A stretch of DNA of 64,000 nucleotides, from assembly GCF_009828925.2 (NCBI RefSeq), contig NZ_WUTY02000001.1, positions 4,184,492-4,248,491 of the forward strand, written 5' to 3'. Each line of letters starts with the position of its first letter. The first letter of the stretch is position 1. Under the pieces are notes generated by a model. It was not told the DNA's origin. It saw nothing but the letters and a program-made list of their open reading frames with translations, and did no database searches. The translations under genes were made by a program, and so were the position numbers. The DNA is from Methylicorpusculum oleiharenae. GTDB lineage: Bacteria > Pseudomonadota > Gammaproteobacteria > Methylococcales > Methylomonadaceae. Shown here piece by piece: positions 1 to 64,000 of this stretch.

Positions 1-553
1 TTGTTTCATCTTGTGTTCTCACAGAAAAATTGACCCGCCAGTCATTGTTTCGGCCTTTGAGTCGGACTGGTCCGGCACTCCTACTCTCACTCGATTAAAT
101 CGATTGGTTTAGGTTTGTAACTCAATTTTATCATAATGATTTTTTATCCCGGATCACCCCAAAATCTTATATTGACTTTTGACGAGCTCCTAAGCGATTG
201 AAATAAAAAGACAATTACCTTAAGCGCACGCATTAAGTCAATTTATTGGATTTGATTGATAGAATATTTTGGAGGGGTATGCGGAACGGGTTCACAAAAC
301 GGAACATCGATAAACCGGACTACGAAGAATACTCAAAAATAGTTGTCAATGGCCAACAGAATTGAGCCAATACTTGGTTGATTAAAACGACCACAAAATC
401 ACCTTTAAAACTGATGGACTGTTTTGTCATATGATTTATGGATAGGGCGATCAATTCTTAGTGGCAAAGTTAGATCGATCAAAATTTCCTGAATAGGCCT
501 TCCATTGTTTCAGAAAGTTTCAGTTAATTTGTTACCTATGTGTTACCTAGGAA
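1..553. other. Gene-free stretch at window start
   Basis: No open frame of convincing length or codon character lies here on either strand. It sits directly downstream of the 3' end of tRNA-Thr (minus strand), a common landing site for integrases. A short direct repeat of TGTTACCTA type occurs at about 532-550. It may be the remnant of an island that continues left of the window, but the sequence shows nothing decisive. Confidence 0.4.
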
Positions 554-590
554 TAAAAAAAGGCCTTGGTAAAAAACCTAAGGCCTTGAT
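554..590 (-). terminator. Rho-independent terminator of tRNA-Thr
   Basis: The arms AAGGCCTTGGT and ACCTAAGGCCTT form a GC-containing hairpin, followed on the minus strand by a run of seven T. It lies immediately downstream of the tRNA-Thr 3' end, as expected for its terminator. Confidence 0.8.
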
Positions 591-595
591 TTTAT

Positions 596-671
596 TGGAG
601 CTGGTGATGGGACTCGAACCCGCGACCGGCTGATTACAAATCAGCTGCTCTACCAACTGAGCTACACCAGC
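596..671 (-). tRNA. tRNA-Thr (anticodon TGT)
   Basis: A 76-nt cloverleaf is read on the minus strand. Acceptor arms GCTGGTG and CACCAGC pair fully. The D arm contains AGTTGGTAGAGC. The anticodon stem GCTGA/TCAGC encloses the loop TTTGTAA, giving anticodon TGT. The T arm contains GGTTCGAGTCC, and the 3' end TCCA is encoded. A good promoter lies just upstream and a terminator just downstream, so it is a single-gene unit. Confidence 0.97.
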
Positions 672-684
672 AAAGAAGCTGTGC

Positions 685-712
685 ATTATACAGAACTTTT
701 TTATGACTGCAA
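685..712 (-). promoter_or_regulatory. Sigma-70 promoter of tRNA-Thr
   Basis: On the minus strand a TTGCAG -35 box and a perfect TATAAT -10 box are separated by 16 bp. The -10 lies about 14 bp before the mature 5' end of tRNA-Thr. Confidence 0.8.
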
Positions 713-725
713 ACCCTTTTTAGGG

Positions 726-1538
726 TTAACTTTTGATGCATGTTTTCGGGACCAATGCGCTGGTTTTTCCTGAAAAATAATATCCGGCAAGGCCAAGCCA
801 TTCTCTTGTGCCGTAAACAAATTGCTCCAGATGCTCTGCAAAAGCAAAGTCTACTTTTACCTGCTGCGATGGTGTTGTCCAATGATCCACCGGATAAGCC
901 GTTACAGGCCAATCAACCTGGCAAAATACGCCAACCGCTCGCGGCATATGAGAAGCACTGGTGATCAATAACCAGAACTCGCCAGTCTTCGGGTTTACTA
1001 ACTGCTTGGTTAATATTGCGTTTTCGTAGGAATTTCTTGAATTGCTTTCGAATTGAATGCTTGAAACATCCAAACCCTGTTGTTGAAAAAGTTGCGCCGC
1101 GATATCCGCTTCTGATTTTTTTAACGCTTTCAGGCCACCCGATCCTCCTGCAAATACCCGTTTTGCCTCGGGATATTGTCTGACTAAACGCATAAACGCT
1201 AAAGCACGTTCAGTGTAAGCCTTGAGCTCAACTTGTTGCCATTTGATGCTGGCTTCGATTTTTTCATTGCCTCCTAACATGATGATGCCGTCAATATGAT
1301 CAGGCAAAGGAGGATTAACCGGAAACGTTGATTCAAGGGGATCCAAAAGCCATTGACCAATCGGCATTAAGGCGATCAACCAAAAAATCAGCACGCAAGC
1401 CGTCAGCAATCCACGCGCTAATTTATAACGACCCAACCAAAAAAGAACACAGGCCAGAGTTACGGCAAAAAGCAAAAGGTGATCGGGTGAAACAATTGCC
1501 CAGATCAGTTTCGAACACCAGAAAAAAATTGTGTCCAT
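726..1538 (-). CDS. YdcF/ElyC-type DUF218 membrane protein
   Basis: Two N-terminal hydrophobic segments (roughly residues 10-60) are followed by a soluble DUF218 domain with the family's GGSGG and SASHMPRA motifs. Family members such as ElyC, SanA and YdcF are inner-membrane proteins with a domain facing the periplasm and are linked to envelope integrity; the exact reaction is unknown. I chose the ATG at 1538 (270 aa) because the upstream in-frame codons would overlap ubiA; with this start ubiA ends 10 bp before it, which suggests co-transcription. Which subfamily member this is cannot be settled from sequence alone. Confidence 0.8.
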   Translation of the reverse strand: MDTIFFWCSKLIWAIVSPDHLLLFAVTLACVLFWLGRYKLARGLLTACVLIFWLIALMPIGQWLLDPLESTFPVNPPLPDHIDGIIMLGGNEKIEASIKWQQVELKAYTERALAFMRLVRQYPEAKRVFAGGSGGLKALKKSEADIAAQLFQQQGLDVSSIQFESNSRNSYENAILTKQLVNPKTGEFWLLITSASHMPRAVGVFCQVDWPVTAYPVDHWTTPSQQVKVDFAFAEHLEQFVYGTREWLGLAGYYFSGKTSALVPKTCIKS

Positions 1539-1548
1539 GAGGGCGGTA

Positions 1549-2421
1549 TCAACGCACCCAATAATCGAGCACAATGCCTATAAACACAACCAAACCGAAC
1601 CAGTTGTTATTTAAAAACGCCTTAAAACACTGGGATTTTTCGCGTTTAAAAATCAACTGTTGCTGATAGATAAAAAATCCGGCCCCTGCACATACTCCCG
1701 CATAAAAAACCCATCCCATGGCTTGCAAATAGCCTACCGTCAGCAGCAAACTGATGATGAGCAATTGAAGCCCACCCATAATTTCTCGGTCTTTGTCACC
1801 GAACAAGATTGCGGTCGATTTTACGCCTATTTTAAGATCATCCTCTTTGTCGACCATTGCATACATGGTGTCATACACCAGAGCCCATAAGATAACGGCG
1901 ATGTAGAGTACCCAGGCTGTTAGCGGAATCGCTTCAGTTTCTGCGGCATAAGCCATAGGCACTGCCCAACCGAAGGCTATTCCCAAATAGGCCTGAGGCA
2001 AGTGAGTATAGCGCTTCATAAACGGGTAACTGGCAGCCAGAAACGCACCGCCAAAAGAAAGCCCTATGGTGAGCGTATTTAGCAGTAACACCAAAGCGAA
2101 TGCGCAAAGGCTCAACATCACAAAAATAATCAGGGCTTCTTTGGTGGTAACTTTACCGGCGGCAATCGGGCGCAGACGAGTCCGTTCCACATGAGGATCA
2201 AAATCGCGATCCGCATAATCGTTGATTACACAGCCTGCAGAACGCATCAGCACAACACCCGCGCAAAATACAAACAGGATTTTTAGATTGGGACTTCCTT
2301 CACTGGCAAGCCATAACGCCCATAAGGCAGGCCAAAGCAGTATATAAATGCCAATCGGTCTATCGAGCCTGGCTAGCAACCAGTACTGTTTCGCTCGCTC
2401 TTGAATCTGCTGACTGTTCAC
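1549..2421 (-). CDS. ubiA: 4-hydroxybenzoate octaprenyltransferase
   Basis: 290 aa, the usual length for UbiA, with about eight membrane segments. Both aspartate-rich Mg-prenyl-diphosphate motifs are present: NDYADRDFD at residues 67-75 and DTMYAMVDKEDD at 184-195. The enzyme attaches the polyprenyl chain to 4-hydroxybenzoate in ubiquinone synthesis at the inner membrane. It is followed after 10 bp by the DUF218 gene. No ubiC (chorismate lyase) is adjacent. Confidence 0.95.
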   Translation of the reverse strand: MNSQQIQERAKQYWLLARLDRPIGIYILLWPALWALWLASEGSPNLKILFVFCAGVVLMRSAGCVINDYADRDFDPHVERTRLRPIAAGKVTTKEALIIFVMLSLCAFALVLLLNTLTIGLSFGGAFLAASYPFMKRYTHLPQAYLGIAFGWAVPMAYAAETEAIPLTAWVLYIAVILWALVYDTMYAMVDKEDDLKIGVKSTAILFGDKDREIMGGLQLLIISLLLTVGYLQAMGWVFYAGVCAGAGFFIYQQQLIFKREKSQCFKAFLNNNWFGLVVFIGIVLDYWVR

Positions 2422-2533
2422 CGGAATGTCCTGTTTATTGATGCGTTGTTCAATTGAAAAGGTGTCCCGCTTTTACTGGCATCGGGAATAAAAATGGTAT
2501 TATAGCGTTTTAATATTCCGTTATGTTTGCACT

Positions 2534-2881
2534 ATGAACGTAAAAATCTATCACAACCCGCGTTGCAGTAAATCACGTCAAACCCTGCAATTACTGCAGG
2601 ATAAAGGCCTGGATATTGAAATCATTGAATATTTAAAAACACCTCCCTCTACTTCGGAGCTCGACGATATTCTAGAAAAGTTAAACATGGAACCGCGTGA
2701 GCTCATGCGAAAAAGTGAAGCGGAATACAAAGAATATGGCCTGGATAATTCGAACCTGGACCGCCAAGCCTTAATAGATGGTATGGTTGCCAATCCAAAA
2801 TTGATCGAAAGACCTATCGTACTGGCCAACGATAAGGCGGCAATTGGCCGACCTCCTGAAAATGTTTTAACTATTTTATGA
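2534..2881 (+). CDS. arsC: ArsC-family arsenate reductase (glutaredoxin-dependent type)
   Basis: 115 aa with a thioredoxin-like fold. The catalytic cysteine is C11 in the NPRCSKSR motif, and the C-terminal RPIVLAND and IGRPPE segments are typical of the ArsC/Spx family. It reduces arsenate to arsenite using glutathione and glutaredoxin. No arsenite pump or ArsR lies nearby, so it may be a YffB/ArsC-like housekeeping reductase rather than a resistance gene. It is divergent from ubiA. Confidence 0.88.
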   Translation: MNVKIYHNPRCSKSRQTLQLLQDKGLDIEIIEYLKTPPSTSELDDILEKLNMEPRELMRKSEAEYKEYGLDNSNLDRQALIDGMVANPKLIERPIVLANDKAAIGRPPENVLTIL

Positions 2882-2960
2882 GACTTGCGCCCTATTAGGT
2901 TTCAAACAACCTGCTCTTTTTTATCGCTGATAGCGTGTAAACTGTTTTAATTTCATTATT

Positions 2961-3302
2961 ATGAAACCCTCTTTTTATCATTCGATAGCCTTAGCCGGTT
3001 TTTTTGGCTTATTCGCTTTACTTATGCTTTGGCCAACTGTGCTGACTGAAAGCAGCCGATTCCCAGTGGCAATGATTCTTTTATTAAGCGTGACGCCTTT
3101 ACTTTTACCAATGCGCGGACTGCTGCACGGCCGGCGAAAAAGCTGCGCGTGGGCTGCTTACATCAGCCTGATCTATATTATTCATGGCACAGCTGAAGCC
3201 TATGTCAATCCAGCCGAACGCTCACTTGCCCTGCTTGAGATTCTGTTTAGCCTGATGCTGTTTATGGGCGCGACATTTTATGTTCGGGCACTGAAATCGT
3301 AA
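2961..3302 (+). CDS. DUF2069 small membrane protein
   Basis: 113 aa with four predicted hydrophobic helices and a basic loop after the second one (GLLHGRRKS). It matches the DUF2069 family of gammaproteobacterial inner-membrane proteins of unknown function. It lies 9 bp upstream of hda, an arrangement often seen in gammaproteobacteria, so the two are probably co-transcribed. Confidence 0.85.
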   Translation: MKPSFYHSIALAGFFGLFALLMLWPTVLTESSRFPVAMILLLSVTPLLLPMRGLLHGRRKSCAWAAYISLIYIIHGTAEAYVNPAERSLALLEILFSLMLFMGATFYVRALKS

Positions 3303-3311
3303 GCAAGAATA

Positions 3312-4016
3312 ATGGTCGAGCAAATCCCTTTAGCATTTGAACACAGATTAAGACCTTCGTTTAACAGCTTTTACCCGGGTAAAAACCAGGAAGCGATCAA
3401 TCATCTGATTCAATGCGTATCATTTGAAGGAGAACAGCAAATTTATATCTGGGGAAACTCAGGGCTTGGCAAAACCCATTTAATGCAAGCCTGCTGCCTG
3501 CTGGCGGAAGAACAGAAAAAAACGGCTTTCTATTATGAATTTATAAATCCGGGCTTACCCGACACCGGTTTATTAAATGGCCTGGAAGAATATGAAGTGG
3601 TTTGTTTTGATAATATTGACGCCATTGCAGGCCACACAGAGTGGGAGCAGCAATTCTTTAATTTTTACAACCGGCACCGGGATAATGGTTACAGGTTAAT
3701 CCTGTCCTCAAATTGCCCGCCTAACTGGCTGACGATTGAATTGCCGGATCTTAAGACCCGTCTCAACTGGGGATTGACCCTAAAATTGCAGACCCTTACC
3801 GACGAAGAGATTATATTGGCCTTGAGCTTCAGGGCGAAGCAATTAGGTTTTGATCTGTCTCCGCAAGTCGGCCGATTTTTGTTCAACCGTTATGCAAGAG
3901 ATACGGTTACGCTATGGCAATTACTGATTGAGTTGGACCATGCCACACTGGCTGCAAAACGCAAGCTGACCCTACCGTTTCTGAAACAAATCCTCGGCAA
4001 GAATGACCTCCCCTAG
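3312..4016 (+). CDS. hda: DnaA regulatory inactivator Hda
   Basis: 234 aa, a DnaA-like AAA+ protein without the DNA-binding domain IV. The N-terminal QIPLAF (residues 4-9) is the beta-clamp binding motif. Walker A is GNSGLGKT at 48-55 and Walker B is VVCFDNID near residue 96. Hda bound to the clamp stimulates ATP hydrolysis by DnaA and prevents re-initiation. It overlaps panE by 14 bp, so the two are translationally coupled. Confidence 0.95.
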   Translation: MVEQIPLAFEHRLRPSFNSFYPGKNQEAINHLIQCVSFEGEQQIYIWGNSGLGKTHLMQACCLLAEEQKKTAFYYEFINPGLPDTGLLNGLEEYEVVCFDNIDAIAGHTEWEQQFFNFYNRHRDNGYRLILSSNCPPNWLTIELPDLKTRLNWGLTLKLQTLTDEEIILALSFRAKQLGFDLSPQVGRFLFNRYARDTVTLWQLLIELDHATLAAKRKLTLPFLKQILGKNDLP

Positions 4017-4956
4017 AATATTGATCATCGGTGCCGGCGCCATTGGCGGATTTTATGGCGCTTTACTGGCAAAATCCGGAGCAGATGTTGCAGTTGTCTG
4101 CCGTTCAGATTACGAGACTGTCAAACAGCAGGGGTTTAACATCCATAGCCATAACCTGGGGGATTGGATATTTCGGCCCAGTCAGGTTCTAAGACAGGCA
4201 GGCGAATATTCGGGCACAGCTGATTATGTCATTTTATGCACTAAAGCTGTGAAACACATCGACGGACCGGCATTGATAAAACCCGCCGTCACTAAAAATA
4301 CGGTCGTTGTCTTCATCCAAAATGGCGTCGAAACCGAACAGATAATGCATGAAGCCTTCCCCCAAAATGAAATCATCAGCGGACTTGCTTTTATTTGCAG
4401 CAACCGCCTTGAGCCAGGGAAAATCTTACACCTGGCCTACGGCAAACTGGTTTTAGGCAATTTTCCGGGCGGGATTAGCCCTAAAACAAACCGCTTATGC
4501 GAGTTGATTAATCAAGCCGGCATGACCTGCCAGTCTACTGAGGACATTGTTACAGCACGCTGGCAAAAATGCATTTGGAACGCGCCGTTTAACCCCTTAT
4601 CAGTATTATCAGGCGGCTTGGCAACTCAGGAAATACTGGGCACCCAGGAAAAGCTGGTACGTGCGATTATGCAGGAAATTGTCGATATTGCCCGCGCCTG
4701 TGGTCATGAGCTACCGGCCGATATCATTGATACCAATATCAAAAACACCTACGCGATGCCACCTTATAAAACCAGTATGCTGCTTGATTTTGAACGCGGA
4801 CAGCCGATGGAAATCGAAGCAATTATAGGCAATGCAGTTCGTGCAGGGCGTAGGGAAAACGTCGCCATTCCTCACTTGGAAACTGTTTATGGCTTATTAA
4901 AACTGCGCGAACTTCAGTTTAATCTCACGCATGAAGCTTCACCAGGGCAACAGTGA
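4003..4956 (+). CDS. panE: 2-dehydropantoate 2-reductase
   Basis: 317 aa. An N-terminal Rossmann motif GAGAIGGFYGALL binds NADPH. The catalytic-lysine region is WQKCIWNAPFNPLSVLSG, and the substrate-binding segment is FERGQPMEIEAIIGN. It reduces ketopantoate to pantoate for coenzyme A synthesis. The start overlaps hda by 14 bp, and its 3' end overlaps the convergent SDR gene by 18 bp. Confidence 0.92.
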   Translation: MTSPRILIIGAGAIGGFYGALLAKSGADVAVVCRSDYETVKQQGFNIHSHNLGDWIFRPSQVLRQAGEYSGTADYVILCTKAVKHIDGPALIKPAVTKNTVVVFIQNGVETEQIMHEAFPQNEIISGLAFICSNRLEPGKILHLAYGKLVLGNFPGGISPKTNRLCELINQAGMTCQSTEDIVTARWQKCIWNAPFNPLSVLSGGLATQEILGTQEKLVRAIMQEIVDIARACGHELPADIIDTNIKNTYAMPPYKTSMLLDFERGQPMEIEAIIGNAVRAGRRENVAIPHLETVYGLLKLRELQFNLTHEASPGQQ

Positions 4957-5634
4957 TCCGTCATATTTAATGAACTGACCAGACTGCTCGGCAGAAAAGT
5001 TTTCGATTATTTTTCGCATACCAGCCACACTTTGTTTTGCATCAATCAAACCCTGAGGTCCACCCATATCGGTTCTGACCCATCCGGGATGCAAGACCAA
5101 CACACCGATGTCTTTGGCTTTCAGGTCCAATGAAAGGCTTTTCATCGCCGCATTTAAAGCCGCCTTACTGGAGCGATACAAAATACTGCCGCCGCTGGTG
5201 TTATCCGCAATACTCCCCATTTGACTGGTGATTGAGACCAGCAGTTTTTTTCCGCCAAGCTCCAATTGGGATAAAAATGCTTCTGCCATTTTGACCGGGG
5301 CCAAGGTATTGATTAACAGAGTTTGCTGCCACATCTGATAATCCAAGTCGCCAAACCCATGACCCGCCTTATCACCGTAAATACCCGCATTATTGATCAG
5401 CACATCAATTGAGCGGTGTTTAAGCTGCGCCGAAAGCGCATCAATTTGATCAAAAGACATGACATCCAAAGCCTCAATCGACAGATTGAGAAACTTTTTG
5501 CCTAATTGATTCAACTCGGCTGCCGTTTCAGGATTTCTGCAACCAGCGATGGTGTCCCAGCCTTCAGCCGCGAATTGAGCCGCAAATTCAAGACCCAAAC
5601 CCCGATTGGCTCCGGTTATTAATACAGTTGACAT
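4939..5634 (-). CDS. Short-chain dehydrogenase (SDR, sniffer/CsgA-like)
   Basis: 231 aa classical SDR. It has the cofactor motif TGANRGLG (about residues 7-14), NNAG near residue 86, and the catalytic YRSSK. The sequence resembles the carbonyl-reductase/C-factor group, whose substrates are usually unknown. It converges with panE, and the flavin reductase gene lies 61 bp upstream on the same strand. Confidence 0.85.
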   Translation of the reverse strand: MSTVLITGANRGLGLEFAAQFAAEGWDTIAGCRNPETAAELNQLGKKFLNLSIEALDVMSFDQIDALSAQLKHRSIDVLINNAGIYGDKAGHGFGDLDYQMWQQTLLINTLAPVKMAEAFLSQLELGGKKLLVSITSQMGSIADNTSGGSILYRSSKAALNAAMKSLSLDLKAKDIGVLVLHPGWVRTDMGGPQGLIDAKQSVAGMRKIIENFSAEQSGQFIKYDGSLLPW

Positions 5635-5695
5635 AAATAACCTCAGATTAAATCTATAAACTACAAAGTGCGCCCTTAAATTGGCGCACTGAAAA

Positions 5696-6178
5696 TTATG
5701 CCGTCAGTTTTCTATATCCGGTACTGTAATAGAGTATAGGGTCACCTTCGCGGCAAACAACATTATTCACTTCACCCACAATAATCCAGTGGGTACCTGC
5801 TTTGACTTTCTGCAGAACACGGCATTCAAGTGAGGCAAGGCTATCATCCAACAATGGCATACCCTCTTTACCCTGGCTCCAGGATACATTTCGAAAGCGA
5901 TCTTCCTGGCTGGCTTTACCGGCAAATTCATTAGACACTTGCTCCTGTTTTGCCGTTAAAATATTAACCGCAAAATGCTGACTCTCTTCAATACCCTCTC
6001 CTGTATCCGCCCTCTCGTTAATACAAACCAGTACTTGTGGAGGATCCAGTGAAACACTGGAAAAAGAGGTTGCCGTCATGCCTTGCAATCCAAAACGCTC
6101 TGATTGCGTGGTAACGACTGTTACACCACTGGCCCAGAGTTGTAACGCATTTTTAAATTCACTTGCTTCAACAGTCAT
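5696..6178 (-). CDS. Flavin reductase-like FMN-binding protein
   Basis: 160 aa, matching the DIM6/NTAB-type flavin reductase domain: ASGVTVVTT near the start, MTATSFSSVSLDPP, and a C-terminal HWIIVGEV segment. Such proteins bind FMN and either reduce free flavin with NAD(P)H for a partner monooxygenase or act as small flavoproteins. No monooxygenase is adjacent, so the partner is unknown. Confidence 0.85.
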   Translation of the reverse strand: MTVEASEFKNALQLWASGVTVVTTQSERFGLQGMTATSFSSVSLDPPQVLVCINERADTGEGIEESQHFAVNILTAKQEQVSNEFAGKASQEDRFRNVSWSQGKEGMPLLDDSLASLECRVLQKVKAGTHWIIVGEVNNVVCREGDPILYYSTGYRKLTA

Positions 6179-6374
6179 GTTATTTGCTTTTAAATGATGT
6201 GTTTAACAGAGCTTGGCGGTATTTGCCTTCAACCGCAATACCTGCCAACTATCAGTAGCTGGAAGACCCTGACGATAATCGAGGATCAGGCGATGCTGAG
6301 TAAAGCATCACCTGAAGCCGCCGGAAAAGCTGCTCATGATACTATAATTCGACGAAAGGGAAAAACTCAGAGTA

Positions 6375-7937
6375 TCAGCGCTTCTCCTTGGCAAACCAAC
6401 CCATGACAAACAAAGTGATCAATCCACACCAGAGCAGAATCGGAACCAAGTAAAAATAGCTCTGATAAAAAGTAACCGGAGGAGTCTTCAAATAAGGTAC
6501 TTGATACAGCCCTGTCCATTCCTCATGGATAGGTGAGCGTTCCAGTATCTGCCCGGTTGCCAGAGAAACCGTAGATATTCCGGTATTGGTAACCCGCAAA
6601 ACCGGCCGTCTGAATTCAACACCTCGTGCCAGCGTCATGTACATATGCTGATAAGGCTCCTGCCAGGTGCCGTACCAGGAATCATTGGTCACATTAACAA
6701 TAAATTGTGCTCCCAATTGAGCTAAACCAAGCGAGAATTTAGGGAAAAGGCTCTCGTAGCATATTTGCGGACCGATTTTAAAGTCATCCAGTTTTAGCAG
6801 TGCTGTAGGGCCTGCGCCTCTTGCAAAATGACCGGTAGGCGGAAGCCATTTACGGATATCCGGGAACCACTGCTCTCCCGGAATATACTCACCAAAGGCC
6901 AACAGAATGGTCTTGCTGTAATGTGGCGCAGTCAACTGACCGTTGCTATCCAGCGCAAATAAAGAATTAGTCATCAATCGCACTGACCGATCAACACTGT
7001 AAGCCCCTGTAATTAAGGCCTGTTGACGTTCTTTCAGAAACTGGCTCAACGCCAACGGATAGTCATTAAACTTAAATTCATCCCCCAGCAAAACTGGAAA
7101 AGCCGTTTCAGGCCATAACACAAAATCAACCTTGTCTTTAGAATTTACCAGAGCCTTATCGGTCAGGCGAAGGTGGCGTTTAAATATTTCCTGGGTATAT
7201 CCCTCACCCAATTCGGCCGCCATTTTTTCAGAATTGCCTATATTGGCTTGCACCAATGCCGCGTTTAACGAAGCATCCGGAGCCGGCACCCGGCTTTTCA
7301 ACCATAAGCCGCCCGCATTCAATAATACAAACCCCCAAACCACGGCCATCAACGTCAGTTTTCCGGTCCGGTTGGTACGGTTTATCCAGGCCCGGTAAAA
7401 AGCCAGGTTAGTCAACAAAGTTAACGCGCTTAAACCACTAAACCCAATATATTCAGCCCATTGATAAAGGGGTACACCGGCACCAAACCAGCTGTATCCG
7501 AAATTCCAGTCAAATAGCGTCAAGGAATAAAATTCACTCAAGGTCGTCAGCATTGCCATCATGACCAGCGAAAGACGCGCAGCCGGGCTGAATCGGCGTT
7601 GCCATAAAAACCAGAATAAACCCGCTATTGGCACAAACAAATGCGCTATCAAGCCATAGATGACCATGCCAACCAAAGACAAAGTCCAGTTAAGATGCGC
7701 AAACTCATGAAGCAGGTGGGTGACCCAGTTAAAGCCAATCAATGTAAACACAAACGAGGTGACCATGCCTCCCAACACCACATTTTTCAGGGTTGACTGT
7801 TGCATCCAAAATAGCCATAACGGCACAAAACCAAACAAGGAAGCCCAAGGCGGAAAAGGAATATAGCTGGTTCCGATAAAAATTCCCGACAATATCGGAA
7901 GCCACCATTGACAGCGCTGTATCGCTTTAAAATTCAT
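6375..7937 (-). CDS. lnt: Apolipoprotein N-acyltransferase
   Basis: About 520 aa. Six or more N-terminal membrane helices are followed by a periplasmic nitrilase domain and a final C-terminal helix. The catalytic triad is visible as Glu in LWPETAFP (about 277), Lys in HYSKTILLAFGEY (about 342) and Cys in QICYESLF (about 393). It transfers the third acyl chain to the N-terminal cysteine of lipoproteins. The ATG at 7937 is preferred to an upstream GTG two codons away. Lnt is often beside corC/ybeX; here it stands alone. Confidence 0.95.
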   Translation of the reverse strand: MNFKAIQRCQWWLPILSGIFIGTSYIPFPPWASLFGFVPLWLFWMQQSTLKNVVLGGMVTSFVFTLIGFNWVTHLLHEFAHLNWTLSLVGMVIYGLIAHLFVPIAGLFWFLWQRRFSPAARLSLVMMAMLTTLSEFYSLTLFDWNFGYSWFGAGVPLYQWAEYIGFSGLSALTLLTNLAFYRAWINRTNRTGKLTLMAVVWGFVLLNAGGLWLKSRVPAPDASLNAALVQANIGNSEKMAAELGEGYTQEIFKRHLRLTDKALVNSKDKVDFVLWPETAFPVLLGDEFKFNDYPLALSQFLKERQQALITGAYSVDRSVRLMTNSLFALDSNGQLTAPHYSKTILLAFGEYIPGEQWFPDIRKWLPPTGHFARGAGPTALLKLDDFKIGPQICYESLFPKFSLGLAQLGAQFIVNVTNDSWYGTWQEPYQHMYMTLARGVEFRRPVLRVTNTGISTVSLATGQILERSPIHEEWTGLYQVPYLKTPPVTFYQSYFYLVPILLWCGLITLFVMGWFAKEKR

Positions 7938-8048
7938 AATCACACTTATAAATGAAAAAAATCTTGCCGATTATCTTACATGCGCAAAGTGAACGCCGAA
8001 TCTTTTAATACTGAGGACCATTAACGGTCCAATACCCTTAGGGGTCGA

Positions 8049-9326
8049 TCAAGGCAGGTTTTCACCCTTTAGCGCCGCATCAAGCTGCTTTTCAGATAGC
8101 TCATTTTCCCATTTGGAAATCACAATGGTCGCAACGCCGTTGCCGATCAGATTGGTTAAAGCACGGGCCTCGGACATGAAACGGTCAATACCTAAAATCA
8201 GCGCTAGCCCTGCCACCGGGATATCAGGTATGGCTGATAAGGTTGCTGTGAGTGTAATAAACCCGCTGCCTGTCACCCCGGATGCGCCTTTTGAGGTCAG
8301 TAGCAAGACACCAAGAATGGTTAACTCCTGCTCCCAACTGAGCACCGTGTTAGTAGCCTGAGCCACAAAAATAGCCGCCATGGTCAGATAGATAGAAGTA
8401 CCGTCCAGATTAAACGAATAACCGGTAGGGATTACCAATCCGACAACGGGTTTGGAGCATCCCAATTGTTCCATCTTGAACAACATGCGAGGTAACACGG
8501 ATTCTGAAGAAGAAGTCCCCAGCACAATCAGCAATTCATCCCTGATGTAAGCAATAAATTTAATAATGCTGAAGCCGGCAAACTTTGCAACCAGTCCTAA
8601 TATAATAAAAATGAACAACAAACAGGTGAGATAGAAACTGCCCATCAACTTGGCAAGCGGAATCAGTGAAACAATGCCGTACTTTCCAATGGTAAAAGCC
8701 ATCGCCCCGAAAGCACCGATTGGCGCAAGCTTCATCAGCGTCGCTACCACGCCGAAAAAAGCCTGCGAAACCTGTTCGAGAAACACAACAACCGCTTTGC
8801 CATTCTGCCCCATCACCGCCAATGAAAAGCCAAATAAAACTGAAAAAAGTAACACCTGCAGAATATCCCCTTTGGCAAACGCACCCATCACTGTTTCAGG
8901 AATGATATTGAGCAGAAAATCGACAATAGACTGTGACTTCGCAGCCGATGTGTAAGTGCTAAGCGCAGTGGTATCCAGGACATCAACATTGGCATTCATA
9001 CCCGCACCGGGCTTAAGAACATGCACAACAATCAGGCCAATCATCAAAGCCAATGTACTGAGTATTTCAAAATACACTAATGCCTTGGCACCCACCCTGC
9101 CCACTTTTTTCATATCCTGCATTCCGGCAATCCCAATGACCACCGTGCAAAAAATAATTGGCGCAATAATCATTTTTATCAACTTGATAAAACCATCACC
9201 CAAAGGTTTCATTGCCGCACCGGTATCAGGGTAAAAATGTCCCAATAAAATACCCGCCGCGATGGCGACCAAAACTTGAAAATACAGATGGCGGTGAATA
9301 TTTTGCTTGTACAGTCGAACTGGCAT
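8049..9326 (-). CDS. dctA: C4-dicarboxylate:cation symporter DctA
   Basis: 425 aa with about eight membrane segments of the dicarboxylate/amino acid:cation symporter (DAACS) fold. Diagnostic motifs are the serine-rich [12 protein letters not shown] in hairpin 1, [17 protein letters not shown] in TM7, and [12 protein letters not shown] in hairpin 2. It imports succinate, fumarate or malate. The ATG at 9326 is preferred because the upstream 8 residues are not typical. In a methanotroph this would allow limited use of organic acids. Confidence 0.92.
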
Positions 9327-9514
9327 GGGATGACACCGAAAAGGTAGCAATGATTAAGGACCGATTCTACCATGCAGCCAAGCGTACTTTGGTTGAGTAT
9401 CAATCGAGGGCAGCAATTCCCAGTTTGACCTTTTAATACGGCTCTGTGATGTGAACTATAATCACTTTCATGAGTCTCATTGGCGGACCATAAAAACATA
9501 ACAGGAGGTCTGCC

Positions 9515-9904
9515 ATGAAAACTCAAATAATAAAAACACCCCATGCTTTAGCGATAATCGTTTCAGGATTAATTATCGGATCATTGTCATTAAATGCCAG
9601 CGCAAACGATAGGGTAAATACCCAAAGCAGCACGCCACTTACCTACAAGTCTCATTCAATCAACCATAATATTTACAGTTACCCCAGCAATATCAAAAGT
9701 AAGGCTTCCCTTCAAGCGGAGCTAATTTATGTCAGCCAGGCTAATGGTCCGGCCATTTATAGCTATAGCCATTCAGGAACCGAAACAACAGTTCCCTTGA
9801 ATGTCGGATATGTGGATACCGCCTACAACCCGGCTATTTACAGTTATGATTCACCCCTTATCAATGGCGAGGTGGATGTGCTACCTACCGTGATTATTGA
9901 CTAA
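9515..9904 (+). CDS. Small secreted protein with repeated IYSY motif
   Basis: 129 aa preceded by an excellent ribosome-binding site (AGGAGG, 7 bp before the ATG). A signal peptide spans about residues 1-30 and ends at SLNASA. The mature part carries three copies of an IYSY motif (NIYSYP, AIYSYS, AIYSYD), spaced by roughly 30 residues, and no cysteines. I recognise no family. The Tyr/Ser-rich repeat suggests an extracellular or periplasmic structural protein, but this is only inference. It is divergent from dctA, and a MITE-like repeat starts 22 bp after its stop. Confidence 0.65.
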   Translation: MKTQIIKTPHALAIIVSGLIIGSLSLNASANDRVNTQSSTPLTYKSHSINHNIYSYPSNIKSKASLQAELIYVSQANGPAIYSYSHSGTETTVPLNVGYVDTAYNPAIYSYDSPLINGEVDVLPTVIID

Positions 9905-9925
9905 GTAGTGCGAAACAAAACAATA

Positions 9926-10085
9926 TATACCCTCGTAGATTGAAATTCGGCACCGGGTTGCCCGTCAAAGGACGCCGTAAATACAGCCATGTAGGCTCTA
10001 TGCCAGCATCCATGCTGGCAAAGCCTTTGCCAAACAACCCGTTGTCTCCTTAGGCACTGGCGAAATTTGAAGTGCGAAAGGTATA
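9926..10085 (+). repeat. MITE-like 161-bp repeat, copy A
   Basis: Bounded by TATACC and GGTATA with imperfect terminal inverted repeats containing AAATTCGGCA. Near-identical copies lie at 23208, 30559 and 47017 (inverted), with a diverged partial copy at 15365. Open frames running through it are not genes. Confidence 0.85.
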
Positions 10086-10235
10086 AATTAAACTGACAAA
10101 CTGACTCGATTGCCAATTGATCGAGTCTGTTTTCACATCAAACAAGCGATAAACGCACGCTGGTTTATCCTGATCAGCACAAATAACTCGTTGACGCCCA
10201 GTTTGACTACAAGCTCAATTGTTACATTTTATTGG

Positions 10236-10245
10236 TACTTAAAGG
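10236..10245. repeat. Left 10-bp target-site duplication
   Basis: TACTTAAAGG directly abuts the left inverted repeat of the 512-bp element and is repeated exactly at 10758-10767. Confidence 0.85.
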
Positions 10246-10757
10246 CAGGGCAAACGCATTAAAACACTATAGAAAATTAAATTGTTAAAATATTCCTTGT
10301 TCCGGATTAACTATAAGACTCGGTTTATTTGAAACCTAAAAAAGGCTTTTTGTCGCTATCGCGACGCTTATGTAGAGTCGGTTCGCGGACCGACAACCGC
10401 GATACTGCTACGAAACCCATCCTTGGGTTTCGCCCTTCGGGCCAGCAAAAGCTGTTCAAAATCGTTCCCCCCGATTTTGTCTTTGCTTATCCAAAGAAAA
10501 GACACCCGGAGGCCGCTGCATCATCCTGCGCGCTGACGATTTTGCCGAGGGTTTTCGGAAGTGCAATCCCTTGCCCTTCGAAAATGAGCGGCATCCCTGC
10601 CGCTCCCCTAACGGGCTATTCTCGACAAAATCGCCAGTGCTCGGCGCGGCCTAACGGGACCCAGGGAGAGATACCATAAGTTAAACCAAATTCAATATAG
10701 GTTCTAAGCAACCAGATAACATATTGATATATTGATTATTTTAATGCGTTTACCCTG
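10246..10757. mobile_element. 512-bp non-autonomous transposon-like element
   Basis: The termini are 19-bp inverted repeats, CAGGGCAAACGCATTAAAA on the left and its complement with one mismatch on the right. The element is flanked on both sides by the perfect 10-bp direct repeat TACTTAAAGG (10236-10245 and 10758-10767), as made by IS4-like transposases. No transposase is encoded. The interior holds a GC-richer stretch with a 116-codon open frame (10329-10679) of poor coding character that I regard as a non-coding passenger sequence. Confidence 0.85.
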
Positions 10758-10817
10758 TACTTAAAGGTTATTAGCCAATAAACTATGCAACTCTGGATTA
10801 CAATCCCGGTAGCACCC

Positions 10818-11279
10818 ATGAACAAATATTTTGACGTAAACGCAAATCTCGCGCTCATCACAACCTTGCTTATGCTATCTTGCCCAGCTCTATCCTCTGA
10901 TGCGATTCGAACCTGCCATGATGAAGCTCAAACACAGCTGGATATCAATCACTGCGGAAGCTTGGACTTTCAATCAGCGGATAAAGAGTTGAATGCGGTC
11001 TACAAGGCTGTTTTGGAGCAACACAAAACCAATTCAAAGTTCCTGGATAAACTTAAAGTCGCTCAAAGGGCCTGGTTAATGTGGCGTGACGCCGAAATGG
11101 AGGCCGTGTATCCTGAAAAGGATGACCCATCGTATTACGGGAGCAGCTTTCCCGCTTGCTGGAGTACTCAACTCTCAAGCTTCACACAAGAGCGAACGAG
11201 GCAACTGCAAAAGTGGCTGGATGGCGTGGATGAAGGTGATGTCTGTTCTGGATCCTATCCTTTAAGTTTGAAAAAATAA
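10818..11279 (+). CDS. Secreted LprI-like protein (DUF1311)
   Basis: 153 aa from the ATG at 10818, with a signal peptide ending near SCPALSS. The mature part has the DUF1311 layout: a CHDEAQTQLDINHC start, a helical middle with QRAWLMWRDAE, and two C-terminal cysteines that probably pair with the first two. LprI of Mycobacterium inhibits lysozyme, but most family members have no proven function. It starts just outside the 512-bp mobile element, whose insertion may have changed its promoter. Confidence 0.8.
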   Translation: MNKYFDVNANLALITTLLMLSCPALSSDAIRTCHDEAQTQLDINHCGSLDFQSADKELNAVYKAVLEQHKTNSKFLDKLKVAQRAWLMWRDAEMEAVYPEKDDPSYYGSSFPACWSTQLSSFTQERTRQLQKWLDGVDEGDVCSGSYPLSLKK

Positions 11280-11351
11280 TTTTGATTCACATGCACCAAC
11301 TTGAGCGTTTCCGTCCATGCAGTAATGAGCTACGTCTTTGCGGCCGCCTTT

Positions 11352-12497
11352 TCAAACTGTCCAACCGGAATAATTCAGATAATCCTCAAAATCGTAACTT
11401 TTAAGAAACTTGACCGTTGAATTTTCACAACTGTAGAGTGCCGGATAGTTGTGTCCATTAAATCGGTTTGATTTAACAAAAGTATAAGCGCCTGCATCTT
11501 TAAAAATCAGCCTGTCACCCATTTCTAAAGGCTTATCAAAACGATATTCTCCAAACAGATCGCCAGCCAAACACGTGGAACCGGCCAAAATAGCGTTAAA
11601 TTGACCCTCCTCCCGATGTTCAACCAGTTGAGGTTGATACTGGTATTCAAATACTTCGGGATGATGATTAACGGTGGTATCCAATACGCAAATCGTTTTT
11701 CCATTACGCTCAAATTTATCGATGACCGTCGTCACCAGATAACCGCTTTGCCCGACAATCGCTTTACCCGGTTCAATGTAAACTTCCAGATCAAATGACT
11801 TCTTCAGCGCTTTCACCAGGTTGATAAAATCACCGGCATCTTCGATTTGATCATACAGGTAGCCGCCGCCCAAATTAATCCATCGCAACTGCTTGAAAGC
11901 ACTGCCCATACTGGCCTTGATAGCCTCCAGAGACTGCATCAGCGGTTCAAACGTCATGGACGCAAATACGGTATGAAAATGCACGCCGGCAATAGGCGCT
12001 GTTTCGATAACCTGCTCCAATTCCGATAAAATCACGCCTAATTTTGAAAATGGCCGACAGGGATCAAAACGTTCGTCCTGCAAAAATGACCGCTGCGGAT
12101 TGACGCGTAAACCTAGCTCGGCTTTTTTATCGGTCAATTGATTAAATAACTGATATTGATGCAAAGAATTGCAACTGATGTGGGTACAAAGATGATTCAA
12201 TTCGCTAACCTGATCAGGTCCAATTCCCGGTGTGGTTAAGTGTATGGAACCCCTTCCACCCAAAACTTGATATGCCAGCTTTGCCTCAAACAACGAGCTG
12301 ACAGAAAAGCCGTCAACATAAGGCAAACACCACTGCATTACCGGAACCAAAGACAGTGACTTTATCGAATACAAGACTTTACAACCGGAGGCCTGTCGGA
12401 GCGCGTCCGTTTTTTGTAAAGCGCTGATGACTGCGTTTTTGTCGAAGACAAAAGCGGGTGAATGCTTGACATGTTTTTTGATATTGTGATGGTTCAT
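11352..12497 (-). CDS. nspC: Carboxynorspermidine decarboxylase
   Basis: 381 aa from the ATG at 12497. It is a PLP-dependent fold-III (alanine racemase-like) decarboxylase. The PLP lysine lies in YSIKSLS near the N-terminus, GGGYLYD binds the cofactor phosphate, and HFHTVFASMTFEPL and the CLAGD motif suit NspC. It makes norspermidine or spermidine by decarboxylating the carboxy precursor. The start overlaps the stop of the upstream cyclo-ligase gene as ATGA, so the two are coupled. The usual partner, carboxynorspermidine dehydrogenase, is not in this window. Confidence 0.9.
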   Translation of the reverse strand: MNHHNIKKHVKHSPAFVFDKNAVISALQKTDALRQASGCKVLYSIKSLSLVPVMQWCLPYVDGFSVSSLFEAKLAYQVLGGRGSIHLTTPGIGPDQVSELNHLCTHISCNSLHQYQLFNQLTDKKAELGLRVNPQRSFLQDERFDPCRPFSKLGVILSELEQVIETAPIAGVHFHTVFASMTFEPLMQSLEAIKASMGSAFKQLRWINLGGGYLYDQIEDAGDFINLVKALKKSFDLEVYIEPGKAIVGQSGYLVTTVIDKFERNGKTICVLDTTVNHHPEVFEYQYQPQLVEHREEGQFNAILAGSTCLAGDLFGEYRFDKPLEMGDRLIFKDAGAYTFVKSNRFNGHNYPALYSCENSTVKFLKSYDFEDYLNYSGWTV

Positions 12498-13120
12498 TTG
12501 CCCGGTTTTCTGCCTGATCCATGATAAGTTGAATGTTCTGTAACAACCCAATCCATGTAAACGTCGTGCGGCTCCATTTTTACTTCATCCACTATCTGTG
12601 ACTGAAAGCAAATACCCATCAGTACTGTACTGCTTGCTAATTGACTTAGAAGCCGGTCATAGTAGCCTGCACCATTGCCCAAACGCCCGCATTTATCATC
12701 AAAAGCCACCCCGGGTACGATGATCAAATCCAACTGATCCGGGTTGACCTGTTTGCGGTTTTCCTGCCATCGATTTTGAGGCGGCTCAAGAATACCCCAG
12801 GTACCACTCACCAACTCATTTATATCGTCCAAAAGCCATAAGCCCAGTATTTTTTGACCTTCTGCGTCTTGAGTGCAGTATGGCACCACGATGCTTTGGT
12901 GCGCGGACAAGCCTCCAGCAATAAAATCAACTGTGCGAACTTCCGACTTGCATCCCACATACCACATCACCGTTTTAGCCACGGCATAGGCCGGATGATC
13001 CAGGACTTTTTGACAAATAACGCGGCTCAGCACATCTTTATTGGGTTGGGCCGCTCTTGCCGCATACGCCTGCTTGCGCTGATCGGATTTGATGTTTTCA
13101 GTTAAATCGGGTGTCCACAT
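12494..13120 (-). CDS. 5-formyltetrahydrofolate cyclo-ligase
   Basis: 208 aa from the ATG at 13120. The ATP/Mg motif GRLGNGAGYYDRLL is the family signature, and the N-terminal basic RKQAYAARAA segment matches. It converts 5-formyl-THF to 5,10-methenyl-THF and so returns stored formyl folate to C1 metabolism. Its position beside the mtdB-like genes fits a role in C1 interconversion. It is coupled to nspC by an ATGA overlap. Confidence 0.92.
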   Translation of the reverse strand: MWTPDLTENIKSDQRKQAYAARAAQPNKDVLSRVICQKVLDHPAYAVAKTVMWYVGCKSEVRTVDFIAGGLSAHQSIVVPYCTQDAEGQKILGLWLLDDINELVSGTWGILEPPQNRWQENRKQVNPDQLDLIIVPGVAFDDKCGRLGNGAGYYDRLLSQLASSTVLMGICFQSQIVDEVKMEPHDVYMDWVVTEHSTYHGSGRKPGK

Positions 13121-13352
13121 TGTAAGCTCACTATCCCAAAGCAAAGTTCATGTAAAAGTGACTGTCAAAGCGCAAATACGGCAAAGACCGATAATGTAGC
13201 TATTTTGAACTAATTTGAAATGACTATCACACCTAAAGGACACGTATAGAAAAAAGATCGTCTCAGAAATTCCCACTCTAAAGTCCGTGCCATTGTCCAA
13301 ATGCATTTTTTTCTTTTATACTTCCGGGGAAATTATAATTTTGGGGAAATCC

Positions 13353-14261
13353 ATGGAAAAGCCGTTTATCTTACACATGCTGACCACTGCAAAAAATCTG
13401 AGTCCTTTTGATGTCAATATGGCTATGGATGCAGGCTGGGTTTGCACAGTACCTTATACCAATGTAGAGCCCAGTGAAGTTAGAGGGTTGGTTCAAGACG
13501 CCATTTTTTCGCGTAGCCCTAAAGGTTTACAAAAAACCGGTATATTTATTGGCGGTAGAGACACAAAACAAGCGATGGATATGCTTAAACTAGCCAAAAA
13601 CTCAATGGTACCTCCTTTTGAAGTATCGGTTTTTGCTGATCCTAGCGGCGCCTTTACTACGGCAGCCGGCATGGTTGCCGCCGTTGAAAACGAATTAAAA
13701 TCCAAATTTAATACTTCCCTGCAAGGCATCAACATTCTGGCGTTAGGAGGTACAGGGCCCGTAGGCCAGGCAGCTGCAGTTATAGCCGCAATCGCCGGCG
13801 CCAATGTCAGGATTGTAGGACGTCAGCTCGACAAGGCGCAGCGCATAGCCGATCTATGTAACGAAGAATTCGGTGAAGGAAAAATTGCAATTTCAGCCGG
13901 TGTCGATTCTGAAAAAAGCCATTACATGCAGACAGCGGATGTTGTATTTGCAACCGGTGCAGCCGGTATAGAACTGCTGAGTGCCGAACTTCTTACCGAT
14001 GCTCCGCAACTTAAAGTGGTTGCCGATGTTAATGCTGTGCCACCCTCCGGTATAGCCGGCGTTGATGCGTTTCATAACGGCGCACCTGTTCCAGGTTCAA
14101 AAAGTGGTGCAGTGGCCATCGGCGCTTTAGCAATAGGCAATGTCAAATATCAGGCCCAAAATAAATTGCTGAAACTGATGATTGACAGTGATAAACCCAT
14201 TTATTTGCACTTTACTCATGCGTTTGAAGTAGCTAGAGAATATTTCAAAGCAAACGGCTGA
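13353..14261 (+). CDS. mtdB: MtdB-type methylene-H4MPT dehydrogenase, paralogue 1
   Basis: 302 aa from the ATG at 13353. Family signatures are SPFDVNMAMDAG near the N-terminus, FADPSGAFTTAAGMVA, and DVNAVPPSGIAGVD. MtdB oxidises methylene-tetrahydromethanopterin to methenyl-H4MPT with NAD(P) in formaldehyde oxidation. The nucleotide-binding motif GGTGPVGQ is followed after the second strand by IVGRQLDKAQ, which closely resembles the phosphate-binding segment of NADP-specific MtdA, so NADP preference is inferred. A second paralogue follows after 44 bp. Cytoplasmic. Confidence 0.88.
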   Translation: MEKPFILHMLTTAKNLSPFDVNMAMDAGWVCTVPYTNVEPSEVRGLVQDAIFSRSPKGLQKTGIFIGGRDTKQAMDMLKLAKNSMVPPFEVSVFADPSGAFTTAAGMVAAVENELKSKFNTSLQGINILALGGTGPVGQAAAVIAAIAGANVRIVGRQLDKAQRIADLCNEEFGEGKIAISAGVDSEKSHYMQTADVVFATGAAGIELLSAELLTDAPQLKVVADVNAVPPSGIAGVDAFHNGAPVPGSKSGAVAIGALAIGNVKYQAQNKLLKLMIDSDKPIYLHFTHAFEVAREYFKANG

Positions 14262-14305
14262 ATGCATTAGCAATTAACAGCTCATCCACTTTTAGAGGAA
14301 ATTTC

Positions 14306-15211
14306 ATGGAGAAACGAAGCATACTCCACATGCTTGACCCCATGCCCAACAACAGTCCATTTGACGTCAACATGGCGCTGGATGCCGGTTTTGAAGTACT
14401 CATGCCTTACAGCAATGTGAAACTGGATAGTGTGTATGGACTGACGCAAGATGCCATATTTTCCCGCAGCCCCTCCGGAGTAAAACGGACGGGTCTGTTT
14501 ATCGGTGGACGAGACATGGGCTTGGCAATTGACATGCTCAATGCCGCCAAACTGGCCATGGTTCCACCTTTTGAAATATCGGTGTTCGCTGACCCCAGCG
14601 GCGCATTCACCACTGCTGCGGCGTTGGTTGCCTGCGTAGAAAAAGAATTAGTGACACATCACAATAAAACTTTGCAAGACTGTAAGGCAATTGTCTTTGG
14701 TGGCACCGGTCCGGTAGGTGTCGCTACAGGTGTAATTGCTTCACTGGCCGGTGCTGAAACAACGATCGTAGATCATTTATCCTTTGATACGGCTAACGAT
14801 ATTGTCAAAGAATACAACCGCCGTTTTAAAGCGACATTAAAAGCAGCAAAAGCCAGCTCTGATGAACAAAAGGCTGAATTGATTGCCGATCATGACATCG
14901 TCTTCTGTACAGCGAAAGCGGGAATTCAGGTTTTAAACGCAAAGGTTCTTGAAAATGCCCGCTTACTGAAAGTGGCCGGTGATGTGAATGCAGTCCCGCC
15001 AATGGGAATTGAGGGGATCAAATCAACGGATTTAGGTAAGCCCTTGATTCATGCGATTAATGCCACAGGCGCTGTCGGCGTAGGTGCTTTAGCTGTTGGG
15101 AACATTAAATATAAATTGCAACAGGTACTGCTTAAATCCATGTTGGAAACTGAGCGCCCGCTTTATCTTGATTTTAGAGATGCTTTCGAAAAAGCCAGGG
15201 CGATTATCTGA
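14306..15211 (+). CDS. mtdB: MtdB-type methylene-H4MPT dehydrogenase, paralogue 2
   Basis: 301 aa, clearly paralogous to the preceding gene (SPFDVNMALDAG, FADPSGAFTTAAALVA, DVNAVPPMGIEGI). The Rossmann motif is GGTGPVGV, but the strand-2 end reads TIVDHLSFD: an aspartate replaces the arginine of paralogue 1, which usually favours NAD over NADP. RBS is GAGGAAATTTC before the ATG. The pair is probably co-transcribed and may give the cell separate NADP- and NAD-linked versions of the same C1 step. Confidence 0.88.
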   Translation: MEKRSILHMLDPMPNNSPFDVNMALDAGFEVLMPYSNVKLDSVYGLTQDAIFSRSPSGVKRTGLFIGGRDMGLAIDMLNAAKLAMVPPFEISVFADPSGAFTTAAALVACVEKELVTHHNKTLQDCKAIVFGGTGPVGVATGVIASLAGAETTIVDHLSFDTANDIVKEYNRRFKATLKAAKASSDEQKAELIADHDIVFCTAKAGIQVLNAKVLENARLLKVAGDVNAVPPMGIEGIKSTDLGKPLIHAINATGAVGVGALAVGNIKYKLQQVLLKSMLETERPLYLDFRDAFEKARAII

Positions 15212-15230
15212 TTTTCCAGGCTGCCGTTAT

Positions 15231-15280
15231 AGAAACCTGTTAAATCAAGTCAATGGCTTGATTTTACGGGTTTCTTTACA
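15231..15280 (+). terminator. Terminator after the mtdB pair
   Basis: The arms GAAACC-TGT-TAAATCAAG and CTTGATTTTA-CGG-GTTTC form a long hairpin 20 bp after the stop of paralogue 2. The trailing T tract is short (CTTTACATT), so efficiency is uncertain. Confidence 0.6.
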
Positions 15281-15364
15281 TTAAACACTCAAATCCTAAG
15301 ATCTCAGCAACTCCCCGTATGAACTTTTATGTGGCTTTGAAGTTGGCGTAAGCCTTGCCAGGAA

Positions 15365-15477
15365 GCCGTAAACCCATCCGTGGGGGCTTGACGGCTTGCA
15401 TCCATGCTGGCCAAGACTTTGCCGAACAACCCGTTGCCTACTTAGGCACTGCCGAAATTTGAAGTGCGAAAGGTATA
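15365..15477 (+). repeat. MITE-like repeat, copy B (diverged, 5' part lost)
   Basis: The right two-thirds matches the other copies (CATCCATGCTGG, CGAACAACCCGTTGCC, GCCGAAATTTGAAGTGCG, ending GGTATA). The left terminus is unrecognisable. The surrounding 15281-15830 holds no gene that I can support; short open frames here are chance. Confidence 0.75.
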
Positions 15478-15735
15478 TATTTCTGAAACTGTATTACCTA
15501 GCGGGCAAACCTCTTTGCACTACGAGTCTTCCATTAGCCTTTACGCCTAATTTTAATCCTGCAAACACATCGGTTAACAAGGCGCTTACAAAACGCCAAA
15601 GGCCGCCCAGCCTTTATAAACTCGTTGTTACAGCCAAATCACTTTGTTCAAAATGACAGGGATATAACTGCATGGTATTATCTATCCTGTTTTTATCCTA
15701 CACACTTTAATTTAAATCATGCCGCTTGATCGGAT

Positions 15736-15752
15736 GTAATTCATTGAATTAC
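15736..15752. promoter_or_regulatory. Palindrome upstream of glutamate synthase
   Basis: GTAATTCA-T-TGAATTAC is a perfect 17-bp palindrome about 80 bp before the gltB start. It has the shape of a dimeric regulator site; which regulator binds cannot be told. Confidence 0.45.
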
Positions 15753-15830
15753 GTATACTTGATAGTGATATGCATTGATCTAAATCAAATCCAATACCGC
15801 AAAAATGGCTGATTAGCACAGGCTTGATAA

Positions 15831-18800
15831 ATGAATATGATTTTCAGACAAGAAAATAATGTAAACATGCTTTATGACGCTGACTTATCTCAAGACAGCT
15901 GTGGAGTGGGCTTTATCACTCATAAGAAAAGCTTACAAACACATGACCTGCTGGTCAGGTCTCATCAAGCCTTGTGCACAATTCCCCATCGCGGCGGCAT
16001 GAGCGCGGAAGGTATAGGGGACGGAGCCGGTGTCAACATTGACTTATCGCTTAAATTTTTTCGCCGAATTACCGGCAATGCTGAATTAAAAATCGGCGAT
16101 TTCGGGGTCGCAAATTTCTTCTTTCCCGAAGATCACGACCGATATGATTCAGTCGCTATCGAAATGGTTGAAAGTCATCTAAGAAAATCAGATTTTCCAG
16201 TTATCACCTGGCGCAATATTCCGGTTGATGACAAAGTCATTAATGAAGCATCGCGCCGTGCCCAGTTACCGATCAAGCAGGTGATTTTCGGACGTCCGGC
16301 GCAATTGAAAGACGCATCGCACGCCGAATTCGAAAAACACATTCAACAAACCTTGCTGAATATTGAAGCGGATGGTTTCACAAGAACCGAATTAGATGGC
16401 TTTTATCCTTTATCGATGAGTTCGCGTACTCAGGTTTACAAGGGCCGTTTGAACTCCTTTGAAGTTATTCCGTATTTTAAAGATTTGTATGATGTTGACC
16501 ACGAAGTCAGCACCTTATTTTTTCATACCCGTTTTTCGACCAATACCGCACCTGCCACAATGATGGCTCAACCGTTCCGCTACATGGCGCATAACGGGGA
16601 ATTGAACACCGATAAAAAAAACCGGCTCAGTGAAAATGCGATTGCCCGCCAACATAACAAACACATTGTGTTTCCCTGCGGACAGTCAGACTCGGGACGT
16701 CTTGATCAAACCCTGACCCGGCGTATCAATGAAGACGAACTCGACATCGTCACCGCTGTTATTGCGATGATGCCTCCCGCCTGGGAAAACGATACGACTT
16801 TATCCCCCAAGGTCCGTGCAATGCTGGAATATTTCAGCTTGTATGAAGAAAAAAACGACGGCCCGGCCGCGTTAATTTTCAACGACGGGATTCGCGTTGG
16901 CGCAAGGCTGGATCGCCTCGGTTTAAGACCGCTTCGTTCCGTTGAAACAGGAGAGTATCTGGCCGTCATGTCAGAGGCAGGACAAATAGATTTCCCGCCC
17001 AAAGAAGTGCTGAAACGCGGCCGGATTGAGGCAGGCGGTATGCTGTATTTTGATCACAGCACCGGCGAAGCCTATGACCATTATCAAGTCATGGAACGAT
17101 TGGCCAACGAGAGAGACTACGAAACGCTCTTGCGTACCCGTTGTATTTATAAATCGGAACTTCCCCCGGTCACTCAAAATGAGTTAACCGCACCTAATAC
17201 TTTTTTTAACATCGATCAGCAACATACGGCTTATTCGCTTAATCAGGAAAGCTTTAAATTTCTGTTGGACCCTATGCTGGAAACCGGCCTTGAAAAAGTG
17301 TCCGCCATGGGATACGGCATTGCACCCAACGCGCTTTCAGACAATGAAGGCGGCATGTCGCGTTATTTCAGTCAGCGTTTTGCACAGGTCACCAATCCGC
17401 CATTGGATTCGTTGAGAGAAAGTGACGGCATGACATTGAGAGTCGCTCTCGGTGCCAAACCGACCTTTTCAGAAGCAACCAGCAAGCAATTGATGCTCGA
17501 TTCGCCTATTCTGCAAAGAACTGACCTTGAGCAAATACGCAGACAAACCAGCATTAAGGTTGTTACGCTGGATATGCTGTTTACGCCTGTACTTGATGAT
17601 TACCGGAAAAACGAAGAAGTCCTTGAAGAAGCTATTGCAGAGGTATGCCGCCAAGTAGAAGTGGCTGCCAAAGACAAGACGGGCATCATTATCCTGAGCG
17701 ATACCGGTATAACGGACAAAAAAGCCGCGATACCGGCGTTATTAATGATTGCCGCAGCCAATCAGCATCTGGTCAAAGAAGGTTTGCGTTTTAATTCTTC
17801 ACTGATTGCTGAAACCGGACAAGTTGTCAGTGCACATGATGTAGCAACAATTTTAGGATTTGGCGCATCGGCACTCTGCCCTATCAGCGTTTACAATCGC
17901 GTGATTTCTCAGTATCCGGCTGAAAAGCATGAAAAAATCCTGGTCAACTTCAAAAAGGCGGCTGAAAAATCCTTGATGAAGACCATGGGCAAATTCGGCC
18001 TGTGTACTGTTGAAAGCTATATCGGCGGTGAATTTTTCGAGTCCAACTACCTGGATACGAACGAGCCTAAACTGCATGTCTATTTTCCAAACATTAATTC
18101 GCCGGTAGGCGGCGTTCAATATGCCGACATTGCCAAAAGTGCAGCAGACTGGCATAAAAAAGCGTTATCCGTGGTAGACGAAAAGGATATTCCATTTCTG
18201 GGTCTATTTAAGGAACGTCAGGACGGTGCGGGGCATACGTTTGGCAATACGGCTGTCAGAGAATATATCAATATGACTGACGAACCCATTTTATATATTC
18301 CGGAAGAAAAAGCACCTGAAGCCAAAGACACCGCTTATGTTGATTTTGGTTATGACAAACGCACGCCTGAGCAAATCGATTGTTTCGGTATAACACCCGC
18401 GTATCGCAGTTTTGTTGAGAATCTCTATAAAGAAAGAGACAGCCGTCCTGCTGCGCTTAGAGACATTATGGAGTTACCTGCCGATGTCAGCCATTGCGAG
18501 ACCACCGAAGAATTCGAGCGGGTATTGGGTAAACAAAGTTTGATCGGGAATAACAATTTTGTTATCCGTGGCTTGAAAGTCATCAATGGCAACACTGTGA
18601 CATTGACAAACCACGCGTCTCAGCAACGACTGGAAAGCCTGGCCAATTACTTTAAAAACAGATTCAATAACGAAGATTTCACTGTTTCTGTCACTGAAAA
18701 TGGCTGTGAATTCCAGATCAAGGATTCAGCAAGCCTGTTGAATTTTTATATCAGTTCAATCATTACAGCGCGTGAACCGATTGCTCTCAAGGATGTGCAG

Positions 18801-21306
18801 CCTGCCCATGAAATAACCACCTGTCTCGCTTCAGGAGCGATGAGTCATGGCGCTTTAATTGCCGAAGCTCATGAAGCCGTTGCGCATGGGACCAACATTG
18901 TCGGCGCTTTCAGTAACTCCGGAGAAGGCGGCGAGCATTCCAGCCGATTCAATACCATCCGTTCCAGCAAGATCAAACAATTTGCCTCAGGCCGTTTCGG
19001 CGTCTGGGCTGGTTATCTGGCGGACCTGAATATTGAAGAAATTGAAATCAAAATTGCCCAGGGCGCCAAGCCAGGAGAAGGCGGTCAGCTTCCTGCACCT
19101 AAAGTTTCGGTTGAGATTGCAGCCCTCCGTGGTGGGGACTCCACAAGTTGAACTGGTCAGCCCACCGCCGCCTCATGACACCTACTCTATTGAAGATTTG
19201 GGCCAATTGATACACGATGCCAAAGCAGCCAGAGTCAGGGTTGTCGTCAAACTCGTTTCCTCAGAAGGTATTGGAACGATAGCCGTCGGTGTCGCGAAAG
19301 CCGGTGCGGATGTCATCAATGTCGCAGGCAATACCGGCGGTACAGGAGCTGCTGCAGTAACCAGTTTAAAGAACACAGGCCGGTCTGCAGAAATTGGTAT
19401 CGCCGAAGTTCATCAGGCGCTTGCTGCAAATGGTTTACGCGACAAAGTCATACTCCGTTGCAGTGCGGCGCATCAAAGCGGTCTGGATGTCATCAAGTCA
19501 GCCATACTCGGCGGGGATTCATTTGAATTTGGAACAACTGCATTAATGATGCTTCGCTGCGTGATGGCCAAAAATTGCAATATCAAATGCCCGGCCGGAC
19601 TCACGACAACTCATGAGGAGTTTAAAGGCGACCCACGCGTTCTGGCTCAGTATTTCATGAACCTTGCTCACGAAGTCAGGGAATTTTTAGCTTCAGTGGG
19701 TTACAGCAGCTTAAAGGAGATTAGAGGTAAAACCGATTTATTGCACCTCATCAACCATAAAACGATGGTAGGTCAACTTGATCTGACCAAACTGTTGGCT
19801 TATGTCAACGAAGTCAAAATTGAGAAGCCTATTTATCTGGAAGCCAATTTTCACATTGATGATCAAATTATTGATCTGGTCAAATCGGAGATCATTGACG
19901 GTAACCAAGAAACAATCTTGATCGAAGGATCAAAATTTAAACTGAACAATTGCAATAAAACCGTGGGCGGCCAAACGGCGATTGATATTGAACGCATTTT
20001 GGCTTATGAATTAACGGAAGATCAGGTCAAATCGTCACGGAATATTTATACCAATCAACATGGCCGGCGTTACTTCGCTCCGGATACCATCACTATCCGG
20101 ACCACAGGATCAGCCGGTCAAAGCTATGCTGCTTTTATGAATGACGGCATGCGTCTGGAGCATACCGGCACTTGTAATGATGGCGTAGGGAAATCGGCGT
20201 GCGGGGGAACGTTGATCGTAGAATCGCCTGGAGGCGGTATCAAAACCCCCGGTAAAAACGTATTGATTGGTAATTTCGCGCTGTTTGGGGCAACCGGCGG
20301 TCAAGCCTTTATTAACGGTGAGGCGGGCGATCGTTTTGCAGTTCGAAACTCAGGCGCAATGGCAGTGGTCGAAGGTGTGGGCGATTTTGCCTGCGAATAT
20401 ATGACCAACGGCGCAGTATTGAACCTGGGCCGCTTCGGCAAGGGCTTTTGCAACGGCATGTCTGGCGGCAATGCCTATCAGTATGACCCTGACAATCTGC
20501 TGCCCAGTCTGTATGACAAGTCATCAGTTGAAATTCACAGCCTGACTGAAAACACCGATATTGCCCGTGCTCATGAGCAATTCGTTGTTTACATGCTCGA
20601 ACAGCATGAACAGTATGCGAACTCGAGCAAAGCGAGAAACATTCTCAGCAATTGGGAAACTGAACGTCATCATTTTAAATTTACGCTGCCGCTTTGGCTT
20701 TACAAGACACAAACAGCCGAACTTTTAAGCAGCACCGTTGACCGGAAAGCGATGATCGAGGAGCTGGCCATTTCTTACGCGGCTCAACAAATCGATCAGA
20801 TGAAATTAGCCTACAAGGCTAACAAGCCTTTGTTTGCCGGAGCTATCCCTGATTTTGGTGCCGCTGATACACAATTGACTTTCAGATTGGTAAACAGTTT
20901 TGCGGTGATAGACAAAGCGTGCCAAATTGCAAAAGAACTGCTCAAACAGCAAGGCAATACCCTTCTCACTTCAGAGTTAATTGAGAAATCCGCACGTAAA
21001 TTAATAGAGAAACGTCCGCGAAAAATTCAGGACGCTCTTGTCAAACAAACAAGAGAAGCCTACAGCAATTACTCGGACAATCAATTATCCTGGTTATTAG
21101 CCAGCAAACGTCTTAACGATTACAAAACGGCTCTAGCTAACCGTGACGTCCAAAGCATTTATTCATTGGGCTCCACTGCCTGGATTATCGAACAAGACAA
21201 GATCAACCGCGACGCGCTCGCCGGAATTCCTCGTATTGAAGAATACCTGGCTGCGCTTGTAGGCTCAGGTATTGTTCAAGAGATGATGAGCGTTAACGCG
21301 GCTTGA
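15831..21306 (+). pseudogene. gltB: Glutamate synthase large subunit, long form, with frameshift
   Basis: Two overlapping frames together encode one protein of about 1824 aa, longer than typical GltB (about 1500). The first frame (15831-19151) holds the class II glutamine amidotransferase (Cys in DSCGVGFI, residue 24), the central domain, and the start of the FMN domain (GAKPGEGGQLP). The second frame continues with SPPPPHDTYSIEDLGQL, the Fe-S cluster cysteines CVMAKNCNIKC, and the GXGXG beta-helix, then an unusual extra C-terminal region of about 300 residues. The break is one extra G in the GGGG run at 19134-19137: removing it restores LRGGTPQVELVSP. It may be a sequencing error, a recent mutation or recoding. 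GltB makes glutamate from glutamine and 2-oxoglutarate. Confidence 0.85.
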
Positions 21307-21327
21307 TACCAATCCCTCTTTTCATGC

Positions 21328-21361
21328 ACTTCCAAACTGAATCCACTATTCGGTTTGGAAA
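21328..21361 (+). terminator. Hairpin between gltB and the diflavin reductase
   Basis: The arms TTCCAAACTGAAT and ATTCGGTTTGGAA are nearly perfect complements. A T-run (GGTTTTTTATTT) starts about 7 bp later. It may be a partial terminator or a processing site that sets the ratio of the two gene products. Confidence 0.5.
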
Positions 21362-21391
21362 CGCATGGTTTTTTATTTGACATATTTAAAG

Positions 21392-23140
21392 ATGAAGACA
21401 CCTCATATTCCTCAAGATGCACCTTATAGCGATAGCCAACGCGCTTGGCTGAATGGTTTTTTTGCCGGCATGCACACACAGATGATTCAGAGTGCTGGTT
21501 CCGTGAATCAAGCCAATGCTCGCGTTATCAACATTTTATACGGCTCACAAACCGGCAACGCTGAATCTGTAGCTAATGATGCCGCTAATGTCGCTAAAAC
21601 GCATGGCTTGAAACCGATTGTTCAGAGCATGGACGAAATCGACCTAGCCGTACTTGCCAAAATGGAATATCTATTGATCGTCACCAGCACTTACGGTGAA
21701 GGCGATATGCCTGATAATGCTCAAATGTTGTGGGATGCGGTCTCAACCGAGTCGGCACCCAAATTTGAGAATACCCAATATTCGGTATTGGCATTAGGAG
21801 ACACCAGTTATGATCAGTTTTGCCAAGCGGGTATCGACTGGGATAACAGACTGGCCGAACTGGGTGCAACCCGCATTTATGATCGGATTGATTGTGACGT
21901 GGATTTTGAAGAACCCGCTGAAAACTGGATCTCTGCAGTCATACCGCATATGGCCGAAGGTGCATCAAGCAGCACTACTGCCATTATCGACACGCAGTCA
22001 CCGACAAAAGAAGCGCCGAAGTTTAGCAGAAAAAATCCGTTCCCAGCGCGTCTTACCGTTAACCGTTTGTTAACAGCGCCGGGCTCATCCAAAGAAACCC
22101 GCCATTATGAAATTTCTATCGCCGGTTCAGAAATGACCTATGAAGCAGGCGATGCGTTTGGTGTAATTCCCACTAACTGCCCTGACCTGGTCGCCGATGT
22201 CATCAAAGCCATTGGCTATGAGGGCGAAGAGGAGTTTCCCGTCAATGGCGAATTAATGACCTTGAATGATGCCTTGCTTTCCCATTACGAAATAAAATTA
22301 CCCAGCAAGGAACTGGTAGAAGAAATCGGTAAACGCTCTGGAGACCAAGAACTCAACAGTTTGCTTGAAAGTGGTGATAAGGAAGCGTTATCCCAATACC
22401 TATGGGGCCGGGATATTCTTGACCTGTTGTTACAATTTCCAAGTATGGAGTTTTCAGGTGCTGAATTTATCGCCTTACTCAAACCCTTGCAACACCGGGC
22501 TTATTCCATTTCGTCCAGCGGTAAACAATTTCCCGATTCAGTTCATTTAACCGTTGCTTCAGTGCGATACGAAAGTTTCAACCGTCAGCATAAAGGCGTG
22601 TGTTCCACCTATTTGGCGGATCTTGTAAACAGCGACACTCAGGTCCGCAGCTTTTTCATCCCCAATAAAGTCTTTCGTGTACCGGAAGATGATACTTTGC
22701 CGATGATCATGGTGGGACCTGGAACCGGTATCGCCCCATTTCGCGCCTTTCTACAGGAGCGTGCCTTTCGCAAATCCACAGGTAAAAACTGGTTATTTTT
22801 TGGCGACAGAAATGCTGCAACTGATTTTATCTACCGGGAAGAACTTGAAACCATGGAACAAAGCGGCTTGTTGACTCGATTGGACCTCGCTTTCTCCAGA
22901 GATCAAGAAGAAAAGATTTATGTTCAAGACCTTATGTATGAATACGGTGCCGAACTTTATCAATGGCTGGAAGAAGGCGGCTATTTCTTTGTCTGCGGCG
23001 ATGCCTACAAGATGGCGAAAGACGTCGATAAGGCTTTGCACGAAATCATAGCCAAACACGGAAAATTATCCGATCAACAAGCCGTTGACTATGTTAATCA
23101 ACTGAAAAAAGATAAACGTTACGTCAGAGACGTTTATTAA
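21392..23140 (+). CDS. CysJ-type diflavin reductase
   Basis: 582 aa from the ATG at 21392; an upstream ATG at 21365 would add 9 residues but sits against the hairpin. Flavodoxin domain: YGSQTGNAES, STYGEGDMPDNAQ, LALGDTSYDQF. FAD domain: HRAYSISSS and GVCSTYLADL. NADPH domain: GPGTGIAPFRAFLQER, FFGDR, FVCGDA and the C-terminal YVRDVY. This is the architecture of the sulfite reductase flavoprotein alpha subunit. No cysI haem subunit is adjacent. Instead it directly follows gltB, where the electron-supplying gltD would be expected, so it may feed electrons to GltB. Confidence 0.85.
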   Translation: MKTPHIPQDAPYSDSQRAWLNGFFAGMHTQMIQSAGSVNQANARVINILYGSQTGNAESVANDAANVAKTHGLKPIVQSMDEIDLAVLAKMEYLLIVTSTYGEGDMPDNAQMLWDAVSTESAPKFENTQYSVLALGDTSYDQFCQAGIDWDNRLAELGATRIYDRIDCDVDFEEPAENWISAVIPHMAEGASSSTTAIIDTQSPTKEAPKFSRKNPFPARLTVNRLLTAPGSSKETRHYEISIAGSEMTYEAGDAFGVIPTNCPDLVADVIKAIGYEGEEEFPVNGELMTLNDALLSHYEIKLPSKELVEEIGKRSGDQELNSLLESGDKEALSQYLWGRDILDLLLQFPSMEFSGAEFIALLKPLQHRAYSISSSGKQFPDSVHLTVASVRYESFNRQHKGVCSTYLADLVNSDTQVRSFFIPNKVFRVPEDDTLPMIMVGPGTGIAPFRAFLQERAFRKSTGKNWLFFGDRNAATDFIYREELETMEQSGLLTRLDLAFSRDQEEKIYVQDLMYEYGAELYQWLEEGGYFFVCGDAYKMAKDVDKALHEIIAKHGKLSDQQAVDYVNQLKKDKRYVRDVY

Positions 23141-23207
23141 AAATTAAGGTACTTATTCAACGTAGGTTGGGTTGCCTGCTTTTAGCAACCTAACAACCTG
23201 CATTGAC

Positions 23208-23368
23208 TATACCCATCGTAGATCGAAATTCAGCACCGGGGTGTCCGTCAAAGGACGCCGTAAATACATCCATGTAGGCTCTATGCCAGCATCCATGCTG
23301 GCAAAGCCTTTGCTGAACAACCCGTTGCCTCCTTAGGCACTGCCGAAATTTGAAGTGCAAAAGGTATA
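23208..23368 (+). repeat. MITE-like 161-bp repeat, copy C
   Basis: Full-length copy from TATACC to GGTATA, very similar to copies at 30559 and 9926. A short REP-like hairpin (GGTTGGGTTGCC...AGCAACCTAAC) lies just before it at 23164-23198. Confidence 0.88.
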
Positions 23369-23397
23369 TTCAACACTTTATCGGCTGTCATCTTTAC

Positions 23398-24972
23398 TCA
23401 TTTCTCTAACAATGCGGGTGTATCCTGTATCTTTTCTTTCCCTGCCAAATCAATAGTCTCTACTTTGATATTATTGTCAGGGGCTGAAAGTAGAAAGTCA
23501 TCAATCGCCTCCATAATATCGTAATCAATAAATTGCGACTTTGTTCCGTCTATCAAAACAGTACTGTTTTCAGTCACCTGATTTAATAGTTTACGCAGCA
23601 ACCACCGGTTGAGAAAGGTAACATCCTTATTTAAACTAATAACATAATGTTGATCCGTGTGTGTCATGGAAATTGCCGCATGATAGTTGGCGCGGATAAC
23701 GTAATACAAGCCAATCACAATGCCTACGATGATTCCTTTCAACAAATCCGTCAACAAAATAGCAACAATAGTTAGTACAAAGGGTATTAACTGATTCATC
23801 CCCTTATGAAAAAATTCAATAAATAATTTGGGTTTGGCCAGCTTATAACCTGTTTGCAATAAAATTGCCGCTAAACACGATAAAGGGATGTAATTAAGGT
23901 AGTTAGCAAAAAACATGACGCTGATTAAAATAAGCAAGCCATGGACAAAAGATGACACTTTTGTTTGCCCGCCTGCATTGATATTGGCCGCGCTTCGAAC
24001 AATCACCGCAGTTATCGGCAAACCACCTAATAAACCGCTGATCATGTTACCCAGGCCCTGCGCTTTTAACTCACGATTTGTGGGGGCCGCCCGCTTCATG
24101 GGATCCATTTTATCAGTCGCTTCAAGACTGAGTAGGGTTTCAAGGCTGGCAATTATCGCTAACGTAAACGCAATAGAATAGACCTGTGGATTACTCAGGA
24201 AGCTGATGTCAGGAAAAGTAAATAGCTGTAAAAAATCAGTAGCCTTTTCGGTGACTGGCAATGTCACTAAATGTTTTTCCGAAATCGCCCAGGATGGATA
24301 AAACCGTAACGCCAAAATGTTATAAACAACACCCCACATCACGGCAACCAAAGCCCCCGGCAAGAGACGGATCAAAGGAATTCGTTTGATGAAACTGGAT
24401 TCCCATCCAATTAAAATCAGTAAAGCGACAACACTGACAACCGTTGCGCCTGGAGATATTGCGTTGAATGTATCCGCTAACTCAATAAGCGTAGTAGATA
24501 CTGATTCCTGCATATAGCTTTCATCACCTTCAAAACTGATGTCATATCCTAAGGCATGAGGAATTTGTTTCATGATCAATATCAAACCAATAGCCGCCAG
24601 CATTCCTTTAATCACCGAGGACGGAAAGTAAGCGCCAATGATGCCTGCTCGCAGATAGCCCAGTAAGAGCTGAATAAAGCCCGCCAATACCACAGCAACA
24701 AGAAACCCGGTAAAGCTGCCCAGGGTTTCAATGGCATTAAAGACAATGACGGTCAATCCGGCTGCGGGCCCCGAGACGGCTAGCTGAGAACCACTGGCCC
24801 AGGCAATGATGATGCCTCCGACCATGCCGGCAATAAGCCCAGCAAAAAGCGGTGCACCGGAAGCAAGCGCGACTCCCAGACAAAGGGGCAAAGCCACTAA
24901 AAAAACGACAAGTCCGGCAGGTATATCGTGATTAAGATGTTTTACATAGTAATCGAGATGTTTATGAATCAT
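23398..24972 (-). CDS. SulP-family anion transporter (probable bicarbonate)
   Basis: 524 aa with 10-14 membrane segments. It has the SulP core motifs DIPAGLVVFLVALPLCLGVA near the start, SGPAAGLTVIV in TM3, and an N-terminal half ending in GMLAAIGLILIMKQ. The C-terminal 90 residues form a reduced STAS-like domain (TVLIDGTKSQFIDYDIMEAI). A beta carbonic anhydrase and a Usp protein lie upstream in the same direction, which favours bicarbonate over sulfate as substrate. This is inference from context. Confidence 0.87.
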   Translation of the reverse strand: MIHKHLDYYVKHLNHDIPAGLVVFLVALPLCLGVALASGAPLFAGLIAGMVGGIIIAWASGSQLAVSGPAAGLTVIVFNAIETLGSFTGFLVAVVLAGFIQLLLGYLRAGIIGAYFPSSVIKGMLAAIGLILIMKQIPHALGYDISFEGDESYMQESVSTTLIELADTFNAISPGATVVSVVALLILIGWESSFIKRIPLIRLLPGALVAVMWGVVYNILALRFYPSWAISEKHLVTLPVTEKATDFLQLFTFPDISFLSNPQVYSIAFTLAIIASLETLLSLEATDKMDPMKRAAPTNRELKAQGLGNMISGLLGGLPITAVIVRSAANINAGGQTKVSSFVHGLLILISVMFFANYLNYIPLSCLAAILLQTGYKLAKPKLFIEFFHKGMNQLIPFVLTIVAILLTDLLKGIIVGIVIGLYYVIRANYHAAISMTHTDQHYVISLNKDVTFLNRWLLRKLLNQVTENSTVLIDGTKSQFIDYDIMEAIDDFLLSAPDNNIKVETIDLAGKEKIQDTPALLEK

Positions 24973-25056
24973 AAAGGAAATTCCTTAACTTCGGCGTTAG
25001 TTTTTTACAATAACCGGCAAGCGGCATCGCTATCTACTGTTGTTGTCACCCCGGCT

Positions 25057-25101
25057 AAATTTGCGCCTGAAACCATTGCAAATGGCTTCAGGCGCAAGTT
25101 T
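25057..25101 (-). terminator. Hairpin between usp and sulP
   Basis: The arms AAATTTGCGCCTGAA and TTCAGGCGCAAGTTT pair almost perfectly around a 15-nt loop. It probably terminates or attenuates transcription from the usp gene. Confidence 0.65.
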
Positions 25102-25192
25102 CATTGATAGCCTGATGAATTCACTCAATCACTGACGGAATGACAGTGTTTTAATAATACAGGGAGAGCCCCCCTATTGGTCAGCCTAACCC

Positions 25193-26089
25193 TTAGCCTT
25201 CTGGTAATCCCATGTCCGGCTTGACAACCATGATCGTGGCATTGGTTGATCTGACCATAGCCGTTGTCGTGCTGCCCACAGCATGGAAATCATGACCACT
25301 TCGGCCGCATGAAGCCATTATCAACAAGTTATAGTGCTTGTCCCGGTAATATTTGCGTATGGCATGATGAGCAGAATCTTCTCCCGGTACAACTACACAG
25401 TTGACGCGAGTAAGTCCAGGCAGGCGTTCACGAACCAGGATCTGCAATTGTTCCTCGCGTTCACGCTTGATTCTTTCCAAGTATTCAACACTGCTGAAAT
25501 CCCCGCAAACGGCATGAAACACATCGACGGAGGCCTCTGTAACGCCGGCAAATTCGGCTACATAAGGTAATGCAGCATACGAATTTTCTGAAAAATCGGT
25601 GGTGTAGACTATTTTCCCAAGCGGAGCAAGACCAACCTCTCGGCCTGCAATAATGACGGGATGCCGTGCTGAGTGAAGAACCTTTTCGGCGACAGACCCC
25701 ATTAGCATTCGTTTAAAGCCCGTTCTTCCATGGCTGCTCATAACAATCAAATCGAAATTACCAGCGGCTTCAACAATAGCCTCACTCACATGGGGATTTC
25801 GCTCCGCCATTGCCTGATCGAGAATAGGTGAATCGATAGAATTGGCAGCATAATCCATTAAGCGCTTTTGTAATTCATCATGTGTCGTTAACAAGTCTCC
25901 GTCAACTCGAAAATCTTTTGCCTGGTAGTGGAATCCGTCCAGGTTCGACGATAAATCATAGGAATGAAAGGGGGTAACCCTGCCCTTGAATAATTGAGCC
26001 AAATCATTTGCCACCACAAAGGCCTTGACGCTAAATTCGGAGAAATCAACGGGAACAATAATTTTGCATGCGTTCAAACTGTTATTCAT
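25193..26089 (-). CDS. Tandem universal stress protein (UspA)
   Basis: 298 aa from the ATG at 26089, made of two Usp domains. Domain 1 keeps the ATP-binding pattern GRTGFKRMLMGSVAEKV; domain 2 has GRSGHDFHAVGSTTTAMV, a looser version. Each domain starts with a VPVDFSEFS or VYTTDFSENS strand. Two-domain Usp proteins are often found beside SulP transporters and may regulate them. Cytoplasmic. It lies between the carbonic anhydrase and the transporter in the same direction. Confidence 0.88.
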   Translation of the reverse strand: MNNSLNACKIIVPVDFSEFSVKAFVVANDLAQLFKGRVTPFHSYDLSSNLDGFHYQAKDFRVDGDLLTTHDELQKRLMDYAANSIDSPILDQAMAERNPHVSEAIVEAAGNFDLIVMSSHGRTGFKRMLMGSVAEKVLHSARHPVIIAGREVGLAPLGKIVYTTDFSENSYAALPYVAEFAGVTEASVDVFHAVCGDFSSVEYLERIKREREEQLQILVRERLPGLTRVNCVVVPGEDSAHHAIRKYYRDKHYNLLIMASCGRSGHDFHAVGSTTTAMVRSTNATIMVVKPDMGLPEG

Positions 26090-26249
26090 GAAATTTTTCT
26101 CAATAGTCCTAGATATCAATGGATGGATAGCGTGTCATACCAACCACTTGAGACAAAACCGGAAGATGGTAATCAGATAACTTAAAGTGATGAATGCAGT
26201 ATTTCACTTAAAAATAACCTTTCCTTCACCATTCGGTTGGTCTTGAAAC

Positions 26250-26894
26250 TCAAGCGGTTTTAAAATCGTATTTAAATATATTATCGACCTCGAAATCAGG
26301 ATACAGCGTTATCAGTGGATTGAGCAAGCCATCCGATAATCCGTAAACCCATCCATGCAAAACCGGACGTTTATGCTCGTGCCAGGATTTTTGCACTATC
26401 GAGGTGTAAGCCAGCGTATTGATTTGTTCGATGATATTTAACTCCACCAGCCTGTTAACACGCTGTTCTTCAGTCGGCAAAGCATCGACTTCATTTTTAT
26501 GCAGGCGGTAAATATCCTTAATATGCAGCAGCCATTTATTGGTAATCATTAATTCCGTATGCTGCCTATTTAAAGCCGCTTTAACACCACCGCAATTATA
26601 ATGACCGCAAACGATAATATGCTTAACTTCCAGAACATTAACCGCATACTGCAAGACACTGAGACAATTAAAATCTGTAGAAATCATCTGGTTAGCGATA
26701 TTTCTATGAATAAACATCTCGCCGGGAGCTGCTTTTACAATGATTTCAGCGGGAACGCGACTGTCAGAACATCCAATCCATAAAAATTCCGGTTTTTGTT
26801 CTTTGGCTAAGTTTTTAAAAAAATCAGGATCTTCTGTCTTGACTTCAGTAGCCCAAGCTTTATTTTCCGCCAGGAGTTTTTCAAACGATTTCAT
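26250..26894 (-). CDS. can: Beta-class carbonic anhydrase
   Basis: 214 aa. The zinc ligands are C42, H98 and C101 (CSDSRVPAE and CGHYNCGG), with the D44-R46 dyad and HRNIAN. It interconverts CO2 and bicarbonate. The RBS AAGGAG is well placed before the ATG. Upstream of usp and sulP in the same direction, it probably works with SulP to supply bicarbonate for carboxylases. Confidence 0.94.
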   Translation of the reverse strand: MKSFEKLLAENKAWATEVKTEDPDFFKNLAKEQKPEFLWIGCSDSRVPAEIIVKAAPGEMFIHRNIANQMISTDFNCLSVLQYAVNVLEVKHIIVCGHYNCGGVKAALNRQHTELMITNKWLLHIKDIYRLHKNEVDALPTEEQRVNRLVELNIIEQINTLAYTSIVQKSWHEHKRPVLHGWVYGLSDGLLNPLITLYPDFEVDNIFKYDFKTA

Positions 26895-27308
26895 AATGGC
26901 TCCTTCTTGCTAAGCCTTGAAAATACAAATGGTTCAGACAAATTCTTTTCAAGAATGTGTCATGAAACAAGATATGAACAAAGCGGTCGATAATTAGACT
27001 AGCTGAAAAGTAGTTTTTAATCGATACTTTATTTGAGGGCCATTGTATTAACGAAACCTTACACGAACCTTTCCAACGGGTGCTTATTGAAAACAGGGCT
27101 CTAAATATCCATAGGGTTAGTGCCGAAAATAACCGATTCAAAAAGCTGATAGGTCATTTATGGCAAGACTTTTCATACTTGAATCATAAAAAATGAGAAA
27201 AAATACTTAGCAGCCCGTTTTTAAAAGACAAAAAAGTGAATTGCTCACATTTTTTATTCAATATCCGGGTTAACCTGTGTTCCGTTCTATATTCAGTAAG
27301 GATGTGTT
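26895..27308. other. Intergenic region between can and the zinc-ribbon gene
   Basis: AT-rich region between divergent genes. Open frames on the minus strand (26881-27141) have no RBS or recognisable content. It should hold the promoters of both genes; I could not assign boxes with confidence. Confidence 0.5.
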
Positions 27309-27494
27309 ATGAAAAAGATCGCTCATTACAACTATTGCTCTAGATGCGGAGACGACCTTGACACACAAGAGGAAATTGCCATTTCGGCTAATCCGGTTTG
27401 TCCATGGTGCCAGCTTATGCAAGCAGAAGCCTACGAAATTAACTGGCATAGCCAACAAACCAGGACAATTAACCTGAAAATTTACAATAAGTAA
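27309..27494 (+). CDS. 61-aa zinc-ribbon-like protein
   Basis: It contains two CxxC pairs (CSRCGDD and CPWCQLM) 26 residues apart, which should bind one zinc ion. An RBS-like AAGGATG lies 6 bp upstream of the ATG. I know no function; small zinc ribbons of this sort are often regulatory or chaperone accessory proteins. It converges with rlmB. Confidence 0.6.
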   Translation: MKKIAHYNYCSRCGDDLDTQEEIAISANPVCPWCQLMQAEAYEINWHSQQTRTINLKIYNK

Positions 27495-27536
27495 GATGAC
27501 TTGATTGAACAAATACTGAAGTAATAAACGCTTTGG

Positions 27537-28277
27537 TTACATCATTCTTTGCCTGACCACTTCATAGAGAAACACGCCGGTCGCCACCGAAAGATTCAAA
27601 CTTTCAATCTTGCCCAACATCGGCAGCTTAACCAGCATATCGCATTCTTCCCTGGTCAAACGTCTAAGACCTTTCCCTTCAGCACCAACAACCAAAGCCA
27701 TAGGGACTTTTAAATCAGCCTGATAAATCGTTTGATTACCATCCCCTGCTGCACCCAAAATCCAAAGCCCTTGATCTTTAAGCCAGCGAAGTGTTCTGGC
27801 CAGATTGGTAATTTGATAAACAGGCACCGTTTCAGCCGCACCACTTGCCACTTTACAAACAGTAGGGGTAATTCCTGTTGCGTTATCTTTGGTGATAATG
27901 ACGCCATTCACACCTGTAGCATCGGCCGTGCGTAAGCAAGCGCCCAGATTATGCGGGTCCTGAACATTATCCAACACCAGAAAAAGAGGCGGTGTCGTGA
28001 TGTTCAGCAGGTCGGTTTTCAATTCATCTTCAGATTTAGCAGCGGGCATCTCAATTTCTATCACAATGCCCTGATGATTAGTGCCTCCGGCTAATCGATC
28101 CAGTTTTTTACGATCGGCTTTTTCAGTATTTAAGCCCAAGTCGCCCAGTTGCTTGATGATTTCGGATAAACGTTTATCTTGCCGGTGACTGTCCACCCAC
28201 ACTTGTAAAATATTTTCCGCTGAGTAATCAAGAGCCGCCTGAGCCGAATGGAGTCCGTATATTTTTGTTAATTTCAC
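27537..28277 (-). CDS. rlmB: 23S rRNA (guanosine-2251-2'-O)-methyltransferase
   Basis: 246 aa SpoU-family methylase. The N-terminal L30e-like RNA-binding domain starts IYGLHSAQAAL. The three SPOUT motifs are DNVQDPHNLGACLRTAD, VVGAEGKGLRRL, and LGKIESLNLSVATGVFLYE, the last forming the trefoil-knot SAM site. It methylates G2251 in the peptidyl-transferase P loop. The start overlaps the rnr stop (ATGA), the classical rnr-rlmB operon. Confidence 0.96.
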   Translation of the reverse strand: MKLTKIYGLHSAQAALDYSAENILQVWVDSHRQDKRLSEIIKQLGDLGLNTEKADRKKLDRLAGGTNHQGIVIEIEMPAAKSEDELKTDLLNITTPPLFLVLDNVQDPHNLGACLRTADATGVNGVIITKDNATGITPTVCKVASGAAETVPVYQITNLARTLRWLKDQGLWILGAAGDGNQTIYQADLKVPMALVVGAEGKGLRRLTREECDMLVKLPMLGKIESLNLSVATGVFLYEVVRQRMM

Positions 28278-30517
28278 TTGGAGCGCCGTTTCCTTTTGTT
28301 TTTAATCGCTGCTGATCCGGTTTTTTTAAAAAGCTCGAAATCAATTTTCTTTTCGTCCAGATCGACTCTGACAACCTTGACCTGCACAGAATCACCCAAC
28401 CGATAGCGCATGCCAGTGCGTTCACCTATCAATTGATGACTGGAGGGGTCGAATTTGAAAAAATCCTGCGCCAGATTGGATACATGCACCAAGCCTTCAA
28501 CATAGATATCAACCAATTCAACGAAAAAACCGAATGAAGTTACGGCCGATATAATACCCGGAAACACCTCACCAACCTTATCCATCATGTATTCGCATTT
28601 CAGCCAATTGACCACGTCACGCGTCGCTTCATCAGCCCTGCGTTCGCACGAGGAGCAGTGCTCACCCAACGCAACCATGTCCGAAATGCCATAGAAAAAA
28701 CTTTCAGGCGGTTTATTCTGCAACGCATGTTTGATCGCTCGGTGAACCAACAGATCGGGATAACGGCGTATCGGCGAAGTAAAATGCGCATACGCATCCA
28801 GAGCCAAACCGAAATGGCCTTTAATTTCTGGACTGTAAACGGCTTGTGACATGGAGCGAAGCAAAACTGTCTGGATCAAATGCGCATCCGGCCTGTCTTT
28901 GACAGACTCCAGTAATTTCATGTAATCCAAAGGTGTCGGTTGCGCTTCTCCTGACAGGTGAAGCCCTAATTCACCTAGAAAAGTTTTTAACGCCAGTAAC
29001 TTTTCGGGACCGGGCCCTTCATGAATTCTCAGTAATTTTGGGATTTTTTTTCTGTTTAAAAACCGCGCAGCAGCCATGTTGGCGGTTATCATGAACTCCT
29101 CAATCAGCTTATGCGCATCATTTCGGACGACGGGAACGATTTTTTCAATTTTTCTCTCGGCGCCAAACAGGATTCTGGTTTCCTGGGTGTCAAAATCCAT
29201 TGCCCCCCTCTCCTCTCTTCTTTGACGCATTGCTTTAAAGAGCGAGTAGGTTTCGTTTAGATGAGGCACCAGCGGTTTATATTTCTTCTTCAGTGCCTGA
29301 TTATCCTCTACGAGAATTTGGGCCACTTCGGTGTAGGTTAATCTGGCATGAGAGCGCATTACCGCCTCATAAAAACTGGATCTCAACACAGTCCCTTCAG
29401 TGTTGATAACCAGCTCACAGACCATGCAAAGACGGTCAACGTCCGGATTCAGAGAACATAAGCCGTTAGACAATATCTCCGGTAACATGGGAATGACTTT
29501 TTCAGGAAAATAAACCGACGTACTGCGGTTTTTTGCTTCCTGATCCAGTTCGCTGTTGATTTGTACGTAGTAGGAAACATCGGCAATTGCTACCCACAGT
29601 TTCCAGCCGTTTTTGGTTTTGCGGACAAACACAGCATCATCAAAATCTCTGGCGTCTTCGCCATCAATAGTGACCAGCGGCAATGCTCTCAGATCGACTC
29701 GATTGGCTTTGGCCGACTCAGGCACCTGGTCGCTGAGCGACTCGATTTCCGTTAATAAAGCATCCGGCCAGAGATAAGGTAATTCATGAGAACGCACCGC
29801 CATCTCGATTTCCATACCCGGCGCTAAATGGCGCCCCAGTATTTCAACCACTTTTCCTATAGGCTGACGGCTTCTCGACGGTTGTTCGATAATGTCAACA
29901 ACAACGATCTGACCTTTCTCGGCAGCCCCGATTTCGGTATGCGGGATCAAGACATCCTGTGCGATATTTTTATTTTCAGGAACCACATAACTTACACCAC
30001 GTTCATGAAAAAAGCGGCCAACGACCTGCTTGGTGTTTCTCTCAAGCACTTCAACCAGAGTCCCTTCTTTTCGGCCTTTTCTATCAACACCGGAAACTCT
30101 CACCAAGGCCCTGTCATTATGCATTAATGACCGCATCTCTCTGGGTGATAAAAATAAATCCGGCGAGCCATCATCCGGTCTTAAAAAACCGAAACCATCG
30201 GAGTGGCCCAGGATGCGTCCGGCAATTAAATCTTTTCCGTCGACCAGAAAATATTTTTGCCGGCGGTTGAACATCAGCTGACCATCGCGCTCCATCGCTC
30301 TGAGCCGTCGTCGAAGCGCCTCAACTTGCTCTTCATCGGCGAGATCGAACTCTGCAGAAATTTCTTCACGCGATAAGGGTTTGCCAATCGTTCCGATTAA
30401 CTCAAGTATCAGCTCACGACTGGGTATTGGATTTTCATACTTGGCTGCTTCTCTAGCCGCGTACGGGTCTTTGGACGCTTTAAACGTAGTTTTTTTATTT
30501 TTGGACTTCAATGTCAT
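28274..30517 (-). CDS. rnr: Ribonuclease R
   Basis: 747 aa. Order: N-terminal winged-helix (about 30-90), cold-shock domains (about 95-240), RNB catalytic domain starting near 270 with DGEDARDFDDAV (285-296), and a C-terminal S1 domain ending in a lysine-rich tail. It is a 3'-5' exonuclease that degrades structured RNA and works in rRNA quality control and trans-translation. It is coupled to rlmB. Confidence 0.96.
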   Translation of the reverse strand: MTLKSKNKKTTFKASKDPYAAREAAKYENPIPSRELILELIGTIGKPLSREEISAEFDLADEEQVEALRRRLRAMERDGQLMFNRRQKYFLVDGKDLIAGRILGHSDGFGFLRPDDGSPDLFLSPREMRSLMHNDRALVRVSGVDRKGRKEGTLVEVLERNTKQVVGRFFHERGVSYVVPENKNIAQDVLIPHTEIGAAEKGQIVVVDIIEQPSRSRQPIGKVVEILGRHLAPGMEIEMAVRSHELPYLWPDALLTEIESLSDQVPESAKANRVDLRALPLVTIDGEDARDFDDAVFVRKTKNGWKLWVAIADVSYYVQINSELDQEAKNRSTSVYFPEKVIPMLPEILSNGLCSLNPDVDRLCMVCELVINTEGTVLRSSFYEAVMRSHARLTYTEVAQILVEDNQALKKKYKPLVPHLNETYSLFKAMRQRREERGAMDFDTQETRILFGAERKIEKIVPVVRNDAHKLIEEFMITANMAAARFLNRKKIPKLLRIHEGPGPEKLLALKTFLGELGLHLSGEAQPTPLDYMKLLESVKDRPDAHLIQTVLLRSMSQAVYSPEIKGHFGLALDAYAHFTSPIRRYPDLLVHRAIKHALQNKPPESFFYGISDMVALGEHCSSCERRADEATRDVVNWLKCEYMMDKVGEVFPGIISAVTSFGFFVELVDIYVEGLVHVSNLAQDFFKFDPSSHQLIGERTGMRYRLGDSVQVKVVRVDLDEKKIDFELFKKTGSAAIKNKRKRRSK

Positions 30518-30558
30518 GTGTTCCTAAAGATTCATGATTAAAAAAGAAAGCAACTTGA

Positions 30559-30719
30559 TATACCCATCGTAGATCGAAATTCGACACCGGGGTGCCCGTC
30601 AAAGAACGCCGTAAATACATCCCTATAAGCTCTATGTCAGCATCCATGCTGGCAAAGCCTTTGCCGAACAACCCGGTGCCTCCTTAGGCACTGCCGAAAT
30701 TTGAAGTGCGAAAGGTATA
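30559..30719 (+). repeat. MITE-like 161-bp repeat, copy D
   Basis: Full-length copy between rnr and tRNA-Leu, bounded by TATACC and GGTATA. It ends about 60 bp before the -35 box of the tRNA-Leu promoter. Confidence 0.88.
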
Positions 30720-30776
30720 GAACGCCATTTTAACAATCTCACGGCAATTATAAAAATGAAAAGACGTTCGATGCGC

Positions 30777-30805
30777 TTGACAAATAATAATGTTGTCCGT
30801 ATAGT
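30777..30805 (+). promoter_or_regulatory. Sigma-70 promoter of tRNA-Leu
   Basis: A perfect TTGACA -35 box and TATAGT -10 box are separated by 17 bp. A GC-rich discriminator (GCGCGCTC) follows, typical of stringently controlled stable-RNA promoters. Confidence 0.88.
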
Positions 30806-30838
30806 GCGCGCTCACTTCGCTGTTACAGCAAACCTCTT

Positions 30839-30925
30839 GCCGAGGTGGTGAAATTGGTAGACACGCTAGCTTCAGGTGCTAGTGCTCGAAAGGGCGTGGA
30901 GGTTCAAGTCCTCTCCTCGGCACCA
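30839..30925 (+). tRNA. tRNA-Leu (anticodon CAG)
   Basis: 87 nt with the long variable arm of class II tRNAs. Acceptor GCCGAGG pairs with CCTCGGC, the anticodon loop TTCAGGT gives CAG, the T arm has GGTTCAAGTCC, and ACCA is encoded. Its last 18 nt are repeated at 45101-45118, marking it as the integration site of the downstream element, which regenerates the tRNA 3' end. Confidence 0.97.
30908..30925 (+). repeat. attL core of the integrative element
   Basis: GTCCTCTCCTCGGCACCA, the 3' end of tRNA-Leu, recurs exactly at 45101-45118. It is therefore the crossover core. Confidence 0.92.
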
Positions 30926-31048
30926 CAGCTTAATTTAACATAGCCTTTCAAAACACTTCAAGTTATTTATTTTCTTAAGAAATCAGCTTAATTTTTCGGT
31001 TTATTCCTGCCCGTTATTTTGCATTTTTACGCATTTTTCACTATTGTC

Positions 31049-31068
31049 TACACCATTTTTACACCATT
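31049..31068 (+). repeat. Left arm-type integrase/Xis sites
   Basis: Two direct copies of TACACCATT, at 31049 and 31060, are 11 bp apart, one helical turn. The inner right end carries the same TACACCA pair at the same spacing (45045 and 45056). Confidence 0.65.
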
Positions 31069-31104
31069 CCGAGCTTGTGCGAGGTCGGGTTAACAGGGGT
31101 TAGT

Positions 31105-32076
31105 GTGGCGACAATTATAAAGCGCGGTTCTACTTACCGGGTTCAGGTGTGCGTTGACGGTGTGCGTCGATCAGCAACAAAAGATACCAAACAGCAAGCG
31201 CGTGAATGGGCGCTGACTATGGAAGTCGAATTGAAAACCGGAAAACCGGCTGAAACGCTGGTCTATACGGTGGGTGATGCGCTGGAGCGTTACGGGCGGG
31301 AAGTGTCGGTGGGTAAGAAGGGTGAGCGGTGGGAGGTGATCCGGTTGGCCTTGCTGGGCCGTTATGCACTGGCAAGGGTGCGTCTGGCTGATTTAGCGCC
31401 TGAGGATCTGGCCTTGTGGCGGGATCAGCGCCTAAAGGAAGTGTCGGCGGCATCGGTTAATCGCGAACTAAATGTGCTGTCGTCGGTGTTTACCCATGCC
31501 AAACGGGAATGGCGGTGGCTGTCCGATAATCCGGTCCATGAAATTAAGCGGCCAAAGAACCCCCGGCCAAGGGACAGGCGTATAGATCCCGATGAGCTGC
31601 TGCGGGTGTTGGATGCGTTAGGTTATTCGCCCGATAAAGTTCCGGCAAAAAAAACACAACTGGTAGGTGCTTATTTTGTCCTGGCGATTGAAACGGCCTT
31701 AAGGTTGGGCGAGATTTGCGCGTTAACGGTTAATGATGCGGTGCTGGATCAGCGGTATTTGATCATTCGCGATTCAAAGAACGGAGATCAGCGACACGTT
31801 TCTTTATCGACAGTGGCCGTTGCGGTGATGAAACAGATCTTAGCTAGTGGCTTATCAGTCGATTCGGCCACGGCTGGACAGCTCTTCAGGAAGGCGATTA
31901 AACGCGCGGATATTACCGGGCTGCATTTCCATGATTCCCGGCATGAAGCCTTAACACGACTGGCTAGAAAGCTAGACGTTCTGGACCTAGCGCGAATGGT
32001 TGGGCATCGTGATGTTCGGTCGTTGATGATTTACTACAATGCGACAGCGTTTGAGATTGCCGGTAGACTGGGTTGA
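31105..32076 (+). CDS. int: Tyrosine recombinase (integrase)
   Basis: 323 aa from the GTG at 31105, which gives the usual phage-integrase N-terminus MATIIKRG and has AGGGG upstream. It has an N-terminal arm-binding domain, a SAM-like core-binding domain, and a C-terminal catalytic domain with Arg in TALRLGE, the HxxR pair HDSRH, His in VGHRD and Tyr in IYYNAT. It would integrate the element at tRNA-Leu. It lies about 180 bp from attL in the usual orientation. Confidence 0.93.
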   Translation: MATIIKRGSTYRVQVCVDGVRRSATKDTKQQAREWALTMEVELKTGKPAETLVYTVGDALERYGREVSVGKKGERWEVIRLALLGRYALARVRLADLAPEDLALWRDQRLKEVSAASVNRELNVLSSVFTHAKREWRWLSDNPVHEIKRPKNPRPRDRRIDPDELLRVLDALGYSPDKVPAKKTQLVGAYFVLAIETALRLGEICALTVNDAVLDQRYLIIRDSKNGDQRHVSLSTVAVAVMKQILASGLSVDSATAGQLFRKAIKRADITGLHFHDSRHEALTRLARKLDVLDLARMVGHRDVRSLMIYYNATAFEIAGRLG

Positions 32077-32287
32077 TTGAAAAATTAGGCTTTTCGCTTT
32101 AATAAGGCATTTGATAGAATCTGTTTTACCGGATAGGCCACGCGGGCCGATAAGAGGGAGTCGTTAACCCTTTTCCGGCATTACCTCATAACGCGCACAC
32201 TTAACGGAGTGCATCCCATGTTCAAGCCGCCCCACATAATCAGATTATCATTCTGCCGAGAACTGCTCATGCCTTGAGCGTTGCGTC

Positions 32288-32821
32288 ATGGCTGGATCTG
32301 GCAACCATCGAAAAGAACGCGTCAATGATGCGCCCACACCTACGCGTCAAACATTATTAGGCGGAGTCTGCACATCGTTAACGAAGGAAGAGATTGTCCG
32401 GCGTGACGTTGCCAAAGAAGCGATTGAAGCTTGCCGGGTAATCCTGGAGGAAATTTTAAGTGCTTATGCTGATGGCGAGCTGACATTTGAGAACGCAATA
32501 AAAACAGCAACCGAGGCAAGCAAGGCCGAACGCGTCCCTCGCGACTATCAAGCAAAAAAGATGCTTGCTGCATTTGTTCAAGCGTTAGTTAACATCACCC
32601 CAAAACCACGGACCAAATCAAGCGCCCGCTCTCAACCTTCCTGGTTAAAGAAGCTTGCTATAGAGCTTGTCAGTCTGGTTGTTGAGAAAGAAAGTCTGCC
32701 AAAATCCCGTGAATCAAAAAATCAAACGGCTTATGAGCGCGTATCGGAAATTTTAGACATGCGCGGAATAAAGCTATCTGTCCGAGAAATAGAACGGATT
32801 TATACTAAAAAACGTAATTAG
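32288..32821 (+). CDS. Unknown 177-aa protein of the element
   Basis: No recognised domain. It is mostly helical and charged, with a proline/lysine-rich linker (PKPRTKSSARSQP) at about 106-118 and a C-terminal segment ISVREIERIYTKKRN-like that could be a small HTH (RGIKLSVREIERIY). A DNA-binding or regulatory role is possible, but this is a guess. The start has no strong RBS; a later ATG is not available in the first third. Confidence 0.5.
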   Translation: MAGSGNHRKERVNDAPTPTRQTLLGGVCTSLTKEEIVRRDVAKEAIEACRVILEEILSAYADGELTFENAIKTATEASKAERVPRDYQAKKMLAAFVQALVNITPKPRTKSSARSQPSWLKKLAIELVSLVVEKESLPKSRESKNQTAYERVSEILDMRGIKLSVREIERIYTKKRN

Positions 32822-32972
32822 CCCCGGTCCGTCACCCTCGGCACGCCTCGCCACGTCTATATTGCGCAATCCCATAAAGATATTTAGACCCATTATCTCG
32901 AATTAGCGGGGTTTTTTCTGTGGTTTGGCATCAATATTATCAGGGCTCATTCATTCAAATGGGCTCAAACAG

Positions 32973-33233
32973 ATGGCAACACAAAATAAAGCAACAGACC
33001 GGAAAAGTAGAATTCCATTCTCGGTAAACCAATACCCGCCAATCGATTCAATCACCCGGGAGCTGCTGACAACCAATGAAGCAGCGTTTTACCTGTGTGT
33101 TAAACCCGCAACCTTGAATCGATGGAATTGTAAAAAAAATGGACCGATTAAAGCGACGTACATCGGCCGAAAAACACTTTACCGAATTGAGGACGTTAAA
33201 AAACTAATCAACGGTGAGGCGGTGAGCGTTTGA
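32973..33233 (+). CDS. AlpA/MerR-type HTH protein (excisionase-like)
   Basis: About 86 aa from the ATG at 32973. The C-terminal half is a winged-helix of the excisionase/MerR class: LLTTNEAAFYLCVKPATLNRW, then the wing ending YRIEDVKKLING. Such proteins bend DNA for excision or activate int and replication genes in satellites and plasmids. The stop overlaps the next start (TGATG), so it is coupled to the primase gene. Confidence 0.75.
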   Translation: MATQNKATDRKSRIPFSVNQYPPIDSITRELLTTNEAAFYLCVKPATLNRWNCKKNGPIKATYIGRKTLYRIEDVKKLINGEAVSV

Positions 33234-34180
33234 TGGACGGAGAAACGATAGAAGATAAGGCGCTCGCCACCCTTCTTGAGATGGGAATGATTCCTCCCAA
33301 GTCGCTTGCTCGTCGCGGCGGTTGGATTGAATGTTCAGTGGATAAGCCTGGGAACTCAGACGGCCGAGTGATGATTTTCGCCGATGGAAAGGGCGGCATA
33401 TGTCACAACTGGAAGGGCGGCGGAGAGCAGCGTACTTTTTTTCTGAATAGTGACGAAATTAAAACCCGGTCACTTTCAAAAGCAGAAAAAAGGCAAATCG
33501 AAAAAGCTAAACGCCAGGCCGAAGCAGATAGAGCCGCCAGATACGCAAAGGCTCAAAAATTAGCCATAAACTTTTGGGCGAACGGCAATCCGGCCACGGC
33601 TGATCATCCGTATCTAAAACGGAAGTCTGTGCTTCCCCACGGTACACGGCTTCATGACTATAAAGCAAAGCATCCCAGCGGCAACGGCACGATCACGATA
33701 CCCGGCTCGTTGATGATCCCCCTGTACAACGGCCAAGGCTTTATCGTCAGTTTGCAGTTCGTCTACCCTCACAAAAACCCGGTGCTAGGAAGAGACCGGA
33801 ACTTCTTAAGCGGCGCTCCGGCTGGCGGTCACTTTTGGTGGATCGGCAAACGCAGTACCGATCCAGATGAGCCGGTTTTGCTGTGTGAAGGGTTCGCCAC
33901 AGCGGCCACGCTACACGAGCAAACCGGATATCGCACTTACATGGCCTTTTCAAAAGATAGCCTTATCAAGGTCGCTCGATTACTCCGCGAACGCTTGCCG
34001 GATACGCCCATTACAATTTGTGCGGATAACGACACGGACCACCCGAAAGGCAATGTCGGCGTAAATGCAGCCAATGAGGCCGCTGAAGAAATCGGCGCCG
34101 CCGTTGCTATCCCGCCCATTCCAAACGCCGACTTTAACGACTACGCCGCGTATCTGAGGGAGCAAAATAATGAACAATGA
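33233..34180 (+). CDS. Toprim-domain primase-like protein
   Basis: 315 aa. An N-terminal zinc-less CHC2-like region (GRVMIFADGKGGICHNWKGG) is followed by a basic helix and a C-terminal Toprim domain with the acidic residues E in LLCEGFATAATLHE (about 219) and DNDTD (about 265-269). The layout resembles plasmid and satellite primases (TraC/P4 alpha-like). It would prime replication of the excised element. It overlaps the next gene by 11 bp. Confidence 0.85.
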   Translation: MDGETIEDKALATLLEMGMIPPKSLARRGGWIECSVDKPGNSDGRVMIFADGKGGICHNWKGGGEQRTFFLNSDEIKTRSLSKAEKRQIEKAKRQAEADRAARYAKAQKLAINFWANGNPATADHPYLKRKSVLPHGTRLHDYKAKHPSGNGTITIPGSLMIPLYNGQGFIVSLQFVYPHKNPVLGRDRNFLSGAPAGGHFWWIGKRSTDPDEPVLLCEGFATAATLHEQTGYRTYMAFSKDSLIKVARLLRERLPDTPITICADNDTDHPKGNVGVNAANEAAEEIGAAVAIPPIPNADFNDYAAYLREQNNEQ

Positions 34181-36173
34181 CGTTAGCAATAAACCCAGCA
34201 ATGTGAAATCCATCCTTGACGGCGCAAAGCCCAAAACGAAGAAAGGCAAAAGCGGCGGCGGTGCCAGCGATGAGATCATCATTTCCCCTGAGTACATGAT
34301 TAAAGACGGGCGGCCTGTTCAGCGTTACTGCAAGGCGAACGGCGATTTAAAATACATCCAGCTTGCGGATTCAGTGTTCAAGCTGGAAAGACAGATTATT
34401 CTCGAAACCTGTCTGAGTAAAAAAGCCGAAAAAAGTCTACTGGTATCTGCTCGGCGCTATGACGGAGTAAATCTTCCCGCCGTTGAAATCCCTAACGATG
34501 ACTTCAACAGTAGCCGGTCAAACTGGCCGAATTTGTATTTTGACACACGCGTTTACATTCCGGCAGGCATCTCAATCATTCAACACCTAAAATGCCTGAC
34601 CGAACTCCATTCGAAACAAATTCACGGCGGTGACCTTCCGGTCAAGACGGTTTATGACTATACAGGCTGGAAGGAAATTGATAACAAGTGGTGTTTTTTA
34701 ACGGGCTCAGGCGCTATTACTGAGAACGGCCTGTCCACGGATGTAGAGGTAAGGATGGGCGATGCCAATAACGAGCGATACCGGCTCCCCCCTCCTCTTG
34801 TCGGTGACGAATTAAGAGAAGCAACCGCGATTGTTTTGAAGTTGCTCGACGTTTGCCCCAATAAACCTGAAGTGGGCATCATGCTGCTTGCTGCGGTTGC
34901 GCGAGCGCCTTTGATCTCTGTACTGAAGTGCAGTGTTACCATCTGGCTGTACGGTGAGACGGGATCGCACAAGTCGGAGTTCGCCGCACTGGTTCTTGGA
35001 TTTTTTGGCGAATTTGACGCACAAAGCGCCCCGGGAAACTTTTCAGACAGCGCGGCTAACCGCGAATTAAAACTCTTCCAGGCCAAAGACGTTGTCTCAG
35101 TTATCGATGACTTCATACCGCCGAAAAACAAAATGGAGGCCGACAAGATGCACAGTGACGCGGCTCGCCTTATTCGTAATACCGGCAACGGCGTAGCCGC
35201 AGGACGATGTGAGAAAGACGGATCTGGCAGAAAGGACCGGCTCTGCCGGGCTTTGCCAATCGTCACCGCTGAAGATTTGCCGCGCGGTGAGTCAATACTT
35301 GGTCGAGCAATTATCATTAGCCTATCTGAGCACGACTTTAGCGAGGACACACTAACAGAGCTACAGCGCGCCAGGGAGGATAAAGTTTTATCAGGCTTTA
35401 TGTCGAGTTACCTGCAATGGCTTGCGCCTCGTATACCGCAATACCAGCCCAAAGGGGAGGCGAGTTTTAAAAAGTTTTGTGATGAGTATGCTCGCGAGTA
35501 TCGTCACCTTGAAATTAAAAAAACCCACGCCCGAGCCCCGGCCAATTTCGCCAATTTTGTCGCGGGGCTTGACGTGCTCGGGCGGTTCCTCGATGACTTG
35601 CAATTATTACCGGGCGGCACAAAGAGTATTGACCTTTTGAAACGTGCGGAGGCTGCTTTCAAAGAATTGATGGTCGACCAGTCGACCTACAAAGCCGTCG
35701 AGGATGGCGTTCAAGTGTTTCTTAACAACATTGTTACGCTACTGGTGAGTAAGTCCGTGCATCTTATCGATCACAAAGACCCAGACAAGCCAGCCGGTGG
35801 GACGAATACCACCGCAATCAAATGGGGGTGGAAACTGGTCAGTACCCAGATTGGCGGCGATAAATCGTACGGTCCAGCAGGGGACTGTATCGGTTATTTC
35901 GATATTGACCGTAATCTAGTGTACCTGGAGCCCGGCCTTGTAGAAAAGGCGCTTGCTCGGCATTGCGCACATGCCCCTATCGGTATGAGCATGTTAAGCC
36001 TTAAGCGGCGGTTACTGAGCCAAGGAAAGTTGGCAGATTGGAACAAGACCGACAATCGCGCAGAGAAGAAGGTTGCAACGCCTGTTCATGGCAACGCCCG
36101 GCCTTATGTTTTGGTGTTCGATCCGGGTACTTTTTACCCCACTGCAACAGCAAAATCCGACGAAAACGGCTAA
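34170..36173 (+). CDS. DUF927-like replication ATPase
   Basis: 667 aa. The Walker A motif is GETGSHKS (262-269), and the Walker B-like segment is VVSVIDDFIPPKNK. DUF927 proteins are P-loop ATPases found with Toprim primases in mobile elements and act as predicted replicative helicases. The stop at 36173 is followed at once by the iteron region, so the primase, the ATPase and a putative origin form one replication module. Confidence 0.82.
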   Translation: MNNDVSNKPSNVKSILDGAKPKTKKGKSGGGASDEIIISPEYMIKDGRPVQRYCKANGDLKYIQLADSVFKLERQIILETCLSKKAEKSLLVSARRYDGVNLPAVEIPNDDFNSSRSNWPNLYFDTRVYIPAGISIIQHLKCLTELHSKQIHGGDLPVKTVYDYTGWKEIDNKWCFLTGSGAITENGLSTDVEVRMGDANNERYRLPPPLVGDELREATAIVLKLLDVCPNKPEVGIMLLAAVARAPLISVLKCSVTIWLYGETGSHKSEFAALVLGFFGEFDAQSAPGNFSDSAANRELKLFQAKDVVSVIDDFIPPKNKMEADKMHSDAARLIRNTGNGVAAGRCEKDGSGRKDRLCRALPIVTAEDLPRGESILGRAIIISLSEHDFSEDTLTELQRAREDKVLSGFMSSYLQWLAPRIPQYQPKGEASFKKFCDEYAREYRHLEIKKTHARAPANFANFVAGLDVLGRFLDDLQLLPGGTKSIDLLKRAEAAFKELMVDQSTYKAVEDGVQVFLNNIVTLLVSKSVHLIDHKDPDKPAGGTNTTAIKWGWKLVSTQIGGDKSYGPAGDCIGYFDIDRNLVYLEPGLVEKALARHCAHAPIGMSMLSLKRRLLSQGKLADWNKTDNRAEKKVATPVHGNARPYVLVFDPGTFYPTATAKSDENG

Positions 36174-36500
36174 CTGTCCAAAAAATCTTGGACAGTGTCC
36201 AAGATTTTTATGATCAGAAAACCGCTGAAGGCCGCGTCATTGCTGACTCTGTCCAAACTGTCCAAGATGTCCAAGAAAAAAACACACCCCCCTTTTATAT
36301 AAAAAATATAAAAGGCGTGTGTCTATAGACGCAAACGTGTAAATATTTTTCCACAACACCCTTATATATATTTTTTTTGGACATCTTGGACAGAATATAT
36401 ATATATCGAATACAGCCCTTGATATAGCTGGATTCTTACTGTCCAAAACGACCTAAAAAAACTTGGACAGTAGGCCTCGTTTTTTGGACAGTTTGGACAG
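36174..36500. other. Putative origin: 12 TGTCCAA iterons around AT-rich core
   Basis: The 7-mer TGTCCAA or its complement TTGGACA occurs 12 times: 36175, 36188, 36196, 36250, 36259, 36268, 36377, 36386, 36440, 36463, 36484 and 36493. Several copies are spaced 9 bp in direct order. Left copies point mainly right and right copies mainly left. Between them lies an AT-rich tract (36344-36378 and 36395-36406) that could melt, and a hairpin of ACACAC/GTGTGT with CCTTTTATAT/ATATAAAAGG arms. It follows the primase and ATPase genes directly. Confidence 0.75.
36181..36209. terminator. Perfect palindrome after the ATPase gene
   Basis: AAAAATCTTGGACA-G-TGTCCAAGATTTTT is a 14-bp perfect inverted repeat that incorporates two iterons and ends in T5. 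It can act as a bidirectional terminator as well as a protein-binding site. Confidence 0.6.
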
Positions 36501-36532
36501 TTGGAAGTGGAAAACACATTTTTTAACGCCTA

Positions 36533-36802
36533 ATGACATCTAAAATTGCAGCCAAAATGACACCTAAACCCATTATTTCTGAAAAATTTGTAGCCAAAAG
36601 CGTCTATATAGGTGTCTATTTTGAGAAAAAAACCAAAAAACAGATTTACATTGATGGGCTTTTTTGCGACAGCCACTTATCCGGCTTGATTTCTTTAGGT
36701 GCGGTCAGGTTTATAAAAATGGGCTTTTCAACCGCTCCGATGATTTCCAAAAACAACCCTGCGCAAATGTGTGTCTATGAGGCGCAAACGTGCGTCATGT
36801 AG
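36533..36802 (+). CDS. Unknown 89-aa protein (doubtful)
   Basis: The frame is open between the iteron region and the next gene, but there is no RBS and no recognisable domain. It ends in a stretch that repeats part of the iteron region (GTGTGTCTAT...GCGCAAACGTG), so part of it may be control DNA rather than coding. Confidence 0.3.
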   Translation: MTSKIAAKMTPKPIISEKFVAKSVYIGVYFEKKTKKQIYIDGLFCDSHLSGLISLGAVRFIKMGFSTAPMISKNNPAQMCVYEAQTCVM

Positions 36803-37302
36803 CCAATGATGCGGTGGTTAGACTGTTCGCCGCCTGGTTAAAGCTGTTTTCCGTTAGCGGATACCAACCCAGCAGCAATAGATCGCCCACGCTTCTTGAG
36901 CGGCCTGACAGCCTGGTTAAGCTCGACTTTGCTAACCGGGATCAGTGGACGCTCTCAGACTGGCGTGATTACGCCACTCACTTAGAACACCGCCGTTATC
37001 AACCTGGATCTCGACACCTGCCAAGTGGTAACGGCTTTAGCACCCTGCTTTGCCGTGACGCGTCGAAAAAATCAAAAAGAGGCCGCAAGCCCAGCATTGA
37101 ATTAAACGCCGCTATCGATGACTACATTAGCCAGATTCACGCGCTGCAATGCCGGTCTTTAGAAAAGCTATCGGATAAAAAAGCAATACGCTTGATTGAT
37201 AAAGCGCTGGGCGGTCGTCCGGCATTGCTTGCGCACTTATCTCTGCGAACATTCCAAAATCACTTAACGATAAAGCGCAATCAAGGCAAAAAACCCTGTT
37301 AA
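36790..37302 (+). CDS. Unknown 170-aa protein of the element
   Basis: It starts at a GTG that overlaps the previous frame by 13 bp. It has a basic middle segment KKSKRGRKPS (about 95-104), reminiscent of an AT-hook/GRKP tail, followed by a helical C-terminal half. It may bind DNA, but I recognise no family. Confidence 0.5.
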   Translation: MRHVANDAVVRLFAAWLKLFSVSGYQPSSNRSPTLLERPDSLVKLDFANRDQWTLSDWRDYATHLEHRRYQPGSRHLPSGNGFSTLLCRDASKKSKRGRKPSIELNAAIDDYISQIHALQCRSLEKLSDKKAIRLIDKALGGRPALLAHLSLRTFQNHLTIKRNQGKKPC

Positions 37303-37428
37303 ATCAATGGCGTTTTGTCCCGCTAATGTATGCGCTTATACCAATGAATTAACGGGATTTTATTCAAAAGGAGTTCCAGGCTAGCTGCGGTATCATATCT
37401 TCAACCTGTTGTATAGAGTTAATTAGAA

Positions 37429-37719
37429 ATGAGTGAACGCATTGTTGCCAAAGTCAGAAATGAGCATCTAAAAAAGGTCAAGGACGTTGAAACGGATCTG
37501 ATTGATCTGATACCGGATATCAACGACCTCACCCAACGCGCTGGCGTTATTGGCTCTAAGTTAGTCGGAGTAAACCCATCAGGTTATCGAGAGCTGTTAA
37601 TCCTTGAACAGTTTGCGGATATATGGCAACTCTTAAGCAACTTAGCACTTACCGTTAACCACCTGCTAACGAATGAAGAGCCCGAAGAAGAGACACAGGA
37701 AAGCGACGAATGGAATTAA
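37429..37719 (+). CDS. Unknown 96-aa acidic protein
   Basis: Helical, ending in a very acidic tail (NEEPEEETQESDEWN). No known domain. It overlaps the next gene by 10 bp, and begins an operon-like run of small genes that reaches 40424. Confidence 0.55.
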   Translation: MSERIVAKVRNEHLKKVKDVETDLIDLIPDINDLTQRAGVIGSKLVGVNPSGYRELLILEQFADIWQLLSNLALTVNHLLTNEEPEEETQESDEWN

Positions 37720-38051
37720 CAAAGGCAGAAGCCAAACGCCTAGAGCAGAAAGCCAGAATCAAACGATTCAAAAAAGAGCTTGATGAGGAATTCAGGCTAA
37801 TAGGCGATTACGGCTCTTTGGCAGTTGCTCATCCATTCATCAAGCATTACCGAAAATTGCAAGAACTCGCTGAAAAGGATTTTCAGAACCGGCCACGGCA
37901 CAGCAAGCGCAAGCTGATCTTTGAACACTACCTGGGCAAAGGCGCAATCGTAAAGATGCCGTATGCCGTCCTGCGATATGGCGGCTTTGTCATCGTGCCC
38001 CCTAAGCGGTTCAGCGAAGCCAGACGCATATTGTTACACCTGGATAGATGA
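37710..38051 (+). CDS. Unknown 113-aa basic protein
   Basis: Lysine/arginine-rich, with an N-terminal coiled helix (about residues 3-30). It overlaps both neighbours (10 bp and 4 bp), which strongly supports translation in this operon. No family recognised. Confidence 0.55.
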   Translation: MELTKAEAKRLEQKARIKRFKKELDEEFRLIGDYGSLAVAHPFIKHYRKLQELAEKDFQNRPRHSKRKLIFEHYLGKGAIVKMPYAVLRYGGFVIVPPKRFSEARRILLHLDR

Positions 38052-38233
38052 GGCGCGAAATGATTGTTATTTGCCACACCTGCAGCCGATTTGAGGATGG
38101 CTACTACTGCCAAGCCTTGAAACAACATGCACCGCAAGGCATGACCCAATGCCCACAGTACGAACACGACCAAACCAAAACCCAGGGCGACAAGCCCAAA
38201 ACCCAATCTAAACATGGAGTAAAACCCCAATGA
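38048..38233 (+). CDS. 61-aa cysteine-containing microprotein
   Basis: The first half has four cysteines (CHTC, C, C) that may bind zinc; the second half is a polar Gln/Lys tail. It overlaps the genes on either side as ATGA. Function unknown. Confidence 0.55.
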   Translation: MRREMIVICHTCSRFEDGYYCQALKQHAPQGMTQCPQYEHDQTKTQGDKPKTQSKHGVKPQ

Positions 38234-38967
38234 AAAAACCTGAAAATACATTGCCCATCGACAGAGACTTGAAAGGCAGCAACAAAACAGCAACCTCGAT
38301 TGCTACCTTGCAAGCCCAGATCCTTAGCAAACAACAACAGCTTGAAAGCCTGGAAGGAAAAATTAAGCACTGTGAAGATATTGCGCTAATCAATGAAAGG
38401 CCGCTGCTTACTGAGATCATCGACCTGAAAACGAATCAGGAAATAGGCCAAAGCATAGATGAAAAGCGATTAACCCAGCTTCAGGACGATCTGAAAGCGG
38501 CCAAGACGCATAACGCCGATGCGGTCCAGCTTAACCAGCAGCGTCAGCAAGTATCGCAAGCCATGCTAAACCGGAGCACAGCATTAACGGCAGAGATTGA
38601 GGCACTTAAAAAGCAGCTAACGGGACTGATTGTGGCCGAGCTTGAATCTGAGCTTAACAGCCAAAGAGAACTGTATAGAAGTCAATGCCTGGCCTTTATC
38701 AGCAGCCTGTCAAACGCTCACCACCTGTCTGAAAAGATCAGGCAACTAACCCTGAGCAAAGATCCGCACAGGTATCACATACAAGCAGAAGTGGAAGTCC
38801 CCAGCTTCTACAATGAATATCGTCTCGTCATCCCTGCCTTGCCAGCCTTGCCCAACCCTGGCAACCCGAACTACCTACAAATCCGTCACGGCCAAGAGTT
38901 ACCGGCCAGCACTATTGTAGAAAAAGTATTCCTGACAGCCGGAATTGAAGCTTCCCTAATGGCGTAA
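38230..38967 (+). CDS. Unknown 245-aa coiled-coil protein
   Basis: Residues about 20-160 form a long predicted coiled coil with a Gln-rich repeat pattern; the C-terminal 70 residues look globular (VEVPSFYNEYRLVIPALPALPNPG). No family recognised. ATGA-coupled to the upstream microprotein. Confidence 0.55.
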   Translation: MKKPENTLPIDRDLKGSNKTATSIATLQAQILSKQQQLESLEGKIKHCEDIALINERPLLTEIIDLKTNQEIGQSIDEKRLTQLQDDLKAAKTHNADAVQLNQQRQQVSQAMLNRSTALTAEIEALKKQLTGLIVAELESELNSQRELYRSQCLAFISSLSNAHHLSEKIRQLTLSKDPHRYHIQAEVEVPSFYNEYRLVIPALPALPNPGNPNYLQIRHGQELPASTIVEKVFLTAGIEASLMA

Positions 38968-38992
38968 AAATTAACCAACCCGAGAGTAAACT

Positions 38993-39316
38993 ATGAATAC
39001 TGTACAAAAACCAAGACACAGCCGTTTTTTTGTGATTGATGGCGTGGCGTGTGGTGGTTACATCCACAATTCAAACACACCCCAAACGCTTGATGAGGTC
39101 GCAGCCATGCACCCGAACTATCAAAAAATCCAAGCCCTTGATGAAAACGGCGTTGTCCTTGATGATGAACTGATTACCCCAACAGGCGGTGAGAATACAT
39201 TCGGTCATTCGGATCTCATGAAGCGGCATATTGACCTGATCGATAAAATGGTCGATGCGTTTGTACTGGAAACACCTGTATTGGGTGGCGATCCAGAAGC
39301 GGGGCACTATGAGTAA
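38993..39316 (+). CDS. Unknown 107-aa protein
   Basis: Mixed alpha/beta, acidic, with RBS-like GAGAG before the ATG. No recognised domain. The next gene starts inside its last codons. Confidence 0.5.
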   Translation: MNTVQKPRHSRFFVIDGVACGGYIHNSNTPQTLDEVAAMHPNYQKIQALDENGVVLDDELITPTGGENTFGHSDLMKRHIDLIDKMVDAFVLETPVLGGDPEAGHYE

Positions 39317-39497
39317 CGCTGCACGAATTGATGCGGCCCGCAGCGGAGCAATGGCCGCTCAAGCGGAACGCCCCGCCAAGATACGACTTGAGATTGCTAA
39401 ATTACAGGAAATAGTGCCGCAGACCGATCAAACCCGAAGAGAGATTGAAAGCCTAAAAAATGAAATCGCCATGCTCAATGCTTGCGGCTATAACTAA
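39309..39497 (+). CDS. Unknown 62-aa helical protein
   Basis: The ATG at 39309 overlaps the upstream stop (ATGAGTAA). The predicted product is a single amphipathic coiled helix rich in Ala, Arg and Glu. Confidence 0.5.
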   Translation: MSNAARIDAARSGAMAAQAERPAKIRLEIAKLQEIVPQTDQTRREIESLKNEIAMLNACGYN

Positions 39498-39522
39498 ATT
39501 TTAACTGTTTGGAGAAAATATC

Positions 39523-39774
39523 ATGTCAACTGCACCTACTCACCCCATTAAAACCCTGGCTGACGTTCAAGCCGCCCTTCGCAATCCTGAAACTAAAAAC
39601 TGGACGCAAGCCCGGCCGCACGCTATCCGTGAACGTTTGGGCGCTATAACCCGTCATCATAGCTTAGAAAATTTGCCCGCAATGATTGGACAGGCTAAAG
39701 CAGCGCCATTAGTCGCCGAACATGCTGAACTTTCGGCGGAACTGGCCCTTCTTTATCAACACGGTTTGAAGTGA
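39523..39774 (+). CDS. Unknown 83-aa protein
   Basis: GGAG lies 8 bp before the ATG. The predicted product is helical, without a known domain. It is spaced tightly between neighbours in the same operon-like run. Confidence 0.5.
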   Translation: MSTAPTHPIKTLADVQAALRNPETKNWTQARPHAIRERLGAITRHHSLENLPAMIGQAKAAPLVAEHAELSAELALLYQHGLK

Positions 39775-39784
39775 GGTAGCCGCC

Positions 39785-40255
39785 ATGACCAGAGAGGAAG
39801 AGATAGCGTATCTAAGGCAGATTAACGTCCAGCGTGAAATTGGGCTGAACGCCATCACCGCGAAAACTCACCCGGCTGTGCGTATGGAAGCTATGGCCGA
39901 AGAGCGGAAAAAAGAGATGGACAGACCAAAGCCGCCGCCACCCGTCAAAATGGCCGCGCCTGTAGATCAACCCGAAGCGAATAGAACGATTGCTGAGCCT
40001 GGCATAAACGTTCGAGGTCGTTACCGAGACCACAACCCCAGACGGAAAATCCCAGAGACTGAGCTTGCAGCCAATGAGCGGCTGAGGGTTCATCATCCGG
40101 ATGGTTCAACAGAGATTGCCCCCGCTGGTTTGAAATCTGTAAACGAAGCCTGGGCTAACTTCCCCGACTCTAACCAAATCGATCGCGTAACCATCAACGG
40201 GAAAGGAGTTCCTGTAGCTATTCACAAACTTAAAAAGCGCACATCGCGGGGTTGA
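39785..40255 (+). CDS. Unknown 156-aa protein
   Basis: It has a helical N-terminus, a proline-rich linker (DRPKPPPPVKMAAP) and a basic C-terminal half. No family recognised. A small gene starts 1 bp after its stop. Confidence 0.5.
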   Translation: MTREEEIAYLRQINVQREIGLNAITAKTHPAVRMEAMAEERKKEMDRPKPPPPVKMAAPVDQPEANRTIAEPGINVRGRYRDHNPRRKIPETELAANERLRVHHPDGSTEIAPAGLKSVNEAWANFPDSNQIDRVTINGKGVPVAIHKLKKRTSRG

Positions 40256-40256
40256 T

Positions 40257-40424
40257 ATGTTTATTAGTCATCCTGAATTTAATGCTCGCCGGGGTCGCGT
40301 GGTCGAGGTGAACATGAGGCTTTTGATCGCTGATCTGTCATCTTCAAGCCCGTGGAAGCGAAGGCTTGCCATTAAAACGATGCAATCGCTGAAAGGCTGC
40401 AAACTGATTTACTCTCATCGATAG
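40257..40424 (+). CDS. 55-aa basic microprotein
   Basis: Starts MFISHPEFNARRGR directly after the previous stop (TGATATG) and ends at TAG 40424. It is rich in Arg and Lys. Its stop lies inside a terminator hairpin, so it is the last gene of this transcription unit. Confidence 0.5.
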   Translation: MFISHPEFNARRGRVVEVNMRLLIADLSSSSPWKRRLAIKTMQSLKGCKLIYSHR

Positions 40425-40437
40425 CAGCCGGGGTTTT
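40395..40437 (+). terminator. Terminator of the first small-gene operon
   Basis: The stem GGCTGC (40395-40400) and GCAGCC (40424-40429) is followed by GGGGTTTTT. A second hairpin (CATGCTGGC/GCCAGCATG) lies at 40441-40464. Confidence 0.6.
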
Positions 40438-40562
40438 TCTCATGCTGGCAATCAGGCCAGCATGAACACGGTTTAAGCCTTAGCATTGCATTGGCATTTT
40501 TGAATCGTCTTGTGGTGGCGATTTTTGGCGGTTTAGCGGCATACCTGGAACAATCCACTTGG

Positions 40563-40617
40563 AAGTGTAATATCAAGCGTAATTACGGTAATTACGTAGT
40601 TATCATAATTACACTTA
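40563..40617. promoter_or_regulatory. GTAATTAC-type inverted repeats
   Basis: Outer arms AAGTGTAAT and ATTACACTT enclose two GTAATTAC palindromes. It lies at the 3' end of the 47-aa HTH gene. It may be an operator array or that gene's terminator. Confidence 0.45.
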
Positions 40618-40761
40618 TCATTCACGGTTTATTGTGGTTGTCCCAATGCCCAATATTTCAGCGGCGGTTTGAATGGATTTTGATTGTCGTGCGTTTTTTT
40701 GCAGCTTGGGACGTTTCTGTATCAAGCGGCAAATTTTCAGGCTTTTTGTACTGGTTGCCAT
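40618..40761 (-). CDS. 47-aa helix-turn-helix protein
   Basis: A very short minus-strand gene with an excellent RBS (GGAGGAAATC before the ATG). The N-terminus is strongly basic, and the C-terminal half IQTAAEILGIGTTTINRE fits a helix-turn-helix. It is the only clear minus-strand gene of the element and faces the leader of the 41133 gene. A repressor or antirepressor role is inferred from position. Confidence 0.6.
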   Translation of the reverse strand: MATSTKSLKICRLIQKRPKLQKNARQSKSIQTAAEILGIGTTTINRE

Positions 40762-40876
40762 GATTTCCTCCGGCTTGCCGCTTCCGTTCCAGAGCTTCAG
40801 CTTCGAGCCTAAACCATGCCGGACATACTCGGCTTGTAACGGTCAATTTATTTCAACAAATATGATTAAAAATGCT

Positions 40877-40927
40877 TTGAAAAGTTTGAATCTTAAGGTA
40901 AAATTAAATCGTCATAAAAATTATGAC
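40877..40927 (+). promoter_or_regulatory. Promoter and GTCATAA-N3-TTATGAC operator
   Basis: TTGAAA and TAAAAT boxes are 16 bp apart (40877-40904). A perfect 17-bp palindrome GTCATAA-AAA-TTATGAC covers the expected start site (40911-40927), an arrangement typical of repressor control. A short CCGC/GCGG hairpin with T7 follows at 40963-40981, so the first transcript may be attenuated. Confidence 0.55.
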
Positions 40928-41009
40928 ACAGGGTTGGTCTCCTGAATCTCTCGGCGCAATAGCCGCTAACGCGGTTTTTTTATGCGTATAATATCAGTTT
41001 CGATTATGT

Positions 41010-41075
41010 CGGGCTGGTAGAGCAGCCGCAAGGCTGGCTAGTTCCGAGAGCTAGTAGACCAACTCTATCAGTCCG
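41010..41075 (+). ncRNA. Predicted three-way-junction RNA in the 41133 leader
   Basis: P1 is 13 bp (41010-41022 with 41063-41075, two G-U pairs). P2 is CAGCC-GCAA-GGCTG (41023-41036), closed by a GNRA tetraloop. P3 is CTAGTTC-CGA-GAGCTAG (41038-41054, one G-U). The only unpaired junction bases are G41037 and 41055-41062. A TATAAT box at 40987-40992 would start a transcript just before P1. I recognise no known family; hammerhead and tRNA rules are not met. Confidence 0.6.
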
Positions 41076-41132
41076 GCTCCCAATGATTGGTCTCATGGTT
41101 GCCGGGTTTATTTACTCTCTCGGAGCTATACC

Positions 41133-42278
41133 ATGAACTCGCAAAACACCCAAGCACAAAACCAATTCCACGCCGTTATTTTTGTCGATCAAAAAGCCGC
41201 TTTACTTGCCGGTAACGATCAATACGGCTCTCTTAAAATCCCCTTCAAACCTTCTGAACTGTCCGAACAGCAACGCCTTACCCTGGCTAAGTTCAATTTT
41301 TCATTGAATGATTCGATTGTAGGTAAGCCTATCAATGGCACTGAATCACTTGCTGAACTGCTTGATATAGCCGCTCAAAAACTGGCCGCTGACGCGCTGG
41401 CACAAGCCGCAGAAGATCGTCAATGTGTTGATTTAATGATTGCCAAACTATTAGATGCTCCCCTGGCTGACGATCTGGCACTGAATGAAGAAACGGGACA
41501 GGTGGTTATTCAACCGGCTAAGCCAATACCCTTACTAAGAATCGATAGCCATACCAGCGTCAAACGATCTTGGTTAGATTTTTTTAGTGTTCTTTGGGTC
41601 AGTCCTGCTACAGGTGGAAGTGACCGCGCCAAGGCAATCAGGGCGACCGTTTTAAGCTACCCCGATGTTGTACAGCGACTTGTTACGGCTGAAGAACATG
41701 CCGCCGAACTTGAGCAACGCTTAGAAGCTGCCCGCTTCACCCGTGGACGCTTAGCTACTGAAAAAAGAGAAATTCAGGAAAGACTTGATGCGGAAGCCAA
41801 AATCCGCCGCGCTGAGCAATTAGGCGTGTTCGTTATGACACACATGCCGATTCTATCCCAGCAAAAGTGGGCAAATGAATTATTGCCTGAGTCGGATATT
41901 ATCCAGGCCATGACCGCCAAAACCTTTGAACCGCTGGACCATTTCAAGCCCATCAATCAGGAATTACTCAAGCTTTCAATATCCGATTATTGTCTCGATC
42001 AGTTGCCCGTCTATGCTGAGCCTTCACAGGTACGATCCATTGAACGAACTTTGGAACAACTGACTGACGAACAGTTTTTGCAGTTACGGGCGATTAAAGA
42101 AGCTGTGAAATGCCATTTTCAAAACGCTACTGTGATGCAATACCTTTTGGTTGGCTATTTGGCGGATTATTCAGGCGACAGTGACCCAGAGTATTGTCTC
42201 CCGGTTGTGCGCGTCACTGTTACGGTGGGCGAGATAAGCCTTAGCCGTGAATATGCTTTAACCGCTGGCAATGAATAA
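41133..42278 (+). CDS. Unknown 381-aa protein of the element
   Basis: Largest unknown gene in the element. RBS TCGGAG lies 8 bp before the ATG. Residues about 185-235 form a coiled coil (Glu/Arg-rich); the C-terminal third is mixed. No catalytic motif is visible. It follows the structured leader RNA and is probably its regulated target. It is followed after 11 bp by the next gene. Confidence 0.6.
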   Translation: MNSQNTQAQNQFHAVIFVDQKAALLAGNDQYGSLKIPFKPSELSEQQRLTLAKFNFSLNDSIVGKPINGTESLAELLDIAAQKLAADALAQAAEDRQCVDLMIAKLLDAPLADDLALNEETGQVVIQPAKPIPLLRIDSHTSVKRSWLDFFSVLWVSPATGGSDRAKAIRATVLSYPDVVQRLVTAEEHAAELEQRLEAARFTRGRLATEKREIQERLDAEAKIRRAEQLGVFVMTHMPILSQQKWANELLPESDIIQAMTAKTFEPLDHFKPINQELLKLSISDYCLDQLPVYAEPSQVRSIERTLEQLTDEQFLQLRAIKEAVKCHFQNATVMQYLLVGYLADYSGDSDPEYCLPVVRVTVTVGEISLSREYALTAGNE

Positions 42279-42289
42279 GGGGGTTTATC

Positions 42290-42697
42290 ATGAAATCTAT
42301 CCCCACTACAGTTTCATTCGGCCCAAGATCCGCTGAAGATCATGCACGACACGATGCCGCCAATGTTGATTTTATCCGACAAATGCGAGAGTACAGGGAA
42401 GAGTGCCAGGCTGTTATCAGCCAAGGTGAACCGGCTTTAATTCGCTTGGTGGAGGTTGCCAAGAACGATACAGGCCAATCACTGAAAATTCGCCGGTTCT
42501 TATTGGGGCTTTATAATGGATATGACAACCCGTTTGATCTGACACAGTTGCGCGGCTTGGATAAGTTGCTCTTTGAAGATTGCATGTCTGTTTTGCGGCT
42601 TGACGCTCGCGTTACAGCCCAGGAGGTTCATTGCTATGTTCATGATGGTGATGCGCTGTTTGAGTCTTGGGCATTGGATGCAAGGGGGAAATCATGA
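42290..42697 (+). CDS. Unknown 135-aa protein
   Basis: Acidic alpha-helical protein; no recognised family. Its stop overlaps the start of the wHTH gene (ATGA), so they are co-translated. Confidence 0.55.
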   Translation: MKSIPTTVSFGPRSAEDHARHDAANVDFIRQMREYREECQAVISQGEPALIRLVEVAKNDTGQSLKIRRFLLGLYNGYDNPFDLTQLRGLDKLLFEDCMSVLRLDARVTAQEVHCYVHDGDALFESWALDARGKS

Positions 42698-43194
42698 GCC
42701 TTAATTATCTTAACGCAGCGTTTAAAGCACCCTTAACAGGGGCAAACAAGGCGGTATTGATTGCGCTGGCCGACAGGTGCAACGATGCCGGTTATTGTTA
42801 CCCCGCGTTAAAAGATATTGCCTTACGTGCTGGAATATCGACTAGGACAGTAACACGCGCAGTTGAAGCGCTAGAAAAAAAAGGCTATTTAGCAATAATC
42901 CGAACATCCGGAGCAACGAACAAATACATTTTATTTGCCGGTAAATTGTCCGAAATACTGCCCACAACCCTAGACAATCCCACTTATCAACAGATAGATA
43001 CGACTTCTAACCCCTTAGACATAGTGTCTTTAAGGGCTAGACGTGAGCGGGGGGAGAGTTTAGACATGGCTTCTAATAAACCATCATATAACCGTCATTT
43101 AACCACCAATAAACCATTAATGGACGATGAAAAAAACCCAAAACGAGCGATGGAATTTAGAAAAATGCGTGGGTTGTTGAGGGGGAAAAAATGA
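42694..43194 (+). CDS. Winged-helix replication-type protein
   Basis: 166 aa from the ATG at 42694 (overlapping the previous stop). Residues about 20-75 form a wHTH (YPALKDIALRAGISTRTVTRAV, then KKGYLAII) as in phage replication initiators and MarR-like helix_turn_helix_36 proteins. The C-terminal half is polar and low in order. It could be a replication-organising or transcription factor of the element. Confidence 0.75.
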   Translation: MSLNYLNAAFKAPLTGANKAVLIALADRCNDAGYCYPALKDIALRAGISTRTVTRAVEALEKKGYLAIIRTSGATNKYILFAGKLSEILPTTLDNPTYQQIDTTSNPLDIVSLRARRERGESLDMASNKPSYNRHLTTNKPLMDDEKNPKRAMEFRKMRGLLRGKK

Positions 43195-43259
43195 GAAAGC
43201 TGATTACACAAGACGAACTAAAGCGGCTGCTTAGTGATAACCTGGAGGTGCAATCATGA
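43191..43259 (+). CDS. 22-aa coupled mini-ORF
   Basis: MRKLITQDELKRLLSDNLEV-type peptide overlapping the neighbours by ATGA at both ends. It may be only a coupling ORF that carries the ribosome to the next gene. Confidence 0.35.
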   Translation: MRKLITQDELKRLLSDNLEVQS

Positions 43260-43417
43260 ATTTCCAGTTATTGAAAAACGGCAAGGTTTTGGCTTACATA
43301 AACACCAGACACCTAACGGCACAGATTCTTTTCGAGCTGCAAAGACGGGGCTACACATTGTCTTTTAGTCCGTTGTCTTTCTTTCATGTCATAAATTTAG
43401 GGAGGATCGAACCATGA
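43256..43417 (+). CDS. 53-aa basic microprotein
   Basis: RBS GGAGG lies 7 bp upstream. ATGA overlaps occur on both sides. No family recognised. Confidence 0.5.
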   Translation: MNFQLLKNGKVLAYINTRHLTAQILFELQRRGYTLSFSPLSFFHVINLGRIEP

Positions 43418-43572
43418 ATGAAGAACTCGTTAAGGCGGGCTATCTGGCCTATGAGAGGAACGCGCAATGTTTAACCGATGGGAATGTATCAGTTGCGGTC
43501 TATTGTGTTCTGGTGGGCTTGCTGTTCGGTTTTTTCCTGTCTTTGTTTGTCGATCTGAGGGGCGGAAGATGA
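43414..43572 (+). CDS. 52-aa single-pass membrane microprotein
   Basis: RBS GGGAGG is well placed. One hydrophobic helix (about residues 26-46, VAVYCVLVGLLFGFFLSLFV) follows a polar N-terminus. This size and shape fit a phage or satellite membrane effector, such as a holin-like or exclusion peptide, but nothing proves it. ATGA-coupled on both sides. Confidence 0.5.
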   Translation: MNEELVKAGYLAYERNAQCLTDGNVSVAVYCVLVGLLFGFFLSLFVDLRGGR

Positions 43573-43973
43573 TTATGATTTATCCAGTATCACCAAGCCA
43601 GCGGCGGAAATTTGAAGTTCAGAATTACGCGGATCCAGCTTTTCATTCTAAAGTGATTACCCAAGCCGCACGTATCGTAAAAGACTTTAGAAATTATCAC
43701 TGGCAGTATTGCGAAATTGCCGAACCGATTAGTTCATCGTTTTTTTATCCGACAGCTCCGGCAGAGTTAACGCTTGTGCATCCCTTCACGCTTGAACAGA
43801 TTGCCGCCAACAATGTTATGGCCGGAATGGTTAGCACAGCTTATGCACTGAAAGCCGAAATCGAGAGAGGGAAATTGTTTTATCGGGATAAGTTTATGGC
43901 GCTTAAGCAGATTACCAGCGAATACGCAGACGAAACAGATCAAGTTGCAGCGTTTCTTTTGATGATTGACTAA
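43569..43973 (+). CDS. Unknown 134-aa protein
   Basis: The ATG at 43569 overlaps the previous stop and is preceded by GGCGGA; the longer upstream frame is not needed. Mostly helical; no family recognised. Confidence 0.55.
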   Translation: MIMIYPVSPSQRRKFEVQNYADPAFHSKVITQAARIVKDFRNYHWQYCEIAEPISSSFFYPTAPAELTLVHPFTLEQIAANNVMAGMVSTAYALKAEIERGKLFYRDKFMALKQITSEYADETDQVAAFLLMID

Positions 43974-43981
43974 AGACCGCC

Positions 43982-44293
43982 ATGAACGAACAAAACGACT
44001 TATTTGCTGATATTCCGGAAGCTTTAGAAAAATGCCCTGTGTGTTTGGTTGGCGCCGGCCACCTGAGAGACGTAAGTTATTCTCTTGATTGGCCGCCCAT
44101 GTTTGCCGTGATGAGTTACGTTTGTGACCGTTGCGGCTGGTCTTGCGCGGGTTACGTTAAAAAAGATAACTACTTGGCAATATTAAGCCGGAGGTGGAAC
44201 AACCCAAACAAATACATTATTGAAAGCGTAAGATTAAAGCTAGGCATCAGCTTGAATGATGACTTAACACGACCCACGAACGCGCTTGAATGA
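43982..44293 (+). CDS. Zinc-ribbon protein, Lar-like
   Basis: 103 aa with CPVC (about 18-21) and CDRCGW (about 50-55) zinc knuckles, then NYLAILSRRWNN, which resembles the closing AxxAWNxR motif of Lar-type restriction-alleviation proteins. Phage Lar modulates type I restriction-modification enzymes. The match is by pattern only. Confidence 0.55.
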   Translation: MNEQNDLFADIPEALEKCPVCLVGAGHLRDVSYSLDWPPMFAVMSYVCDRCGWSCAGYVKKDNYLAILSRRWNNPNKYIIESVRLKLGISLNDDLTRPTNALE

Positions 44294-44308
44294 ACCGATA
44301 ACTTTTAG

Positions 44309-44340
44309 AACCGGCTTACACATCAGTAGCCGGTTTTTTT
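44309..44340 (+). terminator. Rho-independent terminator
   Basis: AACCGGCT and AGCCGGTT arms with a T7 run, 16 bp after the stop of the Lar-like gene. Confidence 0.85.
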
Positions 44341-44387
44341 CGACGCTTGGGCGGTACTTTTAATTTTTAACGATGGGAGTTTGGCAA

Positions 44388-44678
44388 ATGAGAACAGAAT
44401 CATACGGCTGCGATGGGAAAGTTTACGGCAATAAATTTTGGATGATTGGCAAGTTTGATGACGATACAGGTTCAAGCCTGAAGTTCTTCATTGCCGAAAA
44501 TCACGAGGTTGAAAAAGTCGTTTTTTTTGACGGTGAAAAAGTGGCTTGTCAAAATTTCACGAGCAAACAAGATTTTTCAAACATTGAAGAGCTTGACGCG
44601 TCACAAATAAGCAGCTTGATATGGGATTTACTTGAAGAGTCTTTAACGGACCAAACAGGAGCAGCAAGCAATGAGTAA
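44388..44678 (+). CDS. Unknown 96-aa acidic protein
   Basis: The ATG at 44388 is preceded by GGGAG about 9 bp away; an in-frame ATG at 44373 has none. Beta-rich N-terminal half, acidic helical C-terminus. Overlaps the next gene by 8 bp. Confidence 0.5.
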   Translation: MRTESYGCDGKVYGNKFWMIGKFDDDTGSSLKFFIAENHEVEKVVFFDGEKVACQNFTSKQDFSNIEELDASQISSLIWDLLEESLTDQTGAASNE

Positions 44679-44964
44679 GTTGTTTATCGGTGTCGAGTAC
44701 GTGAGCGGCAGAAAAACCACGACCGGAACACCCAACCCAAAAACCGGCAGATTATCGAAAGCGGTTAAAACTGAACTTTTTACGACAAAGGCCGCGCGTG
44801 ACGCGTGGGTAAACCGGGGCAAGGTTACTGCCGATATGCGCGGTAATTGCCGAGAGGCTGAAACGCTTGCAGGACTTAGAGCTTTACATGCCGGAATGAG
44901 CAAGAAAGACTTTGACGAAATGATGCGTATGCTGGAAGTGGACCAAGGGAATGATGGGCATTGA
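44671..44964 (+). CDS. Unknown 97-aa basic protein
   Basis: GGAGCAGC lies before the ATG. The sequence has a Lys/Thr-rich loop and a C-terminal helix (MSKKDFDEMMRMLEV). No family recognised. It is the last gene before attR. Confidence 0.5.
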   Translation: MSKLFIGVEYVSGRKTTTGTPNPKTGRLSKAVKTELFTTKAARDAWVNRGKVTADMRGNCREAETLAGLRALHAGMSKKDFDEMMRMLEVDQGNDGH

Positions 44965-45044
44965 CAACTTAAAAAGCTTTTTCCCAAGATGGAACATGCC
45001 CGAAAGATTTAAACGATGATAAAAACCTAGTTTTTTATTAACTT

Positions 45045-45102
45045 TACACCAAACTTACACCAAAATACTTGTAACACTATGATTATATAAGTATTTTGGT
45101 GT
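45045..45102 (+). repeat. Right arm-type sites and inverted repeat next to attR
   Basis: TACACCA occurs at 45045 and 45056, 11 bp apart as at the left end. The second copy is part of a perfect 14-bp inverted repeat, ACACCAAAATACTT (45057-45070) and its complement (45089-45102), which runs into the att core. Confidence 0.7.
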
Positions 45103-45118
45103 CCTCTCCTCGGCACCA
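45101..45118 (+). repeat. attR core
   Basis: Exact repeat of the last 18 nt of tRNA-Leu (30908-30925), without the rest of the tRNA; it marks the right end of the element. Confidence 0.92.
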
Positions 45119-45657
45119 TAAAGTTTAGTTTTCATACCTTTTCATATTGCCGCGTCATTATTTTGCAAAATTTCATCTTTCCTTTGATGATTACCCTCAC
45201 ATCCCTTTTCCAAGCCTTAACATCTAAAACTTTTTAGAAGTTTATCACGAAATCCACCGTTTTTATCCAGAAATTTTCCGCATAAACTTGTTGGATAAAT
45301 CATAAAAATAATCTTATGCCATTGTTTAAAATATCTTTTTACTGTTTTTAACAATCAATCCCAATGCCGAAATCTGGCTTCATCAAATACACTGCGATGA
45401 ATAGATTGACCAAACGTACTGATTAAATTGGAAACTGTTAACGGCCTCAGCAAGGAAAACAAATTTCAGTCGAAATATCCCCACTTATACTTCGCGCGGT
45501 CATGTTTGCGGCTTTTATGGCAAGGCAATTTTGTTCGACGCTTACAAGGAAGTAAGCGGTAGACTGCGTAGGGAACTGGCAGTTGGTAGGGGGTTGGAAA
45601 TCAAAGCATGATCGACTTGACGGGGACAGTAAATTGCAGCTTTTTCCATTCAAATCA
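45119..45657. other. Non-coding region right of attR
   Basis: No gene is supported. The segment 45597-45650 (containing AATCAAAGCATGATCGACTT) recurs in diverged form at 47580-47634, part of the duplication that carries the paired regulators. Confidence 0.5.
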
Positions 45658-46497
45658 TCAGGCGCACATTTCTTGCTTTTGCACTTCTCCATGATGGCCT
45701 ATATTAAGCTTATATCCAAAACCTTTAACCGTTATAATCCATTGCGGATGATTAGTATCTATTTCTATTTTCTTTCTCAACAAGTACATATATTGATAAA
45801 GATCTGATTTGGTTGCCCGGTTATTTTCAGGCCACAGATGATCTATTATTTCGTCAGCCATAAATGTTCTATCTGTATCTGTTGCCAATAGTTCAAACAA
45901 CTCATATTCTTTACGCGTCAATTCAATTTTTTGCCCTTTTAAAAAAACACATTTATTGAGATGATCTATTTCAAACTCATTATCTTTGTGTTTTATGACA
46001 TGATGAGATTTAACCGAACTAAAATAATTATATTTTAAAATTCCATTATCGTGATTAAAACTCCTATTTCTCCTCTCAATGTAAGAACGTCTTTCTCTAT
46101 GTCTTCTTTCTTGTTCTTCAGCATCTTTAGTGAGAATTAATTCCTTAAAACATTTGTCAATATCAATAATATCGGAGGAATCATCAACTATTTTATCGAC
46201 CCACGGCGATGACCTGCCTGTGACACCTGAGGCACGATTATTGATGCCACAGACTTTAATCCCATATTCCAGACAGATTTGTCTCAACAAATTTCGCTCT
46301 AATTCCCTATTGTCAGCATTTATAAAATCGAGAGGGATAATAATCAATAGTGGTTTTGATTCTTTTAATAAATTGATTCTATCTACATTTAATTCAAGTT
46401 CTGTCAGCGATAAATTATTAGCATAACAGTAACCTTTTAACATGAAAAAAATGTATCTGTCATTATCAAATACAATTATATTGTTATTTTTATTCAT
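45658..46497 (-). CDS. Winged-helix regulator with pseudo-receiver, copy 1
   Basis: 279 aa from the ATG at 46497. The C-terminal 100 residues form an OmpR-type winged helix (LTRKEYELFELLA, then SDLYQYMYLLRKKIE and the wing VKGFGYKL). The N-terminal half has the strand/helix pattern of a receiver, but the phosphoacceptor site reads IIIPLDF, with proline in place of aspartate. An Arg/Glu-rich linker (EEQERRHRERRSYIERR) lies between. It is probably an atypical, non-phosphorylated response regulator. A paralogue lies at 49200. Confidence 0.8.
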   Translation of the reverse strand: MNKNNNIIVFDNDRYIFFMLKGYCYANNLSLTELELNVDRINLLKESKPLLIIIPLDFINADNRELERNLLRQICLEYGIKVCGINNRASGVTGRSSPWVDKIVDDSSDIIDIDKCFKELILTKDAEEQERRHRERRSYIERRNRSFNHDNGILKYNYFSSVKSHHVIKHKDNEFEIDHLNKCVFLKGQKIELTRKEYELFELLATDTDRTFMADEIIDHLWPENNRATKSDLYQYMYLLRKKIEIDTNHPQWIITVKGFGYKLNIGHHGEVQKQEMCA

Positions 46498-47016
46498 AAT
46501 ATTAATTAAGTAATTTAAAGCCGTCTCCATTATACAAAATGATATCTATATATCATTAGCACTAAATGCGCCATAAATTAAAATATTGTTATAACTCATA
46601 TATTTAATTTATTTTTTATAAATGAGATTGGTCCAACCTAAATTTTTTGTAAAAATAACTGACACAAATTAATCGTTTAATTCACGTCATATTTATGTAA
46701 AAAAATGACAGTGCGAACCAAATAGTGTTGATCTTATTGGCATAGCAAACCAGGCCACTTGTTTGTTAAATATTTCACTTCATTCACTCAATTTATTATT
46801 AAACCTGGACAAAATTAAATTTTTAATCTTGCAGATATGACATTTAATTGGTTTTAGATTCTTTCTTAATAATAAACAACAACTTAAGCTGTTTAATTGA
46901 GACATTTAATAATAATTTACAGTTGTCAAATTTATTGACACTTTTGTGGTTTTTACCCTTAATTAAGGCACTATACAAACTTTGCCAGTAGGGAAAATCA
47001 ATGCCATTTAGTTATT
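46498..47016. other. AT-rich intergenic region
   Basis: Very AT-rich; no gene seen. It should contain the promoter of regulator copy 1 (for example TTTTTATAAAT-like stretches), but no clear boxes. Confidence 0.4.
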
Positions 47017-47177
47017 TATACCTTTCGCACTTTAAATTTCGGCAGTGCCTAAGGAGGCAACGGATTGTTCGGCAAAGGCTTTGCCAGCACGGATGGTGGT
47101 ATAGAGACTACATGGATGGTTTTATGGCGTCCTTTGACGGGCACCCCGGTGCCGAATTTCGATCTACGATAGGTATC
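47017..47177 (-). repeat. MITE-like 161-bp repeat, copy E (inverted)
   Basis: Inverse orientation relative to copies A-D, starting TATACCTTTCGCAC. An open frame through it (47001-47207) is not a gene. Confidence 0.85.
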
Positions 47178-47283
47178 ATTAAATCCATAGGATCTTCCTA
47201 CGATTGAAGCGGGGCATATCAAACGGGAGCGATGCACTTCAACGTTGTTTAGCAAATTCCTCTATTCGTTGGAGTCACAAAAA

Positions 47284-47409
47284 TCAGCTTTGCTTTGGCA
47301 TATGCAGTCTATTCAGATCTACCTTTTTTACGTAATACTTGATCATACGTTTGATTGTCGATGCACAAATGCCTATCAGCTTGGCAAGAATGTTTAAGCA
47401 GTTGCTCAT
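47284..47409 (-). pseudogene. 41-aa HTH fragment, possible transposase remnant
   Basis: The frame reads ILAKLIGICASTIKRMIKYY, which looks like the helix-turn-helix of an IS transposase. There is no RBS and nothing recognisable on either side; probably decayed mobile DNA. The rest of 47178-47693 holds no gene. Confidence 0.3.
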
Positions 47410-47683
47410 GCATACTGGTAAAACTCTTCAGTTGAACCTTGGTTTTATTGAAATTACCAAGATAAAAAACTAGGCATGGGCGTATTATGAATCAGGAAAT
47501 TTTTTGGTTTCACAGGGCAAATAAAGCCCTCTACTGGGCAAATTCAGCAGAGCGCTAGCTGGTATGCAAATAGTATGATAGGAATCAAAGCATGTTCGAC
47601 TTGACGGAGACAGTCAGTTACGGCTTTTTCCATTTACTTCTATCTGATCGAAAAAACGGCTGGTTTCCTAAAGGTGCGGGGGG

Positions 47684-47693
47684 GGTGTAGTCG
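47684..47693. repeat. Left target-site duplication of the IS
   Basis: GGTGTAGTCG abuts the left IS end and is repeated exactly at 49075-49084. Confidence 0.88.
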
Positions 47694-49074
47694 CAATGCC
47701 GTTAAGTTAAGCCTCACCGGTACTGGCGCCTGGGTTTGGGGCTGAGTCGGTTTTTGGGTCTGGGCGCTTTTCGGCCGGGTCGTTTGCGTTCCAGCGTTTT
47801 GGCGTAGAGCGCGATCAGTTCCAACACTTTATCGTGTGGTACCCGCTGGATAAGCCAGCCGAATAGTCGCGTCTTCAGGGAGTTGAGGATATAGGTGACG
47901 TTGGGATAGTAATACGCGGCTTTCTCGTCAGACAACGACTCGTAGGCTTCGCGGGCCAAGGCTTCGGCAAGATTGGCGGTGAAAATTTTGGCATGAATGT
48001 CCTGGCGGATGGATTCGGGTAACTCGCCGGTGAATTGTTCGAGATAGAGCCTGTGCTTGAGGACTTTGAAGGCTTCTTCGATGTTCCAGCGGGCATGGTA
48101 GAGCTCGCCGAACGCGTGAGCAGGATAGACTTGCGTATCGGTGAGTGATGTAGCCAGGACTTCAATGTGACCCGTGGACAAGATCACCTTGATCAAGCGT
48201 AGCCTCAGGAGTTTGTGCGTCAATAGCTGCCCGGCGGCTCGAGCTTGGCGACGAGCATGAGCGGATACAGGCAAGCTGATGACGGTTTCTGTCAGCCCTG
48301 AGCGTAGAAAGTTTTCAACCGCTGGCCATTGGTTACCGTCCATGCGAGCCAGAAACGGCAAGCCCCGTTGGTGCAGTAAGGTGAACAGCCACAACGCCGG
48401 AAAGCCACGATCCATGATCAATAGGTCGTCGCTAGTGAGATGCGGCAGCAACTGTGCCAGTAGCGCCCGCTCGGCATCGTCGAATCGGCCCACCACGGTT
48501 TTGATCATCAGCTTTGAGGTTGTGGCAAACAGACCCAAGGCGCGCGCCAGTACATAAGGCTGGCCACCGGTGTCGATTTGGACGCCAAATTCGGTTTGGT
48601 TTTCCAGCCAGGGCGGCAAACGCAAGGTCGTCGAGTCGGTAGCAACCCGTTGCAAACCTTGCCAGCGCGGTTCAGGTAGCAGCTCATTGAGCAAGCCGAC
48701 CAGACTATCGTTCAGGGCCTCGAACACCGACGCTTTGAGTTTTTGCCTGGCTTGTGAGACAGCGCTTTTGCTCACAGTCCGTAGCGAACTACCGTCCAAT
48801 GTGGAAAACAGATCGTCCAACAAGGTCTGTAAGCTCCCTTTGAAGGCGCAGAGTAGGAATGAAACCAGTACCGGAAAGGTGAGAACGCGTTGCCGGGTAA
48901 AAGCTTTGTCGTGAGTGCGATGTGCGGCGATGAAGTCTGGCGTGTGGAGAGTTTTTGAAAGGTGGGCGAGAATGCTGGCATGGATACTGCTAAGTCGGTT
49001 TCATTGGTTTATCCTTGTTATTCAATAGGTTACGAACATCATTATAACACAAAATGCTTAACTTAACGGCATTG
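47694..49074 (-). mobile_element. Complete IS4-type insertion sequence (1381 bp)
   Basis: Termini are the perfect 19-bp inverted repeat CAATGCCGTTAAGTTAAGC, flanked by the 10-bp target duplication GGTGTAGTCG. It encodes one transposase on the minus strand. Confidence 0.9.
47714..49004 (-). pseudogene. IS4-family transposase with early frameshift
   Basis: DDE transposase. The conserved parts are ATDSTTLRLP (first D), LLIMDRGFPALWLF (second D), and YHARWNIEEAFKVLKHRLYLE (YREK-like motif with the catalytic E). The frame is open up to TLLDDLFSTLDG and beyond to SIHASILAHLSKTLH. The natural ATG at 49004 has a good RBS (AAGGAT) but reads ATGAAACCGACTTAG: removing one T joins it to the main frame. 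So the gene is probably inactivated by a 1-bp insertion, unless translation starts at an ATT or TTG inside. Confidence 0.75.
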
Positions 49075-49199
49075 GGTGTAGTCGAGGATGTCGGCTGCAT
49101 GAATGCTGCCTTCAAGCCCCTATAGACGGGTTAACGGCGGTCCTCGACAGGCTCATCCTGCACCGTTAAAAAGTTTTTTATGTAATAAGGAGTAAATCA

Positions 49200-50036
49200 T
49201 CAGGCGCACAATTCTTGCTCTTGTGCTTCTTCTAGATGGCCTATATTCAGCTTATATCCAAAACCTTTAATCGTTATTATCCATTGCGGATTATTAGTAT
49301 CTATTTCTATTTTCTTTCTTAACAAGTACATATATTGATAGAGATCTGATTTGGTTGCCCGGTTATTTTCAGGCCACAGATGATCAATGATTTCATCAGC
49401 CATAAATGTTCTATCTACATCTGTTGCCAATAACTCAAACAATTCGAATTCTTTACGCGTCAATTCAATTTTTTGCCCTTTCAAAAAAACACATTTATTG
49501 CGATAGTCAATTTCAAATTCATTATATTTGTGTTTAATATCATGATGAGAATTAACCGAACTAAAATTATTAAATTTTTGAATTTCATTGTCATGATTAA
49601 AATTCATATTCCTCCTCTCCATGTAAGAACGTCTTTCTCTATGTCTTCTTTCTTGTTCTTCAGTTTCTGTTAGTTTTAGATCCTTAAAGCATCCATCAAT
49701 ATCAATAATATCAAATGGATCATCAATGATTTTATCGGCCCACTTTGATATACCGCCTGTTACACCTGAATCACTTTTATTGATGCCGCAGACTTTAATT
49801 TCGTAATCCAGACAGATTTGTCTCAACAAATCCCGCTCTAATTCCCTATTGTCATCATTCATAAAATCTAGAGGAATAATAACTAATAAGGGTTTTATTT
49901 CTTTTAATAAATTGATTCTATTTTCATTTAATTCAAGCTCTGTTACCGATAAGTTATTAGCATAACAGTAACCCTTTAACATGGACAAAAAATATTTATC
50001 ATTATCAAATACAATTATAGTGTTATTCTTTTTCAT
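49200..50036 (-). CDS. Winged-helix regulator with pseudo-receiver, copy 2
   Basis: 278 aa from the ATG at 50036. Close paralogue of the gene at 45658: the DNA-binding domain is almost identical, the receiver and linker (EEQERRHRERRSYMERR) more diverged. The acceptor site again reads VIIPLDF without the aspartate. The 3' flank (AATCATCAGGCGCACA) is shared with copy 1, which supports segment duplication followed by IS insertion between the copies. Confidence 0.8.
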   Translation of the reverse strand: MKKNNTIIVFDNDKYFLSMLKGYCYANNLSVTELELNENRINLLKEIKPLLVIIPLDFMNDDNRELERDLLRQICLDYEIKVCGINKSDSGVTGGISKWADKIIDDPFDIIDIDGCFKDLKLTETEEQERRHRERRSYMERRNMNFNHDNEIQKFNNFSSVNSHHDIKHKYNEFEIDYRNKCVFLKGQKIELTRKEFELFELLATDVDRTFMADEIIDHLWPENNRATKSDLYQYMYLLRKKIEIDTNNPQWIITIKGFGYKLNIGHLEEAQEQELCA

Positions 50037-50157
50037 AATATTAACTATGTAATTTATTGACAATAAAATTAAATGATTACTGAAAAACAGACTCTCAATC
50101 AGATAATGATTGATGAATATATTTAACAATTACCATTATTAAAATTCCGAAAAAAGC

Positions 50158-50757
50158 TTACTGCATTCGCTTGGTATCCGCTGATATTGGACAAATAATA
50201 AGTTGCACATAATCCTTGTCTTGATATTTTTTGAGATTAAATATCAACCCGCATTTAAAGTGAACCCCATCATTACCGACTGCTTCAAAATAATGACCGG
50301 CTCTAGACAGAAACCGTAACCTCGGATTAATTTGTTCATTACAAATCAAAGGCAAATCAGCCAAATGCGGAAGCACCTTAGCAACATGATGACTGATCAG
50401 ACTTTTAGGTTTAAAACCGAACAGTTCACTGCCTTTTCCATTACAGTGCTGTATTACACAGCTATCATCCAAAATGAAGACCCCATTTTCTGCATGAATG
50501 ACATCTTGCCTGATATCACCAATTCCAACTGAAGTAGCAGCCCATTTGCCTGATGCATCCTTATTGTTCCTCACGTTTTTCCACTCTGGGACACTATTTG
50601 ATTCTGATTTATGAATGGACTGACCTTCAATTACCTGCCCTTTGACACCTGCAAGCATTTTTTTCGCTGATTGCCCGCCCCTCGCAGCAACCTGACCACA
50701 CTTTAAAACCACCGGCTTTTTGCCTGTTGGATGATCGAATTGAACCATCTTTTTCAT
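50158..50757 (-). CDS. PAS-domain protein without output domain
   Basis: 199 aa. The first 80 residues are basic and disordered; residues about 85-190 form a PAS fold (VFILDDSCVIQHCNGKGSELFGF, then the RAGHYFEAVG and VQLIICPI strands). No kinase or other output domain follows. It lies just upstream of regulator copy 2 in the same direction, so the two may be a sensor-regulator unit. Confidence 0.7.
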   Translation of the reverse strand: MKKMVQFDHPTGKKPVVLKCGQVAARGGQSAKKMLAGVKGQVIEGQSIHKSESNSVPEWKNVRNNKDASGKWAATSVGIGDIRQDVIHAENGVFILDDSCVIQHCNGKGSELFGFKPKSLISHHVAKVLPHLADLPLICNEQINPRLRFLSRAGHYFEAVGNDGVHFKCGLIFNLKKYQDKDYVQLIICPISADTKRMQ

Positions 50758-51594
50758 TGAATATCCTCTTCATGCCGTTTATGTTTTACCGACTCTAAAT
50801 CTCAGTTCTAATATCACCGCTTGACCCAGACGTTATGTATGATTACATCGAGTTTTCAAGGTCGAATTTTTTCACTCGCCTTGCCTGCCTTAATTTCAAT
50901 TTTCAAATTCTTAAAATGATTTGAAACCGCAAGTCAGCATCCTTAACCGCATCAACCCCAAAGTTGACGGGGAATAATTTAACTTGAATAATCAGAAAAA
51001 AATATTCGCGCAAACACGTAAGGGCATTTACTTAAAAAACGTGGGGGTTAATTTCCAGTTTTTGGCTTGTTTACGACTGCAAATCCTTAACGGCTAAGAA
51101 CTACCGGGAACATTAATTTCATCATGATGCTATTTCCTCCGCGTTCTAACCAATAGAACGATTCAAAATACTCATGTCAAACAGCTGATCGAATTACTGG
51201 CCCATCAATGACTTTAAAATTTTGTAACTACTCAGCAGATCAACAAAACAACTGTGATGAACCGTGTAGGTTGCGGTTGGCGAAAGCCAACCCAACATTT
51301 CAAGGCCATGGCGTTAATTGTTAGGTTGCGAAAAACCTTCGCTGAATAATTACCAATTTTTTAATAAAGTAAAAATTGAACTATTCAGTGCTACTAATCA
51401 TTCCTTCTGGGAGACAGCACCTTGAAGTTAAGCTCATCGCACTGTACCGACAAGCAATAATTGGAGAGGCGGCCCTGCCCGAGACCCAAAATGGTCGGCT
51501 CCTACAAAATACGCTGAACTTATCCCGTGTGTCAGGACAATAGTTGCAAAGTTTACTTCTTTTTTATCATGCAAAACTATACGGTTTAACCCGT
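50758..51594. other. Intergenic region with REP-like repeats
   Basis: No gene is supported. At 51266-51340 lies a GTAGGTTGCGGTTGGCGAAAGCCAACCCAAC hairpin-type repeat (read as shorter arms GGTTGGC/GCCAACC), and at 51466-51515 a fragment of the GGCTCCTAC REP family. Confidence 0.5.
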
Positions 51595-51636
51595 AAGGGT
51601 TTTTACTTACTTGCCAAATAAGTAAAAACCCTTATC
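51594..51636. promoter_or_regulatory. Large hairpin upstream of the FixL-like kinase
   Basis: The arms AAGGGTTTTTACTTA and TAAGTAAAAACCCTT are perfect 15-bp complements with a 9-nt loop. It ends just before an ATG at 51637 and would bury that start, which supports the start at 51715. Confidence 0.6.
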
Positions 51637-51714
51637 ATGCGGTCAAGACAATTTACTCAGCCTAAAAGGCTTGGACCAGGAGCCGATTTGGTTAATTCGC
51701 ATGAAGGTTCTGAT

Positions 51715-53553
51715 ATGCAAGCGCTTTTTGCGGTTATTCCTAATGCGCTGCTACTCACCGATAAATTGGGCGTTATCGTTGAGGCAAATCCTGCCGCTCA
51801 AAACATGTTTGGCTACAGTGCCGATGCGATGACCGGACTTAGGATTGAGTCTTTGATTCCCGATTATTACCTGACGCATCGTATCTGGCAGCAACATCAA
51901 AATCCGCAGGACAAGCGTCTGGCCGATCAGGGAAGGCTGCTTTTCGCACAACGCAGCGATGGCTCACAGTTTCAGATAGATATCCGGTCTAGCGATCTGC
52001 AAACGCCAAACAAAGTTTTCATTCTGATTACACTTTACGATATATCCACTCATTGGCCACAAACGCAGCGAATCAGCGAAAATGCAGAAAGCCAACGCGC
52101 AATGATCGACCAAGCCATCGTCGGCTTTGTCCGAACTGATCTGATAGGCAACATAACCCTGGCCAATAATTGTTTTAGCACTATCACACATCTTGATCAA
52201 CACGCGTTATTAGGCATGAACATGCTGACACTGACTCACCCCGATGACCGTCCACGGCATTTTGAACTTTTTCAACGCCTGGTAAAGTTTGATCACTCGT
52301 TTACTTTCGAAACGCGCTATCAGCAAAATAAAGAGGAACCGGCCTGGGTCACTCTTTCAGTTTCGCGAATATGCGATGCATTGAGACGGCCATCCGGCAC
52401 AGTAGCGGTTGTGATGGATATTTCCGCGCGCACTCTCACGTCCCATGCCTTAAAATGCAGCGAGGAGCGATTGGAACTGGCCAAACGTGCCGCAAAGCTC
52501 GGTATTTTTGATATTGATTTGATCCAAAATAAAATTCAGTGTGATCGTTTCATTTACGATATTTGGGGGTTTACTTCGGATGAACCGCTCAGTTACGAAA
52601 AATTAACAGCGTCCATACATCCGGAAGACAAAACGAGCAGAGATTGGGTCTTTGCGGAAACGCTAAAAAACGGCACTCATGAATATGAAATCGAATACCG
52701 GGTCATCAATCAACAAAAGCATCATGAAACCTGGATTTCAGTCAACAGTCATATTTTCTATGAGGGTCAACAGGCAAGCCGGATAGTCGGGGTGGTTCAG
52801 GATATTAGTAAACGCAAACTCAGCGAACAGAAAAGCCAGAGAAACCGGACAGCGCTGGGGACTTTACTTAAGCAGCAAGTCGCCAACCAGACTGCATCGG
52901 CCATAGCACATGAACTGAACCAGCCATTGACAGCCATTTCAGCTTACAGTGAAGTCGCCCTGAAAACATTACAAAGCAAAACAATCAATGCTGATCAATT
53001 AAACAAAGCGCTGCAAGGCTGTATCGAGCAAGCTCACCGTGTCGGCCACACTCTGCACGAATTGCTCAACGTTTTGAATACCAACACAATTAATCTGGAA
53101 CTCATTGATATCAATACACTGATTATCGATACCCTCACCCATATTCAAGCGGATGATTTTGACGGGGTACACGCCGAACTTCAACTGGAAGCCGGCCTGC
53201 CTCCTGTTATCGGTTACCGGATTCAAATTGCAATGGTATTGATCAATCTGATACGCAACAGCATAGAAGCCATCCGCGACGCAAATAGCGCGCCAGGCGC
53301 CATTTCGCTCACCGTGCGATCCATCGCCGAAAAGAATTGCGTGCAAATTACGCTGCAAGACAACGGTCCGGGCTTGAAAGAAGACATGGTAAAGAGCATC
53401 TTTGAACCCTTTTTTACAACTAAAACAGGAGGTATCGGAATGGGATTAACTATTAGCCGGGCTCTGATTGAGTCTAATGGAGGTCATCTCTGGTTTGATT
53501 TAAAGAACGATCCGGGCGCAATTTTTCACTTTACCTTACCATTTGCCGTATGA
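51715..53553 (+). CDS. FixL-like PAS histidine kinase
   Basis: 612 aa from the ATG at 51715, which has a well-placed GAAGG and begins right at the first PAS domain (MQALFAVIPNALLLTD). Three PAS domains follow in order (about 1-110, 125-240, 250-365), then a HisKA box ASAIAHELNQPLTAIS with the phospho-His about 399, and a HATPase with NLIRNS, DNGPG and GGIGMGLTISR. No membrane segment, so it is a soluble sensor. Its stop overlaps the fixJ-like gene (ATGA). Confidence 0.88.
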   Translation: MQALFAVIPNALLLTDKLGVIVEANPAAQNMFGYSADAMTGLRIESLIPDYYLTHRIWQQHQNPQDKRLADQGRLLFAQRSDGSQFQIDIRSSDLQTPNKVFILITLYDISTHWPQTQRISENAESQRAMIDQAIVGFVRTDLIGNITLANNCFSTITHLDQHALLGMNMLTLTHPDDRPRHFELFQRLVKFDHSFTFETRYQQNKEEPAWVTLSVSRICDALRRPSGTVAVVMDISARTLTSHALKCSEERLELAKRAAKLGIFDIDLIQNKIQCDRFIYDIWGFTSDEPLSYEKLTASIHPEDKTSRDWVFAETLKNGTHEYEIEYRVINQQKHHETWISVNSHIFYEGQQASRIVGVVQDISKRKLSEQKSQRNRTALGTLLKQQVANQTASAIAHELNQPLTAISAYSEVALKTLQSKTINADQLNKALQGCIEQAHRVGHTLHELLNVLNTNTINLELIDINTLIIDTLTHIQADDFDGVHAELQLEAGLPPVIGYRIQIAMVLINLIRNSIEAIRDANSAPGAISLTVRSIAEKNCVQITLQDNGPGLKEDMVKSIFEPFFTTKTGGIGMGLTISRALIESNGGHLWFDLKNDPGAIFHFTLPFAV

Positions 53554-54161
53554 ACGAACAGGATATGACTGTCTTTATCATAGATGATGACACCGCAGTA
53601 CTGGACTCATTGACGCTAATGATTGAACAGGCTGAATTGAAAGTTCAGGCATTCCAAAGCGCGCACGCCTTTTTGGAATGCTACCGATCCGGTATGAAGG
53701 GTTGCGTCATTCTCGATATTAAAATGCCGGAAATAGACGGCATGCAGCTGCAACAAATGCTGATTGATCTGAAAGTGCCGTTACCGATCATTTTTCTCAC
53801 CGGACACGGCAATATTCCAATGAGCGTCAAAGCAATGAAAAAAGGCGCATCTGATTTCCTCATCAAGCCTATCAAACGGGATAAGCTGATGGCTTGTATT
53901 GAATTCGCTTTTGAAGAATGTAAAAACTGGCACTTCAGGCAGGCAAGCCAGCAACACGCCCAGAAATTACTGGCAACGCTGACCGAACGGGAAAAGGAGG
54001 TTATGAGGCTGGCGCTGATTGGTCAAGCGAATAAACAAATCGCGGTAGAGTTAGGTATCAGTCACCGGACCGTAGAGATTCACAAAGCCAGAGTCTTGCA
54101 AAAAACAGGCGTGGATAATTTGCTTGAGCTGGCGCGCATCGTTGCGGATACGGCGGCATAA
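53550..54161 (+). CDS. FixJ-like response regulator
   Basis: 203 aa. The receiver has the acid pocket IDDD (11-14) and phosphoacceptor D56 in ILDIKMP, and T/K residues in FLTGHGN and LIKPIKR. The C-terminal LuxR HTH spans about 140-195 (LTEREKEVMRLALIGQANKQ). ATGA-coupled to the FixL-like kinase, so they are a cognate pair. Confidence 0.92.
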   Translation: MNEQDMTVFIIDDDTAVLDSLTLMIEQAELKVQAFQSAHAFLECYRSGMKGCVILDIKMPEIDGMQLQQMLIDLKVPLPIIFLTGHGNIPMSVKAMKKGASDFLIKPIKRDKLMACIEFAFEECKNWHFRQASQQHAQKLLATLTEREKEVMRLALIGQANKQIAVELGISHRTVEIHKARVLQKTGVDNLLELARIVADTAA

Positions 54162-54189
54162 AAAATAAGTAATGATCATCAAGTCTTAT

Positions 54190-54362
54190 AATTGAAGTCC
54201 CGCGTAGGTTGGGCTGCGTGCTTTTCACAACCCAACACTTAACGCCATGACCTTGAAATGTTGGATTGGCTATCGCCAACCGCAAGCTAAACGGAACATC
54301 ACCTTTGTCGGGCCACACCCGCGATTGAACCACATTCGATCGCGGGCATGGCCCGCTCCTAC
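54190..54362. repeat. REP-like composite repeat
   Basis: It combines the GTAGGTTGGG...CAACCCAACA palindrome (54197-54237) with a truncated copy of the CGCGGGCATGGCCCGCTCCTAC palindrome (54304-54361). Related copies lie at 51266, 23164 and 59760. It fills the gap between the fixJ-like gene and the next kinase. Confidence 0.7.
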
Positions 54363-54385
54363 GATACAGCCTATGGACTCTAAGC

Positions 54386-55666
54386 CTACATGTGAGCAAA
54401 TGGCAGTGATAAATGGAATTTGGCGCCCGGACCGGCATCGGATTCAACCCAAAGCTGTCCGCCGTTTGCTTCAATCAGTGAACGGCTGATAACAAGCCCT
54501 AAGCCGATACCGGTTGGCTTGGTGGTAAAAAAAGGATCGAAAATATGTTTGATCGTTTCAGCATCCATCCCTGTCCCATTGTCCTGAATCGTAACTTGAG
54601 CCCTGTTCGAGTCGGCCCATGTTCTCACCTTGATAATGATAGAAGCATTTGATTGACCTGATTCACGCACCGCCTCGACGCTGTTGCGTAATAAATTGAC
54701 CAGCACTTTTTTAACTTGAATCTGGCTGCACAATACCAGGGGTAACGAATCATCCAACTCTAATTCCGGCTGAAATCCGCTAAAACCGTCATTACTTTCC
54801 ACCATTACCGCCTCTTCTACCAAAAGGTTCAAATCCACCGGCTCGAATATGAGCTCGCCCTTATGTAAAAAATCGAGTAATTCATGCAGGCTTTGCCCGG
54901 CTCGGTGCGCCTGATCGATACAACCCATCAGAGCGCGTTTTAATTGATCGGTATTTTCAAATCCGCTATTCAAATAGCGGACCGCAACCTCACTGTAGAC
55001 CGAAATGGCATTGAGCGGCTGATTGAGATCGTGCGCTATAGCCGAAGCGGTTTGAGCAGCCACCTGTTGCTGTAACAGATGTTCCATATTGGATCGCTGT
55101 TGCTGTAACGTTCTTTCCAGGGCTTTACGTCTGGAAATATCCGTCATGATGGTGTGAATAAAGCAATCGTCTTCATCACCGTTACTGATTCTTCGGCTCT
55201 CCAGTTGGACATCCAGCAATTTGCCATCCGCATGCATGATTTGCAGCTCGATTGAGACGTTAAAACGGGTCCTGCAGACCTCTTTCAAATAGTCTCTGAA
55301 CAGCTTGCGGCAAGGCAACAACGTAACCAGGGAATAACCGATGAGGAACTGGCGTGGCTTACCCAGCATGGATGCGCCGGTCAGATTGATTTCCTTGACG
55401 ACACCGTTTTTATCCAGCGTAAGATAACCGGAAGGGGCATAATCATAGAGCTGTGTAAAGCGTTCCAGAGTTTCTGAGGCTTGCGTTTGCGCCGCCAGCA
55501 GTTCCTCATTCTGCATTTCCAGTTCGATCTGATAAACCTGCAACTCGTGGAACAATTTATTGATGTCTTTTGGCTTGGCGGTTACTCTTACAGGCTTTTC
55601 CGCAAGCAGCTTTTCTGCTTGTTTGCGTAATTTATTTTTTTTAAAGCGGCCTGGCGTCTTTTTCAT
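54386..55666 (-). CDS. Second FixL-like PAS histidine kinase
   Basis: 426 aa. Coiled-coil N-terminus with the conserved KLFHELQVYQIELEMQNEEL (35-55), one PAS domain (about 70-180), HisKA with H212 in AIAHDLNQPLNAIS, and a HATPase (NLLRNS, DNGTGMD, GIGLGLVISRS). The catalytic half is closely similar to the kinase at 51715. It has no response regulator of its own, and is ATGA-coupled to the CheB-CheR-PAS gene. Confidence 0.9.
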   Translation of the reverse strand: MKKTPGRFKKNKLRKQAEKLLAEKPVRVTAKPKDINKLFHELQVYQIELEMQNEELLAAQTQASETLERFTQLYDYAPSGYLTLDKNGVVKEINLTGASMLGKPRQFLIGYSLVTLLPCRKLFRDYLKEVCRTRFNVSIELQIMHADGKLLDVQLESRRISNGDEDDCFIHTIMTDISRRKALERTLQQQRSNMEHLLQQQVAAQTASAIAHDLNQPLNAISVYSEVAVRYLNSGFENTDQLKRALMGCIDQAHRAGQSLHELLDFLHKGELIFEPVDLNLLVEEAVMVESNDGFSGFQPELELDDSLPLVLCSQIQVKKVLVNLLRNSVEAVRESGQSNASIIIKVRTWADSNRAQVTIQDNGTGMDAETIKHIFDPFFTTKPTGIGLGLVISRSLIEANGGQLWVESDAGPGAKFHLSLPFAHM

Positions 55667-58233
55667 GGGTTCGCTGCTAGAAACTTAGCTTCCAACCCTT
55701 TGGTTTCACAAATATCAATCAAGGTAATGACCACGCCGTCGATCACGTAATCCTGCGTCCGGTAAGGCATGATCCGCACTTTATACCATCGGCCATCGTG
55801 GGTAACGATTTGCTTGTCGGAATAGACCAAGGTTCTCAGAACCTCGCGAGCATCCGTTAATAATTGCGGATAATCCAGTTCAGTGACAATATCGGAGAGC
55901 GGACGCCCCACATCACCCGGAATCAGTTTAAAAAGGTGGGTAGCATGGGTAGTGTAGCGTCGAATATTCAAAAAATTATCCAAAAATACGGTGGCAATTT
56001 CCATGCTGTCCAACAAGTTTTTCATGTCATTGTTAACCCAGGTCAGATCATCGACTTTGGATTGCAGTTCGATATTGCAGGTTTGCAGCTCTTCATTCAA
56101 GGACTGCATTTCTTCCTTGGAGGTGGTCAATTCCTCATTAGTGGATTGCAGCTCTTCGTTGGACGATTGCAGTTCCTCATTGGCGGATTTAAGCTCTTCC
56201 TGAGAGGTTTGCATTTCCTCCCGTGTCACTTGCAATTCATCCCTGACCTGTTGTAATTCCTCTTGCAGCATTTTTTGCATAGCGCTGGAGGATTTGACTT
56301 TCTGCTTGCTCGCTACGGTTGATGGGACCGCCTGAAACACAACGATGAACATAGTGCGCAGCGCTTCGGGTTTTTGAATGGCCTGTACGATCAGGTTGAT
56401 AGTATGAGGGCTGCCATTGGTGGTTAATGTTAAATTGGAAACAAGCACAGGCTCGACCTGCTGCATGGCTTTTTTCAATGCGACAGCCAAATCATAACGA
56501 ATCTCCTCGCGCGCCATCGCATGAATGTTCCAATTGGCCTTTCCGGCTGCGGGTTCCAGATACAGACCGGTACGGCCGTTGATGTAAAGAATATCCCCTT
56601 CGGCATTGATCATTACGGCTGCCGGCGCAAAATTCTGGAGAATCAACTGATCCGCTAAAACTTGCAAATTAAAAATGGGATTCTTGATCATCAGGCGAGC
56701 ATTGCCCGGCTCATCTCTTGCCAACGCGGCGACAGGGAAATACTTGATAGGAAAATCGACTTGCAGCATTTTTAGCTGATTATCAATCCGCCAGTACAGC
56801 CGCGAATTATTTTCCACCGGCTTGAATAATTGGGTAAAGCCGCCTATGGTTTCGGCACTACCGAGCATCAGAACGCCTTTCTCATTCAGCGAATAGTGAA
56901 ATAGCGGAATTAGCCTTTTCTGTAAATCCGGCCCCAGGTAAATTAGCAGGTTACGGCAACTGAGGATATCCAGCTTGGTAAAAGGCGGATCCATGATAAG
57001 GTTCTGATGCGCAAAGATCACTTTTTCCCGGATTTCTTTATTAATTCGGTAGCCATTGTCTTCAACCGTAAAAAAACGATCCAGCCGTTCCTGGGAAACA
57101 TCGGCGCTGACATTGCCGGGGTAAAAGCCTTGCCGAGCCTTTTCAATCCCATCTTCATCAAGGTCAGTAGCAAAAATTTGCAGCGAAAATTCTGCGTGAG
57201 GTTTAACTTTTTTTAATGCCTCTTTAAAGACTATGGCCAAAGAATAGGCTTCCTCACCGGTTGAACAGGCCGGCACCCAGGCGCGCAGTTCTTTTCCGTT
57301 CGGGTAAGCAGCAAAAATCGCTGGAATCGCCTCGTTTTTTAATTGTTCCCACACCTGCGGGTCGCGAAAAAAACTGGTAACGCCGATAAGAAGTTCCTTG
57401 AAGAGCAAATCCAGCTCTTGCGGATTTTCGCGCAGAAAACCCACATACCCGGCAATGGTGTTGATCTGATGCAAACCCATACGCCGTTCGATTCGCCGGT
57501 AGATAGTATTTTTCTTATAAAGCAGAAAATCGTTGCCGGTGTGTTCGCGCAGTAAAATGATAATCTGCTCAAGCGCACTTTGCGATTTAAGCGCCAGAAT
57601 CGGTTCCGGTTCTTGCTGTAAACCCTTTGGAGAATGTTTAAAATAAGCCGTAAGCCGCTGCGGCAGATCCTCCGCCGGGGCAATAATATCGGCCAAACCG
57701 GCATTGATGGCGCTACGCGGCATTCCTTCAAACTTGGCTGACGACGGTTCCTGCACCAGAACCAGCCCGGCGTTTTCTTTGATAGCACGTAGCCCCAGTG
57801 TACCGTCGCTGCCCATTCCGGAAAGAATGACACCGGCAGCTCGTTCGTGCTGATCTTCCGCCAATGCCCGCAGAAAAAAATCGATAGGCAGCCGCAATCC
57901 GCGTGGATTAACAGGATCCATTAAATAAAGCATACCGTGCAGTATTGACAAATCCTTATTGGGCGGAGTGACATAAATACAATTTGGCTTGACCTTGATA
58001 CGGTTGCTTGCAGGGACGACTTTCATAGACGTGGATCGCTGCAGTAACTCGGGTAACATGCCTTTGTAATTGGGATCCTGATGCTGAATGACCACAAAAC
58101 CAATACCGCTTTCTAACGGAACATGACTAAAAAATGCTTCCAGCGCCTCAAGTCCGCCAGCAGAAGCGCCTATGCCGACAATCGGTGGCGTACTGTTATC
58201 TTTAGCCGGGTTTTTACGCGTTGGATTAGTCAC
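55663..58233 (-). CDS. CheB-CheR-PAS fusion protein
   Basis: 856 aa. CheB methylesterase (about 17-205) has the catalytic Ser in GIGASAGG (S24), His in VIQHQDPNY and Asp in SGMGSDGT, but no receiver domain. CheR methyltransferase (about 225-490) follows with ACSTGEEAYSLAI as SAM site. After a PAS-like region comes a coiled coil (about 650-737, repeated SNEELQS units) and a C-terminal PAS. Fusions of this type sense signals through PAS and usually act with a hybrid kinase. Cytoplasmic. No MCP or CheA gene is in the window. Confidence 0.92.
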   Translation of the reverse strand: MTNPTRKNPAKDNSTPPIVGIGASAGGLEALEAFFSHVPLESGIGFVVIQHQDPNYKGMLPELLQRSTSMKVVPASNRIKVKPNCIYVTPPNKDLSILHGMLYLMDPVNPRGLRLPIDFFLRALAEDQHERAAGVILSGMGSDGTLGLRAIKENAGLVLVQEPSSAKFEGMPRSAINAGLADIIAPAEDLPQRLTAYFKHSPKGLQQEPEPILALKSQSALEQIIILLREHTGNDFLLYKKNTIYRRIERRMGLHQINTIAGYVGFLRENPQELDLLFKELLIGVTSFFRDPQVWEQLKNEAIPAIFAAYPNGKELRAWVPACSTGEEAYSLAIVFKEALKKVKPHAEFSLQIFATDLDEDGIEKARQGFYPGNVSADVSQERLDRFFTVEDNGYRINKEIREKVIFAHQNLIMDPPFTKLDILSCRNLLIYLGPDLQKRLIPLFHYSLNEKGVLMLGSAETIGGFTQLFKPVENNSRLYWRIDNQLKMLQVDFPIKYFPVAALARDEPGNARLMIKNPIFNLQVLADQLILQNFAPAAVMINAEGDILYINGRTGLYLEPAAGKANWNIHAMAREEIRYDLAVALKKAMQQVEPVLVSNLTLTTNGSPHTINLIVQAIQKPEALRTMFIVVFQAVPSTVASKQKVKSSSAMQKMLQEELQQVRDELQVTREEMQTSQEELKSANEELQSSNEELQSTNEELTTSKEEMQSLNEELQTCNIELQSKVDDLTWVNNDMKNLLDSMEIATVFLDNFLNIRRYTTHATHLFKLIPGDVGRPLSDIVTELDYPQLLTDAREVLRTLVYSDKQIVTHDGRWYKVRIMPYRTQDYVIDGVVITLIDICETKGLEAKFLAANP

Positions 58234-58528
58234 AAACTTTAGCCATTTTAGTTCTGAACTTTGAATTGCATTGATGGGTTGAAGTCGACCGGTAATTCTG
58301 ACCGCATTTCTGCCGTTTTCAGGTTATTAGGTACCTGCTGGACATGCGCGCACGTTTAATGACTCGATCGAGACAATGTAGCCAGGATGTTGATCGCAGT
58401 GATTAATATAAAGCCGCACAGAAAATGCGCTTGTGGCTATCTGATTTTCCAGGAAAACCGGCCATTTAACAGTGCTATTCTAAACCGAATCCTGGTTAAA
58501 AACGAAATGAAAAGTATAGGGTCCGGAT

Positions 58529-58825
58529 TCATCCGCCGATCAGCACGGTCGGACAGCCTATCACGATAGTGCCGCCGTGAGCAGTCGAGTCACCCATTCT
58601 GGCGGCCGGCATACCTCCTATCATAACGGTTGCCGATCCTTTGATAATTGAATCAGGCGGCCCTACACAAACCGCCATATCGCTGACCCGGGCCGCAGGG
58701 AGCCCTCCGATGAGGACATTCGGCGCACCCGGAGCAATAATAGGTCCGCCGACATGAGGAACGGGCCCGGTAGTCATAGGGCATACATGCATATCGGTCA
58801 GTCTGGCAGCGGGTTGTCCCATCAT
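58529..58825 (-). CDS. PAAR-repeat spike-tip protein
   Basis: 98 aa built of PAAR motifs: three glycine-flanked PAAR units (QPAARLTD, LPAARVSD, MPAARMGD). PAAR proteins cap the VgrG spike of the type VI secretion system and can carry effectors. It stands near the VgrG C-terminus at the window end. Confidence 0.92.
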   Translation of the reverse strand: MMGQPAARLTDMHVCPMTTGPVPHVGGPIIAPGAPNVLIGGLPAARVSDMAVCVGPPDSIIKGSATVMIGGMPAARMGDSTAHGGTIVIGCPTVLIGG

Positions 58826-59005
58826 TCCTCCGGTTGAGTTAATGTCTAACGCAAATTACACGCCGTCTTTGAATTGAGGGTGTAGGTGCTTAATTTCAAA
58901 GGACGCGTGAAAACATCCCTATTGCAGAAGATTTTCAATCAACCACTACACCCAATAAAATTGGAGGGGGTGAGCAGGTATGTCTATTAAACAATTGCAG
59001 CATTA

Positions 59006-59590
59006 TTATTGGACGGAACGTCCGTCACCGCCTGCCGCTATATCGAGGCCTTGCTTCAAAAAGCACTGATAATTGCCTTTAACATGCTCTGGCCCATTTT
59101 GAACCGCCGCCAGCATCACTGCACCGACAACCGCCTTACCGCTTAACTCATCGGCAGGTGGCACAACCGTTCCTTCAACCGGCGATATATTTCCGCCGCT
59201 CCAGAAAGCCGCCATAGCCGCCCAACCTGCAGCAGTTTTAAGCCGCGTTGCTTCGGCAGCCGCTAAAGCTTTTGTCCGGTTTTCATCAGTCGGCTTATAA
59301 ACCCAGGCCTCTGCCAATTGAACAGCCTGGGTATCGGTAGCCGGTGAGTTTTCATTCAGGCCTTTGCGGGCCGACAAGCAGGCCCACCAGGTCGCTTCGC
59401 GTTTCGGTAGCGCGCCGGCCAAAAATCGGACCGCATCAGGATAAAGCTCTTTTTCAATCAGCTGTGACAAATAGTCAGCCGGAGTGGTGGCGTCTGTTAA
59501 TAATTGCAATGCCTCGCCTTCCAATTCAAGACCTGAACAGACTGAAACTGCCGTTGGATGCTTGATTTTAACCAGGTTCTTTTCGGACAT
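59006..59590 (-). CDS. DUF6931-like T6SS-associated protein
   Basis: 194 aa, alpha-helical with Ala/Leu/Trp-rich motifs: REATWWACLSAR, then AAGWAAMAAFWSGG. This resembles DUF6931 proteins that lie beside T6SS genes and have no known role. The nearby PAAR gene, in the same direction, supports this. RBS: the minus strand reads TCGAGAATTATAA before the ATG, weak. Confidence 0.65.
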   Translation of the reverse strand: MSEKNLVKIKHPTAVSVCSGLELEGEALQLLTDATTPADYLSQLIEKELYPDAVRFLAGALPKREATWWACLSARKGLNENSPATDTQAVQLAEAWVYKPTDENRTKALAAAEATRLKTAAGWAAMAAFWSGGNISPVEGTVVPPADELSGKAVVGAVMLAAVQNGPEHVKGNYQCFLKQGLDIAAGGDGRSVQ

Positions 59591-59676
59591 TTATAATTCT
59601 CGACTGAAGACCATCTGTTACCAGGAAAGTGTTCCCTAAACCGGACACTTTCACTTTTCGTTGTGATTCGTGATAA

Positions 59677-59752
59677 TTAGTTTAAAGCTATTGCCTCATC
59701 CAATCTACCCTGCTTGACCAACAAAGCCAAACCCAATGCCGTTAAGTTAAGC
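59677..59752 (-). pseudogene. TPR-like gene fragment joined to a solitary IS terminus
   Basis: On the minus strand the last 18 codons before a TAA read GLALLVKQGRLDEAIALN, the C-terminal helix pair of a TPR. Immediately upstream (59734-59752) is the 19-bp IS4 terminus CAATGCCGTTAAGTTAAGC, identical to the ends of the IS at 47694-49074. The gene was probably cut by an IS that later left or was deleted. Confidence 0.55.
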
Positions 59753-59759
59753 GTATTTT

Positions 59760-59820
59760 GTAGGAGCGGGCCATGTCCGCGATTGAACCACATCCTATCG
59801 CGGGCATGGCCCGCTCCTAC
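59760..59820. repeat. REP-like palindrome
   Basis: Arms GTAGGAGCGGGCCATG and CATGGCCCGCTCCTAC are exact complements around a short loop; the core repeats the CGCGGGCATGGCCCGC motif seen at 54340. Its position after the autotransporter gene suggests a role in mRNA stability. Confidence 0.8.
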
Positions 59821-59847
59821 GGGCAGATCCTACCCGAAAAATGACCC

Positions 59848-61179
59848 TTAAAATTCCATCCTCGCGCCTAAATTGATGCTGTGGCTACTGATATCCTGAT
59901 AACCGAGCATCACGTCATAAGAAACAAATCCAGAGAGTCCGTCGGCAAACTGACCTGAAAGCCCGGTGCCTAGCGTAGCGTAATTTCGGTCTCCGCTTTG
60001 GGTCACTACATTAAAGCTCTGTCCGCTTGGGTCATCTATAAAACTGGCACCGATATTACGGCTTCCGTCCTTATATTGATGATGCCATTCGGCTCTGACT
60101 TGAGCCAATACGACACCAAATGGCAAACTAAAAGCGTAGGAGGATTCAGCGCCTAAAGTCGATGTCCATGAATCTATGGTCTGATCACTGAATGCCATAC
60201 CCCAGCCTTGACCGCCGGTTTCACGGTAAGAATCCACCGCAACGCCGAGATAATTACCTCTGAAATAGGGTGTTGCAGTCAATGCGCCAAAAGCAAAATC
60301 ATAACCGATGCCTAAGCTGTAAGACTGCTGATTACCGCCGGGAGTGGCATTGGCTTGGGTATTGACCGTCGCATATGAAATTCTTCGGGTTGTTTCGTAG
60401 TCGCTACCGCCGTAAGAAGCGATGGCATCCAGGTGAAAATTATCCCAAAAATAGTAGGTTCCATAGATCGATCCAGTGTAGGTATCGGTCGTCGTATCCC
60501 CCTGATTTCTGCCGAACTCGGAATTGGAACTCAAATAACTGAACGCAGCACCCACCACCAGATCATCCGTCAGCTTGTAATCGGCACCGCCGGTAAACCC
60601 GTAATTGTCGAAATTAAATCCCACTTGATCAAAAGTCGTATCAACATCGCCAACCTGGATATTCATGTTCAACCAAACACCCAACTTACCGCCCAAGCCG
60701 AAATCATCGCCTGCTGCGCCGCCCGCTGGCTTGCCATTTTGATAAAACTGCAAACCCGCCAATTGCGTGTTGCCGCCATTCAGTCCGGCATGTAAATTTG
60801 AAATACGGGTTTTGATAGTAGTATCCACCAGGCCGACCTGACCGGCGGTCACACGCGTAGCCTGAGTGCCTTGCTGGATGATTTGTTCGGGAGAAATGGC
60901 TTGAAAGACAGCGAGTCCCTCTGCTGAATTGATATCAATTTCGCGTTCAAATATCTCAAAATATCTGCTGCACAAGCTGGAGCTGGAACTAATTTCATTA
61001 AGGCAGGCGGATGAAACGGCATTGTACAAATTTATCTGTGTTTCATTGAATAGTGTTGGATCCAATTCTATAGACTGCGCAGATGACGTCGAAGAAAACG
61101 ACAAGCCTCCGCTCATTACGATCAACCCCATATAACTTAAACAGGGATTACCCGCCCTTTTGCTCAATTTTTTCTTCAT
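59848..61179 (-). CDS. Autotransporter-type outer-membrane barrel protein
   Basis: 443 aa. Signal peptide about 1-35 (SYMGLIVMSGGLSFSSTSSAQ). A short passenger with two cysteines leads into a 12-strand barrel (about 165-443) with the alternating polar/nonpolar pattern of the autotransporter domain and a C-terminal aromatic residue (GARMEF). The passenger is only about 130 residues. It stands between T6SS-related genes, but nothing ties it to secretion. Confidence 0.82.
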   Translation of the reverse strand: MKKKLSKRAGNPCLSYMGLIVMSGGLSFSSTSSAQSIELDPTLFNETQINLYNAVSSACLNEISSSSSLCSRYFEIFEREIDINSAEGLAVFQAISPEQIIQQGTQATRVTAGQVGLVDTTIKTRISNLHAGLNGGNTQLAGLQFYQNGKPAGGAAGDDFGLGGKLGVWLNMNIQVGDVDTTFDQVGFNFDNYGFTGGADYKLTDDLVVGAAFSYLSSNSEFGRNQGDTTTDTYTGSIYGTYYFWDNFHLDAIASYGGSDYETTRRISYATVNTQANATPGGNQQSYSLGIGYDFAFGALTATPYFRGNYLGVAVDSYRETGGQGWGMAFSDQTIDSWTSTLGAESSYAFSLPFGVVLAQVRAEWHHQYKDGSRNIGASFIDDPSGQSFNVVTQSGDRNYATLGTGLSGQFADGLSGFVSYDVMLGYQDISSHSINLGARMEF

Positions 61180-61611
61180 ATTCCCCCCGGAATTATTATT
61201 TTATTATTCGTTATCCTTGGTTTTCCGGACTGAATTGCCTATTAAAGCAAAAGCACCCGCAAGGTTTATAAGAGTGAAATTCTAGCTCAAAAATCTGATC
61301 GGATTGTATTTCCTGAGAGCAAGGTTTACTTGATTTGTAACCTTTTGTAATTATTCAATGTAAGTTGGGTTAGGCTCTCCCGGCTAATCAGTGCATCACG
61401 CTGGGTTTTGTAGTTCCGCTGAATAGCCGGGTATTTACGGCATCCTGTCTGTCCAGCAATTACACCTTAAACCGGGTCCTTTCATTTTCCGGCGTGATGA
61501 AATCAGCTTCACTATCGTCAGTGATTGTTAAATATTACCTTTGCGGCCGTCAATCTAAATAAGGAGTCAATACTATAATGTAGGCTCCACATCCGATTTG
61601 TTGAGGCCATA
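61180..61611. other. Intergenic region with REP-like repeat
   Basis: No gene seen. At 61356-61410 lies a TAAGTTGGGTTAGGC repeat related to the 23164 and 54197 copies. Promoters of the divergent autotransporter and kinase genes should be here. Confidence 0.5.
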
Positions 61612-63504
61612 ATGAGTGTCGACCGTCCCAATTCAGCAGCAGAAATTTTCGATAATGACGTAACTCGATTCAGTAAAAAGCCATCAACCGTCAAGAAATC
61701 AAAGTCGAATAAAGCAAATCATGCCTTCTCTGACCATTTAGCGATTCTCGACGTCATCGGTGAAGGTGGCGTCGGCCGGGTTTATCTGGCTTACGATGAA
61801 ACTATCGGCAGACGCGTCGCCGTCAAAGAGCTTTTAGAAGAATTCCACACAACCGAGAATCCCGCCGATGCCGAAATTGAAAACTCATTTGTCCATGAAG
61901 CCAAGATAACCGGCAAACTGGAGCATCCAGGCATTGTTCCTGTCTACGAACTGGGCCGTAAAGAAGATGGCAGGCCTTATTATGCAATGCGCTATGTCAA
62001 AGGCCAGACGCTGGAACAACAGCTCAGAAAAACGCCCCAGTCCGACACGGAGGACACCTTCAGTCAACGGTTGAAATTGTTGGGCGTGCTGATCGACGTT
62101 TGCAACACGCTGGCCTATGCGCATGCTAAAGGCGTTATTCACCGTGACTTAAAGCCAGGCAATATCATCAGCGGTAGTTTTGGTGAAACAATCGTAGTGG
62201 ATTGGGGCTTAGCCCAAGTGCTTGATGATGACGACAATACTTACTTTTACCGGGAAGCGTTAACCCATCAACGGCATACGCTAAGCGATACTGCATCAAC
62301 AGAAGTTTTGGGAACCCCCGCCTATATAGCTCCCGAGCAATTCAACGGCGTGTCCGGAAAAGCCAGCGATGTTTACAGTCTGGGCATCATTTTATTCAGA
62401 ATCATTACCGGCACTTTACCCTACCGGGGGTCATTGGATGACATTGAACAGGCAATTAAAAGTGACAGCCGAACACCGTCCCCAAAACTGTTTAATTCAT
62501 CCGCTCCACCCGAATTAATCGCAATTTGTGAAAAGGCGACGCATAAAGAGCCTGCGTTACGCTTTGCCAATGCTGGCGAGTTGGCAGGACAGTTAAAAGC
62601 GTTTCGCGAGGGCCGGATGGTCAATATTTATGCTTACTCAAAACAGGAATTATTAAGCCGTTTTCTGGCGCAGAATAAATTTACGGTCGTCATGACTGTC
62701 CTGCTCTTTTTAACCATCTCCGCCGGCGCAGGCTTTTCTGTCCATTATGCGAAACAAATGCACAATGCCAAAACAGAGGCCGAACAAGCGTTAAGCCTGG
62801 TCACCGCTTACGGCGAACTATCACAACAGCAAGCGAAAACGATTGCTGTCGCCATCGCCTCAAAAACAGCCGGCTTGATTTCAGATATGAAACAGGCCGC
62901 CGCTAAAATTAGCGCTGACAGTACTTCAGAGCAGGTGGTCATGAAGGAGCTGCATAATCGTTACCCCCGGTTCGACTCGTTCGCTCTGCGAAAAGCGTCA
63001 GAAGTCTTCACCCTCTTTTCTGCCTCCGGTGAAAACAGCCTGGCCCCCATCGTCAATGTCGAAAATGATCGCCTGTCACTGGTTTTTCGCACCCCCATCT
63101 TTGAAAACGGCAATATCGTCAACTATATTGAAGCCGTCATGTATCCGGAAAAGGTATTTCCTGATTTTTTCCCGACCGTTCTAAAATCGGTTGATCGCCC
63201 CAGAGATATCTGGATCATGCGCAGCGATGGCCTGATTTTGTATGATGCGAATTCTAAATTAGTCGGCACTAATCTTTTTATCGATCAAGGCATTTGGAGC
63301 TCGCCTTCGTTGCTGGCATTCGCCCGACTGACGTTAGTAGAGGATGACAGTATCGGCTACTACAGTTTTGTAGACGGTGATACTGAGTTTTACAAGATAG
63401 CGGCCTGGAATTCCGTCAAGTTCGATGGCGAATACAGCTGGAAAATCATCGTCAATTACTCCTATTTGCGCAAAGACGCATCGGAAACCATCAGCTTGTT
63501 CTAA
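61612..63504 (+). CDS. Membrane Ser/Thr protein kinase with sensory C-terminus
   Basis: 630 aa. Kinase domain about 42-335: glycine loop GEGGVGRVYLAYD, Lys72 in VAVKE, HRDLKPGN (D179), DWG in place of DFG (D197), and GTPAYIAPEQ. A membrane helix spans about 357-379, and the outer part (about 380-600) looks like a Cache/PDC-type sensor. Architecture resembles the PpkA kinase of T6SS; the position between PAAR and VgrG genes fits. Confidence 0.85.
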   Translation: MSVDRPNSAAEIFDNDVTRFSKKPSTVKKSKSNKANHAFSDHLAILDVIGEGGVGRVYLAYDETIGRRVAVKELLEEFHTTENPADAEIENSFVHEAKITGKLEHPGIVPVYELGRKEDGRPYYAMRYVKGQTLEQQLRKTPQSDTEDTFSQRLKLLGVLIDVCNTLAYAHAKGVIHRDLKPGNIISGSFGETIVVDWGLAQVLDDDDNTYFYREALTHQRHTLSDTASTEVLGTPAYIAPEQFNGVSGKASDVYSLGIILFRIITGTLPYRGSLDDIEQAIKSDSRTPSPKLFNSSAPPELIAICEKATHKEPALRFANAGELAGQLKAFREGRMVNIYAYSKQELLSRFLAQNKFTVVMTVLLFLTISAGAGFSVHYAKQMHNAKTEAEQALSLVTAYGELSQQQAKTIAVAIASKTAGLISDMKQAAAKISADSTSEQVVMKELHNRYPRFDSFALRKASEVFTLFSASGENSLAPIVNVENDRLSLVFRTPIFENGNIVNYIEAVMYPEKVFPDFFPTVLKSVDRPRDIWIMRSDGLILYDANSKLVGTNLFIDQGIWSSPSLLAFARLTLVEDDSIGYYSFVDGDTEFYKIAAWNSVKFDGEYSWKIIVNYSYLRKDASETISLF

Positions 63505-63694
63505 ATTCTTTAGACAGGTGTTTCAATTCACCTGAAGATGAGGCCTTCTGGTGTGGCAGGAATCGCATCGTCCAGTGCGCCTAGCGTTATCGGCCTCAGC
63601 ATGATTGCGTTCACACTGGACCCGTTTGGTTTGCCGACCAGCGTTGCGATCATCCTTCTGGATGAAAACTTCGAAATGAAAACACAGCGAGAGC

Positions 63695-64000
63695 TCAGTT
63701 GATCATAATGATGCCGCCTTTCAGCGTCAGCATGCCGTCGCCGTTAACGGTGGTCATCGGGCTTTTGGCATCCAGTTTGGTATCGCCTTGAACAGTTACC
63801 ATCATGCCTTTTATCGTAATACCGGATTGCTCGATCTTAATGCTGTTACCACCGACTTTTAACTCAATCGAGGTCATGGCTTCTATTGTACTTTTGCCCA
63901 CGTCTACCTTGACGGAATGATCTCCGGCTTTTACCTGAGTAGAATCATCACCTTGATCAATTTGGGCTTTGCGATCGCCCATTTTGACCGTCAGCGTATC
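63695..64000 (-). CDS. vgrG: VgrG C-terminal end (partial)
   Basis: At least 101 aa enter from the right edge. The repeat GDxSxQVKAGDHSVKVDVGKSTIEA, with alternating polar and hydrophobic residues and IKIEQSGITIKGMMVTVQG, is the beta-helix of a VgrG/gp5 spike (DUF2345-like end). The start lies beyond 64000. It punctures target membranes in the T6SS. Confidence 0.85.
   Translation of the reverse strand, partial: DTLTVKMGDRKAQIDQGDDSTQVKAGDHSVKVDVGKSTIEAMTSIELKVGGNSIKIEQSGITIKGMMVTVQGDTKLDAKSPMTTVNGDGMLTLKGGIIMIN

Follow-up and report, generated by a model that had tools for sequence, protein, structure and literature searches.

The window, a 64,000-nucleotide stretch of Methylicorpusculum oleiharenae DNA, holds an element that is inserted in a tRNA-Leu gene and has a replication module of its own. 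A sequence-only reading of the window considered it either a satellite that uses a helper or an integrated plasmid of a new type. We asked which kind of mobile element it is. The results argue that it is very probably a phage satellite of the P4 type, integrated and apparently intact.

Insertion site and replication module

The ends of the element and the features of its integrase side and replication region are as follows (positions in the window).

30839..30925, + strand: tRNA-Leu(CAG), the integration target (ARAGORN; empty site in genomes G032 and G005)
30908..30925, + strand: left att core, the 3' end of the tRNA (exact 18-bp repeat)
31075..32076, + strand: tyrosine integrase (PF00589, 9e-22; phrog_1, 1.4e-50)
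32126..32194, + strand: int-alpA RNA-like element (RF02996, 32.2 bits, below the Rfam gathering score of 35.8; E 0.002)
32288..32821, + strand: 177-aa protein (sub-threshold matches only)
32925..33233, + strand: AlpA-like HTH_17 regulator/excisionase (PF12728, 6e-5, under its cut-off; phrog_66 excisionase, 1.8e-6)
33230..34180, + strand: Toprim_3 primase (PF13362, 1.9e-8; phrog_2249, 3.7e-56)
34170..36173, + strand: P-loop ATPase of 667 aa, putative replicative helicase (Walker motifs read by eye)
36172..36506, no strand: crr-like iteron region (12 TGTCCAA, both orientations)
36533..37302, + strand: two small ORFs of 89 and 170 aa (sister B carries a homologue of the 170-aa ORF, at a different place)
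45101..45118, + strand: right att core (exact 18-bp repeat)

We searched for the empty site in two same-genus genomes (G032 and G005), and an uninterrupted site was found in both. The tRNA fused to the right flank gave one contiguous match, of 229 bp at 90.8% in G032 and of 238 bp at 79.8% in G005. This genome comparison served as the empty-site check proposed earlier, and the 18-bp att core reported at 30908 and 45101 proved an exact repeat, with a core-to-core distance of 14,193 bp. Judged from these sequences, the element is inserted site-specifically into the 3' end of tRNA-Leu(CAG). It contains 27 ORFs.

The integrase claimed before was supported by its family matches, and its gene adjoins tRNA-Leu(CAG); its true start may lie 3' of the TTG. 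The block 32111-32215, with the int-alpA RNA-like element, shares 89% identity with sister B, one of two sister elements in the same genome (B and C), and the sister B copy scored 34.8 bits. The 177-aa protein gave a sub-threshold holin match (Pfam E 0.026, under the cut-off; PHROG 0.079). The AlpA similarity of the next gene appears modest, and we counted the AlpA component as present.

The Toprim primase-like gene of the sequence-only reading was likewise recovered; across 177 columns it is 31% identical to P4 alpha (3e-13). The DUF927-like ATPase held in part: the Walker motifs support a P-loop ATPase, but support for the DUF927 name is weak, as the Pfam scan of the window ATPase gave no match and DUF927 was found in one of six aligned members (E 0.13). 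Within the same family, 23 of 151 genomes contained relatives of the ATPase. Its hhalign probability was 72% against phiAH14b p16 and 20% against P4 alpha, so that it is tied to P4 alpha only weakly. The iteron array proposed earlier is real: TGTCCAA occurred 12 times in 36175-36499 and seven times elsewhere in the 64 kb, against 9.7 expected in the whole window. The iterons lie directly 3' of the ATPase gene, as P4 crr likewise adjoins alpha.

C4 antisense RNA and the genes around it

The remaining part of the element comprises a stretch of unplaced genes, a control region and a right-hand gene group.

37429..38233, + strand: o96, o113 and o61, the start of the unplaced stretch (sister B homologues of o96 and o113)
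38230..38967, + strand: o245, long helical protein (43% to sister B; AF2 helix 78-174)
38993..40424, + strand: o107, o80, o83, o156 and o55 (relatives in sister B only, as far as searched)
40877..40904, + strand: sigma-70-like promoter 5' of the C4 leader (recognised by consensus alone; one site against 1.1 expected by chance)
40911..40981, + strand: isrK-like leader (RF01394, 32.6 bits, under the gathering score of 50; E 0.0007)
40961..40976, + strand: terminator-like stem-loop in the isrK-like leader (1 found, 0.6 expected)
41002..41083, + strand: C4 antisense RNA (RF01695, 51.5 bits, threshold 45; E 1.3e-7)
41086..41125, + strand: a2/b2 target boxes, reaching the RBS of o381 (b2, 41117-41123, overlaps GGAG)
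41133..42278, + strand: o381, first gene 3' of C4 (relatives found in elements B, C and G092 only)
42290..42697, + strand: DUF7673 protein (PF24720, 9.2e-28)
42667..43194, + strand: O-like winged-helix replication initiator (phrog_391, 1.6e-15; PF13730, 1.4e-11)
43256..44964, + strand: o53, o52, o168, o103, o101 and o97, small genes (no significant family)

C4 antisense RNA is the immunity RNA of satellite P4. Three RNA features were placed in the window element, C4 above its Rfam threshold and the isrK-like and int-alpA-like ones below theirs; as yardsticks, C4 of P4 scored 74.9 bits and that of phiAH14b 89 bits. The C4 segments b' (41044-41050) and a' (41056-41063) match two places: the RNA's own upstream leader, with a1/b1 boxes at 40933-40940 and 40948-40954, and the RBS of o381, which is the gene that follows. 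The window element has both the C4 fold and a'/b' complementarity to leader and RBS. Promoter-like and terminator-like sites were no more numerous than chance gives.

Twenty elements were scanned with RF01695. C4 was above the gathering score in 18, a nineteenth reached 44.3 bits (threshold 45), and none was found in L043. We then compared cognate with non-cognate pairing in 18 elements. The results showed -25.8 versus -17.7 kcal/mol for C4 with the leader and -29.3 versus -21.0 kcal/mol for C4 with the upstream leader (0/20000 permutations in each case), while the controls were flat (coding sequence, 11074/20000; reversed leader, 14597/20000). A leader's best partner was its own C4 in 12 of the 18, and a C4's best partner was its own leader in 15. 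The C4 of element B reached -22.9 with the leader of C, nearly equal to -23.8 with its own. C4-leader pairing is element-specific across the 18 related elements. These C4 pairs hint at an immunity code that can be read.

The AF2 model of o381 had a pLDDT of 79 and a pTM of 0.45; at E 0.001 neither BFVD nor PDB gave a match to its fold, and no relative was found among viral contigs. For DUF7673, no publication was found in the open-licence PMC literature. At the right end, o52, o168 and o103 share 82-93% identity with sister B, and 43467-43973 matched a virion structural family below threshold (E 0.057). The description of about 20 small genes as unplaceable largely stood, apart from DUF7673, the O-like initiator and the three RNA features.

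Nine small genes without assigned function (o96 to o55) lie between the replication region and C4. The AF2 model of o245 is not confident beyond about residue 170, and neither viral nor genome collections yielded a relative of the protein, which also had no sequence or fold match (fold: PDB); as a guess, it is a candidate assembly-redirecting protein. Matches to o245 were reported in 44 of 237 family genomes; those outside the two own elements were short, within profile positions 102-210 (E 1e-5 to 1e-3), and were discounted as probable coiled-coil noise. No relative of o107 was found among viral contigs, and those of o156 in the 237 genomes were in the two own elements only.

Related elements and known satellites

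Other genomes contained mosaic relatives of the window element, and elements of about 8-17.6 kb with parts in common with it were found there. We compared 19 elements (window included), picked by an att repeat, o381, or DUF7673 plus initiator from about 46 candidate loci (window included), which is not a blind sample; the remaining loci, whose ends were not located or ran off a contig, were set aside ahead of the counts. Recognised virion genes, one or a few each, were present in 10 of the 19, a count that may be too low because the family-library scan of relatives took chosen ORFs only. Their types were capsid protein, head protease, decoration, small terminase (TerS), PmgG-like and tape measure protein. 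For the L099 protease the assignment comes from BLASTP against that of L056 (33%), and for the L094 PmgG-like and L059 Ogr/Delta genes it comes from clustering. Ogr/Delta was found in relatives L050 and L102, and phrog_603 in L050 and L098. The ends of L056 were not found, and L048 has a 32-bp repeat right beside its tRNA. The particulate methane monooxygenase family (PF02461) was present in 193 of the 237 genomes, the window's own included.

The window-element ORFs were scanned with Pfam (26 of 27), PHROGs (27 of 27), NCBIfam (10) and PADLOC (10). No significant match to capsid, terminase, tail, portal, relaxase or mating families was obtained in the ORFs scanned, in agreement with the absence of capsid, terminase, relaxase and mating genes noted before. 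Ogr/Delta (PF04606) had no match in 26 ORFs, Sid and Psu had no Pfam/PHROG match in the ORFs scanned, and epsilon had none among Pfam/PHROG profiles, none of them dedicated to epsilon. As no ORF of the window element significantly matched Ogr/Delta, Sid, Psu or a virion family, the case for helper dependence comes from the relatives. A search for a resident helper with one TerL family, phrog_2, gave only two weak matches in the own genome (E 8e-9 and 7e-8), in ORFs whose surroundings resemble RecD- and RecQ-like helicases by eye, and these were rejected. The capsid protein of element C had no other relative in this genome at E 0.001. In a search for a packaging site common to the own elements, the window element and B were compared with C by blastn; beyond the genes and C4 region this gave only short matches (E at least 0.17) and one 91-bp B-C match.

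PICIs and cfPICIs resemble the window element in size, integrase, AlpA and primase. The cfPICIs have their own capsid-forming set, whereas no such set was recognised in the window element, none of whose 27 ORFs significantly matched a capsid or packaging gene. P4 (NC_001609) has in common with it a tyrosine integrase, an AlpA-type regulator, a Toprim primase, an iteron crr adjoining the replication gene, and C4 RNA with an isrK-type leader. In contrast to P4, the window element divides primase and ATPase between two proteins, its ATPase cannot be recognised as D5-type, and its C4 lies before o381-DUF7673-initiator rather than upstream of the alpha operon; Sid, Psu, Delta and epsilon were not found in the ORFs scanned.

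In a published survey, P4-like satellites were found in Enterobacterales and are defined by seven components, including integrase, AlpA, alpha, Delta, Sid, Psu and epsilon (PMC8628076). Integrase and AlpA were found here, and Delta, Sid and Psu were not found in the ORFs scanned; the alpha primase-helicase is represented by a Toprim part (31% to P4 alpha) and a separate helicase protein (hhalign 20%). Judged by its ORFs, the window element falls short of this seven-gene definition (PMC8628076). The described satellite phiAH14b (KU708005, Pseudomonas sp. ANT_H14; PMC4936722) shares Int, AlpA, a separate Toprim_3 primase and helicase, and C4 RNA, and is likewise without a terminase or structural set. 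It was induced with mitomycin C, and its authors conclude packaging in helper capsids. Unlike the window element, it has C4 early, before the primase, and also encodes Rha and a homologue of a tail-assembly gene of its helper (PMC4936722). PICMI of Vibrionaceae are similarly described as small satellites without capsid-remodelling genes (PMC10803314). The satellite reading proposed earlier was strengthened by the C4 immunity RNA, the P4-like replication layout, relatives with few virion genes, and phiAH14b sharing Toprim_3 primase and C4.

Other explanations and proposed mechanism

A decaying prophage remnant, which would have shed its virion genes but retained the integrase, the immunity RNA and the replication genes, is very unlikely. 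Relatives of the primase and DUF7673 do occur in ordinary phages, and the initiator is of phage O-like families, but the att repeats are intact, as are the reading frames of integrase, primase and ATPase and the C4 pairing, and elements with common parts recur in other genomes and, as two sisters, in its own. Still less likely is a phage of very small size that needs no helper, with virion proteins (o245, o107, o156, o381 and others) that no library recognises. In the searches made, relatives of o245, o107 and o156 were confined to two own elements and o381 to four elements, as this explanation would have it; against it, the window-element ORFs gave no terminase match, and the 10 relatives with recognised virion genes hold few each among the chosen ORFs scanned. 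The integrated plasmid of a new type, or a mobilisable element moved by conjugation functions in trans, is the least probable despite its own replication module with iterons and DUF7673 relatives on 167 plasmid records (57 typed conjugative), and was rejected because no relaxase or mobilisation gene was found in the 27 ORFs and the element has a P4-like control region, with relatives holding virion genes and none of 30 plasmid records matched by the ATPase across more than 80% of its length.

For a P4-type satellite, we propose that a transcript would give rise to C4 RNA, terminating its own leader, and that C4 RNA would block translation of o381-DUF7673-initiator and keep the element silent. 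On arrival of a helper phage, C4 silencing would be lifted, and the integrase and AlpA-like protein would excise the element. Primase, ATPase and iterons would support its replication, and the helper would provide terminase, capsid and tail. As a guess, the genes between iterons and C4 (o96 to o55) may act on helper assembly or packaging.

We tentatively put forward a broader reading, which is rather doubtful as a whole. The elements may form a mosaic satellite group of the methanotroph family, bound by C4 immunity and DUF7673, with members seizing different helper-assembly steps (capsid protein, protease/decoration, small terminase, tape measure protein); for the window element and its sister, the o96 to o55 stretch, which includes helical o245, might be a new way of redirecting virion assembly. 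On this reading, three such elements, the window element and its two sisters, occur in one genome, and their C4 RNAs are not identical. Among the literature matches listed (open-licence PMC; titles and abstract openings), there was no study of methanotroph satellites and no satellite with a tape measure as virion gene. If the broader reading is true, a tape measure protein on a satellite would set tail length or DNA delivery. Tape measure genes on satellites would allow a test of tail as well as head remodelling by satellites. P4-type control is seen here in a methanotroph family, on elements whose replication ATPase differs and whose virion parts vary.

Insertion site and gene content

The window (G000:C1:4184492-4248491) lies in a genome of 5.85 Mb on 3 contigs. 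As an empty-site comparison, we searched two same-genus genomes, G032 and G005, with the left flank of the window element. The results showed that in G032 the tRNA runs straight into sequence matching the flank behind the window's right att (229 bp at 90.8%), and G005 has the same tRNA/right-flank junction without the element (238 bp at 79.8%), indicating that the window element was inserted here and measures 14,193 bp from core to core. The 18-bp att core, tRNA-Leu(CAG), integrase, Toprim gene and iterons described in the sequence-only reading were all borne out by repeat search, ARAGORN, Pfam/PHROG profiles and motif counts. A dispersed repeat of about 160 bp (window 30559-30719), which looks like a MITE or REP-like element, precedes the tRNA-Leu; it is missing at that place in the two same-genus genomes, each of which holds about 40 matches. 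Low G+C (0.28-0.37) at window 45001-47000 and 49001-51000 flanks a peak of 0.55 at 48-49 kb. The window's genome encodes a protein of the particulate methane monooxygenase family (PF02461, 1.3e-130), and PF02461 is present in 193 of the 237 genomes of the bacterial family, the window's own included, indicating a family of methanotrophs.

All 27 ORFs considered in the window element lie on the + strand. Pfam/PHROG profiles recognised an integrase, an AlpA-like HTH_17 protein, a Toprim_3 primase, DUF7673 and an O-like winged-helix initiator. The remaining ORFs had no family match at E <0.01 in the profile scans, except for o245, whose match to WTAP (E 0.003) was taken for coiled-coil noise. Sub-threshold matches to a holin (ORF 32288-32821, E 0.026) and a virion structural family (ORF 43467-43973, E 0.057) were given no weight. 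Among the window-element ORFs scanned, none significantly matched a capsid, portal, terminase, tail or relaxase family. Relatives of the 667-aa ATPase (34170-36173) occur in 23 of 151 same-family genomes, and a plasmid search with it matched 30 records, 17 of them Rhodococcus. Among the matches listed, those on Rhodococcus plasmids were annotated as telomere-binding protein (about 25-28% identity).

C4 control region and C4-leader pairing

Rfam detected a C4 antisense RNA at 41002-41083 (51.5 bits against a gathering score of 45, E 1.3e-7), with an isrK-like leader immediately upstream and an int-alpA RNA behind the integrase gene, both below threshold. P4 scored 74.9 bits for C4 and 60.8 for isrK; phiAH14b, packaged in helper capsids according to its authors' conclusion (PMC4936722), scored 89 and 48.8 bits, the latter slightly under threshold. 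int-alpA exceeded threshold in 7 of 20 elements scanned (L050, L059, L095, L098, L099, L102 and L105). The leader is bracketed by two sites, one promoter-like (40877-40904) and one resembling a terminator stem-loop (40961-40976), each at about chance frequency. The complementary segments are as follows.

Complementary segments of the C4 region
41044-41050: C4 b' segment CCGAGAG, complement of CTCTCGG
40948-40954: CTCTCGG box before the terminator, matching b'
41117-41123: second b' target, overlapping the GGAG of o381, the first gene after C4
40933-40940 and 41086-41093: a' target boxes, matching the C4 a' segment

The C4 scan of the 20 elements gave 18 above the gathering score; element C (L055) reached 44.3 bits, and no C4 was detected in L043. 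We calculated duplex energies of every C4 against every leader for the 18 elements with distinct C4 segments, leaving out L094 (identical to L093). The results showed a mean of -25.8 kcal/mol for cognate pairs versus -17.7 for non-cognate pairs, and of -29.3 versus -21.0 when C4 was paired with the upstream 120 bases; in neither case did any of 20000 permutations reach the cognate mean. The controls gave no signal, either against coding sequence (-12.7 cognate, -12.8 other; 11074/20000 permutations) or against reversed leaders (-17.2 versus -17.6; 14597/20000). Ranked across all 18 candidates, the own C4 came first for 12 of the leaders, and 15 of the C4s paired best with their own leader. The window C4 paired clearly better with its own leader (-28.6) than with the two sister leaders of the same genome (-15.1 and -18.7). 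The C4 of element B (L031) paired with the leader of C (-22.9) about as well as with its own (-23.8), so that, judged by pairing, B and C may cross-act.

Sister elements and the wider family

The window's genome holds two further elements, B and C. Element B has the gene order of the window element and a 14-bp repeat adjoining an apparent tRNA-Leu 3' half, read by eye, at which ARAGORN called no tRNA. Its protein identity to the window element is mosaic (ATPase 28%, o381 98%, o103 93%), and the DNA aligns in six blocks at 74-89% identity, interspersed with non-aligning DNA. Element C is located at tRNA-Ser(TGA) and has an 18-bp repeat. It has o381, DUF7673, the initiator and two small genes in common with the window element, and includes a gene for a major capsid protein of the HK97 type (phrog_10 2.4e-35; PF05065 1.1e-26; HK97 gp5 33%). 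A little upstream of this gene, L055:10891-11340 encodes a protein in which one stretch (MVAARLANMTASDF) occurs two times. By eye, the capsid proteins L055:11702-13036 and L048:9999-11405 start with a similar hydrophobic stretch.

DUF7673 was above cut-off in 15 of 237 family genomes, at 25 places. An exact direct repeat touches a tRNA or tRNA-like end in 17 of the 19 compared elements, and 10 of the 19 have recognised virion genes among the ORFs scanned (window included in both counts).

Virion genes in the compared elements
L048: protease and capsid protein
L055: capsid protein
L056: protease and decoration protein
L099: protease, 33% identity to that of L056
L093, L094: small terminase; L093 additionally a PmgG-like head protein and an endolysin-domain protein
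L050, L059, L102, L104: tape measure proteins, 548-834 aa (Pfam concurs for L050 and L102, not L104)

Among the scanned ORFs of the last four, the tape measure gene was the one recognised as a virion gene (L050:6499-8973, L059:6014-8518, L102:11780-13576, L104:7568-9214). In 7 of the 10 (L048, L055, L056, L093, L094, L102 and L104), the virion genes precede C4. Those of L048 and L104 sit right in the interval from the ATPase gene to C4, which is the slot of o96 to o55 in the window element and B; in L099, L050 and L059 they are close to the distal end. An Ogr/Delta-type regulator was confirmed for L050 and L102, and PHROGs confirmed one for L050 and L098. Some short relatives carry a serine recombinase of the DNA invertase family plus a tyrosine integrase (L042:9042-9608; same cluster in L041, L043 and L045).

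Comparison with P4 and proposed mechanism

The window primase matches P4 alpha at 31% identity over 177 columns (E 3e-13). The crr iterons of P4 (containing TGTTCAC) adjoin alpha; the iterons of the window element (TGTCCAA, both orientations) follow immediately after the ATPase gene. Compared with the seven-component definition of P4-like satellites (PMC8628076), the window element has integrase and AlpA and a partial counterpart to alpha; Delta, Sid and Psu were not found in the profile scans, and the general Pfam/PHROG profiles gave no match to epsilon. The element should not be filed as P4-like in this strict sense.

At the level of sequence, these analyses demonstrated the insertion site, element-specific C4 complementarity, a P4-like primase with iterons, and the family context. 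By analogy with P4 and P1 biology, the C4 RNA would terminate its own leader and block the o381 ribosome-binding site, keeping the initiator operon silent. A hypothetical helper would lift this silencing, upon which the element would excise, replicate and be packaged by helper proteins. As a guess, o245, with a predicted helix of 97 residues, and its neighbours are candidates for redirecting assembly. The window element looks as if it works like a P4-like satellite.
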